A DNA stretch of 64,000 nt from Pseudofrankia sp. DC12 (lineage in GTDB: Bacteria > Actinomycetota > Actinomycetes > Frankiales > Frankiaceae), in the NCBI RefSeq assembly GCF_000966285.1, contig NZ_KQ031391.1, positions 5,008,383 through 5,072,382 of the forward strand. Direction: 5' to 3'. Under the pieces are notes generated by a model. That model was not told the DNA's origin, made no database searches, and worked only from the letters and a program-made list of their open reading frames with translations. The translations under genes were made by a program, and so were the position numbers. This document shows positions 1-64,000 of the stretch, in pieces; the stretch's first letter is position 1, and every line of letters begins with the position of its first letter.

Positions 1-2
1 AG

Positions 3-278
3 ACCGAGCAGTTCGGCCGCCTGCTGCGCGATGCGGCCGCGACCCGGGGCGTCGGCATCCTGCTCGTCGAGCACGACATGGCGCTGGTCCGTGCGGTCTG
101 CGACCGCGTGTACGTGCTCGACTTCGGCTCGTTGATCTTCGAGGGGACGGTCGAGGAGATGGAACAGTCGGATCTTGTCCGGGCCGCCTATCTGGGGGAG
201 GCGTCACCGGTAGCCGCCGGCGCGGCGAGCCAGGGCCCGTTGGATGACACGCGTCCGCGCGCCGTGGCGGGGGAGTAG
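3..278 (+). CDS. Liv-type ABC transporter ATPase (LivG-like), C-terminal part
   Basis: This is the 3' end of an ABC ATPase that enters from before the window. The visible part has the end of the nucleotide-binding fold: the segment VGILLVEHDMALV contains the switch (H-loop) histidine, followed by a VYVLDFG strand and GTVEEM, as is typical of LivG proteins that energise branched-chain amino acid or carboxylate importers at the membrane. Walker A and the signature motif lie off the window. The stop is 5 bases before the next ATPase gene (LivF-like), the usual livG-livF order, so they are almost surely cotranscribed. The short tail after the fold is Ala/Pro-rich. Confidence 0.85.
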   Translation, partial: TEQFGRLLRDAAATRGVGILLVEHDMALVRAVCDRVYVLDFGSLIFEGTVEEMEQSDLVRAAYLGEASPVAAGAASQGPLDDTRPRAVAGE

Positions 279-283
279 GCGTC

Positions 284-988
284 ATGCTGACTCTCCACTC
301 CGTCACCGCGGGCTACGGTGGGTCCACGGTGCTGCGCGACGTCGACTTCACGGTCGGCGCGGGCGAGGTCGTCGCGCTCCTCGGTCCCAATGGCGCCGGC
401 AAGTCCACTCTGCTGCGCCTGGCCACCGGGTTCGTGACGCCAGAGTCTGGCCGGGTCGAGCTCGACGGCGATGACGTCACCGGCCAGGCCCCGCACCAGC
501 TCGCCCGCCGCGGCGTCTGCCTGCTGCCGGAGAGCCGCGGGGTCTTCCCTTCGCTCACCGTCCTGGACAACCTGCGCATCCAGGCAGGCCAGCGGGCGGT
601 GCGCGAGACCGTCGCCGAGCTCGGCGAGCTGTTCCCTGCGCTCACCGGGCGGCTGAACCAGACCGCGGGCAGCCTGTCCGGCGGCGAGCAGCAGATGCTC
701 GCTCTGTTCCGTGCCTACGTGACCCGCCCGAAGGTCGTCCTCGTCGACGAGGCGTCCCTCGGCCTGGCCCCGCTGGTGATCGACAAGATCTACGACAGCC
801 TGGGCCGCCTCGTCGAGCGGGGCATGTCGGTTGTCATCGTCGAGCAATACGTGCACCGCGTCCTGGAGCTCGCCCGGACCGTGTACGTCCTGCGCCGCGG
901 CGAGGTCGTCCACGCCGGCGCGGCCGCCGAGATCACGCCGGCCGAGGTCTACGAGAAATATCTCGGCCTCGAGGAGGGGGTGGCCTGA
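284..988 (+). CDS. livF: Liv-type ABC transporter ATPase (LivF-like)
   Basis: A complete 234-residue ABC ATPase of the usual LivF length. Walker A GPNGAGKST is at residues 34-42, the LPESRGVFPSLTV segment near 81-93 is the LivF-type Q-loop region, the signature LSGGEQQ is at 131-137, and VVLVDEAS is Walker B. The H-loop region reads VVIVEQYVH, with Gln where many ABC ATPases have His followed by Asp. It would power import of a branched-chain amino acid or small carboxylic acid together with the LivG-like ATPase just upstream. The ATG follows that gene by 5 bases. The transported substrate cannot be read from the ATPase; the catabolic setting suggests an acid used as carbon source. Confidence 0.9.
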   Translation: MLTLHSVTAGYGGSTVLRDVDFTVGAGEVVALLGPNGAGKSTLLRLATGFVTPESGRVELDGDDVTGQAPHQLARRGVCLLPESRGVFPSLTVLDNLRIQAGQRAVRETVAELGELFPALTGRLNQTAGSLSGGEQQMLALFRAYVTRPKVVLVDEASLGLAPLVIDKIYDSLGRLVERGMSVVIVEQYVHRVLELARTVYVLRRGEVVHAGAAAEITPAEVYEKYLGLEEGVA

Positions 989-1237
989 CCGTGATTGGCT
1001 TGGCGCGCCGTGCGCGCCCGGTGTGTCCACGTCTTTGCGGCGATGCCCGGCCGGCCGCGCACAATTGTTCCCGGACGGCCTGGCGGATATAGTCGCCTTA
1101 CGTTTTCCGGGCGTCTGGGTGCTGACAGCCGAGATCAGGCGGCGCCGGCCTTAATCATTGCCGGGCACGTGTCGACCCGTGCCGTCACACTCAGTTTTCT
1201 CTCTGTCCGGAGTGCTGAACACGGGAGTGATGACATC

Positions 1238-2461
1238 ATGTTAGGAAGAACGATTTCCGGCCTCTTGCTCCGGCGATTACCGGCGAAGGTGGCCGCCGCG
1301 GCGGGGCTGGCCGCGCTGGTGGCAGCCTGCTCGTCGGGCGGTGGATCCACCGGCTCCGGGCAGCCGTCGGCCGGAACGGTCAAGGTCGGCGTGATCTGCA
1401 GCTGCTCCGGCGCGTCCGGCAGCGCGTACCAGGCCGGCGAGCGGGCGTTCGAGGCCTGGGCGAAGACGGTGAACGCCTCGGGCGGGATTGATGGGCGCAC
1501 CGTTGATGTGATCAACAAGGACGACGCGAACAACCCCGGCTCCGGTGTCACCGCCGCGCAGGCGCTCATCTCCGCGGACGCGGCCGTCGTCGTCGACCTG
1601 TCCAACACCGACCAGGCCTGGGCGCCCAAGGTTGTGGCGGCCAACATCCCGATCATCCCGAGCGCCCAGAGCTCGCTCCATGGGCCGGACTACTACCCCG
1701 TGGGCCAGACCCACGCGAGCTACATCCCGTCGGAGATCGGGGTCGCCAAGGCGGCCGGCGCGACCAACCTCGGCGACCTTTACTGCGCAGAGGTCGTCGT
1801 CTGCAAGCAGACCGTCGACGGCCTCAAGGCGCAGGGCGCCGGAGCGGGGGTCCCGCTGGTCTACAGCGCGGCGATCTCGCTGACCGGCACCGACTTCACC
1901 GCGCAGTGCCTCGCCGCCAAGCAGGCCGGGGTGCAGGCCCTTTCCGTGGGCTCCAGCCCGGAGGGGACGGCGCGGGTCGCGGCGGACTGCGAGCGGCAGG
2001 GCTTCCGCCCGGTCTATGTTGTACTCGGCGTCCAGTGGAGCACCTCAATGGCCACCTTGCCCGGGCTCAAGGACAACACCTGGAGCCCGTACGCGAATCT
2101 GCCGTTCTTCGCTGACAACCCCGCCATCACGGCCTTGAACACGGCGATGGACAAGTACTACCCGGGCGTGCGCACGGCGGCGACGACCCCGTCCGAGATC
2201 CTCGTCGGGATGTGGGCCGCGGGCATTCTCGTCGAGGACGCGACCAAGGCGAGCGGCACGGCCAAGGGAACGACGCTGACCGCGGCGCAGCTGAAGAAGG
2301 GCCTGGAGTCGCTGAACGGCGACACCCTGCAGGGCCTGGCCCCACCGCTGACCTATGCGCCGGGTAAGGACCACCCGGTGGACTGCTGGTTCATCGGCCA
2401 TTTCACCAACGGGAAGGGCAGCGTTGTGGGCGACGGAAAGCCGAGCTGCCTGAACACGTGA
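1238..2461 (+). CDS. ABC transporter substrate-binding lipoprotein (Peripla_BP_6 type)
   Basis: A 407-residue extracytoplasmic binding protein of the leucine/isoleucine/valine-binding class. An Arg-rich N-terminus and a hydrophobic stretch end in the lipobox LVAACSS, so it should be a lipoprotein on the outer face of the membrane. The mature part starts with VKVGVICSCSGASG, the first strand and ligand loop of the fold. I chose the ATG at 1238 over a longer upstream frame because GGGAG sits 10 bases before it and the signal peptide starts there. It follows the livG/livF genes after a 249-base gap, so it probably serves that importer, perhaps from its own promoter. A strong hairpin terminator follows. 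Confidence 0.85.
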   Translation: MLGRTISGLLLRRLPAKVAAAAGLAALVAACSSGGGSTGSGQPSAGTVKVGVICSCSGASGSAYQAGERAFEAWAKTVNASGGIDGRTVDVINKDDANNPGSGVTAAQALISADAAVVVDLSNTDQAWAPKVVAANIPIIPSAQSSLHGPDYYPVGQTHASYIPSEIGVAKAAGATNLGDLYCAEVVVCKQTVDGLKAQGAGAGVPLVYSAAISLTGTDFTAQCLAAKQAGVQALSVGSSPEGTARVAADCERQGFRPVYVVLGVQWSTSMATLPGLKDNTWSPYANLPFFADNPAITALNTAMDKYYPGVRTAATTPSEILVGMWAAGILVEDATKASGTAKGTTLTAAQLKKGLESLNGDTLQGLAPPLTYAPGKDHPVDCWFIGHFTNGKGSVVGDGKPSCLNT

Positions 2462-2492
2462 CCCGACCTGTATAGAAGAACGGCTCCACGCA

Positions 2493-2522
2493 GGGTGCCG
2501 GCGCCTCCGGGCGCCGGCACCC
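2493..2522 (+). terminator. Hairpin terminator after the Liv-type binding protein
   Basis: A perfect inverted repeat with 13-base arms (GGGTGCCGGCGCC and its complement) and a 4-base loop lies 31 bases after the stop at 2461. No U-tract follows, as is common in high-GC actinomycetes. It separates the transport unit from the acyl-CoA dehydrogenase operon. Confidence 0.75.
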
Positions 2523-2573
2523 GTCAGGGCAGGAACAGATGGCTAGGACCAGACGGCAGGGAAGTGACCAGAC

Positions 2574-3704
2574 ATGGACCTAGGCTTCAGCGACGAGCAG
2601 GAGATGCTCCGGAAGGTGGCTCGGGACTTCCTGGCCAAGGAATGCCCGGAGCCGCTGGTACGGGCGATGGAGACCGACGAGCTGGGGTACAGCCGCGAGC
2701 TCTGGGAGAAGATGGCCGGGCTCGGCTGGCAGGGCCTGCTCGTGCCCGAGGAGTACGGGGGTGCGGGGCTGGGCCTGCAGGACCTCGCGGTCCTCCTGGA
2801 GGAGGTCGGCCGGGCACTGCTGCCCGGGCCGTTCATCTCGACCGTCGTCCACGTCGGCACCGCGCTGCTGCACGGCGGCACCGAGGCGCAGAAACGGGAG
2901 TACCTGCCGAGGATCGCCAGCGGCGAGCTCGTCGGCGCGGTTGCCTACCTCGAGCCGTCGGGGCGCCAGGGTGCCGAGGCAGTGGAGCTGACCGCGGCCC
3001 GCGACGGCGACGGCTACGTCCTCGACGGCACCAAGCTGTTCGTCGAGAACGCGACTGCGGCCAATCTGCTGGTGGTCGTCGCCCGCACGGGCGGCCACGG
3101 GAGTGACGGCCTGTCGCTGTTCCTCGTCGACCCCCTCGCTCCAGGCGTCACGATCACGCCGCTCGCGACCCTCGCGTCGGACAAGCAGGCCGAGGTGGCC
3201 TTCTGGTCCGTCAAGGTGCCCGCCTCGGCGCTGCTCGGCGACGTGGGCCAGGGCTTCGAGATCCTCGAGCGGGTCCAGCGCGCCGCCGCCGTCGCCGAAT
3301 GCGCCTACCTGGTCGGCCTGATCGCCCAGGACCTGGACATCACCGTCGACTACCTCCGGCAGCGCGAGCAGTTCGGCCAGCCGATCGGACGGTTCCAGGC
3401 GCTGCAGCACAAGGCGGCGGACATGGCGATCGACGCGGACGCCTGCCGGTTCGTGACCTACCGCGCGGCGTGGGCGCTGGACGAGGACGCCCCGGACGCC
3501 GCGTTCCGCGTGAGCGCCGCGAAGAGCTTCGTCAGCGAGGCCAGCCTGCGGGTGGTGACCCACGGACAGCAGCTGCACGGTGGCATCGGGTTCACGAAGG
3601 AGTACAAGATCCAGCTCTTCTTCCTGCGGCAGAAGGCCGGCGAGCTCAGGTGGGGCGACGGCGACTTCCACCGGGCGAGGGTGGCGGACGCCCTCGGCAT
3701 CTGA
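2574..3704 (+). CDS. Acyl-CoA dehydrogenase family protein (first of three)
   Basis: A 376-residue flavoprotein of the acyl-CoA dehydrogenase fold, which takes the alpha and beta hydrogens from an acyl-CoA and passes electrons from FAD to ETF. The N-terminal helical domain starts at MDLGFSDEQEMLRK; LRQREQFGQPIGRFQALQH near residues 260-278 is the FAD-contacting helix and QQLHGGIGFTKEYKIQ the conserved C-terminal segment. The usual YEGT catalytic motif is replaced by WGDGD, so the standard Glu base is missing. This is common in subunits of heteromeric dehydrogenases (ChsE type), and the other dehydrogenases nearby could supply a partner. It heads the module of DUF35, thiolase-like and further dehydrogenase genes. 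Confidence 0.88.
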   Translation: MDLGFSDEQEMLRKVARDFLAKECPEPLVRAMETDELGYSRELWEKMAGLGWQGLLVPEEYGGAGLGLQDLAVLLEEVGRALLPGPFISTVVHVGTALLHGGTEAQKREYLPRIASGELVGAVAYLEPSGRQGAEAVELTAARDGDGYVLDGTKLFVENATAANLLVVVARTGGHGSDGLSLFLVDPLAPGVTITPLATLASDKQAEVAFWSVKVPASALLGDVGQGFEILERVQRAAAVAECAYLVGLIAQDLDITVDYLRQREQFGQPIGRFQALQHKAADMAIDADACRFVTYRAAWALDEDAPDAAFRVSAAKSFVSEASLRVVTHGQQLHGGIGFTKEYKIQLFFLRQKAGELRWGDGDFHRARVADALGI

Positions 3705-3777
3705 CGGCGTCCCCAGCAATGGCCCCACACGTCCGCAACGGCTCTGGGAACAGCGCCGGTCAGCCGATGGAGGCGAG

Positions 3778-4200
3778 TTGACGACGTCCTACCCGATGCT
3801 CCTCCCGGAGCCGACCCCGGAAACCGCTCCTTTCTGGGAGGGCTGCCGGCGCCACGAGCTGCGCATTCAGCGGTGCTGTGACTGCGACCGGTACTACTTC
3901 TACCCTCGGCCCTACTGCCCGCACTGCCTGTCCGAGGACACGGAGTGGCTGACCGTCTCCGGCGAAGGCACCCTGCACACGTATGTGATCAATCATCGGC
4001 CCATGCCCGGGTTCACTGGCGAGGTCCCTTACGTGACCGCGATCGTGCAGCTCACCGAGGGGCCGCGGCTGATGACAAACCTCGTCGGTGTCGAGGCGCT
4101 GCCCGTGAACCTGCCCGCCGGCCTGCCGGTGACGGTCGTCTTCGACGACGTCACGGACACGGTCACGCTGCCCAGGTTCACCCCGAAGGCCGGGCGGTGA
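3778..4200 (+). CDS. DUF35 zinc-ribbon/OB-fold protein
   Basis: A small DUF35 protein (about 140 residues): an N-terminal rubredoxin-like zinc ribbon with Cys pairs in CCDC and CPHC, then an OB-fold (TLHTYVINHRP, PYVTAIVQL). In the actinobacterial steroid side-chain pathway such a domain (in ChsH2) binds the thiolase-like aldolase Ltp2 and is needed for its activity. The next gene is a thiolase-like protein whose GTG start overlaps this stop, so an equivalent complex is likely. I chose TTG at 3778 because GGAGG lies just upstream and the frame then reads TTSYPMLLPEPTPET, typical for the family; the ATG at 3796 is an alternative. Confidence 0.85.
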   Translation: MTTSYPMLLPEPTPETAPFWEGCRRHELRIQRCCDCDRYYFYPRPYCPHCLSEDTEWLTVSGEGTLHTYVINHRPMPGFTGEVPYVTAIVQLTEGPRLMTNLVGVEALPVNLPAGLPVTVVFDDVTDTVTLPRFTPKAGR

Positions 4201-5354
4201 GCGTGCCGGTCGACATTCGTGCCGCGGCCGCTGTCGTCGGCGCCGCCGAGACGGACCGGATCGGGATCGTCCCGGACATGTCCGCGATCCAGCTGCACGC
4301 CAACGCGGCCCGTAACGCGCTGCGTGACGCCGGCCTCGACAAGAGCCAGATAGACGGCATCGCCTCGGCGGGGATGTCCCCGGTCGCGGTCGCCGACTAC
4401 CTGGGCATCGAGGCGTCCTACGTCGACGGCACGTCGATCGGCGGCGGCTCGTTCATGATCCACGTTGCGCACGCGGCCGCGGCACTGGCCGTGGGCTACT
4501 GCAACTATGTCCTCATCACCCACGGGGAGAGCGGGCGCTCCCAGATTGGCGGGGAGGGCTGGCACGGCGTGCCGCCGACGTCGGCGGAGGGCCAGTTCGA
4601 GGTCCCCTACGGCGCGCTCGGCGCCGCGTCGACCTTTACCGTCCCGATCGTCGCGCATATGGCGAAGTACGGGACGACCGAGGAGCAGATCGCCTCCGTG
4701 GCGGTCGCGACCCGGGCCTGGGCGACCCGCAACAGCCGGGCGATGAAGCGCACCCCGATCACGGTCGAGGACGTCCTGAGCTCGCGGCTGGTCTCCTGGC
4801 CGATCCACCTGCTCGAGTGCTGCCTGGTCACGGACGGAGGCGGCGCGCTCATCCTGACCACGGCGGAGCGGGCCCGCGACCTGCCGCGGCCCCCGGTCTA
4901 CATCCTCGGCACCGGCGAGGGCGTCGAGAACGTCGGGATCTCCACGATGCGCGACCTCACCGATGCCCGCGCCTCCCGGCGCTCCGGCGAGCGGGCGTTC
5001 CGCCTCGCCGGCCTCGGCCCGGCGGACATCGACCACCTCATGCTCTACGACGCGTTCGCGCACACGCCGATGTTCGCGCTCGAGGCGCTCGGGTTCGTCA
5101 AGCCGGGGGAGAGCGGGGCGTGGTTCGCCGAGGGCCATTCGGCGCCCGGCGGCGACCTTCCGGTGAACACCAACGGAGGCGGCCTGTCGTACACGCACAC
5201 CGGCCGGCTCGGAATGTTCGCGATGCAGGAGTCCGTACGCCAGCTGCGCGGCGAGGCGGAAGCCCAGGTACCAGGGGTGCGCACCAGCCTGGCACACGGC
5301 ATCGCGCATTTCTTCTCCGGCGCCGGCACCGTGATCATGTCGAACCAGCAATGA
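4197..5354 (+). CDS. Thiolase-like (SCP2/Ltp type) protein lacking the nucleophilic Cys
   Basis: A 385-residue thiolase-fold protein of the lipid-transfer-protein/SCP2 group. The segment that normally carries the acyl-accepting Cys reads DGTSIGGGSFMIHV, with no Cys, so ordinary Claisen thiolysis is unlikely. The NTNGGGLSYTHTG segment matches the C-terminal glycine loop. Cys-less relatives such as Ltp2 catalyse retro-aldol cleavage of beta-hydroxyacyl-CoA with a DUF35 partner. The GTG start overlaps the DUF35 stop (GTGA), so synthesis of the two is coupled. The likely job is C-C cleavage of a branched acyl-CoA made by the dehydrogenases around it; the substrate is unknown. Confidence 0.85.
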   Translation: MSVPVDIRAAAAVVGAAETDRIGIVPDMSAIQLHANAARNALRDAGLDKSQIDGIASAGMSPVAVADYLGIEASYVDGTSIGGGSFMIHVAHAAAALAVGYCNYVLITHGESGRSQIGGEGWHGVPPTSAEGQFEVPYGALGAASTFTVPIVAHMAKYGTTEEQIASVAVATRAWATRNSRAMKRTPITVEDVLSSRLVSWPIHLLECCLVTDGGGALILTTAERARDLPRPPVYILGTGEGVENVGISTMRDLTDARASRRSGERAFRLAGLGPADIDHLMLYDAFAHTPMFALEALGFVKPGESGAWFAEGHSAPGGDLPVNTNGGGLSYTHTGRLGMFAMQESVRQLRGEAEAQVPGVRTSLAHGIAHFFSGAGTVIMSNQQ

Positions 5355-5402
5355 GTCATCGAGGCGTTGCCGCGGAAGCGTCGCAGGCGGCAGGGAGAAG
5401 CC

Positions 5403-6572
5403 ATGGACTTTCGATTCACCCCTGAGCAGGAGGAGTTCCGGGCCCAGGTCCGCGCGTTCGTCGAGAGCGAGCTCCCGGCTGAATGGGAGGAGATCGACCC
5501 CGAGGGAGAGCGTGCCTGGGAGATCACCTGCGAGTTCCAGCGCAAGCTTGCCGACAAGAAGTGGCTGGCGATGGCCTGGCCGCGCGAGCTCGGCGGCCTC
5601 GGCGCCGACATCCTGACGCAGCTGATCTACCACGAGACGATGGACTACTACCACGCGCCGGCGTTCACGATGGCCGTTGCCTGGGTCGGCCCGGCGGTCA
5701 TGCTCTATGGCAACGAGGAGCAGAAGGCGCGCCTGCTGCCGCGGATGGCCACCGGCGAGGACGTCTACTGCACCCTGTACTCCGAGCCCGGCGCCGGGTC
5801 GGACCTGGCGGCGATGCAGACGAAGGCCGTGCTCGACGGCGACGACTACGTCATCACCGGCCAGAAAGTGTGGACGTCTGGGGCCCACCACGCGAACCTG
5901 GGATGGCTGGCCGCCCGTACGGACCCGACCGCGCGCAAGCACCGGGGCTTGTCGACGTTCGTCGTCGCCATGGACTCGCCGGGCCTCACCATCCGCCCGC
6001 TGATCAACATGGCCGGGCAGCACGCGTTCAACGAGGTATTCTTCGACGAGGTCCGGGTGCCGCGGGCCAACCTCATTGGGGAGCCGGGCCGCGGCTGGTA
6101 CAACATCGCCACGGCACTGGAGTTTGAGCGGTCCGGCATCGAGTGGATTGCCAAGGCACGCCGCCGGCTCGACCAGATCCTCGCCCATGTGCGGGAGCAC
6201 AAGGAGATCCTCGAGTACAACCCGCAGCTGCGCTACGAGCTCGCCGACCGGGCCATCGAGGTTGAGGTCGGCGCGCTGCTGTGCTACCGGGCGGTGCACC
6301 TGGCGACCCAGGGCAAGGCGATGACCTACGAGGCGAGCGCGTCGAAGGTCTACAACTCCGAGCTCACCCAGCGGGTCGCCCAGACCGGGATGAAGGTCTT
6401 CGGGCCCTACGCGGCCCTCGACCGCGACGACCCGCGCTCGCCGCTGGCCGGCCAGCTCACCCACAGCATTCAGAGCGGCTACCTGTGGAGCTTCGCGAAC
6501 ACGATCGGCGCCGGGTCGAGCGAGATCCAGCGGAACATCATCGCCACCCGCGGTCTCGGGCTGCCCCGATAG
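5403..6572 (+). CDS. Acyl-CoA dehydrogenase family protein (second of three)
   Basis: A 389-residue FAD-dependent acyl-CoA dehydrogenase. It begins MDFRFTPEQEEFRAQVR, has the flavin/substrate loop YSEPGAGSDLAAMQTKA near residues 125-141 and ends in IGAGSSEIQRNIIATRGLG. In medium-chain enzymes the last motif has a catalytic Glu where this protein has Ala, a pattern common in mycobacterial FadE proteins that take the base from another helix or work as heteromers. The ATG at 5403 is preceded by GGGAGAAG; an earlier in-frame ATG at 5367 only adds a basic stretch. It lies 48 bases after the thiolase-like gene and probably oxidises the same CoA thioester. Confidence 0.88.
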   Translation: MDFRFTPEQEEFRAQVRAFVESELPAEWEEIDPEGERAWEITCEFQRKLADKKWLAMAWPRELGGLGADILTQLIYHETMDYYHAPAFTMAVAWVGPAVMLYGNEEQKARLLPRMATGEDVYCTLYSEPGAGSDLAAMQTKAVLDGDDYVITGQKVWTSGAHHANLGWLAARTDPTARKHRGLSTFVVAMDSPGLTIRPLINMAGQHAFNEVFFDEVRVPRANLIGEPGRGWYNIATALEFERSGIEWIAKARRRLDQILAHVREHKEILEYNPQLRYELADRAIEVEVGALLCYRAVHLATQGKAMTYEASASKVYNSELTQRVAQTGMKVFGPYAALDRDDPRSPLAGQLTHSIQSGYLWSFANTIGAGSSEIQRNIIATRGLGLPR

Positions 6573-6641
6573 ACCCCGGCCACCCGTGACCTCGGACGAG
6601 GGCTCGGTCCAGGCATGCGACGAGAAGGGACACACGGTGCG

Positions 6642-7853
6642 ATGGGTTCGCTCCTGGAAGGTGTGAAGGTCGTCGAGGTCGGCGAGTTCGTTTTCATACC
6701 TTCAGCCGCCGCCATCCTCGCCGACTGGGGCGCCGACGTTGTCAAGATCGAACATCCGCAGCGAGGGGACACGCTGCGGGGCCATCTGAGCATCTTCTCG
6801 GCCCATGGCTACGACACCGGCGACTTCAACTACCTTGTCGAGCAGTCCAACCGGGGCAAGCGCAGCCTCGGGCTGGACCTCGCGCACCCGGACGGCCGCG
6901 CGATCTTTCTCAAGCTTGTCGCCGAGGCGGACGTCCTGGTCACCAGCCTGCTCGAACCCTCGCGCGAACGCCTCGGCATCACCTACGACGACCTCAAGGC
7001 GATCAACCCGCGGCTGATCTACGCCCGTGGCCACGGCCAGGGCCAGCAGGGCCCGGCTGCCCACCACGGCGGCATCGACACCGTCGCGTTCTGGGCCCGC
7101 AGCGGCATGGGCTATGTGTTCTCCGACCCCGCCGACCCGAAGCTGCCGGCGCGGCAGGGCTACGGCGACCTGACGGCGGGGATGTTCCTCGCCGGCGGCA
7201 TCGCGGCCGCGCTGTTCCGGCGCGGCGCGACCGGCGAGGGCGCTCTCGTCGACGTCTCGCTGCTCGGCACCGCGATGTGGATGCTTGCCGCCGACGTCGT
7301 CTCCTCGGACTACATGGGCCACCTGCCGACCCCGCCGAGCTTCGGCCACGTGCCGCCGAACCCGCTCAGCGCCCTGTACCGCACCGGGGACGGGCGTGCC
7401 CTGGTCTTCGGCATGCTCAAGTCGGACCAGTACTGGCCGGGGTTCTGCCACGCACTCGGCCGCGACGACCTGGCCGACCACCCGGACTACAACGCCTTCG
7501 ACAAGCGGACCGGCAACGGGGCGCTGTTCACGATCATCACGGAGACGCTGCTGACCCAGCCACTGGCCCACTGGCGCGAGCGCTTCGACGCGGCGGGCTG
7601 CCTGTGGTCCGCGGTGCAGACCCCGCTGGAGGTCGGCGAAGACCCGCAGTCGGTCGCGAACGGCTATCTGGTGGAGCACCCGAGCCGAGCCGGCGCCCGG
7701 CTGGCGGCGAGCCCGGTCCAGTTCGACAACGAGAAGCTGCGCCTGCGCTCCGGCGCGCCCGAGGTCGGCCAGCATACCGAGGAGATCCTCCTCGATCTCG
7801 GCCTGGACTGGCCGGAGATCGCCAAGCTTAAGGACGATGCCGTCGTCACCTGA
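6642..7853 (+). CDS. CaiB/BaiF family (class III) CoA-transferase
   Basis: A 403-residue class III CoA-transferase, which moves CoA between carboxylic acids through an aspartyl-CoA thioester. Asp176 in YGDLTAGM aligns with the catalytic Asp of formyl-CoA transferase, and RGATGEGALVDVSLLGT is the conserved following segment. The ATG at 6642 has AAGGGA 11 bases upstream; the ATG at 6615 lacks a clear ribosome site. It would activate the acid imported or released by the neighbouring enzymes to its CoA ester. A run of Arg and Lys seen in longer members is absent and the protein has normal length. Confidence 0.88.
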   Translation: MGSLLEGVKVVEVGEFVFIPSAAAILADWGADVVKIEHPQRGDTLRGHLSIFSAHGYDTGDFNYLVEQSNRGKRSLGLDLAHPDGRAIFLKLVAEADVLVTSLLEPSRERLGITYDDLKAINPRLIYARGHGQGQQGPAAHHGGIDTVAFWARSGMGYVFSDPADPKLPARQGYGDLTAGMFLAGGIAAALFRRGATGEGALVDVSLLGTAMWMLAADVVSSDYMGHLPTPPSFGHVPPNPLSALYRTGDGRALVFGMLKSDQYWPGFCHALGRDDLADHPDYNAFDKRTGNGALFTIITETLLTQPLAHWRERFDAAGCLWSAVQTPLEVGEDPQSVANGYLVEHPSRAGARLAASPVQFDNEKLRLRSGAPEVGQHTEEILLDLGLDWPEIAKLKDDAVVT

Positions 7854-7886
7854 CCGGAACGGAAGCACGGCGGGAGGTGCGGGCCC

Positions 7887-8025
7887 ATGGAACCGGCGCC
7901 GTTCGACTACCGCGCCCCGCGGACCATCGAGGAGGTCGTCGGCCTGCTCGCCGAGCGGGGCGACGAGGCGGTGGCGGCGGGCAGAGCCTGACCCCGATCC
8001 TGGTGATCCCGGCGCGGCGCCCGCG
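7887..8025 (+). pseudogene. Remnant of a CoxM-like FAD-binding subunit (xanthine dehydrogenase family)
   Basis: An ATG with a good ribosome site (GGGAGG at 7872-7877) opens a frame that reads MEPAPFDYRAPRTIEEVVGL and continues with LLAERGDEA, the typical start of medium (FAD) subunits of molybdenum hydroxylases. It then stops at 7991 after 34 codons. The next conserved piece, GGQSLTPIL, continues in a different frame, so a frameshift lies near 7970-7985. Nothing of the remaining roughly 240 residues follows: about 30 bases later a new gene starts. The gene is thus both frameshifted and deleted. It is a scar of a lost CO-dehydrogenase/xanthine-dehydrogenase-like operon. Confidence 0.7.
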
Positions 8026-8057
8026 GCCTGGAGAAGACCTACCGAAGAAAGGCAGAC

Positions 8058-8366
8058 ATGGCACTCAAGCCTGGTACGCGGCTGCGGGGCGCCGCCGACG
8101 CGACTGAGGTGGTGGTTGTCCGCGCGCCCGGCGATGAGGTCGACCTGCGTTGCGGCGGCCACCCGATGCTTCCCGTCGGCGACGCCCCGGCGGCCCGGCC
8201 CGCGCTGGACCCGTCGTTCGCCGCCGGCACCGAGGTCGGCAAGCGCTACACCGACGCGGCCGGCGGCCTGGAGCTGCTGTGCACGAAGGCCGGGCCCGGT
8301 TCGCTGTCGCTCGGCGGCGCGCCGCTGTCCCTCAAGACGGCCAAGCCCCTGCCCAGCTCCGACTGA
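8058..8366 (+). CDS. Small conserved protein of unknown function
   Basis: A 102-residue soluble protein starting MALKPGTRLRGAADATEVVV with AAAGG 5 bases before the ATG. It has two Cys (LRCGGHPM and LLCTKAG) and a GKRYTDAAGGLELLCTKAG block that looks like a conserved core. I recall similar small proteins beside acyl-CoA dehydrogenase genes in actinobacteria, but I cannot name a family with certainty. No signal peptide or membrane segment is visible. It sits 29 bases before an acyl-CoA dehydrogenase gene, so a role with that enzyme is a reasonable guess. Confidence 0.7.
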   Translation: MALKPGTRLRGAADATEVVVVRAPGDEVDLRCGGHPMLPVGDAPAARPALDPSFAAGTEVGKRYTDAAGGLELLCTKAGPGSLSLGGAPLSLKTAKPLPSSD

Positions 8367-8395
8367 CCACCGACGAGACAGGCTGGACGACGACG

Positions 8396-9589
8396 ATGAC
8401 AACGGGTGCCAGTGGGCGCGACCTGTACGCCGGGACCGTGCTGGACGACGACCAGCGCGCGCTGCGCGAGATGGTCGCCCGGGTCGCGGCGGAGCGTTAC
8501 GCTCCGCGCGCCCGTGAGTGGGACCGCGAGCGCCAGCCGCTCCCGGCCGACGAGCGCAAGCTCCTCGCCGGGCTCGGCCTGCTCGGCCTGACCATCCCTA
8601 CCCGGTACGGCGGCGAGGGGCGTCCGGTGCTGGACGCGCTGATTGCGTTGGAGGAGCTGGCCAAGGCGAGCCCCATCGCCGCGTGGCCGGTGTTCGAGGC
8701 GTGCACGGGCCCGGCCCGGGTCATCGAGCAGTTCGGCACCGAGGAGCAGAAGACCCGTCTGCTCGGCCCGGTCGTGTCCGGGGACAAGACGATCGCCGTG
8801 TCCATCTCCGAGCCGGAGGCCGGGTCTGCGGCCACCGACATGACGACGACGGGACGCGTCGAGGGCGACACCATCGTCGTCAACGGGGTGAAGCGCTGGT
8901 GCTCTGGCGCGGGGCACTCCGAGCAGTACCTCGTCTACCTGCGGCTGTCGGAGGCGAGGGGCGGCAAGGCGATCGGCGCGGTGCTCGTCGACGGCGCCGC
9001 GCCGGGGGTGAGCTTCGGCCCGCAGGAGAACCTGATGGGCTTCCGCGGGATCTGCTCGGCCGACATCTTCTTCGACGACGTCCGGGTGCCGTTGGAGAAC
9101 CTGATCGTCCCCGCCGGCGGCTTCTCGAAGCTGTTCACCGCGTTCTCGATCGAGCGCCTCGGCAACGCCACGATGTCGCTGGCCGTCGCGCAGACCGCGC
9201 TCGACCGCACCGCGCGCTACGTGCTCGAGCGCCGCCAGTTCGGCCACCGTGTCGCCGACTACCAGCTCGTCCAGGGCGCGATCGCCGACATGGTCGTGCG
9301 CGTCGAGTCGGCCCGGATGCTGCTCTACGCCGCGGCGCAGGGCGCGGGCACCGGAGCGCCCAGCGCGCTCGCCGCGTCGGTGGCCAAGTGCGCCGCGAAC
9401 GAGGCGGCTCAGTTCGTCTCCGCCCAGGCGATCCAGCTGCACGGAGGCTACGGCTACTCCGAGGAGTACGAGATCGAGCGGCTGCACCGCGATGCCCACG
9501 GCTGGGCGCTCGCCGGCGGCACTCTCAACATCCAGAAGATCCGCATCGCCTCCGAGTACCTCGGCGTGCGCTTCGACCAGCGCGGCTAG
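8396..9589 (+). CDS. Acyl-CoA dehydrogenase family protein (third of three)
   Basis: A 397-residue acyl-CoA dehydrogenase. The flavin/substrate loop reads SISEPEAGSAATDMTTTG, and LERRQFGHRVADYQLVQ is the FAD-binding helix. The C-terminal segment HGGYGYSEEYEIERLHRDA is followed by AGGTLNIQKIR, where medium-chain enzymes have YEGT: the Glu is replaced by Gly. All three dehydrogenases of this module therefore lack the textbook catalytic Glu at this place. The ATG at 8396 is preceded by a weak ribosome site (GACGACG after GGCTGG). It probably works on the same CoA ester series as the 2.6-7.9 kb genes. Confidence 0.87.
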   Translation: MTTGASGRDLYAGTVLDDDQRALREMVARVAAERYAPRAREWDRERQPLPADERKLLAGLGLLGLTIPTRYGGEGRPVLDALIALEELAKASPIAAWPVFEACTGPARVIEQFGTEEQKTRLLGPVVSGDKTIAVSISEPEAGSAATDMTTTGRVEGDTIVVNGVKRWCSGAGHSEQYLVYLRLSEARGGKAIGAVLVDGAAPGVSFGPQENLMGFRGICSADIFFDDVRVPLENLIVPAGGFSKLFTAFSIERLGNATMSLAVAQTALDRTARYVLERRQFGHRVADYQLVQGAIADMVVRVESARMLLYAAAQGAGTGAPSALAASVAKCAANEAAQFVSAQAIQLHGGYGYSEEYEIERLHRDAHGWALAGGTLNIQKIRIASEYLGVRFDQRG

Positions 9590-9625
9590 CGCGCCTCGAG
9601 CCACGCGGGCCTGGCCACGACCAAT

Positions 9626-9651
9626 ATCCAATGTTGCATCCAATCTTGGAT
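9626..9651. promoter_or_regulatory. Tandem palindromes before the Opp-type binding protein, probable operator
   Basis: Two adjoining 14-base inverted repeats: ATCCAATGTTGCAT (9626-9639, one mismatch) and ATCCAATCTTGGAT (9638-9651, perfect), with centres 12 bases apart. They sit in an AT-rich island in otherwise very GC-rich DNA, and the second overlaps a possible -10 box GATAAT (9649-9654). The same motif recurs before the paralogous gene at 41.7 kb. Read the other way, TTGCATCCAA at the junction resembles a GntR-type site. The nearby GntR/FCD gene is a candidate binder. This is an inference. Confidence 0.6.
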
Positions 9652-9727
9652 AATCCTAGTCTCTGACGAGTTCCCCGCGGCGCCCGGGCGTGCGCGGGTG
9701 TTTCTGACTCGAGTCAGGGGGGTGACC

Positions 9728-11314
9728 GTGGGCGGGCATCGTAGGCGTTTCCTAGGACGGTTCTTGCCGTTCCTCTTAGCCATCGGGTTCGCGCTGGCGG
9801 CGTGCGGGGCTTCGGGGGGTGGGACGGTCGGGACGGTGGCCGCGACCGGTGCCCCGAAGCACGGTGGCACGCTGACCGTCGGCGTGAACAACGAGATCGC
9901 CGGCTGGTCGCCGCAGATGCTGCGGGACACGACCTTCGGTGAGGACCGCGGCAACTTCGTCTATGACACGCTGCTGAAGCTGGACGCGAAGGGGGACTGG
10001 CAGCCGAACCTGGCGACCAGCATGACGACCTCGGACTCGGTCACGTGGACGATGAAGCTGCGGCCCGGGGTCACGTTCACCGACGGGACGCCGCTGGACG
10101 CGGCGGCGGTGAAGTTCAACGTGGGCCTCACGAAGGACCCTTCGCTGGGCTCATCGGCCCTGCTCACCGTCTCCGACATCAAGGCGATCACCGTCCTCGA
10201 CCCGGCCACGGTTCAGTTCGTTCTCGGTGGGCCGGACGGCTCGTTCCCCTACGCCTTCACCTCGATGGCCGGGATGATGGTGTCGCCGACGGCGTACCAG
10301 GCCGACCCGCGAGGGTTCGCGCAGCACCCGGTCGGGGCGGGGCCGTTCATGCTGCAGTCGTGGACGCGGGACTCGCAGGCTGTGCTGGTGCGTAACCCGC
10401 ACTACTGGGATGTGGGCAGGCCGTATCTCGACAAGGTCGTGTTCCAGGTCATCACCGATCCGGTGACGCTGGGCCAGTCGCTGGCCAGCGGCGAGATCGA
10501 CGTCGCCGCGAACGGCCCCGCCGTGCAGGCCACGCTCAAGGGAACGCCCGGGATCCACGTCGTCAACACGAGCCTGACCGGTGGTGCCGGGATCGTGCCG
10601 AACGAGAGCCGGGCGCCGTTCGACGACGTGCGGATCCGTAAGGCGATCGCGCTGGCGATCGACCCGCGGGCGGTGAACGCCTCGCTGTTCCAGGGTGCGT
10701 GGTCGGGCAGCCTGCCGTGCGCGCCGTATGCGCCGAACCTGCCGGAATGCGCGCAGGGGCTGTGGCCGAAGACGGACCTGGCCGAGGCGAAGAAGCTCGT
10801 CGCGGACTATGTCGCGGAGAAGGGCCCGCTCAAGGACCACTACGAGCTGCTCGGTGTGCCTTTCAACCAGGACCAGGCACAGTACCTGCAGCAGGTGCTC
10901 GCCAGCATCGGTATCCACGTCACGCTCAACCTCCTGCAGACGGCGGACTACAACACCCAGTTCGCGGTGAAGAACGACTTCGATCTGGCCTGGAGCGCGA
11001 ACACCCCGTTCGCCGGCCCGGCCCGCGGCTTCTTCCGCAACCTGTACAGCAAGCCCGCCGGCGGTCGTCATGTCCAGGGCGGCCCGGTCGACCCGGCGCT
11101 GGAGAGCCTGCTCAACCAGGCCACCAAGGCTGTCGACCGGAACAGCCGCGTCGCCGCCGTGAAGAAGATCGAGCAGCTGAACGCGACCCAGTTCCTCTAC
11201 ATCTGGTTCGGGCCGTACATCAGCGGGTTCATCGCCAAGGACGACGTCGAGATGCCGGCCTCGTTCACCGCCTGTGCCTATACCCGCGCCGCCGACATCT
11301 GGCTCGACCGATGA
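9728..11314 (+). CDS. Opp/Dpp-type ABC transporter substrate-binding lipoprotein (copy 1)
   Basis: A 528-residue family-5 (peptide/nickel type) binding protein. A basic start and hydrophobic stretch end in the lipobox ALAACGAS, so it should be anchored outside the membrane. YDTLLKLDAKGDWQPNLAT and WTMKLRPGVTFTDGTPLDA are the conserved family-5 core. GTG at 9728 is chosen because AGGGGGG lies 5 bases before it. It heads the ATPase-permease operon that follows and so delivers ligand to it. A second, mosaic-identical copy is at 41727-43310. Ligands in this family range from peptides to opines, sugars and other small molecules; none can be assigned here. Confidence 0.9.
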   Translation: MGGHRRRFLGRFLPFLLAIGFALAACGASGGGTVGTVAATGAPKHGGTLTVGVNNEIAGWSPQMLRDTTFGEDRGNFVYDTLLKLDAKGDWQPNLATSMTTSDSVTWTMKLRPGVTFTDGTPLDAAAVKFNVGLTKDPSLGSSALLTVSDIKAITVLDPATVQFVLGGPDGSFPYAFTSMAGMMVSPTAYQADPRGFAQHPVGAGPFMLQSWTRDSQAVLVRNPHYWDVGRPYLDKVVFQVITDPVTLGQSLASGEIDVAANGPAVQATLKGTPGIHVVNTSLTGGAGIVPNESRAPFDDVRIRKAIALAIDPRAVNASLFQGAWSGSLPCAPYAPNLPECAQGLWPKTDLAEAKKLVADYVAEKGPLKDHYELLGVPFNQDQAQYLQQVLASIGIHVTLNLLQTADYNTQFAVKNDFDLAWSANTPFAGPARGFFRNLYSKPAGGRHVQGGPVDPALESLLNQATKAVDRNSRVAAVKKIEQLNATQFLYIWFGPYISGFIAKDDVEMPASFTACAYTRAADIWLDR

Positions 11315-11321
11315 CCGGCGC

Positions 11322-12386
11322 ATGACTGCCGCTGCTCCGGCTGAGGCGCTGCTGAAGGTCACCGGCCTGACGGTCGCCTTCAGCACGCCTCAGGGCCTGC
11401 TGCGCGCGGTCGACGGCGTTGACCTGCACGTCGCGCGCGGCGAGACCCTGGGGATCGTCGGCGAGTCGGGCTCGGGGAAGTCGGCGACGCTGCGGGCCAT
11501 CATGGGCCTGCTGCCGCCGGGCACCGCGGCCTGGTCGGGCAGCGTGCTGTTCGGGGGCCGCGAACTCGTCGGCCTGCCGCGCCGCGAGCTGCGCCGGCTG
11601 TGGGGCACGGACCTGTCGATCGTGCTCCAGAACCCGATGACCTCGCTCAACCCGGTCGTGCGCGTCGGCCGCCAGCTCGGCGAGGTGCTGCTCACGGCCA
11701 GCGGCGCGCGGCGCGGCGAGAAGCAGCGCCGGGCCGCCGAACTGCTCCGGTCGGTGGGCATCCCCGAGCCGGAGCGGCGGCTGCGCCAATATCCGCACCA
11801 GCTGTCCGGCGGGATGCGCCAGCGGATCGCGATCGCGATCGCGATCGCCGGCGACCCGGCGCTGCTGCTCGCCGACGAGCCGACGACGGCGCTCGACGTC
11901 ACCGTCCAAAAGCAGATCCTCGACCTGCTCGCCACGTTGCGTGACGGCCGCCACATGGGAATGATCATCGTGACGCACGACCTGGGCGTCGTCGCGACGA
12001 GAACCGACCAGATCATCGTCATGTATGCCGGGCAGGTCGTCGAGCAGGCGCCGACGCGGGAGCTGTTCCGGTCCACTCGGATGCCCTACACCGAGGCCTT
12101 GCTGCGCTCGGTGCCCCGGCTCGGCCGCAAGCCGCACGAGCCACTCGAGGCGATCCCCGGCCAGCCTCCGGTACTGACCAGCCGGCCCGCCGGCTGCCGG
12201 TTCGCGCCGCGGTGCCGCTACGCGCGGCAGCGGTGCCGCGAGGCGATGCCGCCGCTGGCCCCGGTCGCCGGCGCGCCGCGGCATCTCGTGCGCTGCTGGT
12301 TCCCGGTCGACACGGCGGCGGGCCAGGCGCCGGCGTCGGCGGCGCTCGCAGCGGCGCCGGGCGGACCGGGCGAAGGAGGGTCCTGA
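11322..12386 (+). CDS. Opp/Dpp-type ABC transporter ATPase, first (OppD-like)
   Basis: A 354-residue ATPase with Walker A GESGSGKS at 47-54, signature LSGGMRQR, Walker B LLLADEPTTALDV, and the C-terminal oligopeptide domain with its Cys cluster (CRFAPRC, then further Cys) typical of OppD/DppD. Walker A is followed by Ala where Thr or Ser is usual, which OppD proteins tolerate. The ATG lies 7 bases after the binding-protein stop and its TGA overlaps the next start (TGATG), so the operon is translationally coupled. It pairs with the second ATPase to drive import through the two permeases downstream. Confidence 0.92.
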   Translation: MTAAAPAEALLKVTGLTVAFSTPQGLLRAVDGVDLHVARGETLGIVGESGSGKSATLRAIMGLLPPGTAAWSGSVLFGGRELVGLPRRELRRLWGTDLSIVLQNPMTSLNPVVRVGRQLGEVLLTASGARRGEKQRRAAELLRSVGIPEPERRLRQYPHQLSGGMRQRIAIAIAIAGDPALLLADEPTTALDVTVQKQILDLLATLRDGRHMGMIIVTHDLGVVATRTDQIIVMYAGQVVEQAPTRELFRSTRMPYTEALLRSVPRLGRKPHEPLEAIPGQPPVLTSRPAGCRFAPRCRYARQRCREAMPPLAPVAGAPRHLVRCWFPVDTAAGQAPASAALAAAPGGPGEGGS

Positions 12387-13426
12387 TGGCGGGCGGCGGC
12401 TCGGCGCACCTGCGCGAGTCACAGGACGTTCTGCTGCGGGTCGAGGACCTGCGCGTGGAGTTCCCCGCCGGCCGCGGCCGGGTCGTGCACGCCGTCTCCG
12501 AGGTCAGTCTCGACGTGGCGCCGGGGGAGACGCTGGGTCTCGTCGGCGAGTCGGGCTGCGGGAAGTCGACGACCGGGCGCGCGATCGTCCAGTTGCCCCG
12601 GCCCACGGCTGGCCGGGTCGTCTTCGAGGGCAGGGACCTCACCGCGGTCTCGCGGGCCGGCCTTCGCCCGCTGCGCCCCCGGATGCAGCTCGTCCATCAG
12701 GATCCTGTGTCCTCGCTCAACCCACGGCGCACGGTGCGTCAGATCGTCGAGGAGCCGTTGCGGATCTGGCGCCGCGGCGACGCCCCGGCCCGGGCCGGGG
12801 CGGTCGACGAGATCCTGGAAGCCGTGGGGCTCAACCCGGCAGCGGTCGGTGGCCAACGGCCACGGGAGCTGTCCGGCGGCCAGTGCCAGCGGGTGTCGAT
12901 CGCCCGGGCGCTCGTGCTCGGGCCCAGGCTGGTGATCTGCGACGAGGCGGTGTCCGCGCTCGACGTCTCCGTCCAGGCCCAGATCCTCAACCTGCTCGAG
13001 GACATGAAGGCCCGCTACGGCCTGACGATGGTGTTCATCTCGCACAACCTGTCGGTCGTGCGCGGGGTCAGCGACCGGGTCGCCGTGATGTACCTCGGCA
13101 AGCTCTGCGAGGTGGGGTCGCCCGACGCCATCTACGGCAGGCCGGCGCACCCGTACACCGCGGCGCTGCTGTCGGCGGTCCCGGAACCGGACCCCGAGGC
13201 GAGGCCGAGCGACGCGCGGGTCATCGGCGACGAGCTGCCCTCGCCGCTGAGCCCGCCGTCCGGGTGCCGGTTCCGGACCCGCTGCCCGCTGGTCCACGAC
13301 CGCTGCGCGGTCGAGGAGCCACAGCTGCGGCCCGTCGCGGACGGCCACCACGTCGCCTGCCACGCCGCCGAAGGCGAGAAGACCGCCGCCGTGGGCGCCA
13401 GCCCCCGGCCAGGGGGGAGGACCTGA
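12386..13426 (+). CDS. Opp/Dpp-type ABC transporter ATPase, second (OppF-like)
   Basis: A 346-residue ATPase with Walker A GESGCGKST at 54-62, signature LSGGQCQR (Cys in place of the more common Gln or Arg), Walker B LVICDEAVSALDV and a C-terminal Cys-bearing oligopeptide domain (CRFRTRCPLVHDRC). This is the OppF/DppF partner of the preceding ATPase. Its ATG overlaps the previous stop and its own stop overlaps the permease ATG (TGATG both times), so all are made from one message. A longer frame open upstream overlaps the previous gene and is not used. Confidence 0.92.
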   Translation: MAGGGSAHLRESQDVLLRVEDLRVEFPAGRGRVVHAVSEVSLDVAPGETLGLVGESGCGKSTTGRAIVQLPRPTAGRVVFEGRDLTAVSRAGLRPLRPRMQLVHQDPVSSLNPRRTVRQIVEEPLRIWRRGDAPARAGAVDEILEAVGLNPAAVGGQRPRELSGGQCQRVSIARALVLGPRLVICDEAVSALDVSVQAQILNLLEDMKARYGLTMVFISHNLSVVRGVSDRVAVMYLGKLCEVGSPDAIYGRPAHPYTAALLSAVPEPDPEARPSDARVIGDELPSPLSPPSGCRFRTRCPLVHDRCAVEEPQLRPVADGHHVACHAAEGEKTAAVGASPRPGGRT

Positions 13427-14370
13427 TGAGATACGTGCTCGGCCGGCTGGCCCACCTGCTGGTCATCCTCGCCGTCGTCACGTTCTTCGTGTCGGCGATG
13501 GTCTCGCTGATGCCCGGCGACCCGGCGCTCGCGGTGCTCGGCGACGCGGCGACCCCGGACCAGATCCATGCCTTCCACCAGCAGTTCCACCTCGACGAGC
13601 CCATCGTCGCCCGGTATGGGACCTGGCTGAAGGACGCGGCCCAGGGCAACCTCGGCGAGTCGCTGCGCGGCGGTGTGCCGATGGTCGACCTGATCTGGCA
13701 GCGTGCGCCGGTGAGCCTCGAGCTGCTCATCGGCGGCCAGGTGCTCGCGCTGCTGTTCGCGATCCCGGCGGGGATCTACGCCGCGTACCGGCCGGGCCGG
13801 GCCGGTGACCAGACCCTCGGAGTCCTCTCGTTCGGGCTCATCTCGACGCCGAGCTTCGTGCTCGCCCTGGTTCTGGTGCTCGTGTTCGCCCTGCGGCTGC
13901 ACTGGCTGCCGGTGGCGGGCTACGTGCCGTTCACCGGGGACCCGGTGCGCAACCTGCAGGCCATGATCATGCCGATGGTGGTGGTCGCCGCGCATCCCGC
14001 CGCCGTGTACCAGCGGGTGCTGCGCAACGACATGCGCGCGACCCTGCAGGAGGACTTCATCCTGATGGCGGAGGCGAAGGGCCAGTCGACCGCGCGGGTG
14101 CTGCTGCGCCACGCGCTGCGGCCGTCGCTGTTCTCGTTGGTCACCCTCGTCGGGGTGACGACCGGCTCCGCGATCGCCGGCACCGTCATCGTCGAGACGA
14201 TCTTCGCATTGCCCGGTCTCGGCCGGCTGCTCTACGACTCCATCAGCTTCCATGACATCGCGGCGATCCAGGCCATCGTCGCGGTGATCGCCATCGCGTA
14301 CGTCGTGGTCAACGCGCTCGTTGATGTGCTTTACGGCCTTCTCGACCCGAGGGTCCGCCATGCTCGCTGA
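13426..14370 (+). CDS. Opp/Dpp-type ABC transporter permease, first (OppB-like)
   Basis: A 314-residue inner-membrane permease with about six hydrophobic segments: residues 9-29, then in the region 100-300. The EAA loop that docks the ATPase reads EAKGQSTARVLLRHALRPSL. MPGDPA after the first helix and FGLISTPSFVLALVLVLVF are typical of OppB/DppB. It forms the channel with the next permease. The ATG overlaps the ATPase stop. The last residues, VRHAR, overlap the start of the next gene by 11 bases. Confidence 0.92.
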   Translation: MRYVLGRLAHLLVILAVVTFFVSAMVSLMPGDPALAVLGDAATPDQIHAFHQQFHLDEPIVARYGTWLKDAAQGNLGESLRGGVPMVDLIWQRAPVSLELLIGGQVLALLFAIPAGIYAAYRPGRAGDQTLGVLSFGLISTPSFVLALVLVLVFALRLHWLPVAGYVPFTGDPVRNLQAMIMPMVVVAAHPAAVYQRVLRNDMRATLQEDFILMAEAKGQSTARVLLRHALRPSLFSLVTLVGVTTGSAIAGTVIVETIFALPGLGRLLYDSISFHDIAAIQAIVAVIAIAYVVVNALVDVLYGLLDPRVRHAR

Positions 14371-15322
14371 CAACACCGCGCCCGCGTCCACGGCACCGCC
14401 CGCCGGCGTCACCTCCGTGGACGCCGCTGCCGTGCCGCCGCGCCGGCGACGCCCGTCGGTGGTACGCACCGTCGCCGCGGCCTGGGTGCTGCTCGTGGTC
14501 GGTATGGCCGTGCTCGCGCCGGTGCTGCCGCTGCCCGGCTACGCGCAGGGCAGCCTCGCCATCGCGCGGCCGCCGTCCGCGCACCACCTGCTCGGCACCG
14601 ACCAGCTCGGCCGGGACATGCTCAGCCGGGTCGTGTCCGGGGCGCAGACGTCGCTGCTCGTCGGGGTGCTCAGCGTCGGGCTCGCGCTCGTGGTGGGAGT
14701 AGCGCTGGGCCTGGTTGCCGGCTACTACGGCGGCAAGGCCGATGCCGTCGTCACGGCGGTTGGCGATGTGATCCTGTCCGTCCCGGGGCTGGTCTTCCTC
14801 ATGGTCATCTCGGCGCTCGCCGGGTCGTCGGTCCGTACTCTGGTCATCGGGATCGCCCTGTTCACCTTCCCGACGTTCATGCGCCTCGCGCGGGCGAACA
14901 CGATGACGTTCGCGCGGCGCGAGTTCGTCCTCGCCGCGCAGGGCCTCGGCGCCCGCGACGCCCGGGTGATGCGGCGCGAGGTCCTGCCGAACGTGCTGCC
15001 TTCGGTGCTTGCCTACGCGTTCGCGGCACTCGGCCTGGTACTCGTCATCGAGGGCTCGCTGAGCTTCCTCGGCCTGGGTGTCCAGCCGCCGAGGCCGTCG
15101 TGGGGGAACATGATCGCAGACGGCCGGCCATTCCTGTCGAGCCGGCCGCATATCGTGTTGATCCCGGCGGTCACGCTGTTCCTCACGGTTCTGGCCTGCA
15201 ACGCGCTGGCCGAGCGAGGTGGCCGGCCGCCGGGCGCGGCGTCCGGCGCGGCGCAGGGTGGGGAGCGGTCACCCGGGGCCCGGGCCGCCCAGCCGGGCGG
15301 GGGAGCCGGCGCGGCAGACTGA
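14360..15322 (+). CDS. Opp/Dpp-type ABC transporter permease, second (OppC-like)
   Basis: A 320-residue permease with an N-terminal cytoplasmic stretch rich in Ala, Pro and Arg, a first helix near residues 40-58, and DQLGRDMLSRVVSGAQTSL, the hallmark of OppC/DppC. The EAA-like loop is AAQGLGARDARVMRREVLPN. The C-terminus is odd: after the last helix (LFLTVLACNALAE) about 35 Gly/Ala/Arg-rich residues follow in place of the short conserved tail, perhaps an old frameshift near the end. The ATG at 14360 overlaps the previous gene by 11 bases. Confidence 0.9.
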   Translation: MLADNTAPASTAPPAGVTSVDAAAVPPRRRRPSVVRTVAAAWVLLVVGMAVLAPVLPLPGYAQGSLAIARPPSAHHLLGTDQLGRDMLSRVVSGAQTSLLVGVLSVGLALVVGVALGLVAGYYGGKADAVVTAVGDVILSVPGLVFLMVISALAGSSVRTLVIGIALFTFPTFMRLARANTMTFARREFVLAAQGLGARDARVMRREVLPNVLPSVLAYAFAALGLVLVIEGSLSFLGLGVQPPRPSWGNMIADGRPFLSSRPHIVLIPAVTLFLTVLACNALAERGGRPPGAASGAAQGGERSPGARAAQPGGGAGAAD

Positions 15323-15365
15323 GACCCTCGGCGGCAGCGGAAACAGCAGGAATGAGCGACGTGAC

Positions 15366-16043
15366 GTGACGGAGCACGGCGGGGAGACGAACGCGACGGC
15401 AAAGGCGACCACCGCCCTGCGCGACATGGTCATGCGCCGTCGGCTGATGCCCGGCCAGCAGCTCCGTCAGGACCAGCTAGCCGAGCAGCTGAACCTCTCC
15501 CGCAGTCCCGTGCGTGAGGCGCTGCGGATCCTCGAGACCGAGGGGCTGGTTCGTTACGTCGTCAACCAGGGTTACTTCGTCGCCGAGTTCAATGCCGCCG
15601 AGCTCCAGCAGATCTACCTGATGCGCCGTCTTCTCGAGGCAGAGCTGCTCCGCACCGCGCGCCGGCCCGCGGATGACGACCTCGCCGCGCTGCGCGCCCA
15701 CAACGCGGCGGTAACCGCCGGGGGCGAAGCGGGCTCCATCACCGAGATGCTGGTGGCGAACCGGCGGTTCCACTTCGCGCTGCTGGGCCTCTCCCCGCTG
15801 CTCCTGGTCCGCCGCGAGGTCGTGCGGCTGTGGCATCTCTCCGAGGCCTATCGGGCGGGATATCTCTGGATTCCCGAGACCCGGGACCGGATTGTCGCCG
15901 AGCATCTCGCGATGGTCGACGCGCTGGCCGACTACGACCTCGGCCGGTTGGTGGACATCGCCGAGCAGCACCGCAACTCCGCCGAACGCACTGTTCTCGG
16001 CCTTTTCGCCGACACCGTCGGCGACAGCCCGGCCCGGCGTTAG
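15366..16043 (+). CDS. GntR-family transcriptional regulator, FCD subfamily
   Basis: A 225-residue regulator: N-terminal winged helix (QLRQDQLAEQLNLSRSPVREALRILETEG) and a C-terminal all-helical FCD ligand domain. FHFALL, EHLAMVDAL and EQHRNSAER hold His residues at the places that bind a metal in FCD proteins. Such regulators usually sense organic acids and repress nearby transport or catabolic genes. It lies 43 bases after the importer operon on the same strand, so it is the best local candidate to bind the palindromes before the two Opp-type binding-protein genes. The GTG start at 15366 is the best in-frame one; the next Met is inside the DNA-binding domain. Confidence 0.88.
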   Translation: MTEHGGETNATAKATTALRDMVMRRRLMPGQQLRQDQLAEQLNLSRSPVREALRILETEGLVRYVVNQGYFVAEFNAAELQQIYLMRRLLEAELLRTARRPADDDLAALRAHNAAVTAGGEAGSITEMLVANRRFHFALLGLSPLLLVRREVVRLWHLSEAYRAGYLWIPETRDRIVAEHLAMVDALADYDLGRLVDIAEQHRNSAERTVLGLFADTVGDSPARR

Positions 16044-16238
16044 CCCGGGCGTCCAGCTGGCCGCAACGAGCAGCTGAACGCCCTGGTCCGGCGCGCGTCC
16101 CGAGCGGCGCTCGCCTGCTGGCGCCGAGACGGCGCTGCCCGGTGGCCGGTCAGGACACCGCCGCCTGTTGACATGAAGCCGTCCCGCGGGTAGACGACTC
16201 ACAGCCAGACAACGGTGGCCCAGTTCCGGGAGATTACT

Positions 16239-17441
16239 GTGGTATTTTCTGCGCCGGTCGTGCCGTACTACGACCCCTATGACACCGAGATCGGTGCCGA
16301 CCCATTCCCTGTCTTCCGGCGGCTTCGCGACGAGGCGCCCCTCTACTACAACGAGCAGTACGACTTCTACGCGCTCAGCCGTTTCGACGACGTCGAGCGC
16401 GGGCTCAAGAACTCCCGGGTATACGCGTCGGGACGAGGGGTGGTCCTCGAGCAGATCAAAGCGAACATGACCATGCCGTCGGGAACCCTCATCTTCGAGG
16501 ACCCGCCGGCGCACACCATCCACCGTGCGTTGCTCGGCCGATTATTCAGCGCGAAGGCGATGAGTGCCGTCGAGCCCAAGATCCGGAAGTTCTGCGCAGA
16601 CATCCTAGACCCCCTGGCCGCGGCCGGCGGGCGGTTCGACTTCGTCGCCGATCTCGGCGTGTACGTCCCCACCCAGTCGATCGGCATGCTGCTCGGCATT
16701 CCGGAAGAGGACCAGCGGGAGATCCGCGAGCGGCTGACCGTGGCGACGCACGACCCCGGGCGGCCCCAGGAACGGCTGACCAGCACCGACTTCTATTCGG
16801 GCGGCCTTTTCACCGACTACATCAACTGGCGGGCCGGCCATCCGTCCGACGACCTGATGACCCAGCTCCTGTTCGCGGAGTACGACACGGCGGACGGTAA
16901 ACGCCGGCTCACCCGCGAGGAGGTCCTGACGGCGGTCAACATGCTCGCGATCGCGGGTAACGAGACCACCACGGTCCTGATCGGCTGGACCGGCAGTCTG
17001 CTCGCGGACCACCCCGACCAGCGGCGGCAGCTGGCGGCGGACCCCGCCCTCATCCCCGGCGCCATCGACGAGATCCTCCGTTACGCGCCGCCCGGCCTGC
17101 AGACCTGGCGCTATGTCGCCCGTGACAGCGAAGAGCACGGCGTGCGCATCCCCGCGGGCAGCGCGCTCGGGCTTCTGCTGGCGTCCGCCAACCGCGACGA
17201 CCGCCAGTACGGCGATCCCGAGAGGTTTGACATCCACCGGAAGGGGAACCGGCACCTCACGTTCGGTTTCGGCGCGCATTTCTGCCTGGGTGCCGCACTG
17301 GCGCGTATCGAGGGAAGGGTGGTGCTGGAAGAGATCCTCAAGCGTTTTCCGGACTGGTACGTCGACGCGGAGAACTCAAAACTGGTCCGCACCGCGACCT
17401 TCCGGGCGTGGGAACGGCTGCCGGTCGTCACCGGCGCGTAG
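16239..17441 (+). CDS. Cytochrome P450
   Basis: A 400-residue bacterial class I P450. The heme loop FGFGAHFCLGAALAR carries the ligand Cys349, the I-helix has AGNETTT with the acid and alcohol for oxygen activation, and EILRY holds the ExxR motif. It would hydroxylate an unactivated carbon with electrons from a ferredoxin; no ferredoxin gene is next to it. GTG at 16239 is preferred (GGGAGA 5 bases upstream) over GTG at 16215. It stands alone after the GntR gene and is followed by a hairpin terminator. The family number cannot be given from the sequence alone. Confidence 0.92.
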   Translation: MVFSAPVVPYYDPYDTEIGADPFPVFRRLRDEAPLYYNEQYDFYALSRFDDVERGLKNSRVYASGRGVVLEQIKANMTMPSGTLIFEDPPAHTIHRALLGRLFSAKAMSAVEPKIRKFCADILDPLAAAGGRFDFVADLGVYVPTQSIGMLLGIPEEDQREIRERLTVATHDPGRPQERLTSTDFYSGGLFTDYINWRAGHPSDDLMTQLLFAEYDTADGKRRLTREEVLTAVNMLAIAGNETTTVLIGWTGSLLADHPDQRRQLAADPALIPGAIDEILRYAPPGLQTWRYVARDSEEHGVRIPAGSALGLLLASANRDDRQYGDPERFDIHRKGNRHLTFGFGAHFCLGAALARIEGRVVLEEILKRFPDWYVDAENSKLVRTATFRAWERLPVVTGA

Positions 17442-17443
17442 GC

Positions 17444-17482
17444 CAGGTGTTCAGCTGCGCAGAATGCGCAGGTGAACACCTG
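17444..17482 (+). terminator. Hairpin terminator after the P450 gene
   Basis: Nested inverted repeats 2 bases after the P450 stop: outer arms CAGGTGTTCA/TGAACACCTG, one G-G mismatch, inner arms CTGCGCA/TGCGCAG and a 3-base loop. This makes a 17-pair stem with no U-run. Confidence 0.75.
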
Positions 17483-17817
17483 CGCGGGCCGGAATTGGTT
17501 CCTTGCCGTCGACCTGGAGCGAGAATATGCTGCAAGAACTCGTGAGACGCCCGGCCAGGTGATATTTCTCTGATCTGGTCACCAGGCGAGCTGGCCAGTC
17601 GTCGGCCCCGGCCCGTCGAGCGAGCACGTGGCCGCCACCCGACCGGCGGCGGCCAGCTCCCACGTGGCAGAACACACGGGTCCCCGCGTAATGCCGACGC
17701 CACCCGGGAATCGCGCGGCTCGGGCCGCGCCGGTCACGTCGCGTCGTCTGCGCGGCACCGCCGCAGCCGGCACCGGCCCCCGGCCGCGGCTAGGCGCCAA
17801 CCACCTGGAGGTCCCGC
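17483..17817. other. Noncoding region before the amidohydrolase operon
   Basis: About 335 bases with no convincing gene; short frames here have no ribosome site or family features. A weak promoter-like pair TTGCCG (17503-17508) and TATGCT (17526-17531), 17 bases apart, points toward the amidohydrolase gene and would leave a leader of about 280 bases. The amidohydrolase ribosome site GGAGG is at the right end. Confidence 0.35.
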
Positions 17818-19074
17818 ATGACAGTGACGCAGACGGCGTCGAGCATCGACCTGCTCGCCGGATTGAAGATCATAGACTGTGACGCCCACTGGACCGAGCC
17901 GCCCGACCTGTGGACCGCGCGCGTCCCCGCGTCGATGAAGGACCAGGTCCCGGTACAGAGCTTCGTCGAGGGCATGACGCTGTGGAGTATCAACGGCGAG
18001 ACCTGGGCCTCGACCGGCGGGAACACGATCGGGCACAACCGGCAGAAGGTCCTTGGCACGCACGTGGTGCAGCCGTTCTCGGCCATCGACCCCTCGTCCT
18101 GGGACGTGACCGAGCGTCTCGCGATCCTCGACGAGATGGGCATCCACGCGCAGATCCTCTACCCGAACGGGATCGGCTTCTCCTCCAACCACATCTTCGC
18201 GATCGAGGACGTCGAGCAGCGCCTGCTGATCCTGACGATCTACAACGACTACATGGTCGAGGTGCAGAAGGCCTCGAACGACCGGCTGTTCCCCCAGGTG
18301 ATCCTGCCGATCTGGGACATGGACCTGACCGTGCGCGAGATGACCAAGCGCATCGACCAGGGGATCCGCGGCTTCACCCTCTCGGACAAGCCCGAGCTGC
18401 TCGGCCTGCCCGAGCTGCCGGAGGCCTACTTCGACCCGATGTGGGACCTGTTCAACGAGAGCGGCACGGTGCCGAACTTCCACATCGGTGCGGGGCTGCG
18501 GCGTGAGGAGGTCGAGTCCAGCCGGCAGGGGGTGGCGTTCCGGGGCAAGGCCGCCCAGCAGCCGGGGCCGCCGACGGTCGCCCCGCCGGCCTGGCGCTGG
18601 TTCGGGCGGCAGCGCACGCTGGCGGTGTCGGCCAGCCTGGCGCACGTCAGTAACATGCGGATCGTCGCGAACCTCTGCAACAGCGACCTGTTCGACCGGT
18701 ACCCGAAGCTGAAGATCGTCTCAGCCGAGAGCGGGATCGGCTGGGTGCCGTTCCTGCTGGAGGACCTTGACTACCAGTACCACGAGATGGTCACCCTGCC
18801 CGAGGAACGGGGCCTGGCCCGCCGGATGCCGTCGGAGTACTTCCACGACCACCTGTACGTCATGTACTGGTTCGAGCAGTCGGCGCCGGCGAAGCTGATC
18901 GAGGACATCGGCGTGAACAACATTCTCGTCGAGACCGACGTGCCGCACCCGACCTGCCTTTACCCGGACACGCGGGAGCGGCTGGCCGCCTCGCTCGCCG
19001 CGGCCGACGACCACGGCCGGCGCCGCATTCTCCAGGACAACGCGGCCGAGCTTTACCGGATACCGCTCGGCTGA
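17818..19074 (+). CDS. Amidohydrolase-2 family metal-dependent hydrolase or decarboxylase
   Basis: A 418-residue TIM-barrel protein of the amidohydrolase-2 (ACMSD/gamma-resorcylate decarboxylase) family. DCDAHW near residues 20-25 is the first metal motif, and ETDVPHPTCLYPD near the end holds the barrel-end Asp. Members hydrolyse or decarboxylate small acids with a bound metal. It resembles the genes at 38694 and 60527; the first of these shares the same DAHWTEPPDLW start. GGAGG lies before the ATG. It begins a run with a PhyH dioxygenase and an SDR, spaced by about 30 bases, so it probably acts in the same degradation path. Confidence 0.85.
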   Translation: MTVTQTASSIDLLAGLKIIDCDAHWTEPPDLWTARVPASMKDQVPVQSFVEGMTLWSINGETWASTGGNTIGHNRQKVLGTHVVQPFSAIDPSSWDVTERLAILDEMGIHAQILYPNGIGFSSNHIFAIEDVEQRLLILTIYNDYMVEVQKASNDRLFPQVILPIWDMDLTVREMTKRIDQGIRGFTLSDKPELLGLPELPEAYFDPMWDLFNESGTVPNFHIGAGLRREEVESSRQGVAFRGKAAQQPGPPTVAPPAWRWFGRQRTLAVSASLAHVSNMRIVANLCNSDLFDRYPKLKIVSAESGIGWVPFLLEDLDYQYHEMVTLPEERGLARRMPSEYFHDHLYVMYWFEQSAPAKLIEDIGVNNILVETDVPHPTCLYPDTRERLAASLAAADDHGRRRILQDNAAELYRIPLG

Positions 19075-19100
19075 GCGGGCGAAAAGCGAGGACAGAGGAA

Positions 19101-20114
19101 ATGGCCAGCATGGTGGAATCGAAGTCTGACGCTCCCGACAACGTCCAGATCTCCAAGGGCATGATGGTCGGCGGCGGGAAGCCCGCGTCGGCCTACGCGG
19201 CCGCGCCTTCGGCGGTCTCCAACACCGGCCTGCCGCACGCCGATGACGGCCTCTTCCGGACGGTCGACAAGATCCGTGAGCTGGGCCTCGAGCGGAACGC
19301 CATGGAGCTCGAGCTGCTCGGCTACACCATCGTCGAGCCGGAGAAGGTCGCCCCGATCGACGTCACCGACCGGGCACTGGAGCGCGTACTCGGGATCGTC
19401 GAGGAACGCCTGCCGCTCAAGTGTGACCTCGAGACCGGGTTCACCTCGACGTCAGCGGAGCTGAGCGCCGACGCCCCGAACCAGAGCCCGTTCGGCCTCA
19501 CCCTGACCCATGTCCTGTTCGAGGGCCGGCCGTTCGAGGAGGTTCTGCTCAACGAGACGCTGGAAGCGTTGACGAACATCTGCGTCGGCACCAACCCCGT
19601 TCTCTACACCTACTCGCCATTCGTCAAGGGTGCGGGCTCGCCGCCGCTGCCGCTGCACTGCGACCACCACATGCCGGCGCCCCATCCTGAGGCCGACTAC
19701 CGCTGTACCGCGATCTGGCTGCTGACCGACTTCTCCGGCGACAACGGCGCGACGGTGCTGGTCCCGGGCAGCCACAAGCTGCGGCGGCAGCCGCTGCCCG
19801 GCGAGGGCACCGACCGCCAGGTTCCGCTCGTGGCGCCGCGCGGGTCGCTGCTGGTGTTCCACGGCAGCACCTGGCACGGCGCGCTCGCCCGCACCATGCC
19901 TGGGCTGCGGGTCAGTCTGCACATCCAGTTCTCCCGGCACTTCATGCACACGACGGAGGCGTTCCGGGGCAACGCGCCCCAGGAGGTCATCGACCGCAAC
20001 CCGGAGCGGTTCCGCTGGCTGATGGGCGACTTCCTGCACTACGAGTACGGCCCCGAGGGCCCGAACCCGGCGCAGATGGGCCGCAACATCAAGTCCGGCG
20101 AATACCTCTACTAG
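19101..20114 (+). CDS. Phytanoyl-CoA dioxygenase (PhyH) family protein
   Basis: A 337-residue Fe(II)/2-oxoglutarate oxygenase. The metal triad is visible: H186 and D188 in LHCDHH, and H259 in STWHGA; R270 in GLRVSLH would bind the 2-oxoglutarate carboxylate. In the family, PhyH hydroxylates the alpha carbon of phytanoyl-CoA; bacterial relatives act on many lipids and natural products. GAGGA precedes the ATG. It lies between an amidohydrolase and two SDR genes, so its product may be oxidised by an SDR. The N-terminal 40 residues look disordered. The true substrate is unknown. Confidence 0.85.
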   Translation: MASMVESKSDAPDNVQISKGMMVGGGKPASAYAAAPSAVSNTGLPHADDGLFRTVDKIRELGLERNAMELELLGYTIVEPEKVAPIDVTDRALERVLGIVEERLPLKCDLETGFTSTSAELSADAPNQSPFGLTLTHVLFEGRPFEEVLLNETLEALTNICVGTNPVLYTYSPFVKGAGSPPLPLHCDHHMPAPHPEADYRCTAIWLLTDFSGDNGATVLVPGSHKLRRQPLPGEGTDRQVPLVAPRGSLLVFHGSTWHGALARTMPGLRVSLHIQFSRHFMHTTEAFRGNAPQEVIDRNPERFRWLMGDFLHYEYGPEGPNPAQMGRNIKSGEYLY

Positions 20115-20143
20115 GCGCCCGCGCATCGGGCAGAGGAGGACGG

Positions 20144-21034
20144 ATGCCGTCCGAGCTGCGCTTCGACGACCGGGCCGTGATCGTGACCGGTGCCGGCCGG
20201 GGGCTAGGCCGCGGCTATGCGCGGCTGCTCGCGGCGCGCGGCGCGCGGGTCGTCGTGAACGACCTGCGCAACGCACCCGAGGTCGTAGCGGAGCTGGAAG
20301 GCCTGGGCGGCAAGGCAGTCGCCGACGGGCACGACATCTCCACCGAGGACGGCGCCCGCGGCCTCGTACAGACCGCTGTCGACGCATTTGGCGCGATCGA
20401 CGCGATCGTGAACAACGCGGGTGTCTTCCCGGCGATGCCGTTTCCCGAGATGACCTGGGACGTCTTCGACCTGATGCAACGGGTACATATCTATGGCCCG
20501 TTCTTCACCACCAGGTATGCCTGGCCGTACCTGGTGGAGAGCGGCCGCGGCCGGGTCGTGATGGTCTCGGCGAAGGCGACGCTGTGGGGCGAGACCCGGG
20601 ACCTCACCCACTACGGCACCGCGAAGGGCGCGGTGCTGGGGATGACCCGTCAGCTGGCGATGGAGGGCGCGGAGCACGGAATCTGTGTCAACGCCGTGCT
20701 GCCCTCGGCGCTGACCGGGGTCGAGCACCCCCGTGCCCGCTGGCTGGCGGTCCAGATGGGCGTCGACCCCGACGACCGCGATGCGGTCGTCGACCGGTCC
20801 ACGGCGCTCGCCGCCGCTGTCGTCGCCTGGCTGTGCCACCCGGACTGCACGGTGACCGGGGAGTTCATCCGGGCCCAGGTCGGCGAGGTGCGCCGCGTGT
20901 CGTACGCGATGACCCGCGGCATCAACGACGCCGGGCTGACCCTCGAGAAGGTGCGCGACCGGTTCCCGGAGGTACTGGACCCAGCGGGCGCCGCGGTGCT
21001 CGCGGCGTTGTTCAAGGACCAGGCGCCGCTGTGA
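20144..21034 (+). CDS. Short-chain dehydrogenase/reductase (SDR)
   Basis: A 296-residue SDR. The Rossmann start is VTGAGRGLGRGYARLL, NNAG follows, and the catalytic Ser/Tyr/Lys set is in the MVSAKATLWGETRDLTHYGTAK segment (YGTAK). It is longer than a basic 250-residue SDR, with a C-terminal extension (REVRRVSYAMTRGINDAGLT region) shared with the SDR at 21556 (LTLAISKGITKPDLTLEDV), a type often annotated as fabG/hydroxyacyl-CoA dehydrogenase-like. It probably oxidises a hydroxyl group on a CoA ester with NAD(P). GAGGAGG precedes the ATG. Confidence 0.87.
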   Translation: MPSELRFDDRAVIVTGAGRGLGRGYARLLAARGARVVVNDLRNAPEVVAELEGLGGKAVADGHDISTEDGARGLVQTAVDAFGAIDAIVNNAGVFPAMPFPEMTWDVFDLMQRVHIYGPFFTTRYAWPYLVESGRGRVVMVSAKATLWGETRDLTHYGTAKGAVLGMTRQLAMEGAEHGICVNAVLPSALTGVEHPRARWLAVQMGVDPDDRDAVVDRSTALAAAVVAWLCHPDCTVTGEFIRAQVGEVRRVSYAMTRGINDAGLTLEKVRDRFPEVLDPAGAAVLAALFKDQAPL

Positions 21035-21095
21035 CGCGGGAGCCCTCCCCGGAACGGGACCGCGGCCGGGAGACGACGCACGGAAGGAGGGGGCG

Positions 21096-21470
21096 ATGAG
21101 CGCGGACCGCGCCGAGGTCGCCGAGGCGGAACGGAGGCGGTGCGAGGCCTGGTCGGGGGAGGACGTCTCCCCGCTGGAGGACCTCCTGCACGAGGATCTC
21201 TGGTATGTGCACACGAACGGCCGCCACGACGACAAGCACTCGCTGGTCGCGATGCTGAAGGTCGGTCGCCGCACGGTCGAGCGGGATTCGTTCGACGTGG
21301 CGGTGTACGGCGACGTCGCGGTGACCACCGGTGGCCTCGTCGTCGGTGTGCCGCCCGCGGACGGCGCCGGCGAGCCGGCGCTGTTCGTCTCCGACGTCCT
21401 GCAGGTCTGGCGCCGCCAGGACGGCCAGTGGCGGCTGATCGCCCAGCAGAGCACGCCGCGGGCCGGATGA
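21096..21470 (+). CDS. NTF2-like (SnoaL/DUF4440-type) protein
   Basis: A 124-residue protein of the cone-shaped NTF2 fold: an N-terminal helix pair (AEAERRRCEAWSGEDVSPLEDLLHEDLWYVHTNG), a KHSLVAMLKVG stretch, and strands ending VLQVWRRQDGQWRLIAQQST. Such proteins are isomerases, dehydratases or accessory binders. A very strong ribosome site (AAGGAGGGGG) precedes the ATG. It sits between two SDR genes in the same direction. No catalytic set can be assigned. Confidence 0.8.
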   Translation: MSADRAEVAEAERRRCEAWSGEDVSPLEDLLHEDLWYVHTNGRHDDKHSLVAMLKVGRRTVERDSFDVAVYGDVAVTTGGLVVGVPPADGAGEPALFVSDVLQVWRRQDGQWRLIAQQSTPRAG

Positions 21471-21555
21471 CGCCCGGCGCGCCGCCGGCAGGGGCCGCGC
21501 GACGGCGGTTACTCTGCCCGCTTACCGCCCTTTTCTACGTTTCTGGGGTGCATCA

Positions 21556-22455
21556 ATGGATGAGCTGAGATTTGACGGCAGGGTCGCCGTGGTGACCGGC
21601 GCCGGCCGGGGAATCGGCCGCTGTCACGCGCTGCTCCTCGCGGCTCGCGGCGCCAAGGTCGTCGTCGCCGACTACGGCGGTTCCACCGACGGCACCGGGT
21701 CCTCGGCGGCCCCCGCGGAGGAGGTCGTCAAGGAGATCGCGGCGGCGGGCGGCGAGGCGGTGGCGTCGTTCGCGTCGGTCGCGGAGGAGGACGGCGCCGC
21801 GTCGATCGTCGCGACCGCGCTGGACAGTTTCGGCCGCCTTGACATTGTGGTCAACAACGCCGGGATCAGCGACAAGGCGCCGTTCGAGGAGCTGACGAAC
21901 GAGAAGTTCCGCCGCATGGTCGACGTGCACTTCCTCGGCACGCTCTACGTCACCCGGGCGGCGTGGCCGCACCTCATCGCGTCCGGGACCGGCCGGGTCG
22001 TCAACACGACCTCGGAGGCCGTGCTCGGCACCCTGGAGCAGCTGACCAGCTACGCCTCGGGGAAGGGCGCGGTCCTCGGGCTCACCAAGAGCCTCGCGGG
22101 GGAGGGCGCCAAGGTGAGGGTACGGGTCAACGCGGTCGCCCCTCGGGCGCGGACCCGGATGTCCGAGGAAAGCGCCGCCGCCCAGACGGACCCCGTGGTC
22201 CGGCGGCGGGCCGAGGCGGTCCTGGCGGCGCTCGACCCGGCGCTGATCTCCCCGGCGGCGGCCTACCTGGCGCACGAGTCCTGTGCGCTGAACGGCGAGG
22301 TCCTCGTCGTCGGCGGCGGCGCGGTCCACCGGCTGACGCTCGCGATCAGCAAGGGCATCACGAAGCCCGACCTGACCCTCGAGGACGTCGCCGCGGGTCT
22401 CGACGAGATCTGTGACCTCACCGGCGCGGCGTTCCCGGCCGCCCGCAATTTCTGA
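21556..22455 (+). CDS. Short-chain dehydrogenase/reductase (SDR)
   Basis: A 299-residue SDR with VTGAGRGIGRCHALLL at the start, NNAGIS, and the active-site Tyr/Lys in SYASGKGAVLGLTK; the Ser is in NTTSEA. Its C-terminal extension after the core parallels that of the SDR at 20144, so the two are paralogues that may act on related steps or stereoisomers. It lies 85 bases after the NTF2-like gene with only a weak ribosome site (GGGG). Inverted repeats follow the stop and probably end the transcript. Confidence 0.86.
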   Translation: MDELRFDGRVAVVTGAGRGIGRCHALLLAARGAKVVVADYGGSTDGTGSSAAPAEEVVKEIAAAGGEAVASFASVAEEDGAASIVATALDSFGRLDIVVNNAGISDKAPFEELTNEKFRRMVDVHFLGTLYVTRAAWPHLIASGTGRVVNTTSEAVLGTLEQLTSYASGKGAVLGLTKSLAGEGAKVRVRVNAVAPRARTRMSEESAAAQTDPVVRRRAEAVLAALDPALISPAAAYLAHESCALNGEVLVVGGGAVHRLTLAISKGITKPDLTLEDVAAGLDEICDLTGAAFPAARNF

Positions 22456-22460
22456 GTTCT

Positions 22461-22513
22461 CGCGGGCTTTGCCCGCGCCGGCGCCGCTTGGGGCACACCC
22501 GGGCGGCGCCGGC
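22461..22513 (+). terminator. Double hairpin after the SDR gene
   Basis: Two inverted repeats follow the stop at 22455: CGCGGGC-TTT-GCCCGCG (22461-22477), then arms GCCGGCGCCGC/GCGGCGCCGGC (22477-22513) with a 15-base loop. They probably end the 17.8-22.5 kb transcript. Confidence 0.6.
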
Positions 22514-22606
22514 ACCGGCCCGAATCCTCGCGCGGCCGCGGCGCACCCCTGCTGGACATGAGCGGGCCTTGACGGGCGCGCCCAGCCTACGGAGAGACAC
22601 AGCGAC

Positions 22607-23017
22607 ATGCCCTATCCCGTGCCGGTTCCGGACGAGCTCAGCAAGCCCTTCTGGGACGCGGTCAACGACCGCCGTCTCCTGCTGCAGCACTGCGACAGCT
22701 GCGACCGTCTGCTGTATCCGCCGGGGCCGTCCTGCTCCGGGTGCGGCTCGGCCGGGCACCTGAGCTGGCGCGAGGTCGAAGGCCGCGGCCACATCCGCAC
22801 CTACCTGGTCAGCCATGACACCCGGATCGCGCTCAAGCAGCCCGACCAGCCGTTCAACCTGGCCGTGGTGACGCTCGACGAGGACCCGGGCATCACCTTC
22901 TTCTCCAACCTGCCGGGAACGCCCGTCGGCGCGGCCCCGGTCGGCGCCGCCGTGGAGCTGACCTTTGTCGAGGCGGCGCCGGGAGTTCTGGTCCACGAAT
23001 GGAGGGCTGCGCTGTGA
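22607..23017 (+). CDS. DUF35 zinc-ribbon/OB-fold protein
   Basis: A 136-residue DUF35 protein with the Cys pairs CDSC and CSGC forming the zinc ribbon and an OB-fold after it (HIRTYLVSHDT, FNLAVVTLDEDPG). It is the second of three such genes in the window, each followed directly by a thiolase-like gene. Its stop overlaps the GTG start of that partner (GTGA). By analogy with ChsH2-Ltp2 it should hold the acyl-CoA and stabilise the aldolase. GGAGAG lies upstream of the ATG. Confidence 0.86.
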   Translation: MPYPVPVPDELSKPFWDAVNDRRLLLQHCDSCDRLLYPPGPSCSGCGSAGHLSWREVEGRGHIRTYLVSHDTRIALKQPDQPFNLAVVTLDEDPGITFFSNLPGTPVGAAPVGAAVELTFVEAAPGVLVHEWRAAL

Positions 23018-24315
23018 CGGGCTATCAGGCCTGGTGGCACCGTGACGCCCCGGGGCGTGGCCGGTGGGAGCACCGCGGCGAGGTCGCGATCGCGGGCCTC
23101 GGGCACTCGCCGGTCGACCGGCGCTGGGACGGTCACTCGCTCGATCGCACCCTGGGCGCGTTCGCGCAGGTCGCCGCCCGCGGCGCCCTTGAGGACGCCG
23201 GGGTGCCGGCCGGCGAGGTCGACGGCCTGGTCATCTGCCCGGGACCGACCGGCGACGCGTGGGCGCCACGGCCCTACCCGGCGGCTCCGTACGACTCGGA
23301 GGACGGCCTGACGACGGTCACCGCCGAATGGCTGACCCGCGAGCTCGGCCTGCCGGGGGTCGAGTACTCCGTCAACGTCCGGCAGGGCTACTACCTCAGC
23401 GGCCACGCGCTGGGCCTGGCCGCCCAGGCGGTCGGCGACGGGAGATGCACCACCTGCCTGGTGGTCTACCCGATGGGCAACCTGCCTGGCCGCTACCAGC
23501 ATTCGGGAGACAACGCCGCGGCCGCGGCGGCCGGGCCGGCGCAGTGGATGGCGCCGTGGGGCTACTACCTCTCGGCCGGCACCCGGCTCACTCTCGTTCA
23601 CCGGGAGTACTGCCGCCGGTACGGCAAGAGCGAGGACGGCCTGGCACCGCTCGCGGTCGCGCTGCGCCGCAACGGCCTGATGGTCCCCTGGGGCTTCTAC
23701 GCCAACTCCGAGCCGAGCCAGATCAGCGAACAGGAGTACCTGGCGTCCCGCTTCATCCACGAGCCGCTGCGGATGCTCGACTGCGACCGGCCGATGAACG
23801 GCGTCGGCGCCTACCTGGTGACCACCGCCGAGAAGGCCCGGGACCTGCGGCAGCCGCCGGTCTACGTTCTCGCGCACGCCCAGATCTTCGGGCAGGCCCG
23901 TGGCCAGATCCCCAGCCTCGACGAGGTCGAGGAATGGACGCGGCTGCAGGCGGAGCTGCTCTGGGAAGGCTCGGGGCTCGGCCCCGGGGACGTCGACATC
24001 TTCAACGCCTACGACGGGTTCCTCACACTGCCGCAGTTCACCCTCGAAGCCTTCGAGTGGCACGGGGTGAAGCGCGGCGAGGCCTTTGACTTCTACGCCG
24101 GTGACCTGTCGGTGACCGGGCCGCACCCGTTCATCTCGGGCGGCGGGAACCTCGGCTGCGGCCGTACCCGCACCGCGCACCACCACGACTCAGTCGAGCA
24201 GCTGCGCGGCCAGGCCGGGGACCGCCAGGTGACGGTCCGCGCCGACGTCGCCTACACCTCCTCCGGCGCCCCGGACCTTGCCGGCTCGCTGCTGCTGTCC
24301 AGGCATCCGGGCTAG
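23014..24315 (+). CDS. Thiolase-like (SCP2/Ltp type) protein lacking the nucleophilic Cys
   Basis: A 433-residue thiolase-fold protein, longer than the other two stand-alone copies. The place of the catalytic Cys reads YSVNVRQGYYLSGH, without Cys. The late segment GGGNLGCGRTRTAHHHDS is unlike the His loop of true thiolases. EVAIAGLGHSPVDRRWDG is the first strand, preceded by an unusual Trp-rich start (YQAWWHRD). GTG at 23014 is used: it overlaps the DUF35 stop and has GGAGGG 7 bases upstream; ATG at 22999 is less likely. Retro-aldol cleavage with the DUF35 partner is the best guess. Confidence 0.84.
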   Translation: MTGYQAWWHRDAPGRGRWEHRGEVAIAGLGHSPVDRRWDGHSLDRTLGAFAQVAARGALEDAGVPAGEVDGLVICPGPTGDAWAPRPYPAAPYDSEDGLTTVTAEWLTRELGLPGVEYSVNVRQGYYLSGHALGLAAQAVGDGRCTTCLVVYPMGNLPGRYQHSGDNAAAAAAGPAQWMAPWGYYLSAGTRLTLVHREYCRRYGKSEDGLAPLAVALRRNGLMVPWGFYANSEPSQISEQEYLASRFIHEPLRMLDCDRPMNGVGAYLVTTAEKARDLRQPPVYVLAHAQIFGQARGQIPSLDEVEEWTRLQAELLWEGSGLGPGDVDIFNAYDGFLTLPQFTLEAFEWHGVKRGEAFDFYAGDLSVTGPHPFISGGGNLGCGRTRTAHHHDSVEQLRGQAGDRQVTVRADVAYTSSGAPDLAGSLLLSRHPG

Positions 24316-24344
24316 GCCGCCGCGCTTCGGCGGTGTTCGGCACC

Positions 24345-24369
24345 GGGGCCGCGCCGGTCACGCGGCCCC
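24345..24369 (+). terminator. Hairpin between thiolase-like gene and double CaiB gene
   Basis: A perfect inverted repeat GGGGCCGCG-N7-CGCGGCCCC lies 29 bases after the stop and ends 29 bases before the next ATG. It could end or attenuate transcription. Confidence 0.5.
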
Positions 24370-24398
24370 CTCCGGCGAGTGAAGGAAACGGTCCCACC

Positions 24399-26792
24399 AT
24401 GAGCGCATCACCCAACGGATCGCCGTTCACCGGTCTGGCGGTGCTCGAGCTGGCCTCGGGCACCGCGGGGCCGATGACCGGCATGATGTTCGCCGACTAC
24501 GGGGCCGAGGTCGTCAAGGTCGAGCCCCCGGCGGGGGACTGGGCGCGGGGGACACGGGGCTTCCCGATGCTCAACCGGGGCAAGCGCGGCGTCGTCCTCG
24601 ACCTGGCCGCCGCCGGGGCCGACCGGGAGGCGTTGCGGTCGCTGGTCGCGGTTAGCGACGTCGTGCTGACGAACTTCCGCCCCGGCGTCGCCGAACGGCT
24701 CGGGGTGTCCCCCGAGCAGATCCGGGCGCTCAACCCGCGGGCCGTCTCCTGCACGATCTCCGGCTTCGGCCCAACCGGTCCGCACCGCCGGCTGAAGGCC
24801 TACGAGGGGGTCGTCGCGGCGAAGGCCGGGAAGATGATGGGCCTCGACGCGCTCAGCGGCGCTGCTCCCGGCTTCGCCGGCGGCCGGCCACTCTACTCGG
24901 CGGCCCCGGTCGCGGGCTACGCGGCCGCGCAGCTGGCGTTCCAGGGGGTGGTGGCCGCTCTGCTCGAGCGTGACCGGACCGGGGCGGGCCGCCACGTCGA
25001 GACGTCCCTGCTGCTGGGCGCGATCACCGCGACGATGCGCCAGGACCTGCGCCGCCAGACCGAGCCGGCCGGCCCGGTGGCCGGCGCCGTGTCCGCCGGC
25101 CCGTCGCTGCAGCTGCGCGGGATCGCGCTGACCTTCCTGACGGCCCAGTGCTCCGACGGCCGGTGGATCCAGATGTGCGCCCGCCAGGACCACCATTTCC
25201 GGTCCTGGATGAAGGCGATCGGCCTGGAGACGGTGCTCGCCGATCCGCGCTACGCCGACGGGCCGATGCTGTTCCGGTCCTTCGGCGACATCGAAGAGCT
25301 CGAGGACGTTATCCGCAAGCGGATGGCGGAACGCACCCAGGCCGAGTGGATGGCCCGGTTCCTGGAGTTCGACGTCGGCGCGGATCCGTTCCTCGACTTC
25401 GACGGCTTCCTCGCCCACCCGCAGCTGACCGCCAACGACCGCGTGGCGGTGATCCCGGACCCGAGCCTGGGCCCGGTGCGCCAGCTCGCCCCGATCGCCT
25501 GCACCGGAGGCGAAGCCGTCCCGGTCACCCGCGGCGCGCCCCGCCTCGGCGAGCACCCGCCGGTGTTCACCGCCGGCGGCCTCGACCGGTTCGACGCCAG
25601 CGCACGGCCGGCGGACGGCCCGCGTCCACGCGGGCCGCTCGAGGGGACCACGATCGTCGAGCTGGCGACCTACCTGGCCGGGCCGCTGGGGTCGACCCTC
25701 CTCGCGGAGATGGGCGCCCGCGTCATCAAGATCGAGCCAGTCGAGGGCGACCCGTTCCGCCGCGTCGGCCTGCAGTTCGTCCACCTGCAGCACGGCAAGG
25801 AGTCGATCGCGCTCAACCTGAAGACCGCCGGCGGCCGGGAGGTCCTGCGCCGCCTCGTCGCCGGCGCGGACGTGTTCTTCCACAACTTCCGCGGCGGCCC
25901 GATCGAGCGGCTCGGCTGTGACTTCGCCGCGATCCGCGGGGTCAACCCGCGCGTCGTCTACGTCAACGCCGCGGCTTACGGCTCGAAGGGCCCGGAGGCG
26001 AACCGGGCAGCGTTCCACTCGACGCCGAACGCCCTGACCGGCGGCGGGATCCTCCAGGCCGGCCGGGGCAATCCACCGGTCGACGACTCCTATCCCGACC
26101 CCTGTTCGGGGATCGCGGTCGCCTCGGCGATCCTGCTCGGCCTGGCCGCCCGCGGCCGGACCGGAGCGGCGCAGTACCTGGAGACGACCATGCTGGCGAG
26201 CACTGGCTATGTGTACGCGGCCGAACTGGTCACCTACGAGGGCGCGCCTGCGCGGCTCACCGTCGACCCCGCGCAGCACGGCCTGCACGCGCTCTACCGG
26301 CTCTACCCGTGCGCGGCGGGCTGGCTGTTCGCCGCCGTCGTCACCGACCGGGAATGGCGGGCGTTCGCGACGGTGCTGGGGCATCCAGAGTGGGTCGACG
26401 ACCCGCGGTTCGCCGACACCGCGGCGCGGCTCGCGGCCGGCGAGGCGCTGGCCGGGCTGGTCGGCCCGGTGCTGCGGACGCGGGCGGCCGACGACTGGGA
26501 GGCCGCGCTCACCGCCGTCGACGTCGGCGCGGTCCGGGCCGACGAGGGCACCTTCGAGGACCTGCTCGTGCGCGGCGGCCTGGTCACGCCGGACGTGCAT
26601 CCGGAGCACGGCCCCTACTGGCGGCTGCCGGGGCGGGTGACCTTCGATGGGGTCGCCGGCCCGCCCCGGCCGGCGACGCTGCTCGGCGAGTCGACGCTGG
26701 CCCTGCTCGCCGAGTTCGGCTACGAGGCCGCGGAGATCGCGGCGTTGCGCGCCGGCGGCGCGGTGTTCGCCGCCGAGCCGGCCGCCGGCTGA
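24399..26792 (+). CDS. Double CaiB/BaiF CoA-transferase fusion
   Basis: A 797-residue protein holding two complete class III CoA-transferase units in tandem, roughly residues 8-390 and 410-790; each starts with the GLAVLELASGTAGPM or GTTIVELATYLAGPL type strand. Aligned on the conserved ERDRTG/RGRTG turn, the catalytic Asp is present in the second unit (Asp567, YPDPCSG) but is Gly173 in the first, so only the C-terminal half should form the aspartyl-CoA intermediate. Single-unit enzymes are interlocked dimers; the fusion may fix a dimer with one active face. The ATG has AAGGAA upstream. Two-unit members are known in actinobacteria. Confidence 0.9.
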   Translation: MSASPNGSPFTGLAVLELASGTAGPMTGMMFADYGAEVVKVEPPAGDWARGTRGFPMLNRGKRGVVLDLAAAGADREALRSLVAVSDVVLTNFRPGVAERLGVSPEQIRALNPRAVSCTISGFGPTGPHRRLKAYEGVVAAKAGKMMGLDALSGAAPGFAGGRPLYSAAPVAGYAAAQLAFQGVVAALLERDRTGAGRHVETSLLLGAITATMRQDLRRQTEPAGPVAGAVSAGPSLQLRGIALTFLTAQCSDGRWIQMCARQDHHFRSWMKAIGLETVLADPRYADGPMLFRSFGDIEELEDVIRKRMAERTQAEWMARFLEFDVGADPFLDFDGFLAHPQLTANDRVAVIPDPSLGPVRQLAPIACTGGEAVPVTRGAPRLGEHPPVFTAGGLDRFDASARPADGPRPRGPLEGTTIVELATYLAGPLGSTLLAEMGARVIKIEPVEGDPFRRVGLQFVHLQHGKESIALNLKTAGGREVLRRLVAGADVFFHNFRGGPIERLGCDFAAIRGVNPRVVYVNAAAYGSKGPEANRAAFHSTPNALTGGGILQAGRGNPPVDDSYPDPCSGIAVASAILLGLAARGRTGAAQYLETTMLASTGYVYAAELVTYEGAPARLTVDPAQHGLHALYRLYPCAAGWLFAAVVTDREWRAFATVLGHPEWVDDPRFADTAARLAAGEALAGLVGPVLRTRAADDWEAALTAVDVGAVRADEGTFEDLLVRGGLVTPDVHPEHGPYWRLPGRVTFDGVAGPPRPATLLGESTLALLAEFGYEAAEIAALRAGGAVFAAEPAAG

Positions 26793-26842
26793 GTCGCGGA
26801 TGGCCGGCGGTCCCACCAGAGGGTTCGCCGGACGGTTTTGTC

Positions 26843-26880
26843 CACGGGGTGGGACGCCGACGTCGGCGTCCCACCCCGTG
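26843..26880. terminator. 38-base perfect palindrome, hairpin terminator
   Basis: The arm CACGGGGTGGGACGCCGAC is followed directly by its exact reverse complement, with no spacer. It lies 50 bases after the double CaiB gene and 65 bases before the VOC gene. It may end transcription; a perfect spacer-less palindrome this long could also be a protein site or a recombination relic. Confidence 0.65.
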
Positions 26881-26945
26881 TCTGTCGGGGCCAGGGCGGC
26901 ACGCCGCCGCCCGCGCCCGTCGTGCGGCACAGAAGGAGGGCGTCG

Positions 26946-27353
26946 GTGGGAGCTCGTCTGCGGCACATCGCGATCGGGTCCGAGGACCCGAAAGGCATGG
27001 GGCTGTTCTACGCAGAGGCCCTGGGCCTCGAGCTGCTGGTCAACAACGACAAGCTGTCGGTGCTCACCGACGGCGTGATGAACATCGTCCTGGTCCGCGG
27101 CGAGCTGTTCGAGCCGGCGGCGGTACGCCGCCCCGGCCACGTCGGCTTCCACCACATGGGCTTCAAGGTCGACTCGAGGGACGAGGTGGAGGCCCGTCTG
27201 GCCGGGCTGGGTGCCGAGAAGGTCCTTGAGGACGAGCCAGCCGAGGGGGAGCCCGCGCCGGAGGCCGGGTTCGAGGTCAAGTGGCTCTCGCCCGACGGAC
27301 TGATCTTCGACCTGTCGGAGACCGGCTGGCCGACGGCCCCCGAGCCGAGGTAG
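26946..27353 (+). CDS. VOC (glyoxalase/dioxygenase) superfamily protein
   Basis: A 135-residue protein of the vicinal-oxygen-chelate fold, made of two beta-alpha-beta-beta-beta units: RLRHIAIGSEDPKGMGLFYAEALGLE and HVGFHHMGFKVDSRDEVEARL. Metal ligands would be the first His (RHIAIG), the His in HHMGF and the Glu/Asp in LIFDLSE, but I cannot confirm a full set. VOC enzymes include glyoxalases, epimerases such as methylmalonyl-CoA epimerase, and extradiol dioxygenases. GTG at 26946 has an ideal AAGGAGGG 5 bases upstream; the longer frame from 26838 runs through the palindrome and is not used. Confidence 0.83.
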   Translation: MGARLRHIAIGSEDPKGMGLFYAEALGLELLVNNDKLSVLTDGVMNIVLVRGELFEPAAVRRPGHVGFHHMGFKVDSRDEVEARLAGLGAEKVLEDEPAEGEPAPEAGFEVKWLSPDGLIFDLSETGWPTAPEPR

Positions 27354-27369
27354 CGGGTTCTGCGCCACC

Positions 27370-27420
27370 AGGCGAACAGAGACGGCCGCCGGCGATGCCG
27401 GCGGCCGTCTCTGTTCGCCT
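27370..27420. terminator. Bidirectional hairpin terminator between converging genes
   Basis: A perfect 24-pair inverted repeat with a 3-base loop (GAT) begins 17 bases after the VOC stop and ends 26 bases before the 3' end of the opposing aldehyde dehydrogenase gene. Arms start AGGCGAACAGAGACGG. It would stop RNA polymerase from both sides. Confidence 0.85.
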
Positions 27421-27445
27421 GTCAGGGCGTGTGGTGCCCGGGTGG

Positions 27446-28933
27446 TCAGCCGCGGTAGCGGGCGGGGATGTCGTCGAGGATGACGGTCTTCGTCTCCAGA
27501 TAGGGGAGCAGGCCCTCGCGGCCGCCCTCCCGGCCGACCCCGGACTGCTTGAAGCCTCCGAAGGCGACCCCGAAGTCGGTACGCAGCGCGTTGTGGCCGA
27601 CCGTCCCGCTGCGCAGCCGCCCGGCGACCTCGCGGGCCCGGTCGACGTCGGTGGTGAACACCGAGGCGTTGAGCCCGTAGACGGTGTCGTTGGCGATCCG
27701 GACCGCGTCGTCCTCGTCGGCCGCCTCGATGACGGTCAGCACCGGGCCGAAGATCTCCTCCTGGGCGATCGTCGAGCTGCTGTCGACGCCGTCGAACAGG
27801 GTCGGCTCGATGAAGTAGCCCCGGTCGAGATGCTTGGGCCGGCCGCCCCCGGTGACGAGCCGCGCCCCCTCGGCGACGCCCTTGGCGATGTAGTCCTCGA
27901 CCCGCTCCCGCTGGCGTTCCATGGCCAGCGGTCCCATCTGGGACTCCCGGTCGAACGCGTCGCCGACGCGCTTGCCGGCGAAGACGTCCGTCAGCGCCTC
28001 GACGAACGCGTCGTGGCGGCCGCGGGTGACGACGAGGCGGGTCAACGACGCACAGGTCTGCCCCGTGACCAGGCATTCGGAGGCGGCGATCGCCGCCGCC
28101 GCGGCGCCGAGGTCGGCGTCGTCGAGGATCACCGCCGCCGACTTGCCGCCGAGCTCGAGCGTGTACCGGCCGATCCGCTCGCCCATGATCGAGCCAATCC
28201 TCCGGCCGGCGGCGGTCGACCCCGTAAAAGCTATCTTGTCGACGCGGGGGTCGCGGACCAGGAGCTCGGAGACCTCCCGGCCCGCCGTCAGCACGTTGAG
28301 GACCCCCGGAGGCAGGCCAACGGCCTCGGCGACCTCGGCGATGACGTACGGCTCGCCGGGCGCTTCGGGCGCGGCCTTGAGGACCGCGGTGCAGCCCGCG
28401 AGGAGCGCGGGGGCAATCTTGTGGAGCGAGAGCTCGAGTGGCAGGTTCCAGGGAACGATCGCCCCGACGACGCCGACCGGCTCGCGGACCAGCAGCCCGA
28501 ACGCCCCGCCGGCGGTGGGCTGGGCCGGCTCCTCCCACGGGTAGCCAGACGCCAGGTCCGCGTAGCGCTCGAGCGCGGAGGCCCCGATGCCCGCGCTGTG
28601 GCGGGCGAGGCGGAACAACGCCCCGGATTCGCGTGGCCACAGCTGGGCCAGCGTCTCGGACCGGGTCCGCAGCTGCGCGGCCATCGCGCGCAGGTACTCG
28701 GCGCGGCGGGCGTGGGTGAGGCGTGGCCACGGACCGTCGTCGAAGGCGCGGCGTGCCGCGCCGACAGCGCGGTCGAGGTCCGCCGGACGGGCCTCCGCGA
28801 CCCGCAGGAACACCTCCTCGGTGTTGGAGTCGACGACCTCCAGGCGTGCGTCGGACGACGGCGCGGCCCACGCGCCGTCGATGAAGAAACGGTCCGGGTG
28901 CGCCAGCAGGCCGGTCTCGCTCGGGGGTGTCAC
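27446..28933 (-). CDS. NAD(P)-dependent aldehyde dehydrogenase
   Basis: A 495-residue aldehyde dehydrogenase. PWNLPLELSLHK is the cofactor-loop start, GSTAAGRRIG the Rossmann turn, LELGGKS holds the general-base Glu, and Cys294 in GQTCASLTRL is the nucleophile. It oxidises an aldehyde to the acid. GTG start with GGGAG a few bases upstream. It ends at the two-way hairpin and lies 106 bases after the ThDP enzyme gene on the same strand, so an aldehyde released by a ThDP-dependent lyase or decarboxylase could be its substrate. Confidence 0.92.
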   Translation of the reverse strand: MTPPSETGLLAHPDRFFIDGAWAAPSSDARLEVVDSNTEEVFLRVAEARPADLDRAVGAARRAFDDGPWPRLTHARRAEYLRAMAAQLRTRSETLAQLWPRESGALFRLARHSAGIGASALERYADLASGYPWEEPAQPTAGGAFGLLVREPVGVVGAIVPWNLPLELSLHKIAPALLAGCTAVLKAAPEAPGEPYVIAEVAEAVGLPPGVLNVLTAGREVSELLVRDPRVDKIAFTGSTAAGRRIGSIMGERIGRYTLELGGKSAAVILDDADLGAAAAAIAASECLVTGQTCASLTRLVVTRGRHDAFVEALTDVFAGKRVGDAFDRESQMGPLAMERQRERVEDYIAKGVAEGARLVTGGGRPKHLDRGYFIEPTLFDGVDSSSTIAQEEIFGPVLTVIEAADEDDAVRIANDTVYGLNASVFTTDVDRAREVAGRLRSGTVGHNALRTDFGVAFGGFKQSGVGREGGREGLLPYLETKTVILDDIPARYRG

Positions 28934-29039
28934 CTGTGTCTCCCTTCGCGGGTCACGCGGCGCGGGCCGGCGTCGGTGCGGCTGGCCCGTCGCCGCCTCG
29001 CCTGCGTCTCCGTGAGCAGATCCAGTAGGAGGGGATGGC

Positions 29040-30689
29040 TCAGTGGTCCAGGCCGAAGTGCATGCGCCGGTACGGCGCGCTGATCACGGACCGGGAGATC
29101 CGGCAGTCGACGAGCAGCGGCCCGCTCCCGGCGAGGAACTCCTTCACCAGCGGGGCGAGCTCGCGGGCGTCGGTGATCGTCGCCGCCGGGCAGCCGAACG
29201 CCCGGGCGACCGCGGCGATGTCGGTCGGCGGGATCAGGCCCAGGTCGGGCTCGAAGCCCTTCGCCCGCAGCTTGTGGTACTCGGCCCCGAACGCCTGGTC
29301 GTTGAGGACGAGGACGAGCACGTGGTTGCCGGGGCGGGCGAGAGCCTCGAGCTCGCCGGCGGCCAGGAGCACGCTGCCGTCGCCCTCGACGAGCACGAGC
29401 GGCCGGCCGGGGGTAGCCGCGGCGGCGCCAAGCGCGAGCGGCAGGCCCTGGCCGATGGCGCCGAAGTGATGGCCGAACAGCTGCGGGCTGTAGCGCCGGG
29501 CCATGTGCATGATCGGGAAGGCCCAGAAATGCCCGCCGCCGATGACGAGCCCGGCCTCCGCCGGCAGGCTGCGCTCGAGCTCCTCGCAGACCTCGCGCGG
29601 GTCGGCCGTGCCCGGTTCGAGCTCGGGCGTCGTCGCGTCGACCGGGGTCTGGCGGATCTTCCGCGCGACCTCGTCGGTGCGGAACCCGGTCCGCGCCGGC
29701 GCGGCGCGCAGCGCGGCGAGGATCTCCTCGGCCGCGGCGAGCCCGTCCGCGCGGACGTACACGTCCGCGGACCGGCCGGTCGACATGGTGATCTGCGCGG
29801 CCGTGTCGACATGGATGATCGAGGCGGCCGGGAACAGGTAGCCGCCCTCGGTGGTGAAGTAGTTCAGGCTCGCGCCGACGGCGAGCACGCAGTCGGCCTC
29901 GGCCAGGAGCTCGCTGGCGGCGGGGGAGGAGAACAGCCCGGCGACGCCGATGTTGAACGGGTCGGGGTGGAACAGGCCGCGGGCGGGCATCGTGCAGGCC
30001 AGCAGCGCCCCAGCGCGGGCGGCGATCTCGCGCAGCACATCGACGGCGCCGTCCGGCGCCCCCTCGCCGGCCAGGACGACTGGCCTCTCGGCTGCGCTCA
30101 GCGCCTCGACCGCGGCGGCGAGCGCCGCGGCGTCCGGGCGGGGGCGCTGCGCCGGGGCCAGGCCGACAGTCGACGGCTCATAGGCGTAGTCCCACGGATA
30201 CTCGGCGTTCTGGATGTCGATGTCGACGTCCAAAAGCACCGGGACCCGCTCGGTGCGGGCGGTCCGGAACGCGGCCCGCACGGCGTCGAGGACCGCCCCT
30301 GGGCTGCCCACCGTCTGGTAGGCGGCGCCGGCCAGCTGGGCGAGGCCGCGGTGGTCGAAGCGCTGCAGGTTGGTGGTGTCGTCGCGGGACGGCTGCCCGG
30401 TGACCAGGACAATCGGCGCGTGGGACCGGGCGGCGCCCGTCAGCGATGTCAGGGCGTTGGCGAGGCCTGGCCCGCAGGTCACCGAACAGACCCCGGGCGA
30501 GCCGGACGCACGGGCGTAGCCCTCTGCCTCGGCGACCGAGCCGCTCTCGTGCCGGGACTGCCGGATGTCGGCCAGGCCCAGCCGGCCCAGCGAGGCGACG
30601 AACTCCATGTTGGCGTCGCCGAGCAGGCTGAACACCGTGCGGGTCCCCTCGTCGAGGACGGCGCGGGCGAGGGCTTCGTAGACCTTCAC
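29040..30689 (-). CDS. Thiamin-diphosphate-dependent enzyme (acetolactate-synthase-like)
   Basis: A 549-residue protein with the three ThDP domains: N-terminal Pyr domain (VFSLLGDANMEFV, with the activating Glu in SRHESGSVAEAEGYA), the central domain, and the C-terminal PP domain with the Mg/ThDP motif GDGSVLLAAGELEALARPGN ending in LNDQ. Family members join or cleave 2-oxo acids or 2-hydroxyacyl-CoA. There is no nearby acetolactate pathway gene, so biosynthesis is unlikely; decarboxylation or lyase work with the aldehyde dehydrogenase downstream fits better. The GTG start overlaps the CoxG-like stop (GTGA) with AAAGGA upstream. Confidence 0.86.
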   Translation of the reverse strand: MKVYEALARAVLDEGTRTVFSLLGDANMEFVASLGRLGLADIRQSRHESGSVAEAEGYARASGSPGVCSVTCGPGLANALTSLTGAARSHAPIVLVTGQPSRDDTTNLQRFDHRGLAQLAGAAYQTVGSPGAVLDAVRAAFRTARTERVPVLLDVDIDIQNAEYPWDYAYEPSTVGLAPAQRPRPDAAALAAAVEALSAAERPVVLAGEGAPDGAVDVLREIAARAGALLACTMPARGLFHPDPFNIGVAGLFSSPAASELLAEADCVLAVGASLNYFTTEGGYLFPAASIIHVDTAAQITMSTGRSADVYVRADGLAAAEEILAALRAAPARTGFRTDEVARKIRQTPVDATTPELEPGTADPREVCEELERSLPAEAGLVIGGGHFWAFPIMHMARRYSPQLFGHHFGAIGQGLPLALGAAAATPGRPLVLVEGDGSVLLAAGELEALARPGNHVLVLVLNDQAFGAEYHKLRAKGFEPDLGLIPPTDIAAVARAFGCPAATITDARELAPLVKEFLAGSGPLLVDCRISRSVISAPYRRMHFGLDH

Positions 30690-31327
30690 GGGTGGTCCTT
30701 TCGTGGGGCCGGCCGCCGTATCAGGGCGCCGAGACGGCGAATACCGGAGCGCAACAGGTCGAGCACGGTCGCGGCCAGGAGACGGAACCCGTTCACTGGT
30801 GCCGCGGCCGGGACGGGACGCGGCGCCACGTTCCCGTCCGTGGGCGGATCATCCGCGGAGGCGGCGGCGGTCTCGAGTTGAGCGGCCAGGTTTGCCGAGA
30901 AGTCGGCGACCATGCGGCGGGTAAGGTGGGCACCACCGGTCCGCACGAACGGCGCGAGTGGGCCCGCGACCTCGATTTTGCCAGTGAGGGAAACCTGCGC
31001 ACCTGAACACTGGCCAGGTGCCACGGAGAAACCAGTTGTCGCCCTCGCGCGCGTCCTGCCCTGGCCGTCGGCACCCTGAGCGGCCAGGCTGCCCTGGTAC
31101 ATGGGGTGGTCGAACGTCGGAGTGACTTCGCCCCTGAAAGCGACTACGGTGGGACCGAGCCTCACTTTCAGTGTGCCCAGCAGCGTCCCGTCCGCGCGTT
31201 CCTCGAGGATCTCGGCGCCGGGCATGCACCGCACCACGACGGCCGGGTCGGTCAGCAACTTCCACGCGGCGTCCGGTGGCGCTTGCACCTGGAACACCTC
31301 GTCGATCGAAACGGTCGCGGACTGCAA
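30686..31327 (-). CDS. CoxG-like SRPBCC family protein
   Basis: A 213-residue protein whose first 150 residues fit the CoxG (CO dehydrogenase subunit G) branch of the SRPBCC fold: VFQVQAPPDAAWKLLTDP, CMPGAEILEE and LGTLKVRLGPTVVAFRGEV. CoxG anchors or matures molybdenum hydroxylases, and related proteins bind hydrophobic ligands. The C-terminal region ends in a hydrophobic/basic stretch (NGFRLLAATVLDLLRSGIRRL) that could bind the membrane. No coxMSL genes are nearby apart from a CoxM-like scrap at 7.9 kb. It is the first gene of a minus-strand operon starting at the palindrome at 31387-31401. Confidence 0.82.
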   Translation of the reverse strand: MQSATVSIDEVFQVQAPPDAAWKLLTDPAVVVRCMPGAEILEERADGTLLGTLKVRLGPTVVAFRGEVTPTFDHPMYQGSLAAQGADGQGRTRARATTGFSVAPGQCSGAQVSLTGKIEVAGPLAPFVRTGGAHLTRRMVADFSANLAAQLETAAASADDPPTDGNVAPRPVPAAAPVNGFRLLAATVLDLLRSGIRRLGALIRRPAPRKDHP

Positions 31328-31386
31328 CGGACAGACCCCCTCGGAATGGTTGACAGCGCCTCTTGCGTGGGCGTTGGTGTATCGTT

Positions 31387-31401
31387 ACTATACCGTCTCG
31401 T
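31387..31401. promoter_or_regulatory. Palindromic operator (TetR-type), site A
   Basis: ACTATACCGTCTCGT matches the shared palindrome ACGAGACnGTCTCGT with two mismatches in the left arm. It lies between the diverging CoxG-like and benzoylformate-decarboxylase-like genes and sits inside the predicted minus-strand promoter. Confidence 0.6.
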
Positions 31402-31414
31402 AACCGTAAATCAA
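31387..31414 (-). promoter_or_regulatory. Predicted promoter for the CoxG-ThDP-ALDH operon
   Basis: On the minus strand TTGATT (31409-31414) and TATAGT (31387-31392) are 16 bases apart, close to the -35/-10 consensus, in an AT-rich patch 60 bases before the CoxG-like start. Operator site A covers the -10 box and part of the spacer, so a bound repressor would block it. Confidence 0.5.
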
Positions 31415-31532
31415 ATCTTGCGCACAATAACCGCGATGGCAAGCTCGCGGAACTTCAGTGAATCAAGCGTGACGCATTTCGCGTCGATTTTCGCGCGCTC
31501 GCGGGAAAAGATTTACACCCATCGGAGGTCAG

Positions 31533-33230
31533 GTGACCACAACGTCTCCCGACGTGAGTTCGGTACTCGCCGGGACCTTGCGCGCCCACGGCGTCACCGC
31601 GGTGTTCGGCAATCCCGGGACGACCGAGCTCCCACTGGTCGACGCGATCGGCCGCACCCCAGGGATGTCCTACTACCTCTGCCTCCAGGAGAACGTCGCG
31701 ACGGGCATGGCCGCCGGCTACGCGATCGCGACCGGGAAAGCCGGGGTCAGCCTGCTGCACGTCGCCCCGGGGCTGGCCTGCGGACTGGGCAACATCTACA
31801 ATGCCTTCCGCAACGGCACGCCCCTGGTCGTGCTGTCCGGCCAGCAGGACCGCCGCCACACGCTGCTCAACCCGGTGCTCTACGGCGACCTGGTCAGTCT
31901 CATGCGGCCGGTGACCAAGTGGGCCTGGGAGGCCCAGACCGCGGAGGAGGTGCCGGTCGCGGTCGGCCGGGCCATCCGCGACGCGCTGTCCCCAGCGCAG
32001 GCGCCGACGTTCGTCAGCATCCCCCTCGACCTGCAGACGATGCCTCTGCCGGACTCGGGTGACCTGCCGGACGCCGGCCCGGTCCCCGCCCTGGGCACCG
32101 CGCCGGCGGCGATGGTCGAGGCCGCGGTCGCGATGCTGCACGCGGCGGAGAGCCCGGCGATCATCGCCGGCGACATCATCGGAGCTGGCCGGGCGGTCCC
32201 CGAGCTGCGCCGGCTCGCGCACGAACTGGCGGCGGCCGTCTACTGGGAGCCGGTCTCGACGTACGCGAACTATCCCACCTCGGACCCGATGTCCCAGGGG
32301 ATCATGTTCCCGAACGCGAAGAACTTCGAAGAGATCTTCGCCAAGCACGACGTCGTGCTGGCCTGCGGGCTCGGCCTGCGCGCGCCCGCCCTGTTCGGCG
32401 GCACCAACTGGTCCGCGCCCGGGCACCGGGTCATCGCCCTGACGGACCACAGCTCGCAGGGGCCGGGCATCGACGTCGACGTCACGCTTCTCGGCGACGC
32501 CGCGGCGACGCTGACGGCACTCGCCGAGGCCTCGGCGGCGGCGATGAAGCCCGAGCTCGCGGAGCAGGTGGCGCAGCGGCACGCCCAGCTCGTCGAGAAG
32601 CACGCCGCCGCACGGGCGCGGGTCGTCGCCTCGGCCGCGAAGCGGGCGCTCGACGTCCCGATCAACACCGCATCCCTCATGACGGCGCTCTACGAGAAGC
32701 TGCCGGAGAACGCCACCGTCGTCGACGAGTCGCTGTCGAACTCGGCCTGGGTGCAGCTGGCCGGCCAGTTCACCGACGAGCTCGGCTACCTCGGCGGGAC
32801 CAAGGGCGGCGGCATCGGCTTCGGCCTGCCGGAGGCGGTCGGCGCGGCCATCGGCCGCCCGGACCGCAGCGTCGTGGCCGTCATCGGTGACGGGTCGTCC
32901 CTGCACTCGATCCAGGCGCTGTGGACGGCCGCACGCTACAACGTCCCGATTGTCGTCTGCGTGCTCAACAACGCCAGCTACCGGATTCTCAAGGGCGGTC
33001 TGATGTCCTTGACCGGCATCAGCCTCGAAGAGGTCGAGAAGGTACCGGGGCTCAACATCGTCTCTCCCGAAGTCGACTTCGTCGGCCTCGGCCGCTCCCT
33101 CGGAGTCGACGGCGTACGGGTCGACACCGTCGAGACCGCGGTCGCCGCGGTCCTGGAAGCGGTTGCGTCCCGCGAGCCGCGCCTCGTCGACATCCAGGTC
33201 GACCGCGGCACCCGCAAGATCTTCAGCTAG
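31533..33230 (+). CDS. ThDP-dependent decarboxylase/lyase (benzoylformate-decarboxylase-like)
   Basis: A 565-residue ThDP enzyme closest by eye to benzoylformate decarboxylase: GNPGTTELPLVDA, the activating Glu in CLQENVATGMAAGYA, the active-site His segment LLHVAPGLACGLGN, GQQDRRH, and the PP motif GDGSSLHS ending in LNNASY. Benzoylformate decarboxylase releases CO2 and an aldehyde; related folds include 2-hydroxyacyl-CoA lyase and oxalyl-CoA decarboxylase. GTG start with GGAGG upstream. It is the first gene of a five-gene run with a CitE-like lyase, enoyl-CoA hydratase, CoA-transferase and acyl-CoA synthetase, and diverges from another ThDP gene cluster across operator site A. Confidence 0.88.
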   Translation: MTTTSPDVSSVLAGTLRAHGVTAVFGNPGTTELPLVDAIGRTPGMSYYLCLQENVATGMAAGYAIATGKAGVSLLHVAPGLACGLGNIYNAFRNGTPLVVLSGQQDRRHTLLNPVLYGDLVSLMRPVTKWAWEAQTAEEVPVAVGRAIRDALSPAQAPTFVSIPLDLQTMPLPDSGDLPDAGPVPALGTAPAAMVEAAVAMLHAAESPAIIAGDIIGAGRAVPELRRLAHELAAAVYWEPVSTYANYPTSDPMSQGIMFPNAKNFEEIFAKHDVVLACGLGLRAPALFGGTNWSAPGHRVIALTDHSSQGPGIDVDVTLLGDAAATLTALAEASAAAMKPELAEQVAQRHAQLVEKHAAARARVVASAAKRALDVPINTASLMTALYEKLPENATVVDESLSNSAWVQLAGQFTDELGYLGGTKGGGIGFGLPEAVGAAIGRPDRSVVAVIGDGSSLHSIQALWTAARYNVPIVVCVLNNASYRILKGGLMSLTGISLEEVEKVPGLNIVSPEVDFVGLGRSLGVDGVRVDTVETAVAAVLEAVASREPRLVDIQVDRGTRKIFS

Positions 33231-33246
33231 CCCCGGAGGTGTGCAC

Positions 33247-34191
33247 ATGACTCTGCTGCGCTCGATGCTCATCGTCCCGGCCCTGCAGCCCAAGCTGCTC
33301 GACAAGGCCGCCCGGTCGGCGGCCGACGGCCTGATGATCGAACTTGAGGACGGCGTCCACGCGTCGCGTAAGGCCGAGGCCCGCGCGGCGGTCGCGAAGT
33401 TCATCAGGTCGGCCGACTTCGGCACCAAGGAAGTCACCGTCCGGATCAACAGCGTCTTCGGCAACGAGGGCCCGGAGGACCTCCACGCCCTCGTCGACGC
33501 GGGCGTCCCGTCGGTGATGCTCGCCGAGGTCCGCGGTCCGAAGGACCTGGAGGTCGCGGGCGACCTGCTCGCCCGGGCCGAGCACGCCGCCGGGCGGGAG
33601 ATCGGCTCCGTCGGCCTGTGGTCGATGGTCGAGACCGCCGCCGCGGTGCAGAACATCGACGAGATCAGCCGGATGCCGCGGCTGCGCGGCCTCGCCTTCG
33701 GCGGCGGCGACCTGTCCAGCGAGCTGCGGGTCCGCCGGATCGGTATCGGCGGCGACCGGGTCATCTGGGACTACCCGTTCGAGCACCTGTACTCCAAGGA
33801 GCGGCTGATCATCGCGGCTCGTGCCGCCGGCCTGAAGGCCATCGACACCGGGTGGGCGAACATGTACGACGCGGAGGGGACGGCGTTCTGCGCGCGGGCT
33901 TCGGCTCAGCTTGGCTTCGACGGGTCGTTCGTCATCTCCCCGCGGCAGCTCCCGCCGATCCACGGCGAGTTCACCCCGTCCGAGCGTGACATCGAGTGGG
34001 CGCAGAAGGTCGTCGCCGCCGCGGAGGAGGCCGAGGCCGTCGGCGAGACGGTCCGCGTCGTGGAGGGCCAGATGACCGACGGCCCGTTCGTCCGCAGCGC
34101 GTTCCAGATCCTCCAGCGCGCGAACGAGGCCGTCGAGCGGGCCGCCGAGGTCGAGCGGCTCCAGCAGAAGGCGCTGGAGCCGGCGAAGTGA
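33247..34191 (+). CDS. HpcH/HpaI aldolase / CitE-like lyase
   Basis: A 314-residue TIM-barrel lyase of the HpcH/HpaI-CitE family. It starts MTLLRSMLIVPALQPKLL, has MIELEDGVHASRKAEAR (acidic metal-binding segment), an Arg-containing strand EVTVRINS and GGGDLSSELRVRR, where an Asp coordinates Mg. Relatives cleave citryl-CoA, malyl-CoA or hydroxy-oxo acids in a retro-aldol manner. GGAGG lies 7 bases before the ATG, 16 bases after the ThDP gene. A long helical C-terminus rich in Glu and Ala follows the barrel. It may split a 3-hydroxyacyl-CoA formed by the hydratase downstream. Confidence 0.87.
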   Translation: MTLLRSMLIVPALQPKLLDKAARSAADGLMIELEDGVHASRKAEARAAVAKFIRSADFGTKEVTVRINSVFGNEGPEDLHALVDAGVPSVMLAEVRGPKDLEVAGDLLARAEHAAGREIGSVGLWSMVETAAAVQNIDEISRMPRLRGLAFGGGDLSSELRVRRIGIGGDRVIWDYPFEHLYSKERLIIAARAAGLKAIDTGWANMYDAEGTAFCARASAQLGFDGSFVISPRQLPPIHGEFTPSERDIEWAQKVVAAAEEAEAVGETVRVVEGQMTDGPFVRSAFQILQRANEAVERAAEVERLQQKALEPAK

Positions 34192-34230
34192 GCCCCGCCC
34201 AGGCCCAGCTGCCGGAGGAGGTGCGCCCAG

Positions 34231-35073
34231 GTGGCATCTGAAGCGGCCACGCCGGCCGACGAGCCCCCGGTCCTCGTCGAGGACCGGGGCCCAGTCCGGT
34301 GGATCTGGCTGAACCGCCCCCGGGTCCACAACGCTCAGAACCTCGACATGCTCGAGGCGCTGTGCGCCGCGCTCGACGACCTGGAGCGGTCCGAGTCGGT
34401 GCGGGTGCTGGTCCTGGGCGGGAAGGGGAAGTCGTTCAGCGCCGGCCATGACCTCCGGCAGTCGGCCGACAACCCCCGCTACCGGTCCAACCAGTCGACG
34501 GCGGAACGCCGGTGGCGCCAGGAATGGCAGATGTTCGTGCAGCCAGTGGAAAGAGTCAGGCGGCTGCCGATCCCGACGATCTGCCGGGCGCAGGGCCACT
34601 GCCTGGCCGCTGGCATGATGTTCGTCGAGGCCTGTGACTTCGTGGTCGCGACCCCGGACTCGGTCTTCGGCTCCCCGATTCTGGGGCCGCTCGAGATCAA
34701 CGACGCAGAGGTGCCGACGTTCGTCCGCAACGTCGGGGTACGACGGGCCAAGTCGCTGCTGTGGCTCAATGAACGACTCGGCGCCCAGGAGGCACTTGAG
34801 GCCGGCCTGGTCAACTGGGTCGTCGAGCACGACCAGCTCGACAAGCACGTCGAAGCCACCGCGGACCGCCTGCTGCAGGTCTCCCGGGAGACCCTCGAAC
34901 TGTCCAAGCTGAGCTTCCAGTTCCTGGCTGCCCGGCAGGGGTGGGACGACTTCGACCGGTACCACTTCATGACCCACCAGCTCAGCCATCACACCAGCCC
35001 CGCCCAGGCCCTCTACGACCAACGCCTGAACAACCCGTCAGGCCGCGGCGGGAGCAGCGGCAAGGACGCCTGA
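34231..35073 (+). CDS. Enoyl-CoA hydratase/isomerase family protein
   Basis: A 280-residue crotonase-fold protein. The oxyanion-hole segments are GKSFSAGHDLRQ and CRAQGHCLAAGMMFVEACDF. The usual catalytic Glu pair is not clearly kept: the second segment reads GPLEINDAEVPTF, so another crotonase reaction is possible. The GTG start has GGAGG upstream and the C-terminal trimer helix reads FMTHQLSHHTSPAQAL. It resembles the protein at 52663 (both have SAGHD and a long insertion with Trp/Arg after it). It is in the same operon as the CitE-like lyase. Confidence 0.86.
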   Translation: MASEAATPADEPPVLVEDRGPVRWIWLNRPRVHNAQNLDMLEALCAALDDLERSESVRVLVLGGKGKSFSAGHDLRQSADNPRYRSNQSTAERRWRQEWQMFVQPVERVRRLPIPTICRAQGHCLAAGMMFVEACDFVVATPDSVFGSPILGPLEINDAEVPTFVRNVGVRRAKSLLWLNERLGAQEALEAGLVNWVVEHDQLDKHVEATADRLLQVSRETLELSKLSFQFLAARQGWDDFDRYHFMTHQLSHHTSPAQALYDQRLNNPSGRGGSSGKDA

Positions 35074-35224
35074 TGGGCGTCGGCGCCGCCCGGCGGCGCC
35101 GACGCCCTGGCACCCTCGACATGATCCAGGTCCCTGGAGGTGGAACCCTGACGATGCGCGAGCCTCGTCCGTCATCCGATCAAGGCGGCGCTCGGTGCTC
35201 GCCGCGGGCCGGGGAGCGTGACCG

Positions 35225-36412
35225 TTGACCCCCGAGGCGCGGTGGCCGCGCTCCCCGGCGAACAGCGGCCGCCCCCTCGATGGGGTGAAGGTCCTCGACC
35301 TGTCCCGTGTGCTGGCCGGGCCCTACTGCACCATGGTCCTCGCCGACCTGGGCGCCGACGTCGTCAAGGTCGAGAGCCCGGCCGGTGACGAGACCCGCCG
35401 CTGGGGGCCGCCCTTCTTCCAGGGCACCGCCGCTTACTACTTCGGGCCCAACCGCAACAAGTGGGGGATCGTCCTCGACCTGGCCAGCCCGACCGGCCGG
35501 GAACGGCTCGACACGCTGCTGGCTGAGGCCGACGTCGTCGTCCACAACTTCACCGGCGAGATCGCGACCCGGCTGGGCGTGGACTGGGAGCGTGTGGCCA
35601 GCATCAACCCACGGATCGTCCACCTGACGCTTTCCGGGTTCGGGCCCGAGGAGCCGGAACGGCGGGGCTACGACCTCATCATCCAGGCCCTCGGCGGGCT
35701 CATGGCCGTCACCGGCGAGCCGGCTGGCGGCCCTGTGAAGGTCGGCGTTCCGATCGCGGACCTGTCCGCCGGGCTCTACGCGGTCAGCGCGGTCACGTCG
35801 GCGTTGTACGAGCGGGACCGGACCGGCACCGGGACACCGGTGCACGTCTCGCTCTACGAGTCGGTTCTGTCGCTGTTGTCGAACCAGGCAGCCGGCTGGT
35901 TCCTCGCCGGGGCCCCGGCGGGGCGCCTCGGCACGGAGCACCCGCATGTCGTCCCCTACGGCGTCTACCCAACGGCGACCAGCCCCCTGGTGATCGCGGC
36001 CGGCACCGACGCCCAGTTCCGCGAGCTGTGCATGGTCCTTGGGCGTCCCGACCTCTCCACGGACCCCAGGTTCCACTCGAACGGCGCGAGGGTGGCCTAC
36101 CGTGACGCCCTGCGCAAGGAGCTCGAGCAGGCGCTCGCCGCCGACAGCGCCGACGCTTGGGCCGACTCGCTCGAAGCGCGGGGTGTCCCGAACGGCGTCG
36201 TGCGCGAAGTGCCCGAGGCCGTCACCGCGCCTGAGGCCAGGTCGGTGCGGACCGTCACACATCCGAGCCTCGGCGTCATCACGCATGCGATGACGCCGAT
36301 CCGGGTCCACGACCAGATTCTTGAGCCCTACCTGGCGCCACCGACCCTCGGCGAGCACGACGGCGTCGTCTTCCCGACGGAGCTGGCCCAGGAAACCGAA
36401 CAGGAGCGGTGA
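35225..36412 (+). CDS. CaiB/BaiF family (class III) CoA-transferase
   Basis: A 395-residue class III CoA-transferase. It starts LDGVKVLDLSRVLAGPYCTM, keeps the catalytic Asp179 in VPIADLSAGLY and the ERDRTGTGTPVHVSLYES turn. It would activate a carboxylic acid to its CoA ester, or take CoA from formyl- or succinyl-CoA. The best start is TTG at 35225 with GGGGAG 9 bases upstream. A 150-base gap before it holds nothing I can identify. Its stop lies 1 base before the acyl-CoA synthetase start. Confidence 0.88.
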   Translation: MTPEARWPRSPANSGRPLDGVKVLDLSRVLAGPYCTMVLADLGADVVKVESPAGDETRRWGPPFFQGTAAYYFGPNRNKWGIVLDLASPTGRERLDTLLAEADVVVHNFTGEIATRLGVDWERVASINPRIVHLTLSGFGPEEPERRGYDLIIQALGGLMAVTGEPAGGPVKVGVPIADLSAGLYAVSAVTSALYERDRTGTGTPVHVSLYESVLSLLSNQAAGWFLAGAPAGRLGTEHPHVVPYGVYPTATSPLVIAAGTDAQFRELCMVLGRPDLSTDPRFHSNGARVAYRDALRKELEQALAADSADAWADSLEARGVPNGVVREVPEAVTAPEARSVRTVTHPSLGVITHAMTPIRVHDQILEPYLAPPTLGEHDGVVFPTELAQETEQER

Positions 36413-36413
36413 C

Positions 36414-38528
36414 GTGACTGGCCATACCGGCAGGCAGCGAGCGTTGGAGACGCTGCTCACGCCACGCTCGGTGGCGATCATCGGGGCCGGCGAGGTCCCG
36501 ACGACGTTCAACGGCGCCCCGATCCACAACCTACGCAGCTTCGGCTACCGCGGCGAGATCTACGCGGTGAACCCGGGCAGGTCCCAGGTCCAGGGAATCA
36601 CCTGCCACGCCTCCGTTCTCGACATTCCAGGAGAGGTCGACACGGCGGTCGTGACGGTTCCCGCGCGAGTCGCCCTGCCCGTGCTGCGGGAATGTGCCGC
36701 CAAGGGCGTCGGGTCGGTCACGCTGGTCTCCTCGGGCTTCGGGGAGGGGGCGGCCGGTGACGAGGGCCAGGCCCGCGCGGCCGAGCTCGAGGAGCTCATC
36801 CACAGCAGCGGCCTGCGAGTCCTCGGGCCGAACACCGCGGGCCTGGTCAACCTGTTCGACGACTACGTCCCGCGTGCCGCGCACAACCACCACGGTCCCG
36901 ACCAGGTGCGCGTCGGCCGGGTGGCACTGGTCAGCCAGAGCGGCGCCTGCGGGAACACCCTGTTCAACCGGGCCCAGGCCAACGGCGTCGGCGTCAGCAT
37001 CTCGGTCGCGACCGGAGACCAGATCGACCTCGACGTGTGGGACCTCGTCGAGCACTTCCTCGCCGACCCCCGGATCAGCGTCATCATGGCCGTGCTCGAG
37101 TCGTTCGGCGATGTGGCGAAGGCGCGCGCCACCGCCAGCGCGGCCCTGGCCGTGGGCAAGCCGATCGTGCTGCTCAAGGTCGGCCAGTCCTCGGTCGGCG
37201 GCGCGGTCGTGCGCGCGCATTCGGGCTCGATCGCGGGGAACGCCGCGGTGCAGGCGGCCGTCCTGCGCGATCATGGAATCATCGCCGTCCGCGACCTCGA
37301 CGAGCTCTGGGAGGTCGCCCGGCTGGTGGAGTCCTGGGGCCCGCCGCCAGCGCAGCCGATCCGGCTGGGCGTTGTCTCCGTCTCAGGCGGCGAGGCCGCG
37401 CTCATCGCCGACCAGTGCGCGGAGCACGGGATCGCGCTGCCGCCGGCGACCGAGGAGTTCGCCGCCTTCGTCGACTCCACGTTCGAGTACGCCTCCGGCG
37501 CCAACCCGTTCGACCCGACCGGCGAGGTCGTCAGCCGCCCGCACCGGCTGCGGGAGGGCATCGAGGCGTTCGTCCGCACCAACGACTACAGCCATATGCT
37601 CGTCGCGTCGCCGGTCTTCGGCGGCGACCTCGCGCAGCGCTACTACGCCGAGCTGCCCCGGGCCCTCGAGGCCGTCGAGGCGAAGGCCGCCCTGTCCGCG
37701 TGGCCGGCGGGCGAGTTCACCGGCACCCAGGTCTCGCTGCTGGCCTCGACCGGGCGGCCAGTCTTCCCGAACTCGGCCCGGGCCGTGCGCGCGATGTCCC
37801 TCTACCAGGACTATGGGCTGCGCGGCCCGGACCTGCTGGCCACGCTCGCCCGGCGGCGGGCGCCCGCGGCGGAGGCGGTGAGCGCCGCGTTCACGCCGTT
37901 GTCGTACGCCGCGGCCCGGGCGCTGCTCGGCAAGCTCGGCCTGCCGTTCGTCGAGGCCCGCACGTGTGTCTCGGCCGAGGCCGCGGCCGAGGCCTCGGCC
38001 GCGCTCGGCGGGCAGATCGTCCTCAAGGCGAACGTGCCCAGCGCCGTGCACAAGGCCGACCACGGCCTGCTCGAGTTCGTCCATGGCGGCAGCGGCCCGG
38101 AAAGCGTCCGGGCCGCCTACGACCGCATCCTCGCCGCTGGCGAGGAGTGGGACGTGTCGTCGGTCGTCGTCGAGGGATTCGCTCCCGGGCAGGTGCAGCT
38201 GATCGTCGGCGCTCACCGGGATCCCGAGTTCGGTCCCGTGGTCCTGTTCGGCTCCGGCGGCGGCCCGGTGGAGTTCCTTGACGACACCCGCCTGGCGCTG
38301 GCCGACCTGGTGACGGGCACCGCGGCGCGGGAGCTGGTCACAGGTACCCGGATCGGCCGCTACCTGGACGCCAAGGCGCCCGCCCTCGTCGACGAGCTGG
38401 CCGCGGCGCTCGCCTCCGTCGCCGAGTTCATGGTGTCCCACCCGGGCTGCCAGTCGATCGACGTCAACCCCTGCATCGTCGACATGATGACGAAAGCCTG
38501 GGCCTGCGCCGACGCCCGCGTCGTCTAG
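36414..38528 (+). CDS. ADP-forming acyl-CoA synthetase (acetate-CoA ligase family, alpha-beta fusion)
   Basis: A 704-residue fused ADP-forming acyl-CoA synthetase: CoA-binding Rossmann domain (PRSVAIIGAGEVPTTFNG), succinyl-CoA-ligase-like domains with the phosphorylated His269 in RAHSGSIAGNAAV, and a C-terminal ATP-grasp domain (KADHGLLEFVHGG, VVVEGFAPG). No acetyltransferase domain is attached, unlike Pat/Acs regulators. It turns an acid, CoA and ATP into acyl-CoA, or makes ATP in reverse. GTG at 36414 follows the CoA-transferase stop by 1 base. It may activate the acid made by the aldehyde dehydrogenase. Confidence 0.88.
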   Translation: MTGHTGRQRALETLLTPRSVAIIGAGEVPTTFNGAPIHNLRSFGYRGEIYAVNPGRSQVQGITCHASVLDIPGEVDTAVVTVPARVALPVLRECAAKGVGSVTLVSSGFGEGAAGDEGQARAAELEELIHSSGLRVLGPNTAGLVNLFDDYVPRAAHNHHGPDQVRVGRVALVSQSGACGNTLFNRAQANGVGVSISVATGDQIDLDVWDLVEHFLADPRISVIMAVLESFGDVAKARATASAALAVGKPIVLLKVGQSSVGGAVVRAHSGSIAGNAAVQAAVLRDHGIIAVRDLDELWEVARLVESWGPPPAQPIRLGVVSVSGGEAALIADQCAEHGIALPPATEEFAAFVDSTFEYASGANPFDPTGEVVSRPHRLREGIEAFVRTNDYSHMLVASPVFGGDLAQRYYAELPRALEAVEAKAALSAWPAGEFTGTQVSLLASTGRPVFPNSARAVRAMSLYQDYGLRGPDLLATLARRRAPAAEAVSAAFTPLSYAAARALLGKLGLPFVEARTCVSAEAAAEASAALGGQIVLKANVPSAVHKADHGLLEFVHGGSGPESVRAAYDRILAAGEEWDVSSVVVEGFAPGQVQLIVGAHRDPEFGPVVLFGSGGGPVEFLDDTRLALADLVTGTAARELVTGTRIGRYLDAKAPALVDELAAALASVAEFMVSHPGCQSIDVNPCIVDMMTKAWACADARVV

Positions 38529-38693
38529 CGGTGCCGTCCAGCTGACCACATTGGGCAGCTGCACACCGCGGGCAGCTGGCAATTCCCGCTCAAGTGATTG
38601 CCGAACGCGTGCGGCGTGCCTTTCTCGTGCACGTTTGCTTGTGGGCGGCCGAATCGCGAAGTTACAGTGACGACGGACCGAGAGGAGACCTCG

Positions 38694-39947
38694 ATGACAA
38701 CTGCGGAAAGTCCTCAGGATATTTTGGGCTCGTACCATGTGATCGACGGTGACGCACACTGGACGGAGCCGCCGGACCTGTGGGTGTCGCGCGCTCCGGC
38801 GAGCCTGAAGGACCGCCTGCCTTACGTGAAGCGGGTCAACGGCCGTGACCACTGGTTCATTGAGGGCGGCCAGAGCTTCGGTCATCTCGGCACCTGCATC
38901 GTCGACAAGGACGGCGTCAAGCACCGCGGTATCGAGGCGCCCGAGACCCAGGAGGTCGTCGACTCGGACGCGCTGGCGAACTTCAAGGACCCGAGCCGGC
39001 CGACCTTCGACGACGTCCACGCGGCCGCCTACGACGCCACGGCACGGGTGAAACTGCTCGACAGCCTCGGCATCTGGGCGCAGGTCGTCTACCCGAACGC
39101 CGCCGGGCTGGCGACGCTGAAGTTCATGAACGACGTCAAGGACCCCGACCTGCGGCTGGCTCTCGTCCAGATCTACAACGACGCGATAGCCGAGTGGCAG
39201 CAGGAGTCGGGTGGCCGGCTGCTCCCGCAGGCGATCCTGCCGTTCTGGGACCAGGAGGCGCTCGAGCGGGAGGCCCGGCGAGCCGTCGAGGACCTCGGCC
39301 TGCACGGGGTGGTCATCTCCGACAAGCCCGAGCAGATTGGTCTGCCCGACTTCACGACGTCCTACTGGGCGGGTTTCTGGGACTTCTGCTCGTCAACCGG
39401 GACACCGGTCAACTTCCACGTCGGTGGGAACCTCGACGCGAGCCCCATCATGAAGATGCCGTGGGACAACTTCGGCCCCGAGGCCTGGATGGCGATCACC
39501 GCGCCCCTGTTCGCCCTCGGCAGCGCCCGGACCATGATGTGCTTTATCTACAGCGGTCTTCTGGACCGCCACCCCGGGCTGAAGCTGGTTTCAGTGGAAA
39601 GCGGGATCGGCTGGATCCCGTACTTCCTCGAAGCCATGGAGTACCAGCTGGTCGAGATGATGCCGAACGAGGGGAAGAACCTCCAGAAGCGGCCTACGGA
39701 GTACTTCCGCGACCACTTCTACGCGACGTTCTGGTTCGAGCGCGAGGCGCTGAAGTACCTCGACGCGATCGGTGTGAACAACGTCCTCGTCGAGACCGAC
39801 TACCCGCACCCGACCTGCCTCTACCCGCACCGCGAGCACCTCAACTCGACGCTGGCCGAGGTCGCTCCGGAAAGTCGCCGGCGCATCCTGCAGGACAACG
39901 CGGCCGAGCTCTACCGCATCGACCTGCCGACGCCCGCGCAGGCGTGA
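38694..39947 (+). CDS. Amidohydrolase-2 family metal-dependent hydrolase or decarboxylase
   Basis: A 417-residue TIM-barrel protein, paralogue of the gene at 17818: VIDGDAHWTEPPDLWVSRAP starts the barrel and ETDYPHPTCLYPH carries the last metal Asp. ATG at 38694 has AGGAG upstream; the frame open before it is not used. The stop overlaps the GTG of the next DUF35 gene (GTGA), which ties this hydrolase to a DUF35/thiolase pair and suggests it acts in the same path, perhaps opening or decarboxylating the product of the aldolase. Substrate unknown. Confidence 0.86.
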   Translation: MTTAESPQDILGSYHVIDGDAHWTEPPDLWVSRAPASLKDRLPYVKRVNGRDHWFIEGGQSFGHLGTCIVDKDGVKHRGIEAPETQEVVDSDALANFKDPSRPTFDDVHAAAYDATARVKLLDSLGIWAQVVYPNAAGLATLKFMNDVKDPDLRLALVQIYNDAIAEWQQESGGRLLPQAILPFWDQEALEREARRAVEDLGLHGVVISDKPEQIGLPDFTTSYWAGFWDFCSSTGTPVNFHVGGNLDASPIMKMPWDNFGPEAWMAITAPLFALGSARTMMCFIYSGLLDRHPGLKLVSVESGIGWIPYFLEAMEYQLVEMMPNEGKNLQKRPTEYFRDHFYATFWFEREALKYLDAIGVNNVLVETDYPHPTCLYPHREHLNSTLAEVAPESRRRILQDNAAELYRIDLPTPAQA

Positions 39948-40405
39948 CGGGGCCCGTGGCCCGGCAGGACGGGCATCGGCGGGTGGTCTACCCGCCGATG
40001 CCCGAGCTCACCGACAACACCCGGTTCTTCTGGGAGGGCGCGGCGCGCCGGGAACTGCTGATCCTGCGCTGCCAGGACTGCGGTTACTACGTCCACCCGC
40101 CGCGGCCGATCTGCCGTCGGTGCCTGTCGGTGAACATGACCCCAGAGCGGGTCAGCGGGCTGGGCACCCTTTACACCTACACCGTCTCCGTCGCCGCGTA
40201 CCACCCGTACTGGACGGACAAGGTCCCGTTCGTGCTCGCCGTCGTCGAGCTCGACGAGCAGCCTGGCCTGGCGGTGACAACCAACATCATCGACTGCCCT
40301 GAGAAGCGGTTGCGAGTCGGGCTGCCGGTCGAGGTGACCTTCACCGACGCCGCGCCGGGGCTGACGCTTCCGGTCTTCCACCCGCGCTCAGGCGCGGCTG
40401 GCTGA
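39944..40405 (+). CDS. DUF35 zinc-ribbon/OB-fold protein
   Basis: A DUF35 protein with Cys pairs CQDC and CRRC in the zinc ribbon (LRCQDCGYYVHPPRPICRRC) and an OB-fold (TLYTYTVSV, FVLAVVELDEQPG). Third of three stand-alone copies. GTG at 39944, which overlaps the upstream stop, gives 153 residues; GTG at 39983 or ATG at 39998 give shorter proteins nearer the usual family length, so the start is uncertain. A thiolase-like gene follows 30 bases later and would be its partner. Confidence 0.82.
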   Translation: MTGPVARQDGHRRVVYPPMPELTDNTRFFWEGAARRELLILRCQDCGYYVHPPRPICRRCLSVNMTPERVSGLGTLYTYTVSVAAYHPYWTDKVPFVLAVVELDEQPGLAVTTNIIDCPEKRLRVGLPVEVTFTDAAPGLTLPVFHPRSGAAG

Positions 40406-40435
40406 CGCGCGACCATTCAGGAGGTAGGGACACCC

Positions 40436-41614
40436 GTGGCAACCGATCGCGTGGCGATCGTCGGGGTCGGGTACTCGACGACCGGTCGCCGGACCGGCCT
40501 GTCGTCGCGCCAGCTCGCGATGCAGGCCGGGAAGGCGGCGCTCGAGGACGCGGGCATGACACCGGCGGACCTTGACGGCGTCACCCTTTCGTGGGACACG
40601 GCCGGGCCGGCTCCGGTCGGGCTGGACGTCATCAACTCCGACGACCTTGGGCACATGCTCGGCGTCGACCCGCTGCACGTGAGCTCCTCCGGCGGCGGCG
40701 TCGTCTTTGCCCACCCGGCCCGGGAAGCGATCACGGCTATTCAGGCCGGCAACTGCCACACCTGCATCGCGTTCCGAGTGATCAACCAGCGGCTCAGTGT
40801 CTCCGACCTGGTCAGCGACGAGCCGGGCGAGCCCGAGCGGGTACCCGACCATTTCAACGACTTCCAGTTCGGCCGGCCGTTCGGGCAGATCCTGCCGGTG
40901 CAGTGGCCCGGTGCGCTGACCGCGCAGCGCTATCTGGACCTCTACGGCGCGACCGAAGAGCAGTTCGGCAGCCATGTCATCACCCAGCGCTACCATGCGT
41001 CGCTCAACGAGGATGCGCTGCTGCGCAAGCCGATGACGCTCGACGACTACTTCGCCAGCCGCTACATCAGCAAGCCGTTGCGTCTTTTCGACTGCGACTA
41101 CCCGGTCGACTCCGGCTCGGCGGTGATCTTCACGACCGAGGAACGGGCGCGCGACTTCCGGCAGAAGCCGGTGTTCGTCGAGGCGTCGGCCTACGGCATG
41201 TCCTGGAAGCCGCGGGACGGCGGCCCGGAAAGCCCATTCTACATGTGGGACTCGCCAGCGGCGACCGCCGAGGCGCTCTGGAGCCGAACGAGCCTCCGGC
41301 CAGCCGATGTGGATACCGTGCAGTTCTACGACGGCTTCACGATCTGGCCGATGATGTGGCTCGAGGCACTGGGGTTCTGCGAGCCCGGCACGGCAGGGCC
41401 ATTCATCCAGTCAGGGGCGACCCGCCTGGGCGGCGCGCTGCCGATGAACACCGACGGTGGGGCCTGCAACGTGGGCCGTCGCCATGGCGCCAACTTCTGC
41501 ATCGAGTCGGTCCACCAGTTGCGCGGCCAGTCCGGTGCCCGCCAGGTCCCGGACGCGAAGACCGCGCTGTGGACGAACTCCTATTACTGGGCCTGCCTGC
41601 TGACCGCCGACTGA
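40436..41614 (+). CDS. Thiolase-like (SCP2/Ltp type) protein lacking the nucleophilic Cys
   Basis: A 392-residue thiolase-fold protein beginning VAIVGVGYSTTGRRTG. The nucleophile loop reads LHVSSSGGGVVFAHPA, with no Cys. The C-terminal glycine loop is NTDGGACNVGRRHGANF. Like the other copies it is a candidate retro-aldolase working with its DUF35 neighbour. The GTG start has a strong AGGAGG upstream. It ends just before the AT-rich operator region of the second Opp-type binding protein gene. Confidence 0.85.
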   Translation: MATDRVAIVGVGYSTTGRRTGLSSRQLAMQAGKAALEDAGMTPADLDGVTLSWDTAGPAPVGLDVINSDDLGHMLGVDPLHVSSSGGGVVFAHPAREAITAIQAGNCHTCIAFRVINQRLSVSDLVSDEPGEPERVPDHFNDFQFGRPFGQILPVQWPGALTAQRYLDLYGATEEQFGSHVITQRYHASLNEDALLRKPMTLDDYFASRYISKPLRLFDCDYPVDSGSAVIFTTEERARDFRQKPVFVEASAYGMSWKPRDGGPESPFYMWDSPAATAEALWSRTSLRPADVDTVQFYDGFTIWPMMWLEALGFCEPGTAGPFIQSGATRLGGALPMNTDGGACNVGRRHGANFCIESVHQLRGQSGARQVPDAKTALWTNSYYWACLLTAD

Positions 41615-41666
41615 CCACCGCGTCCCCCGCCGGGCACACCCGCTCCGTCTCCAGCACAACACTGTG

Positions 41667-41704
41667 TCCAATATTGGATGTCATTTTAGAATCCAGTCCT
41701 GGAT
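41667..41704. promoter_or_regulatory. Paired palindromes before the second Opp-type binding protein
   Basis: Two inverted repeats, TCCAATATTGGA (41667-41678) and ATCCAGTCCTGGAT (41691-41704), with centres 25 bases apart, flank a possible -10 box TAGAAT (41687-41692). They match the ATCCAA-N2-TTGGAT motif before the copy at 9.7 kb, so the two genes probably share a regulator. Confidence 0.6.
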
Positions 41705-41726
41705 GTCATGGAGACGGAGGGTGATC

Positions 41727-43310
41727 GTGGGCGGGCGTCGCAGGTGTTTCGTGGGGCGGTTGTTGCCGTTCCTCTTAGCCACCGGGTTCGCGCTGGCGGC
41801 GTGCGGGGCTTCGGGGGGTGGGACGGTCGGGACGGTGGCCGGGACCGGTGCCCCGAAGCACGGTGGCACGCTGACCGTCGGCGTGAACAACGAGATCGCG
41901 GGGTGGACGCCGCAGCAGCTCAAGGAGGCGAACTCCGGTGAGGACCGGGGCAACTTCGTCTATGACACGCTGCTGAAGCTGGACGCGAAGGGGGACTGGC
42001 AGCCGAACCTGGCGACCAGCATGACGACCTCGGACTCGGTCACGTGGACGATGAAGCTGCGGCCCGGGGTCACGTTCACCGACGGGACGCCGCTGGACGC
42101 GGCGGCGGTGAAGTTCAACGTGGGCCTCACGAAGGACCCTTCACTGGGCTCGTCGCAGTTGGCGACGGTGTCGGACATCAAGGCCATGAATGTGGTCGAC
42201 CCGGCCACGGTTCAGTTCGTTCTCGGTGGGCCGGACGGCTCGTTCCCCTACGCCTTCACGTCGCTCGTTGGGATGATGGTGTCGCCGACGGCGTACCAGG
42301 CCGACCCGCGAGGGTTCGCGCAGCGCCCGGTCGGGGCGGGGCCGTTCATGCTGCAGTCGTGGACGCGGGACTCGCAGGCTGTGCTGGTGCGTAACCCGCA
42401 CTACTGGGATGTGGGCAGGCCGTATCTCGACAAGGTCGTGTTCCAGGTCATCACCGATCCGGTGACGCTGGGCCAGTCGCTGGCCAGCGGCGCGGTCGAC
42501 GTCGCCGCGAACTACCCGACGGTGCAGGCGGCGCTGCGCGGCACGCCGGGCGTCCGGGTCGTGAGCACGAGCCTGACCGGTGGTGCCGGGATCGTGCCGA
42601 ACGAGAGCCGGGCGCCGTTCGACGACGTGCGGATCCGTAAGGCGATCGCGCTGGCGATCGACCCGCGGGCGGTGAACGCCTCGCTGTTCCAGGGTGCGTG
42701 GTCGGGCAGCCTGCCGTGCGCGCCGTATGCGCCGAACCTGCCGGAATGCGCGCAGGGGCTGTGGCCGAAGACGGACCTGGCCGAGGCGAAGAAGCTCGTC
42801 GCGGACTATGTCGCGGAGAAGGGCCCGCTGAAGGACCACTACGAGCTGCTCGGGCTCGCGACCTACCCTGACCAGGCACAGTTCCTCCAGCAGACGCTGG
42901 CTGGCATCGGGATCCATGTCACGCTGACTGTGCTGCAGACTGCGGACTATGTCTCCCGGCTGTCCAGGCAGGCCTATGACCTGACGTGGAACGGCATCCA
43001 ACCGTTCGCTGGCCCGGCACGCGGCTACTACCGCAACCTGTTGTCGAACGTTGCTGGCGGCCGGCACATGCAGGGCGGCCCGGTCGACCCGACGCTGGAG
43101 AACCTGCTCGACCAAGCGACCAAGGCAGTCGACAAGAACAGTCGCGTCGCGGCCGTGAAGAAGATCGAGCAGCTGGACGCGGCCGGCTTCTTCTACATCT
43201 GGTTCGGCCCCTACATCAGCGGGCTCATCGCCAAGGACGAGGTCCAGATGCCCGCCTCGTTCACGTCCTGTGGCTACACCCGCGCCGCCGACATCTGGCT
43301 GAATCGTTGA
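41727..43310 (+). CDS. Opp/Dpp-type ABC transporter substrate-binding lipoprotein (copy 2, orphan)
   Basis: A 527-residue family-5 binding lipoprotein (lipobox ALAACGAS), paralogue of the protein at 9728. DNA is nearly identical over long blocks (about 42275-42492 and 42573-42850) but clearly diverged between them and in the last 450 bases. Residue changes cluster after GWTPQQLKEANS, near NYPTVQAALRG and in the C-terminal third, which suggests altered ligand choice. GTG at 41727 is preceded by GGAGGG. No ATPase or permease follows, so it probably feeds the importer at 11-15 kb. A hairpin terminator follows 6 bases after the stop. Confidence 0.9.
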   Translation: MGGRRRCFVGRLLPFLLATGFALAACGASGGGTVGTVAGTGAPKHGGTLTVGVNNEIAGWTPQQLKEANSGEDRGNFVYDTLLKLDAKGDWQPNLATSMTTSDSVTWTMKLRPGVTFTDGTPLDAAAVKFNVGLTKDPSLGSSQLATVSDIKAMNVVDPATVQFVLGGPDGSFPYAFTSLVGMMVSPTAYQADPRGFAQRPVGAGPFMLQSWTRDSQAVLVRNPHYWDVGRPYLDKVVFQVITDPVTLGQSLASGAVDVAANYPTVQAALRGTPGVRVVSTSLTGGAGIVPNESRAPFDDVRIRKAIALAIDPRAVNASLFQGAWSGSLPCAPYAPNLPECAQGLWPKTDLAEAKKLVADYVAEKGPLKDHYELLGLATYPDQAQFLQQTLAGIGIHVTLTVLQTADYVSRLSRQAYDLTWNGIQPFAGPARGYYRNLLSNVAGGRHMQGGPVDPTLENLLDQATKAVDKNSRVAAVKKIEQLDAAGFFYIWFGPYISGLIAKDEVQMPASFTSCGYTRAADIWLNR

Positions 43311-43315
43311 CCCCG

Positions 43316-43347
43316 CCCGGCGGGTGGTGCACGCGCCACCCGCCGGG
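43316..43347. terminator. Bidirectional hairpin terminator
   Basis: Perfect inverted repeat, arms CCCGGCGGGTGG/CCACCCGCCGGG, loop of 8, starting 5 bases after the binding-protein stop. It separates this gene from the converging minus-strand genes. Confidence 0.75.
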
Positions 43348-43456
43348 GCCCCGGTCCTCCGCCCTACGCGAGCGTGGGGTGCGCGTCGGGCGTTGGCTGG
43401 GACGCACACGACGTGACCCAGGTTCCCACCGACCGGTCCCGGCCTGGCTGGGTGGG

Positions 43457-44764
43457 TCAGGATCGGGCGGGCTTGTCTCCGCACCACTCCGTCGGCGACG
43501 GCGCGCCTGGAATCGTATTGGGGACGAGGTCGAACGCCGTTCCGGCCGCGTTCACCTGCATGAAGATCAGGCAGTTGATGGACTGCGTGACGCTGTGGCT
43601 GAAGTCGACCCGCCCGGCGAGAAGCCCATCGGCGTTGTAGTCCTTCACCCCGTGCAGGGCCTTTATGAACCCTGCGCGGGTCGGGCACGGCCCAGCAGCC
43701 GTCAGACCGCGCACGAGGAGGTCGGCGGCGACATAGGTCCCGTACGCCACGTCCTGCGTCGGCGTCTGGAGCTCGGGTGCGTACCTGTCGGCTGCGGCCA
43801 GATAGGTCTGCTGGGCGGGAAGGTGCGCCTGAAGGGGCAAGAGAGTGGAGAAGGTCGTGAGGCCGGTGACCGCGCTGCCGTAGTGCTGGATCGTCTCGTC
43901 GCCGTAGCCAGCGACGGAGAGAATCAGCCGGAAGGGTATGTGCGCCGCCCGGGTGGCGGCGACGACCTGCGGAACGTCGGACGACGCGAGGTCCAGTACG
44001 AGGACGTCCGCGGCGGTCCCACGCAGCCGATTGGCGAGCTGCGCCGGGCTGGTGACCGCCGAGTTGTACTCGAGCCTCGTCGTCGGGATCCTCGCCGCGC
44101 TGAGACTTTGCTCAAGCGTGGGCGTGAACTGTTGCGTGGCCGAGGCCGAGTCGGTAGTGACGATGACGGCCTGGTGCCCGCCCTGCGCCGTCGTATAACG
44201 CCCGAAGACGTCCGAGACGGACCCGCCAGTGAGGACGGACGGATAGGAGAAGAAATTCGGGTAGGCCGGGTCGGCCCAGATGTGCTCGATGGGAAGACCC
44301 ACGGTGGGCACCTGGTGCGACCGGAGGTAGTCCGCGCCGCCGGACGCGCTCGTCGATGCTTCGAAGATGCCGAAGACCCCACTGGACTCGACTAGGCTTC
44401 GCACGGCGGTGTCGTTGCTCGTGGGAGTGGCCTCGTCGCCCTGCCACACATAGGTGACCTTCCGGCCGTAGACGCCTCCGGCGTCGTTCACGAGCCCGAG
44501 GCGGGCATCCACACCGCCACGGGCGGCCTCGAGGGCGGCCCCGACGGCGCCGCTGTCGGGGTAGATCAGGCCGATCCGGATCTCGTGGGCCGATACGCCT
44601 GGGGAGTCGCACACTGGAGCAGACCCCACCGCGCCGGCGCAGCCACCGATCGCAGACACCGCTACGAGTAGCGTAGCCGCAACCGCCAGCGCCGTGCCAC
44701 CGCGGGAGCTTAGAGGGCCGGTGGACAAGTGGCGAAAACATAAGCGAAACTGGGTCGCGAACAC
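43457..44764 (-). CDS. Liv-type substrate-binding lipoprotein (tandem paralogue, left)
   Basis: A 435-residue Peripla_BP_6 protein with a long signal peptide ending in the lipobox AIGGCAGA. The mature part starts VSAHEIRIGLIYPDSGAVG. It is a clear paralogue of the protein at 45296: same length, and shared blocks such as AARGGVDARLGLVNDAGGVYG and YNSAVTSPAQLANRLRG. Start GTG at 44764 with GAGGAG upstream. There are no permease or ATPase genes here, so it is an orphan receptor that would need an importer elsewhere, perhaps the Liv system at the window start. Its upstream region carries a fragment of the LLM gene, proof that it is the duplicated copy. Confidence 0.88.
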   Translation of the reverse strand: MFATQFRLCFRHLSTGPLSSRGGTALAVAATLLVAVSAIGGCAGAVGSAPVCDSPGVSAHEIRIGLIYPDSGAVGAALEAARGGVDARLGLVNDAGGVYGRKVTYVWQGDEATPTSNDTAVRSLVESSGVFGIFEASTSASGGADYLRSHQVPTVGLPIEHIWADPAYPNFFSYPSVLTGGSVSDVFGRYTTAQGGHQAVIVTTDSASATQQFTPTLEQSLSAARIPTTRLEYNSAVTSPAQLANRLRGTAADVLVLDLASSDVPQVVAATRAAHIPFRLILSVAGYGDETIQHYGSAVTGLTTFSTLLPLQAHLPAQQTYLAAADRYAPELQTPTQDVAYGTYVAADLLVRGLTAAGPCPTRAGFIKALHGVKDYNADGLLAGRVDFSHSVTQSINCLIFMQVNAAGTAFDLVPNTIPGAPSPTEWCGDKPARS

Positions 44765-45101
44765 TGCTCGTCTCCTCGGGTCGCCAGAACTGACCTACCG
44801 GCGAGGCTACGGCCGAGGTCCTCGAGATGTCGGCCGTGTCGGCCGTGTCGGCCGGGTCAGCTGCCCGGGAAGATATCGCACCATGCGGAGGTGCGGGTAC
44901 CGGTCGACGCCCCCAATGGGGGGCACCGTCGATGCGCGTTATGGAGGCCGGCGCCTCCACCTGAACAGGTAGCATTTGCCCAGGCTTCCACAAATCGTCG
45001 AGGGCCGGCGCACGCACATACGTCCATCGGTGTCCGCGAAATCGCGAAATCGGTCTGTGTAGCCGGCCGGTCGCTTGCCGTTGACTGCACGAGAGTGTCG
45101 T
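44765..45101. other. Upstream region of the left tandem paralogue
   Basis: Noncoding. It is related to the stretch before the right copy: CTACCGGCGA and CGGGAAGATATCGCACC here match CTACCGGCGA and CGGGAAGATACCGCACC at 46.6-46.7 kb. A short direct repeat (TCGGCCGTG three times, 44828-44855) is unique to this copy. No good promoter boxes stand out. Confidence 0.5.
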
Positions 45102-45215
45102 CTCGAGGAATTCCAGCGTGGCTGCGGGGGAGCTGCTGCGTGTCGTTACTGAGATCCAGGTGACGCCGGTTCTCTTGAGATCGTCGAAGGCTTCGCGGTG
45201 GCGGTCGGCGTCGAC
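45102..45215 (-). pseudogene. 3' fragment of an LLM-class oxidoreductase gene
   Basis: 114 bases that match 46977-47090 inside the LLM gene with only two mismatches (a swapped TC/CT). It corresponds to about 38 codons near the C-terminus, without the last nine codons and without any start. It was carried along when the binding-protein unit was duplicated. The very high identity compared with the diverged binding proteins is notable. Confidence 0.85.
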
Positions 45216-45295
45216 ACCAGCCGGGGGTGCGTGTCGGGGGGAACGCGCGCGATCTGGCCCATTCCCCCCGACCGTTCACGACTCGCCTGGGTGGA

Positions 45296-46603
45296 TCAGG
45301 AGCTGGGGGGACCGCCGCCGCCGCCGCACCATTCCGTCTTGGACGACGCTCCCGGGAGAGGGTCGGGGACGAGCTCAAAGGCCGATCCAGCCGCGTTCAC
45401 CCGCATGAAGATCAGGCACTTGATCGACTGCCCGGCGCTGTGGGTGAGGTCGATCTGCCCGGCGAGCAGCCCACCGGCGTTGTAGTCCTTCACCGCCCGT
45501 AGAGACTTGATGAAACCTTGGCGGGTTGGGCAGGCCCCTGCGGCCGTCAGCCCTCGCAGGAGAATATCGGTGGCGACATAGGCCCCGTACGCCACGTCCT
45601 GAGTCGGCGTCTGGAGCTCGGGCGCGTACTTGGCTGCCGCGGCCAGATAGGCCTGCTGGGCGGGAAGGTGGGTCTGAAGCGGCACGAGGGTGGAGAAGGT
45701 TGTGAGGCCGGCGACCGAACTGCCGTAACGCTGGATCGTATCGTCGCTGTAGCCGGCGACGGAGATGACTGCCCGGAAGGAGATACCCGCGGCTCTGGTG
45801 GCCGCGAGGATCTGCGGAGCTTGGATCGACGGGAGGTCCAGCGCGAGGACGTCCGTGCCAGACCCGCGAAGTCGATTGGCGAGCTGCGCCGGGCTGGTGA
45901 CCGCCGAGTTGTACTCGAGCCTCGTCGTCGAAATCCCGGCGGCGGCAAGGCTCTGTTCCAGCGCGGGAGTGAACTGCTGCGCAGCCGCGGCCGAGTCGGT
46001 TGTGACGATGACGGCTCGGTGCCCGCCCTGCCCGCTTGCATACCTGCCGAAGACGTCCGAAACCGATCCGCCGGCAAGCACCGACGGGTAGGAGAACATG
46101 TTCGGGTAGGCCGGATCGGCCCAGATGCGCTCGATGGGAAGACCCACGGTGGGCACTTGGAGGGTCCGGAGGTAGTCCGCGCCGCCGGCCGCGCTGGTCG
46201 ACGCCTCGATAAGCCCGAAGACCCCGCTGGACCCCACGAGGCTCCGTACGGCGGCGTCGTTGCCCGCGGGCGTGGACTGGTCGCTCTGCCAGGTGTATGT
46301 GATCTTTCGCCCGTAGACCCCGCCGGCGTCGTTCACCAGTCCGAGGCGGGCGTCGATGCCGCCACGCGCGGCCTCGAGCGCCTTACCGACTGCACCGTCG
46401 TCCGGGTCGACGAAGCCAATCCGGACCTCATGTGCCGAAACTCCTGGGGAGACGCAGGACTGAGAAGGCCCCGAGGTGCCGGCGCAGCCACTCGCCGCCA
46501 GCGCGGCGACGAAGGCCGTCACGATCGCCAGCGGTGTACGGAGACGGGTACGTCGGAGCATCGTGGGTGAGCAAGGGTCATATAAGCAAAACTGGATCGC
46601 CAA
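45296..46603 (-). CDS. Liv-type substrate-binding lipoprotein (tandem paralogue, right)
   Basis: A 435-residue Peripla_BP_6 lipoprotein with lipobox LAASGCAG and mature start VSAHEVRIGFVDPDDGAVG. Paralogue of the protein at 43457. TTG at 46603 is preferred because GAGGGGG lies upstream and the left copy starts at the same place; ATG at 46561 would still leave a signal peptide. The C-terminus ends in a Gly/Pro/Ser run (WCGGGGGPPSS). It lies after the LLM gene on the same strand with a 346-base gap and has no dedicated importer here. Confidence 0.88.
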   Translation of the reverse strand: MAIQFCLYDPCSPTMLRRTRLRTPLAIVTAFVAALAASGCAGTSGPSQSCVSPGVSAHEVRIGFVDPDDGAVGKALEAARGGIDARLGLVNDAGGVYGRKITYTWQSDQSTPAGNDAAVRSLVGSSGVFGLIEASTSAAGGADYLRTLQVPTVGLPIERIWADPAYPNMFSYPSVLAGGSVSDVFGRYASGQGGHRAVIVTTDSAAAAQQFTPALEQSLAAAGISTTRLEYNSAVTSPAQLANRLRGSGTDVLALDLPSIQAPQILAATRAAGISFRAVISVAGYSDDTIQRYGSSVAGLTTFSTLVPLQTHLPAQQAYLAAAAKYAPELQTPTQDVAYGAYVATDILLRGLTAAGACPTRQGFIKSLRAVKDYNAGGLLAGQIDLTHSAGQSIKCLIFMRVNAAGSAFELVPDPLPGASSKTEWCGGGGGPPSS

Positions 46604-46949
46604 CTCGGATCGTCCCCCTCGGACTCATGGCTGGCCTACCGGCGATGTGACGGCCGCGATCTCTCTGAATGCCGTCGTGTCGGTCGGACCAGATTCCGGG
46701 AAGATACCGCACCCTGCGTCGAATGTGGACAGAGGGCTCTGCGGAGTAGTCGTTCCCGAATATCGTGGGGTGCCCGAGTGTGGTTGGACCCTGTTCGCTC
46801 TTCGACCTGGCTGACTGCGTGAACTTGTGGAGGTGATGGGGCAACAGCGGGTGGGGACATCCGCGCTGGCGAAAGGTCGAGAGATCTGCCAATGTGGTGA
46901 CGCGTGTACGGATCGTGATGTGTCGAGGGGCCGGCGGGCACCCGTGCCG
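46604..46949. other. Upstream region of the right tandem paralogue
   Basis: 346 bases without a gene, between the LLM stop and the binding-protein start. Its length suggests the binding protein has its own promoter. It is somewhat less GC-rich than the surroundings (for example around 46740-46765). I find no clear -35/-10 pair or terminator. Confidence 0.45.
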
Positions 46950-47852
46950 TCAGGTCAAATAGGTGGAGCCGAATGCCTCGAGGAATTCCAGCGTGGCTGC
47001 GGGGGAGCTGCTGCGTGTCGTTACTGAGATCCAGGTGACGCCGGTCTTCTTGAGATCGTCGAAGGCTTCGCGGTGGCGGTCGGCGTCGACGGCCGGCGTC
47101 TCGAGCCCGAAGTCGCGGTAGGAATACAGTACGTCGACCTGGTCGGTGCGGCCGGCGGCGGCGGCGGCCTCCCGCAGGCTGGCGATGGTGACGTCCAGGT
47201 CGCCGAGCGAGTCGAGGGACGGCGTGCGGGCGGAGGCGCTCACCAGCGCGCCGCCCGCCATCGGCATCCAGCCCTGTGCTCGTTCGGCGGCCCGGCGGCG
47301 GCTCAGTGCCGAGTTGCCCCCGATCCAGACCGGGATCGGGCTCTGCACGGGCCGGGGGAGGGCTACGACGTCCCGGGCGCTGAAATGGCGGCCCTGGTAG
47401 GTGAAGGGTTCCCCGCTCCAGTGCAGTGGAAGAACGTCGAGCACCTCGTCGAACAGCGCGTTGCGTTCGGCGAACTCGACGCCGAGGGCGTGGAACTCGC
47501 TTTTCTGGTATCCCGCGCCCAGGCCGAGGATCATCCGGCCGCCGGAGAGCTTGTCTACGGTCGCCGCGGCCTTGGCGAGGACAAACGGGTTCCGGTAAGG
47601 AGCGACGGCCAGGTAGGTGAGAAGCCGGATGCGTTCCGTGACGGCAGCCGCGTAGGCCAGGGCGACGAACGGGTCGAGCGTTTGGTGACCGCCGGCGGCA
47701 AGCCAGGCGGCTCCGGGCGCCGGGTGCTCCGTGAGCGAGAAACCGGAAAAGCCGTTCCGCTCGACCGCCCGCGCCACCTCGCCGATAGCCCCGGCATCGA
47801 GAAGATCGCCGGCGGTGCCCTTCTTCTCTGGGTACTGGAACATGAACCGCAT
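46950..47852 (-). CDS. LLM-class (luciferase-like) flavin/F420-dependent oxidoreductase
   Basis: A 300-residue TIM-barrel oxidoreductase of the luciferase-like family: GFSGFSLTEHPAPG, RIRLLTYLAVAPYRNPFVLAK, KLSGGRMILGLGAGYQKSEF and PIPVWIGGNSALSRRRAAE are standard blocks. Actinobacterial members mostly use F420, sometimes FMN. I chose ATG at 47852 because AAGGAG sits 10 bases before it; the upstream ATG at 47873 would include that ribosome site. A 114-base piece of its 3' end is repeated at 45102. The next gene upstream is a Liv-type binding protein, with a hairpin in between. Confidence 0.88.
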   Translation of the reverse strand: MRFMFQYPEKKGTAGDLLDAGAIGEVARAVERNGFSGFSLTEHPAPGAAWLAAGGHQTLDPFVALAYAAAVTERIRLLTYLAVAPYRNPFVLAKAAATVDKLSGGRMILGLGAGYQKSEFHALGVEFAERNALFDEVLDVLPLHWSGEPFTYQGRHFSARDVVALPRPVQSPIPVWIGGNSALSRRRAAERAQGWMPMAGGALVSASARTPSLDSLGDLDVTIASLREAAAAAGRTDQVDVLYSYRDFGLETPAVDADRHREAFDDLKKTGVTWISVTTRSSSPAATLEFLEAFGSTYLT

Positions 47853-47910
47853 TACTTTGGGGCTCCTTTCCATGAGCTCGGTGCCGCGTTTGCCCGGTCC
47901 CCGGACTCGG

Positions 47911-47947
47911 CGGCCCGGGCCCGCTGCGTAATGGCAGGCCCGGGCCG
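47911..47947 (-). terminator. Hairpin terminator after a Liv-type binding protein
   Basis: Arms CGGCCCGGGCC/GGCCCGGGCCG with a 15-base loop, 30 bases after the 3' end of the gene at 47977-49233 in its direction of transcription. It separates it from the LLM gene. Confidence 0.65.
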
Positions 47948-47976
47948 CCGTGCTTCGTGGTGCGTTGGCCCGCTAC

Positions 47977-49233
47977 TTACGACGCGGGTGCCACTGTCAC
48001 GCCCTTGAGGATGTCGCCGCAGACCGGGGTCGCGCCGTTGACCAGCTTGAAGGAGCTGCCCTGGAGCTTGACCATCCAGAGGCAGTTGTCCACGCCTCCG
48101 ACGATGTTCGTGCGGTCGTTGATGTCCAGCTTGTGGCTGCCGTAGAGGCCGAGAGCGGTGAAGTCGTGGATGTTGGACAAGGCCGTGATGAGCGAGGCGT
48201 TGGTCGGCTTCGGCCCGGCCGCCTTGAGGCCCTGGACGAGGAGACCGACGGAGACGTAGCCGCCGTAGTTCGCGAACGTGGGCTCCCCGGCCAGCCCAGC
48301 GCTCCTCAGGTCGCTCTCGAACTGCTTGGTCGCGGGCGTCTGCATCTCGACGGGCTCGAAGGGCACGGCGAAGGAGACGCCCTGGGCGGCGTCAATCGCG
48401 CCCGGGCCGCCCTGCGTCAGGTCGCCGCCGTAGCCGGTGAACAGCAGCGCGGTCTTGAGGTTCACTCCCTGGTCCCGCAGCCCGGTGAGCAGCGCGAAGG
48501 CAGTGTTCGGCTCGACCGAGGCGTAGAAGCCGTCGATCTTGGCGTTCTTCATCCCCAGCACCTCGGGGCCGACATTGGTGCTGCCGAAGGGGAACTTGGC
48601 ATCGAGGAAGCCGACGCTGATCCCGGCCGCCTTCGCCGACTCGGCGGCCGCGGAGGCAGCCTCGGAGGAGGACGGCGAGATCGAGTAGCCAACGGATGCC
48701 AGGCGGGTGACCCCCTGCATCTTGAGGTACTTGCCCGCGGTCGTGGTAACCATCGTCGTGTGCGTGGCGCCGGTGATCGAGAACATGTTCTCGGCCGTGA
48801 TCCACTCGGGCCCGTCATGAGAGGACCCGACCACCGGGATGTGGTGGGCGGTGAGGTAGTTCGCGGCTCCGAAGGCCAGCGAGGAGAAGGAGATCACGGC
48901 CTGGACGTGGTCCTGGGTGACGAACTTCTGGGCGACCGACAGCGCCGTGGTGGGGTTTGTCTGAGAGTCGCCGACCACATACTTGATCTTGTAGCCTTCG
49001 CGGGCCGCGTAGTACGTCCCCGCCTTCACGCCGCCGACCACGGTCTTGCTCGAGGACGCGGCCGGGCCGGTGATGTCGGCTAACAGCCCAACCGTCACGG
49101 TCTGCAGGGCCGATGCGCTACCGCTGGCGCCGGCGCCGGCGCTGCCGCCGCTCCCGCCGCCGCCCGACGAACAGCCGGCGGCGACGATCAGCGCTGCCGC
49201 CGCAGAAAGCATCGAAATGCTCTTCCTTTTCAT
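47977..49233 (-). CDS. Liv-type substrate-binding lipoprotein
   Basis: A 418-residue Peripla_BP_6 protein. MKRKSISMLSAAAALIVAAG leads to the lipobox AAGCSSGG and a Gly/Ser-rich linker, then VTVGLLADITGPAASSSKT begins the ligand fold; GYKIKYVVGDSQTNP and AVISFSSLAFGAANYL follow. ATG at 49233 has AGAGGA upstream; the frame extends a few codons further without need. A good promoter lies 55-83 bases upstream. It is less like the two tandem copies than they are like each other. No transporter genes are adjacent. Confidence 0.88.
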   Translation of the reverse strand: MKRKSISMLSAAAALIVAAGCSSGGGGSGGSAGAGASGSASALQTVTVGLLADITGPAASSSKTVVGGVKAGTYYAAREGYKIKYVVGDSQTNPTTALSVAQKFVTQDHVQAVISFSSLAFGAANYLTAHHIPVVGSSHDGPEWITAENMFSITGATHTTMVTTTAGKYLKMQGVTRLASVGYSISPSSSEAASAAAESAKAAGISVGFLDAKFPFGSTNVGPEVLGMKNAKIDGFYASVEPNTAFALLTGLRDQGVNLKTALLFTGYGGDLTQGGPGAIDAAQGVSFAVPFEPVEMQTPATKQFESDLRSAGLAGEPTFANYGGYVSVGLLVQGLKAAGPKPTNASLITALSNIHDFTALGLYGSHKLDINDRTNIVGGVDNCLWMVKLQGSSFKLVNGATPVCGDILKGVTVAPAS

Positions 49234-49287
49234 TGGTTCCTCTCTGGTCGAGATCACTGTGACAGATTTCCGAGCGTCTCCAGCAAG

Positions 49288-49316
49288 ATCTCACACGTAG
49301 TTACAATGCGTGTCAA
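49288..49316 (-). promoter_or_regulatory. Predicted sigma-70-type promoter for the Liv-type binding protein
   Basis: On the minus strand TTGACA (49311-49316, perfect -35) and TGAGAT (49288-49293) are 17 bases apart, in a locally AT-rich stretch; the start codon is at 49233, leaving a leader of about 48 bases. Confidence 0.6.
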
Positions 49317-49372
49317 TGAACGCTCCCGCGCTGGCGCGAGGTGCTGCCTGGCCGGTATGGAGAGACGAGTCC

Positions 49373-50557
49373 TCAGACCTTGACTGGAAGTCGCGCGTAC
49401 CCGCGCACGGTGCTGGTGTGCAGCCGTACCGTGTTCTCGTGGTCGACCTCCCAGACCGGGAAGCGGCGCAGCGTCTCCTCCAGTGCCACGCGGCCCTCCA
49501 GCCGGGCAAGTGAGGCGCCGAGGCAGAAGTGGATGCCGTGGCCGAACGAGACGTGGCTGTCGAAGCGCCGGCGGATGTCGAACTGGTCGGGGTCGGTGTA
49601 CTTGCGCTCATCGCGGCCGGCGGAGCCGGTGAGCGCCAGCACCTTCGACCGCGCGGGGATGGTTGTCCCATGTAGCTCGACGTCGCGGGTGGTGGTGCGG
49701 CCCTGGACCGGGGACGGTGCCTCGTAGCGGAGGATCTCCTCGATGGCGTTCCTGAGCAGCGACGGGTCGGCCGCGAGGTCGGCGCGCTGGTCCGGATGCG
49801 CCTCAAGCGCGACGCAGGCCCACCCGAGCAGCCGCGCGACCGTCTCGGTGCCCGCGGCGACCAGCAGGTTGCTGAAGTGCGCACCCTCCTCGGTGGTGAG
49901 GCGCCGGGTGCCCTCCTCGGTCTTTAGCTCGGCTTCCGTGAGAGCGGTCAGCATGTCGTCACGGGGTGCCTTGCGCCGGGCCTCGATGCGGTCCACGAAG
50001 TAGCCATGGAGCTTGATGTTGGCCCCGATGGCGATGTCGTTGATCATCCCTCGGTCGGGGTCCAGATGGAACATCAGGTCGATGGTTTGCCGAATCTCCT
50101 CCCGGTCCTCCGGATCGACGCCGATCAGCGCGGAGATCACCTTCGAGGGCAGCTGGGCGGCGAAGTCCTGGACGTAGTCGAACCCGCCCGAGCCGACCCG
50201 TGCGTCGAGCATCTCGACGCACAACGCGCGGACCTGGTCCTCAAGGGAGCCGACGCGCCGAGGGGTGAACGCCCGGGACACCAGGGCTCGCAGGAGGGTG
50301 TGCTTCGGGGGGTCCATCGAGATGATGTGCGCGCTGTTCATCGGCTCGGACCGCATGAGCTCGAGCACGATGCCGTACGCCGAGCTGAAGGTCTGCGGGT
50401 CGCGGTGCAGCGCCTCGACGTCGGCGTGCCGGGACAGCGCGTAGAAGTCTAGCTTCTCGTTGCGATAGACCGGCTGCTCGTCGCGCATCCGACGCCAGAC
50501 AGGATACGGGTCGGCATCGATCGCCTTGTCATAGGGATCCCAGTACAGCTCGCTCAT
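49373..50557 (-). CDS. Cytochrome P450
   Basis: A 394-residue class I P450. Heme loop FGHGIHFCLGASLAR with ligand Cys345, I-helix AAGTETVAR, and EEILRYEAP with ExxR. The start MSELYWDPYDKAIDADPYPVW resembles the P450 at 16239 (YYDPYDTEIGADPFPVF), so the two are related but only moderately alike. It is followed (minus strand) by the promoter of the next binding-protein gene and preceded by an SDR gene; no ferredoxin gene is adjacent. It probably hydroxylates a lipid-like or ring substrate. Confidence 0.92.
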   Translation of the reverse strand: MSELYWDPYDKAIDADPYPVWRRMRDEQPVYRNEKLDFYALSRHADVEALHRDPQTFSSAYGIVLELMRSEPMNSAHIISMDPPKHTLLRALVSRAFTPRRVGSLEDQVRALCVEMLDARVGSGGFDYVQDFAAQLPSKVISALIGVDPEDREEIRQTIDLMFHLDPDRGMINDIAIGANIKLHGYFVDRIEARRKAPRDDMLTALTEAELKTEEGTRRLTTEEGAHFSNLLVAAGTETVARLLGWACVALEAHPDQRADLAADPSLLRNAIEEILRYEAPSPVQGRTTTRDVELHGTTIPARSKVLALTGSAGRDERKYTDPDQFDIRRRFDSHVSFGHGIHFCLGASLARLEGRVALEETLRRFPVWEVDHENTVRLHTSTVRGYARLPVKV

Positions 50558-50718
50558 GATTATGCCTAACTGCGGTGTCCGTGATTCGGGTGGCCGGCAG
50601 GTGAGAGTCCATGCCGATTTGGAGAGGCCAAGACTGACGTCAGGACGGCCGGTCGACGGGTTGGCGCGGTGGCCGCCTCAGGCGTAGGGCCAGCGAGGGG
50701 AAATGCGCTCCCAGCTGG

Positions 50719-51486
50719 TCAAGGCGCGAACCGCAGTGCGCCGTCGAGGCGGATGTTCTCGCCGTTGAGATAGGGGTTGGTCGCGATCGCCTCGACGAGC
50801 AGGGCGTACTCCTCAGGCCGGCCGAACCGGTGCGGGAAGACGATGCCCTCGACGAGCTTCTCCCGGAGCTCCTCGCGCAGCGTGTACATGATCGGGGTGC
50901 CCATGGTGCCAGGGGCGATCGCGCACACCCGGACACCAATCGGGGCGAGGTCGCGGGCCATGGGCAGCGTCATCCCGAGAATGGCCGCCTTCGCTGAAGC
51001 GTAGGCGACCTGGCCGGTGCGGCCTTCCATCCCGGCGATCGAGGCGGTGTTGACGACGACGCCGCGCTGGCCGAACTCGTCAGGCTGGTTGCCCGCCATC
51101 GCCGCCGCGGTCAGCCGCGTCATGTTGAACGTCGTCAGCACGTTCATCTCGAGGGTCCGGATGAACGCGGTCTTGTCGTGCGGGGTCCCGTCGCGGGCGA
51201 CCAGACGCCCGCCGCCGGCGCCACCCCCCGCGACGTTGACGAGTAGCGAGAGCGGGCCGACGGCACGGGCGGCGTCGATCGCCGCGGTGACGTCGTCGTC
51301 GGCCAGGACGTCGCCGCTGACGGCGCTCGCGCTGTCGCCGAGTTCCTTTGCGAGCTCAGCGGCGCGGTCGGCGTCCCGGTCGAAGATGACGGCGTGCATG
51401 CCGATCTCGACGAGTCTGTGTACCGTCGCCGATCCGAGCCCGCCAGCGCCACCCGTCACGATCGCCGAGCGTCCCTGCAGGTTCAC
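50719..51486 (-). CDS. SDR, 3-hydroxyacyl-CoA dehydrogenase type 2-like
   Basis: A 255-residue SDR: AIVTGGAGGLGSATVHRL, VNVAGG, NTASIAG and the catalytic VAYASAKAAILGM. The sequence GQRGVVVNTASIAGMEGRTGQ and the MARDLAPIGVRVCAIAPGTMGTP tail are typical of type-2 (HSD10-like) 3-hydroxyacyl-CoA dehydrogenases, which oxidise short or branched 3-hydroxyacyl-CoA with NAD. GTG at 51486 has GGAG 6 bases before it. The P450 gene follows 161 bases later on the same strand. Confidence 0.88.
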   Translation of the reverse strand: MNLQGRSAIVTGGAGGLGSATVHRLVEIGMHAVIFDRDADRAAELAKELGDSASAVSGDVLADDDVTAAIDAARAVGPLSLLVNVAGGGAGGGRLVARDGTPHDKTAFIRTLEMNVLTTFNMTRLTAAAMAGNQPDEFGQRGVVVNTASIAGMEGRTGQVAYASAKAAILGMTLPMARDLAPIGVRVCAIAPGTMGTPIMYTLREELREKLVEGIVFPHRFGRPEEYALLVEAIATNPYLNGENIRLDGALRFAP

Positions 51487-51791
51487 CCATTGCTCCGTTT
51501 CTTCCGCAGGCCTGCGCCTGGAGACTACTGCCAGCAGATTTCCTTGCCGGCAGGGACTCGCTTTCCCATCGTGTCCGGGCCAGCCTGTCCTGGGGAATGC
51601 TTCGCCCCGTCCCTGGCAAGGATCAGCCCGGGAGCTGCTGGGATTCCGGGACCGGAGACAGGCGGCTCGCCGGCCAGCAACGAGATCAGGGTGGGTTGCG
51701 GCCGCCACACTCAGGTCTTAGGGCTGAGTCTTGCCGGTCGCCGCCTTCGACGTATGGAGAAGCTGATTGATACCGATGGGGCCGAAAATGC
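51487..51791. other. Noncoding region between two SDR genes
   Basis: 305 bases without a supported gene. An imperfect inverted repeat (TCCTTGCC near 51541, GGCAAGGA near 51614) could end transcription of the upstream minus-strand gene. I see no clear promoter. Confidence 0.35.
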
Positions 51792-52538
51792 TCACTGCTT
51801 TGTCCTCGCCGTCACGACTACTGCAGGAAGGGCCACGGCGCCGCCGGCCTCCAGGAGCCCGCGTACGATCCTCAGCAGGTCGTCGACGTTGACGAAGTCG
51901 CCGCGGAACAGGTTCCGGTCCGCCCACGTCTTGGCGAACGTGGCGGCCATGCTCATGTCCCATTCGGCGGTGAAGTCCGTGTGCGAGCCGCCGCCGCCGC
52001 CGCTGCAGACGCCCATCGCGATCCGGGTGAACCCGACGGTGGGGTGCTCGCCGCGCCAGGCGTCGGTCAGCTTGTCGAGCGCCGCCTTGCTGACGGCGTA
52101 GGCGCCGAGGCCAGGCCACGGCGGTGTGTAGGAGGCGCTGATGGACGACAGGTAGACGGCGTGGCCCGCAGAGGCTTTCAGATGAGGCAAGGCCGCCGCG
52201 GTGACGACCGACGCGCCGATCACGTTCGTGTCGAAGGTGCGCCGCCAGGTGTCCATGCTGAGGTCCTCGATGTGCCCCATCGGGCCGATGCCGGACGCAT
52301 AGACCAGGGCGTCGATGCCGCCGAGGCGCTTCGCGGCCTCCTCAATGGCGTCCCGGCAGGAGGATTCCCGTGTGACGTCGCAGGTGATGGCCAGGGTGCC
52401 GGGCCCAGCGTCCTTCGCCGCCTCCACCAGTCGGTCGTGCCGTCGCGCGAGCAGCGCGACCTGCGCCCCGTGCCGCGCGAGATCGACCCCGATGGAGCGG
52501 CCTAGTCCGCTGGACGCGCCGACGACAACCGCGCGCAT
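51792..52538 (-). CDS. Short-chain dehydrogenase/reductase (SDR)
   Basis: A 248-residue SDR: AVVVGASSGLGRSIGVDLA, LVYASG in place of the usual NNAG, and GLGAYAVSKAALDKLTDAW with Tyr and Lys; the Ser lies in LSSISAS. The Ala-Ser-Gly in the NNAG place and a Gly-rich loop before HTDF (CSGGGGGSHTDF) are unusual. GAGGTGGGG precedes the ATG at 52538. It is in line with the enoyl-CoA hydratase gene upstream (gap 124 bases). Confidence 0.86.
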   Translation of the reverse strand: MRAVVVGASSGLGRSIGVDLARHGAQVALLARRHDRLVEAAKDAGPGTLAITCDVTRESSCRDAIEEAAKRLGGIDALVYASGIGPMGHIEDLSMDTWRRTFDTNVIGASVVTAAALPHLKASAGHAVYLSSISASYTPPWPGLGAYAVSKAALDKLTDAWRGEHPTVGFTRIAMGVCSGGGGGSHTDFTAEWDMSMAATFAKTWADRNLFRGDFVNVDDLLRIVRGLLEAGGAVALPAVVVTARTKQ

Positions 52539-52640
52539 CGACCCCACCTCGTCTCTGTGTGTATTGGGCGCTTCCGGGCGACGCTGTCCGGGGACGCTGC
52601 TTGTCCCGCTGTCTCGGCCGTCGTGACGGGCCAAGCAGGT

Positions 52641-52657
52641 GGGCGGGATGGCCGCCC
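52641..52657 (-). terminator. Small hairpin after the enoyl-CoA hydratase gene
   Basis: GGGCGG-N5-CCGCCC just past the 3' end of the hydratase gene. Short, so only a weak case. Confidence 0.35.
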
Positions 52658-52662
52658 GCCGG

Positions 52663-53472
52663 TCAGCTCCCCTTGACCTGGTCCTTCATCGCGGTCAGCC
52701 CGGCGAGCACCGACGACTTCCCGCCGTTGACGACCGCGGCCCGGGCGTGGCCGAGCTGGTGCATGTCGAACACCGCGTCGACCGCGGTGGTGAAGCCCTG
52801 TACGTCGAGGGTGTGGTTCACCGCCCGCTTCGCCATCCGCAGCGCGAAGCTGTCCTGCCGGGCGATCCGCCGGGCCAGCGCCAGCGTCGCGTCGGTGAGC
52901 TGGTCCGCGGGGACGACCCGGTTGACCATGCCGAGCAGCCGCGCTTCGTCGGCGCTGAGCGCCTCACCGGTGAACAACAGCTCCTTGGCCTTGCGGGGGC
53001 CGAACTCCCAGGTGTGGCCGTGGAACTCGACCCCGGCGATCCCCATGTAGAGCACGGGGTCGGAGAACTGCGCGTCGTCCGCGGCGATGATCAGATCGCA
53101 GGGCCAGCACAGCATGAGCCCGGCGGCGATGCATTTGCCCTGCACGGCGGCGATCGACGGCTTGGGCACCTCCCGCCACGTCTTGGCGTAGTGCAGGAAA
53201 CGGCGGGTCTCCCAGTCGTAGTGCCGGTCGGCCTGCCACGCGGGCCGCGGCGCGGCCTGCTCGGTGGGCGTCATGTCGTGGCCGGCGGAGAAGTTCTTAC
53301 CCGTCGTCCGGAACACGATCACTTTGACCCGGCTGTCCTCGTCCGCCGCCTTCCAGGCCGCGTCGAGCTCCTCGAGGACCTTCGGGCTCTGGGCGTTGGC
53401 CTTCTCCGGCCGGTCCAGGATGATGGTCCCGATGGCGTCCTCGACCTCGAGGCGGACGTGCTCGAACTGCAT
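52663..53472 (-). CDS. Enoyl-CoA hydratase/isomerase family protein
   Basis: A 269-residue crotonase-fold protein. IGTIILDRPEKANAQSPKV opens the fold; KNFSAGHDM and QGKCIAAGLMLCWPCDL form the oxyanion hole; the segment with MGIAGVEFHGHTWEFGPRKAKEL follows. It parallels the hydratase at 34231. ATG at 53472 has GGAGG just upstream; the open frame continues back to 53709 over a promoter and operator and is not coding. It starts a minus-strand operon with an SDR, under a predicted promoter with the palindromic operator. Confidence 0.87.
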   Translation of the reverse strand: MQFEHVRLEVEDAIGTIILDRPEKANAQSPKVLEELDAAWKAADEDSRVKVIVFRTTGKNFSAGHDMTPTEQAAPRPAWQADRHYDWETRRFLHYAKTWREVPKPSIAAVQGKCIAAGLMLCWPCDLIIAADDAQFSDPVLYMGIAGVEFHGHTWEFGPRKAKELLFTGEALSADEARLLGMVNRVVPADQLTDATLALARRIARQDSFALRMAKRAVNHTLDVQGFTTAVDAVFDMHQLGHARAAVVNGGKSSVLAGLTAMKDQVKGS

Positions 53473-53666
53473 GCGTTCCTCCGCTGAGCTGTGCCGCCGC
53501 CGGCGCGCGGGCATGGGCTGGGGATCGGGCGGCGGCCGTAGCGATTCGCCCCGACCCGCTGCCTCGGCTGCAACAGGTAGGGGCTGGGTCGATGACGCGT
53601 CGCGGTGCCGTCCAGCGGCCGACCGAGTGGATCCGAGGAACCCGGCTGGCCGGTTCGCGAGCCTTG

Positions 53667-53695
53667 ACTGTAGAGCTGTAGATGCTGAAAGTAAA
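53667..53695 (-). promoter_or_regulatory. Predicted promoter for the enoyl-CoA hydratase operon
   Basis: On the minus strand TTTACT (53690-53695) and TACAGT (53667-53672) are exactly 17 bases apart. The boxes and flanks (TTTACTTT, then GCTCTACAGTCAAGG) are the same as in the promoter at 56383-56411. Operator site B abuts the -35 box. Confidence 0.65.
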
Positions 53696-53709
53696 CGAGA
53701 CGGTCTCAT
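53695..53709. promoter_or_regulatory. Palindromic operator (TetR-type), site B
   Basis: ACGAGACGGTCTCAT, one mismatch to the palindrome ACGAGACnGTCTCGT. It overlaps the stop codon of the thioesterase gene and adjoins the -35 box of the hydratase promoter. Confidence 0.7.
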
Positions 53710-54674
53710 AACATTTCGCGGATTGTGGGGCCGTCCAGGTGCTCACTGCCTCCGCCTCGCTGGGCCGGCGGCGAGGCCTCCACAGTGCCGCCCGGGACCA
53801 GCCGGGTCACCGTGGCGACCGCGTACGGCCTGCCGTCGGGCCCAGCCGCCGCCGTTCGGCACACGGTCGCCGTCCGGCCGCGGTGCACCACCTCGGCAGT
53901 GACGACCAGTGGCGTGTCGACCCGGCCGGGGCGCAGGAAGTTCATCCGTACCGACCGGGTCTGCTCCCCGCCGGGGCGCACGAGCGCGCTCGCGGCGAGC
54001 TCGGACACACAGAACAGCACCCCGCCATGGATCGTCCCGCTGGGGTTGCCCAGCTCCGACGGGTCGTTGACGACGACCCGGGCACGGAGGTCGCCGGGCT
54101 CGACCCAGGCGTTGAGGATCTCCGCCAGGTCCCGGCCCGTCGCCGGCTCCATATCGGGCTCGGGCACCCCGTTCGGCGGAGCCGGCGGCCGGGGAGCGCC
54201 GGGCCGCGAAACGGGGAGCGGGGCAAACTGGAAGCGGCCGATCCCGGCCGCCACCGTCGTCTCGGCGCCGTTGACGAGGTCGCAGCGCGCGAACCCACCC
54301 GTGGCGTCGAGGCGCAGGATCTGGCCGACCGCGACGAGGGTGCCGTAGTACAGCCTCTCGGGAGCGAGCACGTCGAGGGAGATCTCGGCGGTGACCGTCC
54401 GGTGCCCCGGCGGCCGGACGCGCAGGGTGCTCACGCCGAGGACGTTGTCGAGCGCGACGCCGAACGCGCCGGCCGACGACTGGCCTGCGGGCCAACAACT
54501 CCATGGCCCCGGGTGGATCGTCGCGCGCACCGTGTCGCCGACGAAGGCCGGCAGCTCGACGCGGAAGCGGCGCGACAGGCTGCTGGGGCGGCGAGGCATG
54601 GGCACCCCGCCAGGCCCGCCGGCCTGGGCGTCCCGCACGGGCTGCTCGCCGACCGGGCCCGCGGTGCTGGTCAC
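53706..54674 (-). CDS. Double-hotdog acyl-CoA thioesterase-like protein
   Basis: A 322-residue protein with two hotdog-fold units. The C-terminal one has NPSGTIHGGVLFCVSELAASALV, the PaaI/4HBT core with its His-Gly-Gly helix start; the N-terminal one has SSAGAFGVALDNVLGVST and VTAEISLDVLAPE. Such proteins hydrolyse acyl-CoA or aryl-CoA thioesters and free CoA. The GTG start overlaps the stop of the dehydrogenase gene upstream (GTGA). Its own stop lies in operator site B, so this operon ends where the next one begins. Confidence 0.83.
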   Translation of the reverse strand: MTSTAGPVGEQPVRDAQAGGPGGVPMPRRPSSLSRRFRVELPAFVGDTVRATIHPGPWSCWPAGQSSAGAFGVALDNVLGVSTLRVRPPGHRTVTAEISLDVLAPERLYYGTLVAVGQILRLDATGGFARCDLVNGAETTVAAGIGRFQFAPLPVSRPGAPRPPAPPNGVPEPDMEPATGRDLAEILNAWVEPGDLRARVVVNDPSELGNPSGTIHGGVLFCVSELAASALVRPGGEQTRSVRMNFLRPGRVDTPLVVTAEVVHRGRTATVCRTAAAGPDGRPYAVATVTRLVPGGTVEASPPAQRGGGSEHLDGPTIREML

Positions 54675-56161
54675 AGGACTGCCGGGAAGTCGAGGTCGAC
54701 CCGGGAAGGCTGGTCGGGCCAGCGGGACGTGACCACCTTCGTACGGGTGTAGAAGCGGATCCCGTCCGGGCCGTAGATCGACGCGTCCCCGAAGATCGAG
54801 TTCTTCCAGCCGCCGAACGAGTACCAGGCCACCGGCACCGGGATCGGCACATTGATCCCGACCATGCCGACCTCGATCTGCCGCTCGAACCGGCGGGCCG
54901 CGCCCCCGTCGCGGGTGAACAGCGCGACGCCGTTGCCATAGGGGTTTGCGTTGACCAGTCTGACCGCCTCGTCAAAGGTGTCCACCCGCACGACGGACAG
55001 CACCGGTCCGAAGATCTCGTCGGTGTAGACCCGCATCTCGGGGGAGACCTGGTCGACCAGCGAGCAGCCGAGGAAGAACCCCGCCCCCGTCGGGGCGGCG
55101 GCGCCGTCGACGACGACCCGTGCGCCCTCGCCGGCCGCGCCCTGGACGTAGGAGCGGACCCGGTCGCGGTGCTCGGCGGTGATGAGCGGGCCCATCATCG
55201 ACGCCGGGTCGTCGCCGGGGCCGATGACGACGCTCGGGATCCTGGCCGCGATCGCCTCGACGAGGCGATCGGCCACACCTCCGACCGCGACGACCACCGA
55301 GATCGCCATGCACCGTTCGCCTGCTGAGCCGTACGCGGCGGACACGGCGGCGTCCGCCGCCGCGTCGAGGTCGGCGTCGGGGAGCACGACCAGGTGGTTC
55401 TTCGCGCCGCCGAGAGCCTGCACCCGCTTGCCGGCCTTCGTGCCGGTCTCGTAGACGTGGCGGGCCACCGGGGTGCTGCCGACGAACGACACGGCGTCGA
55501 CATCGGGGTGGGCCAGCAGCGCGTCGACGGCCTCGGCGTCGCCCTGCAGCACCGTGAACACCCCGTCGGGGAACCCGGCCTTGCTCACCAGCTCGGCGAG
55601 CAGCAGCGACGCCGACGGGTCCTTCTCCGACGGCTTGAGCACGAAGGCGTTCCCGCAGGCCAGAGCGTTCGCCAGCATCCACAGCGGCACCATGACCGGA
55701 AAGTTGAACGGGGTGACCCCGGCGACGACGCCGACGGGGTGCAGAGCGGTGTGCACGTCGACGCCGCGGGAGACCTCGGCGCTGCGCTCGCCCTTGAGCA
55801 GGTGCGGGATGCCGCAGGCGAACTCGACGCACTCGATGCCGCGGGCGACCTCGCCGAGGGCATCGGACCGCACCTTGCCGTGCTCGGAGGTGACGAGGGC
55901 GGCCAGGTCGTCGCGGTGGGCGTCGAGGAGCTGCCGCAGCTGGAAGAGCAGGGTGGCGCGCTGGCTCAGCGACGACGCGCCCCAGGTGTCCGCCGCGGCG
56001 ACGGCGGCCTTTACGGCCTCGTCGACCTGCGCGCGTGACGCCAGCAGCACCTCAGCGACCTGGGCGCCCCGAGCCGGGTCGTAGACAGTGCCGACGCGGC
56101 CGGCGGGCTCGCTGGCCGGCTGCCCCTGGATCCAGTGTCCGATGGTCCTCAAGGCGGTCAT
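54671..56161 (-). CDS. mmsA: CoA-acylating methylmalonate-semialdehyde dehydrogenase-like (MmsA)
   Basis: A 496-residue aldehyde dehydrogenase of the MmsA group: IGHWIQGQPASEPAGR at the start, VTPFNFPVMVPLWM, the Rossmann turn FVGSTPVARHVYETG, GGAKNH in place of the ELGG base motif, and nucleophile Cys284 in GERCMAISV. Loss of the general-base Glu is typical of MmsA, which transfers the acyl group to CoA rather than water. It converts methylmalonate or malonate semialdehyde to propionyl- or acetyl-CoA in valine, inositol or beta-alanine breakdown. Here it may take a branched semialdehyde. A thioesterase gene is coupled downstream. Confidence 0.9.
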   Translation of the reverse strand: MTALRTIGHWIQGQPASEPAGRVGTVYDPARGAQVAEVLLASRAQVDEAVKAAVAAADTWGASSLSQRATLLFQLRQLLDAHRDDLAALVTSEHGKVRSDALGEVARGIECVEFACGIPHLLKGERSAEVSRGVDVHTALHPVGVVAGVTPFNFPVMVPLWMLANALACGNAFVLKPSEKDPSASLLLAELVSKAGFPDGVFTVLQGDAEAVDALLAHPDVDAVSFVGSTPVARHVYETGTKAGKRVQALGGAKNHLVVLPDADLDAAADAAVSAAYGSAGERCMAISVVVAVGGVADRLVEAIAARIPSVVIGPGDDPASMMGPLITAEHRDRVRSYVQGAAGEGARVVVDGAAAPTGAGFFLGCSLVDQVSPEMRVYTDEIFGPVLSVVRVDTFDEAVRLVNANPYGNGVALFTRDGGAARRFERQIEVGMVGINVPIPVPVAWYSFGGWKNSIFGDASIYGPDGIRFYTRTKVVTSRWPDQPSRVDLDFPAVL

Positions 56162-56309
56162 ACTCCTGAAGTTGGGCCGACCGGCGCGAGCCAGTGCGGG
56201 GGTGAGGCCCGTCGCGGCGGTCTGGATCGTCTGGCCTCACCGCCCGCCTGACGGTCGCGGCGCGCGGGGCCGACGTTCGCCGGTCACGGTCACGCCCCTC
56301 AGCTGGCGC

Positions 56310-56361
56310 GGGCGTGCATCGAGCGGGCGTGCATCGAGCGGGCGTGCATCGAGCGGGCGTG
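56310..56361. repeat. 15-base tandem repeat, 3.4 copies
   Basis: GGGCGTGCATCGAGC occurs three times without change (56310-56324, 56325-56339, 56340-56354), followed by a partial unit GGGCGTG. It lies directly before operator site C, about 150 bases upstream of mmsA. Each unit contains TGCATCGA; it may space or multiply a protein site, or be a slippage product. Confidence 0.85.
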
Positions 56362-56368
56362 AATTGAG

Positions 56369-56383
56369 ACGATACTGTCTCGT
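56369..56383. promoter_or_regulatory. Palindromic operator (TetR-type), site C
   Basis: ACGATACTGTCTCGT, one mismatch to ACGAGACnGTCTCGT. It touches the -35 box of the SDR promoter, the same arrangement as site B, and could also act on mmsA. Confidence 0.7.
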
Positions 56384-56411
56384 TTACTTTGGGCCTGGCC
56401 GGCTCTACAGT
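56383..56411 (+). promoter_or_regulatory. Predicted promoter for the SDR gene
   Basis: TTTACT (56383-56388) and TACAGT (56406-56411), spacing 17. Boxes and flanking GCTCTACAGTCAAGG equal those of the promoter at 53667-53695, pointing to the same sigma factor and control. Confidence 0.65.
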
Positions 56412-56591
56412 CAAGGCCCGGCCGGCGCTGGCCGGTTCATGGACGGTGGCCAGGCCAGGGAGTCAACGGTGCCGGGAATGGGGCCGGCGAGCGTCGGCGT
56501 GCCGGCCCGCGAACGGGCGATCCGCCCGCCGGGAGGTCGGTTCGCGGGCGTGGCCCCTCGTCTCCGGCCACGTCATGGGAGGTGCGGCAGG

Positions 56592-57386
56592 GTGGACCTG
56601 GGGCTGGCCGGCGCGACGGCCGTGGTGCAGGGTGGGAGCCAGGGCATGGGCCGTGCGGCCGCGGAGTGCTTCGCCGCCGAGGGCGCGAGGATCGGCGTCC
56701 TCGCCCGCGACCGCGCGGAGCTCGACAAGACGGTTGCCCGCCTGCTCGAGTTGGGCGCGGCGGACGCCGTCGCGCTGCCCGCCGACGTCACCCGGCTCGA
56801 GGAGGTTGAGGCAGCCTTCAGGACGGTCCGTGACCGGTGGGGCGAGCTCAACATCCTCGTCAACGCCGCCGGCCCGAGCGGCGGCGGCGGGTTCGAGAGC
56901 CTTTCCGACGACGACTGGGTCCGGGTTCTCGACTCCGGCGCGCTGGGTATGGTCCGCTGCGTGCGCGCCGCGCTGCCGCTGCTGCGGGCCGCCGCATGGG
57001 GGCGCATCGTCAACGTCGCGGCGCAGTCCACGAAGCGCCAGTCGCCGTCGCTCGTCGCCTATACGGCCGCGAAGTCCGTGGTCACCAGCGTGACGAAGAA
57101 CCTCGCACAGTCGCTGGCCAAGGACGAGATCCTCGTCAACACGGTGTCGCCGGGAGCGGTGCTGTCCGGCACGCTGGCCGCCTGGGCACGGCGCAACGGC
57201 CTCGACGCCGACGACCCGTACGCGGTGATGGCCGGCATCACTGAGATCATCGGTCACCCCGCATTCCTGCCGCGCGCGGGCACGCCGCCCGAGGTGGGCC
57301 GAGTGATCGCCTTCGTCGCGTCCAAGGCCAATGGCTACATGACCGGCGCGAACATCAACGTCGACGGCGGCTCTGACTTCTGCTGA
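56592..57386 (+). CDS. Short-chain dehydrogenase/reductase (SDR)
   Basis: A 264-residue SDR: TAVVQGGSQGMGRAAAECF (Gln-Gly-Gly in the nucleotide loop), VNAAGPSG, and AYTAAKSVVTSVTK with Tyr and Lys; NVAAQST holds the Ser region. The C-terminal GYMTGANINVDGGSDFC is the standard SDR end. GTG at 56592 has GGGAGG upstream. It is the only plus-strand gene between 43.3 and 58.6 kb and is driven by the promoter with operator C. It converges on the SDR gene at 57462. Confidence 0.86.
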   Translation: MDLGLAGATAVVQGGSQGMGRAAAECFAAEGARIGVLARDRAELDKTVARLLELGAADAVALPADVTRLEEVEAAFRTVRDRWGELNILVNAAGPSGGGGFESLSDDDWVRVLDSGALGMVRCVRAALPLLRAAAWGRIVNVAAQSTKRQSPSLVAYTAAKSVVTSVTKNLAQSLAKDEILVNTVSPGAVLSGTLAAWARRNGLDADDPYAVMAGITEIIGHPAFLPRAGTPPEVGRVIAFVASKANGYMTGANINVDGGSDFC

Positions 57387-57461
57387 CCCGCGCGCATGGC
57401 CGTGGCCGCCGGCGCTGGCTGCCGCACGGCCCCCGCTCCGAGGATGGCGAGGCCCTCGCTG

Positions 57462-58232
57462 TCACTGGGCGAAGGAGATGCCGCCGTTGAGCGGGCAGGT
57501 CTGGCCCGTGATCCACGACGCCTGCTCGCTGGCGAGGAACACGGCCAGGGCCGCGGCGTCTTCGGGCAGTCCAGGGCGGCGCACGACGTAGCGCGCGAGC
57601 ATGCTCTTCGCCGTCGGGTTGTCCGGGTCGGCCCAGATGGTGCCGGTCTCCCGGGTGCGCATCGTGCCGAGCGAGATGTTGTTGACCGTGATCCCGTGTC
57701 GGCCGTTCTCGATCGCGAGCGCCCGGGTCAGCCCGGCGGCGCCCGCCTTCGCGGTGCAGTAGGCCGCCATGTTCGCCTCGCCGGTGCGGCCGGCGTCCGA
57801 GATGATGGTGACGATCCGGCCCCAGCCTTTTGCGATCATGCTGGGGAGGGTGGCCCGAGCGCAGTACAGGACGCCGTAGAGGTTGACCCGCAGAAACGGC
57901 TCCCACTGATCGGGCGTTGTGTCGACGAACTTCGCCAGGCCCGTCCAGCCGTCGGCGCCGGCGTTGCCCGCGTTGTTCACGAGGATGTCGACACCGCCCA
58001 GTTCGTCGACGGCCGCCGCCACGGCCGCGTAGTCGGTCACGTCGAATGGGCAGGCGAGCGCCGCCGCGCCCGTGGCGGCCAGCTCGTCGGCGACTTCCTG
58101 GGCACGGTCGGTGAACAGGTCGTTGACCACGACCTGCGCGCCGGCGGCGGCGAAGCCGTGGGCGATGCCGCGGCCGACACCCTGCCCGGCGCCGGTGATG
58201 AGCACTCGGCGTCCCTTGAGATCGAACTCCAT
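57462..58232 (-). CDS. Short-chain dehydrogenase/reductase (SDR)
   Basis: A 256-residue SDR: VLITGAGQGVGRGIAHGFA, NNAGNAG, and catalytic AAYCTAKAGAAGLTR (Tyr, Lys) with TIISDAG for the Ser segment. LGTMRTRETGTIWADP and ITGQTCPLNGG close the fold. ATG at 58232 is taken; GTG at 58238, two codons earlier, has GGAG at better spacing and is possible. Operator site D lies 74 bases upstream, between this gene and the TetR gene, so both are probably under that regulator. Confidence 0.86.
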   Translation of the reverse strand: MEFDLKGRRVLITGAGQGVGRGIAHGFAAAGAQVVVNDLFTDRAQEVADELAATGAAALACPFDVTDYAAVAAAVDELGGVDILVNNAGNAGADGWTGLAKFVDTTPDQWEPFLRVNLYGVLYCARATLPSMIAKGWGRIVTIISDAGRTGEANMAAYCTAKAGAAGLTRALAIENGRHGITVNNISLGTMRTRETGTIWADPDNPTAKSMLARYVVRRPGLPEDAAALAVFLASEQASWITGQTCPLNGGISFAQ

Positions 58233-58625
58233 CGCCACTGTGTCTCCATTCCGTCCTGCGCGGCGCGGCCTGCGTCTGGTTTCTCGGACCAGTCTGCCGA
58301 AAGTTATGAAACTGTCTCGTATCATTCGACGGGTGGGGAAAATGCGGAACGGCCTCGTGCCGGGGCGGTTGCGACCAGGGCCGCCGGTCTGTGGGGTCGT
58401 GCATATGGCACCCGGCCACGAGGTCGCGACCGGACCGTGATGCCGGGATCTCGGCTATGTCCCGCCCAGGCACCTGAGAGGAACCGCCTACAATGAGCCC
58501 GCTTCGTCTCAGCAGAGCAGATCGGCGGCCGCACGTGAACTCGCGGCGCCCACAGGCCGGGCGTCCGGGGTTCCCGTGGCCAGGGTTCCCGCGCGTCATG
58601 GCCATCACGACAGGCGCGTGAGCTG
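58233..58625. other. Intergenic region between diverging SDR and TetR genes
   Basis: About 390 bases with operator site D at 58306-58320. No other gene is convincing; short frames have no ribosome site. The TetR start is a TTG with a weak ribosome site, so the true start could be different. Confidence 0.45.
58306..58320. promoter_or_regulatory. Palindromic operator (TetR-type), site D
   Basis: ATGAAACTGTCTCGT, two mismatches to ACGAGACnGTCTCGT. Placed between a divergent SDR gene and a TetR regulator gene, the classic layout for autoregulation. Confidence 0.65.
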
Positions 58626-59183
58626 TTGTCCCCGCGTCCGCGCACGCCGGAGGACATCGTCCTGCAGGCCACCATCGACCTGATCGCCGAGCAGGGCGTC
58701 TCCGTCGTCACCGTCGAGGCTGTCGCCGAACGCTCAGGCGTCAGCAGGCCGACCATCTACCGCCACTGGGGCTCCCGGGACCGCCTCATTCACGCCGCGT
58801 TCGCGCGGATCCAACAGGCGCTGACCGACCCGGACACCGGATCGCTGCGCGACGACCTCGTCGGGATGCTGTGCCAGCTCGTCATCTATCTGAACCACAT
58901 CCGTGTGTTCCCGTCGCTGATGGAGGCCTCGGTCCGAGACCCGAAACTCGCGGCTCTGCGGGACGAGACCGACCACGAGTCCCGCCTGGCCTACACGCGG
59001 GTCATCCGTCGCGCGATCGACCGCGGCGACCTGCTCGAGGAGACCGACGTCGAGCTGTTCATCGACCTGCTCATCTCGCCGTTCATCTATCGCCGGGTCA
59101 CCGGGCAGGAGAAGATCAAGCCCGCGAGCATCACCCCCGTCGTCGACGCGCTGATCGCCGCCTTCAGCCGCGTCGCGGTCTGA
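58626..59183 (+). CDS. TetR-family transcriptional regulator, candidate ligand of the ACGAGACnGTCTCGT sites
   Basis: A 185-residue TetR protein. The helix-turn-helix is VEAVAERSGVSRPTIYRHWGSRDRLI near residues 25-50, and the C-terminal part matches the TetR ligand/dimer domain (LLISPFIYRRVTGQEKIKP). It should act as a homodimer that leaves DNA when a small molecule, often an acyl-CoA, binds. It diverges from an SDR gene across operator site D, the best evidence that it binds the four palindromes. TTG start; ribosome site weak. It converges on the second TetR gene with a 31-base gap. Confidence 0.88.
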   Translation: MSPRPRTPEDIVLQATIDLIAEQGVSVVTVEAVAERSGVSRPTIYRHWGSRDRLIHAAFARIQQALTDPDTGSLRDDLVGMLCQLVIYLNHIRVFPSLMEASVRDPKLAALRDETDHESRLAYTRVIRRAIDRGDLLEETDVELFIDLLISPFIYRRVTGQEKIKPASITPVVDALIAAFSRVAV

Positions 59184-59214
59184 CGGAGCGCGGAACAGAC
59201 GCCGCCGTCACCAG

Positions 59215-59847
59215 TCAGCGGGGCGGTGTCTCGCCGCTACGCACGGCGTCGGTGACGAGTCGAAGGAGCCAGCTGACACAGCGGACCGCGGCAGACGGCT
59301 CGAGCTCCCACTCGTAGATCAGGTGTCGGTAGGACGTGACACTCCACAGCAGGTCAAGCGCCGCCGCCGCGACCTCCCGGTCCTCGGCCGACCAGGCTGG
59401 GGTCGTCGGCGTCACCGCGGCCAGCAGCGCCCCCCGTTTGCGCCGCCGCACGTCGGCGATCGTCGGGTCGGGCAGCTGTTCCCGGGGCTGCTGCGCCTCT
59501 TGCGGCGGCGGCGGGAACGAAGCCAGATAGGCGAAGACGCGCCGGCTCACCTCGTCGATGTCGTCGAGCCGCAGATGGCCGAGGTCGACGCCGGACTCCT
59601 GCAGGATCTGGGTCATCACCGCGTCGCGCAACTCCCGCTCGCTGCCGAAGTAGCGATAGACGGTCCGTTCGTTGACGCCAGCCTTGCTTGCCACCGTGCG
59701 GACTGTCAGCGCCGGCCAGTTCCACACAGGGGACACGTGCAGCAGTTCGCTACCTGCCTCCAGGATCCGTCGGCGGGTGTCGGCTGCCTGCTGGCGGCGC
59801 AGCGCGCTGTCGTAGGAGCGGCGGCCCGGGGTCGCGTCGCTGTGCAT
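59215..59847 (-). CDS. TetR-family transcriptional regulator
   Basis: A 210-residue TetR protein: basic Arg/Gln-rich lead (YDSALRRQQAADTRRRIL), then LTVRTVASKAGVNERTVYRYFGSERELRDAV as helix-turn-helix. The C-terminal domain has a Pro-rich loop (FPPPPQEAQQPREQ). ATG at 59847 is taken; GTG at 59871 is possible. It is the last gene of the minus-strand run 60-64 kb, separated from the NTF2-like gene by a hairpin. Its own site is not evident; it could compete for, or differ from, the palindromes used by the other TetR. Confidence 0.87.
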   Translation of the reverse strand: MHSDATPGRRSYDSALRRQQAADTRRRILEAGSELLHVSPVWNWPALTVRTVASKAGVNERTVYRYFGSERELRDAVMTQILQESGVDLGHLRLDDIDEVSRRVFAYLASFPPPPQEAQQPREQLPDPTIADVRRRKRGALLAAVTPTTPAWSAEDREVAAAALDLLWSVTSYRHLIYEWELEPSAAVRCVSWLLRLVTDAVRSGETPPR

Positions 59848-59968
59848 GTCGCCCGCCGGTGTTGGGTTCACCGGGCGACGATATCCGGACAGCCAAAGCC
59901 CACCAGCCCGCCGGATTCCGTGGCGTGCTGCCCGGCGGGCCTGGGCGGGGTGATCCTGGGGGGCCGAA

Positions 59969-59996
59969 CGGCTGTGCCGGCCGGGCGGCACAGCCG
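59969..59996 (-). terminator. Hairpin terminator after the NTF2-like gene
   Basis: Perfect arms CGGCTGTGCCG/CGGCACAGCCG with a 6-base loop, 5 bases past the 3' end of the minus-strand NTF2-like gene. Confidence 0.7.
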
Positions 59997-60001
59997 CCGG
60001 T

Positions 60002-60460
60002 TCAGCGCAGCGCCCCGACGTCGACGAGGCCGACCCGGCGGGCGATGCGCCAGCGGCCTTCCTCCTTCACGAGCCGGTCGACGTGGCGGCCGACGAGCAC
60101 TCCGGGGGTGCCGTCCTCGTGACGGGAGATCGCCGACCACACGCACTCCCCGGTCGCGGTGCCGTCGTCCCCGAGCTCGACACTCGGCGACCCGAGCAGG
60201 TGCACCGATCGGGACGCGCCCTCGGCCGTCGACCCGATGACCTTGCTGGCAGCCCGTTCGATTTCCTCGCGGCCGTCGGCCCGCATCACCGGGCCCAGGC
60301 GCAGCTTGGCGTCCCGGGCGAACAACGACGCGTAGGCCGCGGCGTCGCCGGCGTCGAGGTGGCGGCCATAGTCGACGTAAAGCCTGCGGATCTCCTCCAG
60401 GTCCTCCAGGCGCGCGACGCGCGCGGCCAACGCGCGGATGGTCTCCTCGGTGCTGTCCAT
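60002..60460 (-). CDS. NTF2-like (SnoaL-type) protein
   Basis: A 152-residue SnoaL-like protein: LEDLEEIRRLYVDYGRHLDAGDAAAYASLFARDA is the family's helical start, then GREEIERAASKVIG and strands with ECVWSAISRHEDGTPGVLVGRHVDRLVKEEGRWRIARR. Typical relatives are ketosteroid-isomerase-like or dehydratase proteins in steroid and ring degradation. Catalytic residues cannot be assigned. It follows the amidohydrolase gene by 66 bases and probably belongs to the same operon. Confidence 0.84.
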   Translation of the reverse strand: MDSTEETIRALAARVARLEDLEEIRRLYVDYGRHLDAGDAAAYASLFARDAKLRLGPVMRADGREEIERAASKVIGSTAEGASRSVHLLGSPSVELGDDGTATGECVWSAISRHEDGTPGVLVGRHVDRLVKEEGRWRIARRVGLVDVGALR

Positions 60461-60526
60461 GGTCCGTCTCCGTTCGGGATGGTCGTCGGGATGCCCGGGC
60501 GTCGAGGGCCGCGGCTCAGATGAGGC

Positions 60527-61789
60527 TCAGATGAGGCCGATGCCCGCCGCCTCGTTGCGCTGGCGCCACTCGGCGCGGGACATCCTGGTGGTGTCGACGT
60601 CGGCGGCGGCGGCGCGCAACGCCCCGACCGTCGCGTCCTGCTTCTTCAGGTGGGTGAACGGGTTCCAGCCGAAGAAGCGGCAGGCGTTCTCCCAGGTGAT
60701 CTTGCTGATCTCCTCGTCGGTGCAGCCCGCTCCCTGGAACTCCGCCCACGCGTACTCGGGGGCCTCGGGCCAGGTCGTGTCGGTGTGCGGGTAGTCGCAC
60801 TCCCACGCGATGACGTCCATGCCGATCTCGTGGCGCAGCTTCAGCCCCGCCGGGTCGGTGATGTAGCAGGCGAGGAAGTGCTCGCGGAACACATCCGACG
60901 GCAGCTTGTCGCCGAAGCTGTTGTCGATCCACGCCTGGTTCTGGTAGTGCCGGTCGATCCGGTCCAGGTAGAACGGGATCCAGCCGATGCCGCCCTCGGA
61001 CAGGGCGACCCGCAGCGCCGGGAACCGGCGCAGCGTCGGGCCGAAAAGCAGGTCCTGCGCGGTGAGCATGGTCAGCTGCGACGGGATGACGATGGTGTGG
61101 TCGACCGGCGCCTCCGGGGCGAGCCGAACCAGGTCCCACGCGCCGCCGATGTGCAGGCAGAGCACCATGTTCTCGTCGACGAGGGCGGCGAGCATGGGGT
61201 CCCAGTGGCCCGACAGGAAGCTCGGCCAGCCCTTCCCGTGCGGGGCCTCGAGGAAGCTGATCGCCCGGCAGCCCTTGGCGGCGAGCCGGCGGACCTCGGC
61301 GACGGCCAGGTCTACGTCCCACATCGGGACGATGCCCAGCGGGATGAACCGGCCGGGGTAAGCGGCGCACCACTCGTCGATGTGCCAGTCGTTGTATGCC
61401 TGCAGCATGATCAGGGACAGGTCGAGGTCGGCGGCTTCGCTGAATGTCCGCGCGTTGAAGCCGGCCATCGTCGGGAAGCACATCGACGCGAGCACTCCGC
61501 CGGCGTTCATGTCCCGAACCCGCTCGTGGACGTCGAAGCAGCCAGGCCGCAGCTCGTTGAACGCGCCGGGGGAGAACCCCCACTCCTCCTTCGGCCAGCC
61601 GACGGTCGCCGCCATCCCGAACGGAGTGGAGGTCTTCTGTCCTTGGAATACCCACTCGTCAACGCCCTCGCTGCGGACGACCTTCGGTGCCTGGTCGCGC
61701 CACTTGAGAGGCACGTGGTTCTTGTACATGTCGGGCGGCTCGATCATGTGGTCGTCGATGCTGACCATGATCATGTCTTCGAGGTTCAT
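60527..61789 (-). CDS. Amidohydrolase-2 family metal-dependent hydrolase or decarboxylase
   Basis: A 420-residue TIM-barrel protein, third amidohydrolase-2 member. SIDDHMIEPPDMY near residues 11-22 is the first metal motif; CDYPHTDTTWPEAPEY carries the last Asp. It is more distant from the other two than they are from each other: its conserved lead is VSIDDHMIEPP rather than DAHWTEPP. The start MNLEDMIMVSIDDH is typical for Frankia/mycobacterial copies. It lies between the DUF35-thiolase fusion and the NTF2-like gene on one strand. Confidence 0.86.
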   Translation of the reverse strand: MNLEDMIMVSIDDHMIEPPDMYKNHVPLKWRDQAPKVVRSEGVDEWVFQGQKTSTPFGMAATVGWPKEEWGFSPGAFNELRPGCFDVHERVRDMNAGGVLASMCFPTMAGFNARTFSEAADLDLSLIMLQAYNDWHIDEWCAAYPGRFIPLGIVPMWDVDLAVAEVRRLAAKGCRAISFLEAPHGKGWPSFLSGHWDPMLAALVDENMVLCLHIGGAWDLVRLAPEAPVDHTIVIPSQLTMLTAQDLLFGPTLRRFPALRVALSEGGIGWIPFYLDRIDRHYQNQAWIDNSFGDKLPSDVFREHFLACYITDPAGLKLRHEIGMDVIAWECDYPHTDTTWPEAPEYAWAEFQGAGCTDEEISKITWENACRFFGWNPFTHLKKQDATVGALRAAAADVDTTRMSRAEWRQRNEAAGIGLI

Positions 61790-61876
61790 CGGGACTCCTC
61801 ACCAGAGGACGGACGGTTATGGGGGAGATGGGGGCCGGTCGCGGCTTTCACCGGGCCGGGATGGGCCAGGCCGGCC

Positions 61877-63505
61877 TCAGACACCGTCGCGCTGGAGCAG
61901 GAGCACACCGGACGGGGTGCCGCCGCCTGAGGTGACGACCGCGGTGCGGGCATTCGCGACCTGTCGCTCGCCGGCCTCATGGCGCAGCTGGGTGATGGCC
62001 TCGTAGATGAACCCGAACCCGTGGGTGCGGCCCTCGGAGAGCTGGCCGCCGTGCGGGTTGACCGGCAGCTCGCCGTCGAGCGCGATCCGCCGGCCCTTGT
62101 CGATCCAGTCCTGGGCCTCGCCGAGCCCGCAGAAACCAAGGCCCTCGAGCCAGGACACGGCGTTGAAGGTGAAGCCGTCGTAGAGCAGGGCGAGGTCGAC
62201 GTCGGCGGGGCGCAGGCCGCTGCGGCTCCACAGGTGCTGCGCCTGGCTGAGAACCTGCGGTTCGTGCGTGATGACGCCCTGGTCCCACGAGACCCGCTCC
62301 CGGATCTGGGTGCCGACGGCCTCGACGCGCACCGCGGGCTTCGGCAGGTCCGGCGCGACGGAGGCGGCGGAGACGACGACGGCGATGGCCGCGTCGCACG
62401 GCACGTCGCAGTCGTACAGGCCGAACGGGGAGGAGATCATCCGCGCGGACAGGTAGTCGTCCATCGTGAGCGGGTCGCGGTAGATCGCCGCCGGGTTGCG
62501 GCCGGCGTTCGCCCGGCTGTTGACCGCGACCGCCCCGAACAGCTCCCTGGTCGCGCCATAGCGGTGCAGGTACTGGCTCGCGTTCATCCCGATCCAGTTC
62601 GCCGCGGACATCGCGCCGAACGGCACCCGCCACGGCATCATCGTCCCCGAGACCCGGCCGCCGCCCCCGCCGAGGCGCAGCGCCTTGTACGTCGACTCCC
62701 ACACGGTGCGGAAGCACAGCACGTGCCGGCACAGACCTGAGGAGACGGCGAGCATGGCGGCGATGAGCGCGCCGCCGGGGCCTGGCTGCTCGGAGCCGCC
62801 CTGAATCCAGGTCGGGTTCAGCCGCAGCGCCTCCTCGACGGCGGTGATGCCGCCCTCGTTCATCCCGGAGGACGTGGCCCCGCCCGGGTAGGTCGCGAGC
62901 CCGTCGATGTCGTCGCGGGTCAGCCCCGCGTCGGCGATCGCCTCCAGGCAGGCGTCGATGGTCAGCGACAGCGGGTCGACCATCAGGCGCCGGCCCATCC
63001 TCGACCGGCCGATGCCGGACAGGACCGCGTCGTGCTCGAACCGGCGCTCGCTGGCGGGCGGCCGGATCGGGGCGAGCACCGGCTCGCCTACCCGGTCGGT
63101 CGGGTCGGTGTTCCCTGTCGGCGCGAACACCGGCAGCCACACGTCCTCGTGCTGCTCGAACCGGACCAGGACCTCCTGGCCGATGCGCACCTCGGCGGGG
63201 CCGCAGCCGACAATGTTCGTCGTGAGCCGCACGCCCGCGTCCTCCGCGAGCGCCACGTTCGCGATCACGTACGGCGGTGGCACGTCCGGCAGCCACTGCT
63301 GGGCGTTGACGGTGAACCCGACGACGGTCGCCAGCCCGGACACCTCGGTGGGCTCCCAGGCGCGGCTCCCGCAGGCCGGACAGATCGGCGCCGGCGGATG
63401 CACGAGCACGCGGCACGCCGAACAGCCCTGAATCCGCAGCTTGCCGTCGGCGCCGGACTTCCAGAACCACTCGTTCATCGGGGTCAGTTCGGGAAGGGGC
63501 CGCAT
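61877..63505 (-). CDS. Natural fusion of DUF35 and thiolase-like protein
   Basis: A 542-residue protein. Residues 1-135 form a DUF35 unit (Cys pairs CSAC and CPAC, OB-fold VVGFTVNAQQW and YVIANVALAEDAG); about residues 155-542 form a thiolase-like unit (AVLSGIGRSRMGRRL at the start, NPHGGQLSEGRTHG near the end). The nucleophile loop QGGSEQPGPGGALI has no Cys. The linker is Pro/Arg-rich (GEPVLAPIRPPASERR). This is the same pair that is coded by adjoining genes three times elsewhere in the window, now in one chain. The likely role is retro-aldol cleavage of an acyl-CoA. ATG at 63505. Confidence 0.9.
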   Translation of the reverse strand: MRPLPELTPMNEWFWKSGADGKLRIQGCSACRVLVHPPAPICPACGSRAWEPTEVSGLATVVGFTVNAQQWLPDVPPPYVIANVALAEDAGVRLTTNIVGCGPAEVRIGQEVLVRFEQHEDVWLPVFAPTGNTDPTDRVGEPVLAPIRPPASERRFEHDAVLSGIGRSRMGRRLMVDPLSLTIDACLEAIADAGLTRDDIDGLATYPGGATSSGMNEGGITAVEEALRLNPTWIQGGSEQPGPGGALIAAMLAVSSGLCRHVLCFRTVWESTYKALRLGGGGGRVSGTMMPWRVPFGAMSAANWIGMNASQYLHRYGATRELFGAVAVNSRANAGRNPAAIYRDPLTMDDYLSARMISSPFGLYDCDVPCDAAIAVVVSAASVAPDLPKPAVRVEAVGTQIRERVSWDQGVITHEPQVLSQAQHLWSRSGLRPADVDLALLYDGFTFNAVSWLEGLGFCGLGEAQDWIDKGRRIALDGELPVNPHGGQLSEGRTHGFGFIYEAITQLRHEAGERQVANARTAVVTSGGGTPSGVLLLQRDGV

Positions 63506-63579
63506 TGTCGCTCCTTTGTGTTCGAGACGCGGGCGCCGGGGCTGGGCGCCCGCGCCGCTCTGGGCCGGCCGGGCCGGCC

Positions 63580-63614
63580 CGACGCGCGCGGCGGCTGCCC
63601 GCCGGCGCGCGTCG
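63580..63614 (-). terminator. Hairpin after the CaiB gene
   Basis: Arms CGACGCGCGC/GCGCGCGTCG with a GC-rich loop, 17 bases past the 3' end of the CaiB gene and before the fusion gene on the same strand. Either a terminator or an attenuator. Confidence 0.5.
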
Positions 63615-63630
63615 AGGGGCCGGCGCGGGA

Positions 63631-64000
63631 TCAGGCGACGATGCCGCGGACCTTGAGATCCACGACGGTGTCCCAGCCGAGGCCGAGGTCACCGAGGATC
63701 GCGTCGCCGTGCTCGTTGAACTCCGGCGCCCGCTTCGGCGCGGCGGGCTCGTCGCCGAACTGCACCGGGGCGGCGGCGAGGCGGAACGGCGTCCCGGCGG
63801 CGGTGTGGCATTCCTGGACGTAGCCGTTGGCCACCGTCTGCGGATCCTCGGCGACCTCGAGGGTGTCCTGGATGACCGTCCACTGGCCGGTGAAGTCGGC
63901 GAGCAGGGCCCGCCACTCCGCGACGGTCCGCTCGGCGAACGCGGCGCCCAGGATCTCGACGGCCTCGTCGCAGTTGCGGTTGAGCGACGCGTGGTCGGCG
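63631..64000 (-). CDS. CaiB/BaiF family CoA-transferase, C-terminal part
   Basis: The C-terminal 122 residues of a class III CoA-transferase that continues past the window edge. Visible blocks are LGAAFAERTVAEWRALLADF and EVAEDPQTVANGYVQE, then FRLAAAPVQFGDEP and LGDLGLGWDTVVDLKVRG, matching the end of the enzyme at 6642 (LEVGEDPQSVANGYLVEH, LLDLGLDWPEIAKLKD). The catalytic Asp lies off the window. It heads the minus-strand operon here and would activate the acid that the DUF35-thiolase fusion later cleaves. Confidence 0.87.
   Translation of the reverse strand, partial: ADHASLNRNCDEAVEILGAAFAERTVAEWRALLADFTGQWTVIQDTLEVAEDPQTVANGYVQECHTAAGTPFRLAAAPVQFGDEPAAPKRAPEFNEHGDAILGDLGLGWDTVVDLKVRGIVA

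Follow-up and report, generated by a model that had tools for sequence, protein, structure and literature searches.

A candidate TetR-family regulator and its putative palindromic operators in a catabolic gene region of Pseudofrankia sp. DC12

Genes and palindromes in the region

The window analysed here is a stretch of 64,000 nucleotides from Pseudofrankia sp. DC12. It carries several groups of catabolic genes, a TetR-family gene and four copies of a 15-base palindrome. The relevant features are listed below by window position; operator scores are those of the weight matrix described in the next section.

27446..31327, minus strand: CoxG, ThDP enzyme and aldehyde dehydrogenase (Pfam)
31387..31401, plus strand: candidate operator ACTATACCGTCTCGT between CoxG (minus) and ThDP enzyme (plus), score 16.1
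31387..31414, minus strand: predicted promoter TTGATT-N16-TATAGT towards CoxG (read by eye)
31533..38528, plus strand: ThDP enzyme, HpcH/HpaI lyase, hydratase, CoA transferase III and acyl-CoA ligase-like protein (Pfam)
49373..52634, minus strand: two SDR genes and a cytochrome P450 gene that follow the hydratase (Pfam)
52663..53472, minus strand: enoyl-CoA hydratase, which heads the hydratase operon (NF006140, 380.8 bits, cut-off 280)
53667..53695, minus strand: predicted promoter TTTACT-N17-TACAGT, adjoining operator 53695
53695..53709, minus strand: putative operator ATGAGACCGTCTCGT (minus-strand sequence) upstream of the hydratase operon, score 46.0
53706..54674, minus strand: hotdog thioesterase downstream of mmsA (Pfam 4HBT)
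54671..56161, minus strand: CoA-acylating methylmalonate-semialdehyde dehydrogenase, mmsA type (TIGR01722, 666.9 bits, cut-off 448.5)
56369..56383, plus strand: putative operator ACGATACTGTCTCGT between mmsA (minus) and SDR (plus), score 46.2
56383..56411, plus strand: predicted promoter TTTACT-N17-TACAGT, immediately adjoining operator 56369
56592..57386, plus strand: SDR oxidoreductase following the 56383 promoter (Pfam on 56457-57386; GTG start at 56592)
57462..58232, minus strand: SDR oxidoreductase, the first gene behind operator 58306 (Pfam; start codon at 58232)
58306..58320, plus strand: putative operator ATGAAACTGTCTCGT, 73 bp before the SDR start, score 31.9
58626..59183, plus strand: TetR regulator of 185 aa, TTG start, proposed repressor (Pfam TetR_N and TetR_C_11, PF16859)

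The 15-mers reported in the preliminary description at 31387 (2 mismatches), 53695 (1), 56369 (1) and 58306 (2) were recovered at these coordinates and with these mismatch counts. The ORF calls that include sites 53695 and 58306 are too long: translation probably starts at 53472 and 58232, respectively, and with the latter start site 58306 is intergenic. Operator 53695 overlaps the final 4 bases, including the stop codon, of the thioesterase ORF, and the mmsA-type gene is divergent from operator 56369.

Occurrence of the motif in the window and in the genome

In its loose form (at most 3 mismatches) the motif has 10 matches in the window where 5.5 are expected; as 7 of 100 shuffles also give at least 10, the loose form taken by itself falls short of significance. 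At up to 2 mismatches the 15-mer occurs at 54 places in the genome (26 for a reversed-pattern control). Both 1-mismatch places of the genome lie inside the window, which holds 4 places at up to 2 mismatches where its share of the genome predicts about 0.5. Four of the six genomic matches to the sharper form ACNGTCTCGTWW are in the window; the remaining two, at 1405499 and 6795715, are mismatched at 4 of 5 positions of the left half-site. The only matches to the 17-base form AYNANACNGTCTCGTWW in the 6.88-Mb genome are the four window sites, both forms having been derived from these sites themselves.

A weight matrix was trained on 6 sites from two relatives and no window site, although its training sites had been found through their likeness to the 15-mer and the check is thus not fully independent. 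With this matrix, the four sites are the top four of the window (46.2, 46.0, 31.9 and 16.1), while the next separate place scores 7.8 and the best of 20 simulated windows 15.7. If all the palindromes had arisen by chance in GC-rich DNA, the 54 genomic places and a loose-motif count inside the shuffle range would fit. We consider this highly improbable, as the motif co-occurs with relatives of the TetR at 58626-59183, and as sites 53695 and 56369 are conserved ahead of orthologous genes, which contradicts chance for both. The data support palindromes that are operator-like and precede catabolic genes.

Conservation in Frankia nepalensis

A contig scan with the TetR protein gave two loci, one of them useful, from Frankia nepalensis (G003). 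The counterpart of operator 53695 (C384:43602-43620) precedes the orthologous hydratase, and the SDR/SDR/P450 gene order is kept on the same contig at 71-83% identity. Operator 56369 has its counterpart at C15:33882, ahead of the same gene, the SDR of 56592..57386, whose relative is 73% identical. An operator joined to a predicted promoter is seen at 53695, at 56369 and at three of the four F. nepalensis sites, and the spacing from operator to -35 and -10 is fixed at 53695, 56369 and several of the relatives' sites. Palindromes in promoter regions ahead of orthologous genes, as expected of a regulon, were thus found for two of the four sites.

No counterpart of operator 58306 was found in F. 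nepalensis: upstream of its TetR gene, no match scored above 9 save the 33882 site beyond the SDR. The preliminary description had remarked that 58306 is placed as an autoregulated operator usually is. Its position between the TetR gene and a divergent SDR stands, but the site fits the SDR (73 bp) better than the TetR gene (305 bp).

The TetR at 58626-59183 as the probable regulator

The start of the TetR gene is supported by the F. nepalensis relative MSPRPRTPEDIV (74% identical). The N-terminal TetR_N helix-turn-helix domain scores 53 bits (curated cut-off 24) and the C-terminal PF16859 domain 82.9 bits (cut-off 32). The genome holds two PF16859 genes over the cut-off, this one included. The second, at C1:999412, has no 17-base form nearby, the genome's four all being in the window, and a listing of palindromes around it yielded nothing that we recognised. 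Identity with MftR (TIGR03968, 30.8 bits, cut-off 224.9) or BetI (TIGR03384, 31.6 bits, cut-off 201.3) was rejected.

Across 35 genomes of the family, the motif form GANACNGTCTCGTTT, which covers just two of the window's own four sites (53695 and 56369), occurs without mismatches in three genomes, the same three that hold relatives of this TetR at 55% identity or more (3/3, compared with 0/32 among the other genomes). In one family member (G005), the TetR ORF has a site on either side, one at 14863, 44 bp ahead of its start, and another 71 bp past its far end. Another (G026) has TetRs that are 49-51% identical and six altered sites on the contig carrying both of them; a site of the G026 type is also present on C223 of G005, where no G026-type TetR was found. 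The scan of relatives proposed in the preliminary description thus favours its regulon: the exact form tracks the TetR, and two sites are kept ahead of orthologous genes.

A 19-base pattern allowing up to 2 mismatches is matched in 15 of the 35 genomes, with a co-occurrence less clean than that of the exact form. Matches also occur where a relative of the TetR is absent at the cut-off, among them the palindrome ACGAAACGGTTTCGTTTCA of G022 and one match in G004. ACGAAACGGTTTCGTTTCA (C383:3590) is a good palindrome; the G004 match lies at C1:6485918. In 14 of the 15 genomes one match is ACGAGACGGGTTCGTTTCC or a one-base variant, whose first 15 bases match the original 15-mer with 2 mismatches as a weaker palindrome. 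No tRNA or tmRNA was found at five loci of this element and no Rfam match at two. It occurs in genomes where no relative of the TetR was found and was set aside; it is probably another conserved element, possibly the operator of some other protein.

The operators could be real and yet be read by the neighbouring TetR (59215-59991, minus strand) or by another TetR of the genome. The neighbour is adjacent, is kept beside the 58626 relative in F. nepalensis at 65-66%, has relatives in all three exact-motif genomes and a 41% relative on the site-bearing contig of G026 (C26:43468), on which a TetR_N-only gene also lies about 0.5 kb from a site (C26:107454). Several observations nevertheless make this assignment unlikely. 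The neighbour gives a partial TetR_N match and does not match PF16859 at an E value of 0.001. In other genomes it is PF16859 that accompanies the motif. Its relatives (E ≤ 1e-30) are found in 15 of the 35 family genomes, 12 of which lack the exact motif, and in G005 the sites on C266 adjoin a 58626-type TetR while the genome's three relatives of 59215 lie on other contigs. The TetR at 58626-59183, put forward in the preliminary description, remains the best regulator, given its co-occurrence with the motif, the two conserved sites and a PF16859 TetR near 9 of 14 outside places. Its assignment to sites 53695 and 56369 is well supported by sequence comparison, and to 58306 fairly so.

Site 31387 and the CoxG/ThDP genes

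Site 31387 is the weakest of the four, with a score near background. It covers the -10 element and part of the spacer of the predicted CoxG promoter, and TTGATT and a similar -10 (GATAGT) are also present in F. nepalensis. In this species, the sole relative with the CoxG/ThDP cluster, the site is not conserved: 10 of its 15 bases are kept, compared with 123 of 205 for the intergenic region as a whole.

The operators may be only 53695, 56369 and 58306, with 31387 resembling them by chance within the promoter region of the CoxG/ThDP genes. The missing conservation and a score of 16.1 against 15.7 in the best of 20 simulated windows speak for this. Against it, the site has the arms GTTACTATAC and GTCTCGTAAC and separates divergent operons, and it is one of just four 17-base-form matches in 6.88 Mb, though that form had been widened to include it; moreover, with only two occurrences of ACNGTCTCGTWW in the rest of the genome, about 0.02 matches would be expected inside the window. 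We put the probability of a chance resemblance at a little under even. The regulon had been said to reach the ThDP group; the site is indeed present, but that reach depends on 31387, unconserved in F. nepalensis despite the kept cluster.

The palindrome near other PF16859 regulators

Of 14 places where the motif occurs in other genomes, 9 have a PF16859 TetR gene within about 2.1 kb. These nine loci (L080-L083, L085-L088 and L092) lie in genomes of the same class and share with the window system the Pfam class and the core ACGA(G/T/A)ACNGTCTCGT. They differ in that their TetRs are 27-33% identical to that of the window in the six of nine with a tblastn match, that the right flank starts with AT in eight of nine, unlike the window's TTTAC, and that transporters (MFS, MMPL) are neighbours in the two loci scanned for this. 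The core of the 15-mer is not peculiar to the TetR at 58626-59183; the perfect palindrome occurs elsewhere near other PF16859 TetR genes.

It is conceivable, though we offer this tentatively, that a subset of PF16859 TetRs across actinobacteria keeps the core operator ACGAGACNGTCTCGT despite about 27% identity and a switch from transporter to catabolic targets, and that in the Frankia family operator and promoter form a fixed module in which the operator has drifted from GTCTCGT to GTTTCGT alongside a change of the recognition helix from YRHWG to YRRWP. The match of operator and helix is not clean: C223 of G005 carries a G026-type site, yet both G005 TetRs carry YRHWG.

Proposed mode of regulation

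The TetR at 58626-59183 quite probably controls, through the palindrome, the hydratase operon and the two SDR genes next to 56369 and 58306, and possibly the genes at 31387 too. We infer that this PF16859-type protein would bind as a dimer to an imperfect palindrome approximating ATGAGAC-Y-GTCTCGTTTAC. Its targets would be the hydratase/SDR/SDR/P450 operon (via 53695), the mmsA-facing SDR (via 56369) and, via 58306, the SDR that is divergent from the TetR gene; control of the TetR gene itself would be autoregulation. At 53695 and 56369 the operator abuts the -35 element, where bound TetR would therefore obstruct RNA polymerase. The protein may be released by a compound of the pathway, for instance an acyl-CoA, and in Pseudofrankia sp. 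DC12 the CoxG/ThDP genes may come under the same control through 31387.

Most TetR-family proteins are repressors. The operator centre, however, is about 43 bp before the predicted transcription start, just upstream of a weak -35 (TTTACT), a position that would suit an activator too, as would the fixed operator/-35/-10 spacing at 53695, 56369 and several relatives' sites. Since site 31387 would cover the predicted -10 and site 14863 of G005 is 44 bp before the TetR start codon, we give activation a small chance and favour repression.

KstR (NF033703) is likewise a TetR repressor of a dispersed catabolic regulon, for steroids, with a short palindrome. The window TetR lies far below the NF033703 cut-off (24.7 bits against 280), and this identity was rejected. 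Among the papers listed by text searches for the motif strings, a method that would miss sequence logos, none concerns a TetR operator judging by title and abstract. In the literature covered (TetR/Frankia operators, PF16859, Streptomyces MFS, acyl-CoA), the closest functional relative noticed is EdcR of Caenibius tardaugens, which we take not to be an actinobacterium. EdcR is described as a TetR_C_11 (PF16859) TetR that represses the estradiol-degradation cluster; the palindromic operators proposed for it overlie promoter boxes and are conserved in one relative (PMC8700777). It shares with the window TetR the PF16859 domain, a catabolic cluster and palindromic operators at promoters, and differs in its pathway and in its proposed operator TnnCnnTACnAnTnGTAnnGnnA (PMC8700777).

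The arrangement is best described as a genuine but ordinary kind of bacterial gene switch, a local TetR regulon, which the sequence evidence supports well. For a large catabolic region of a Frankia-type actinobacterium that had been uncharacterised, it supplies concrete candidates for the regulator, the operator and the promoter, and the operator code of PF16859 TetR proteins becomes testable. It also opens a route to ligand discovery, as the compound that releases the TetR should indicate the substrate of the pathway.

Candidate operators and their gene context

The preliminary description had proposed that four copies of a 15-base palindrome, at 31387, 53695, 56369 and 58306, mark a local TetR regulon. 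All four are present in the window, with the mismatch numbers claimed, in the following positions:

31387: between CoxG/ThDP/aldehyde dehydrogenase and the second ThDP operon
53695: upstream of hydratase (likely start codon 53472), SDR, SDR and P450; overlaps the final 4 bases of the preceding thioesterase ORF
56369: between mmsA and an SDR (+, likely start codon 56592)
58306: 73 bp before an SDR (−, likely start codon 58232) and 305 bp before the TetR gene
58626-59183: TetR, the proposed regulator; domains TetR_N and TetR_C_11 (PF16859)

Immediately before operator 56369, a 15-base unit (GCGGGCGTGCATCGA) occurs four times in tandem (56308-56367), the last copy altered.

Taken as a loose motif, the four palindromes are not remarkable, since the window count at up to three mismatches lies inside the shuffle range and the 15-mer at up to two mismatches occurs at 54 places in the own genome (4 in the window; reversed-pattern control, 26). 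In a genome-wide scan, sharper forms proved rare: of two patterns derived from the four window sites themselves, ACNGTCTCGTWW has six matches in the 6.88 Mb genome, four of them in the window, and the 17-base form AYNANACNGTCTCGTWW has four, exactly the four sites.

A weight matrix was trained on six sites from two relatives and none from the window; it is not fully independent of the 15-mer, because its training sites were originally located by resemblance to it. The four sites were its top four places in the window (56369, 46.2; 53695, 46.0; 58306, 31.9; 31387, 16.1), followed by a separate place at 7.8. Best scores were 5.3-15.7 per simulated window (n = 20) and 8.3 in 59,197 bases of the own genome outside the window. 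Site 31387, the lowest scoring, is close to background.

Co-occurrence of the proposed operator and regulator

The exact motif GANACNGTCTCGTTT (0 mismatches), which in the own genome covers only 53695 and 56369, is found in three of 35 family genomes: the own one, Frankia nepalensis (G003) and G005. These are exactly the genomes carrying a TetR at least 55% identical to the window TetR, an agreement that a random draw of three genomes would give, by arithmetic, once in 6545. Relatives of this TetR show 74% identity in F. nepalensis, 55 and 57% in G005 (two copies) and 49 and 51% in G026 (two copies). At an E-value of 1e-35 or lower, this TetR has matches in four of the 35 family genomes and in at least four of 393 class genomes, the own one included in both, with up to 8 candidates scored per class genome; in the own genome, two genes including this one pass the PF16859 cut-off.

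Sites in the relatives are placed as follows:

G003, C15:33882: before a relative of the 56592 SDR
G003, C384:43602: before the orthologous hydratase operon
G003, C15:4356 and C15:4625 (completing the four sites of G003): upstream of an alpha/beta hydrolase
G005, C266: sites on either side of one TetR ORF, 44 bp ahead of its start and 71 bp beyond its far end

The two hydrolase-linked copies (L020) run in the same direction, 269 bp apart, and about 3 kb further along there is a fragment of a group II intron reverse transcriptase. For 58306, the region upstream of the F. nepalensis TetR yielded no counterpart. Upstream of the second G005 TetR (L018, C266:93242), AATGATACTGAGCGGTTTCTTA resembles the reverse strand of 58306 (AATGATACGAGACAGTTTCATA) and is perhaps a diverged operator.

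The proposed four-site set is partly supported: 53695 and 56369 are conserved before related genes in F. nepalensis, but 31387, through which the regulon was to reach the ThDP enzymes, is not, keeping 10 of 15 bases there versus 123 of 205 across the whole intergenic stretch. At the cut-off used, no family genome apart from F. nepalensis and the own one has the ThDP enzyme.

G026 has six altered sites, ACGANACNGT(T/G)TCGTTTA, all on the contig (C26) that carries both its TetRs; one precedes a gene that shares 57% identity with window SDR 51792. Here the choice of regulator is less secure, because C26 also carries a 41% relative of the neighbouring window TetR (59215-59991, −) and another TetR gene sits some 0.5 kb from one of the sites. 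G005 has a G026-type operator too (C223; L094:6001), with boxes TTTACC-N17-TAGCGT; at the cut-off used, its genome gave no TetR of the G026 type.

Across the class, the 17-base form matches in 16 of 393 genomes. All 14 places outside G000 (own genome), G003 and G005 were fetched (L080-L093), and nine, in nine genomes, have a PF16859 TetR within about 2.1 kb. Chance is unlikely to account for this proximity, as these genomes hold just 1 to 14 such genes each (E 1e-6); in G268 the TetR concerned is the sole one found. L084, L089, L090, L091 and L093 gave no tblastn match to the two window TetRs, a weak test since it also missed three of the nine PF16859 loci; one ORF each from L089, L090 and L091, checked against Pfam, was not a TetR.

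Among the evidence against the assignment, 15 of the 35 family genomes contain a match to a looser 19-base pattern. Its hits include the G026-type site on G005:C223 and good palindromes in G022 (ACGAAACGGTTTCGTTTCA; C383:3590-3608, L062) and G004, neither of these two genomes having a window-type TetR at the cut-off. It also found, once per genome, a conserved stretch in the own genome (C1:6813586-6813604, L070) and 13 others, reading CGTTAACGAGACGAGACGGGTTCGTTTCC in four of five loci read, with no tRNA or tmRNA (five loci) and no Rfam match (two loci).

Predicted promoters and proposed mode of regulation

Seventeen sites (own genome 4, G003 4, G005 3, G026 6) were aligned on the 15-mer, its GTCTCGT-like half placed on the right. 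TTTA begins at an identical offset in 13 of the 17, and a TAnnnT box comes 17 bases later in eight of the 17, the boxes being picked by eye, without shuffled control. Of the four own sites, just 53695 and 56369 have both. The promoter predicted at 31387 is another one, TTGATT-N16-TATAGT, which points towards CoxG and runs through the site; F. nepalensis keeps its −35 and has a −10 resembling it, but the GTCTCGT half of the operator is not retained there.

An operator abutting the −35 suits a repressor; its centre, about 43 bp upstream of the predicted transcription start, would also be compatible with activation by the TetR. The closest functional relative found, EdcR (PMC8700777), has a different operator. 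The system is best read as a TetR of the PF16859 class together with a local set of conserved operators, for which we infer binding, repression and a ligand: the TetR would repress the catabolic operons, and a compound of the pathway probably releases it from its operators.
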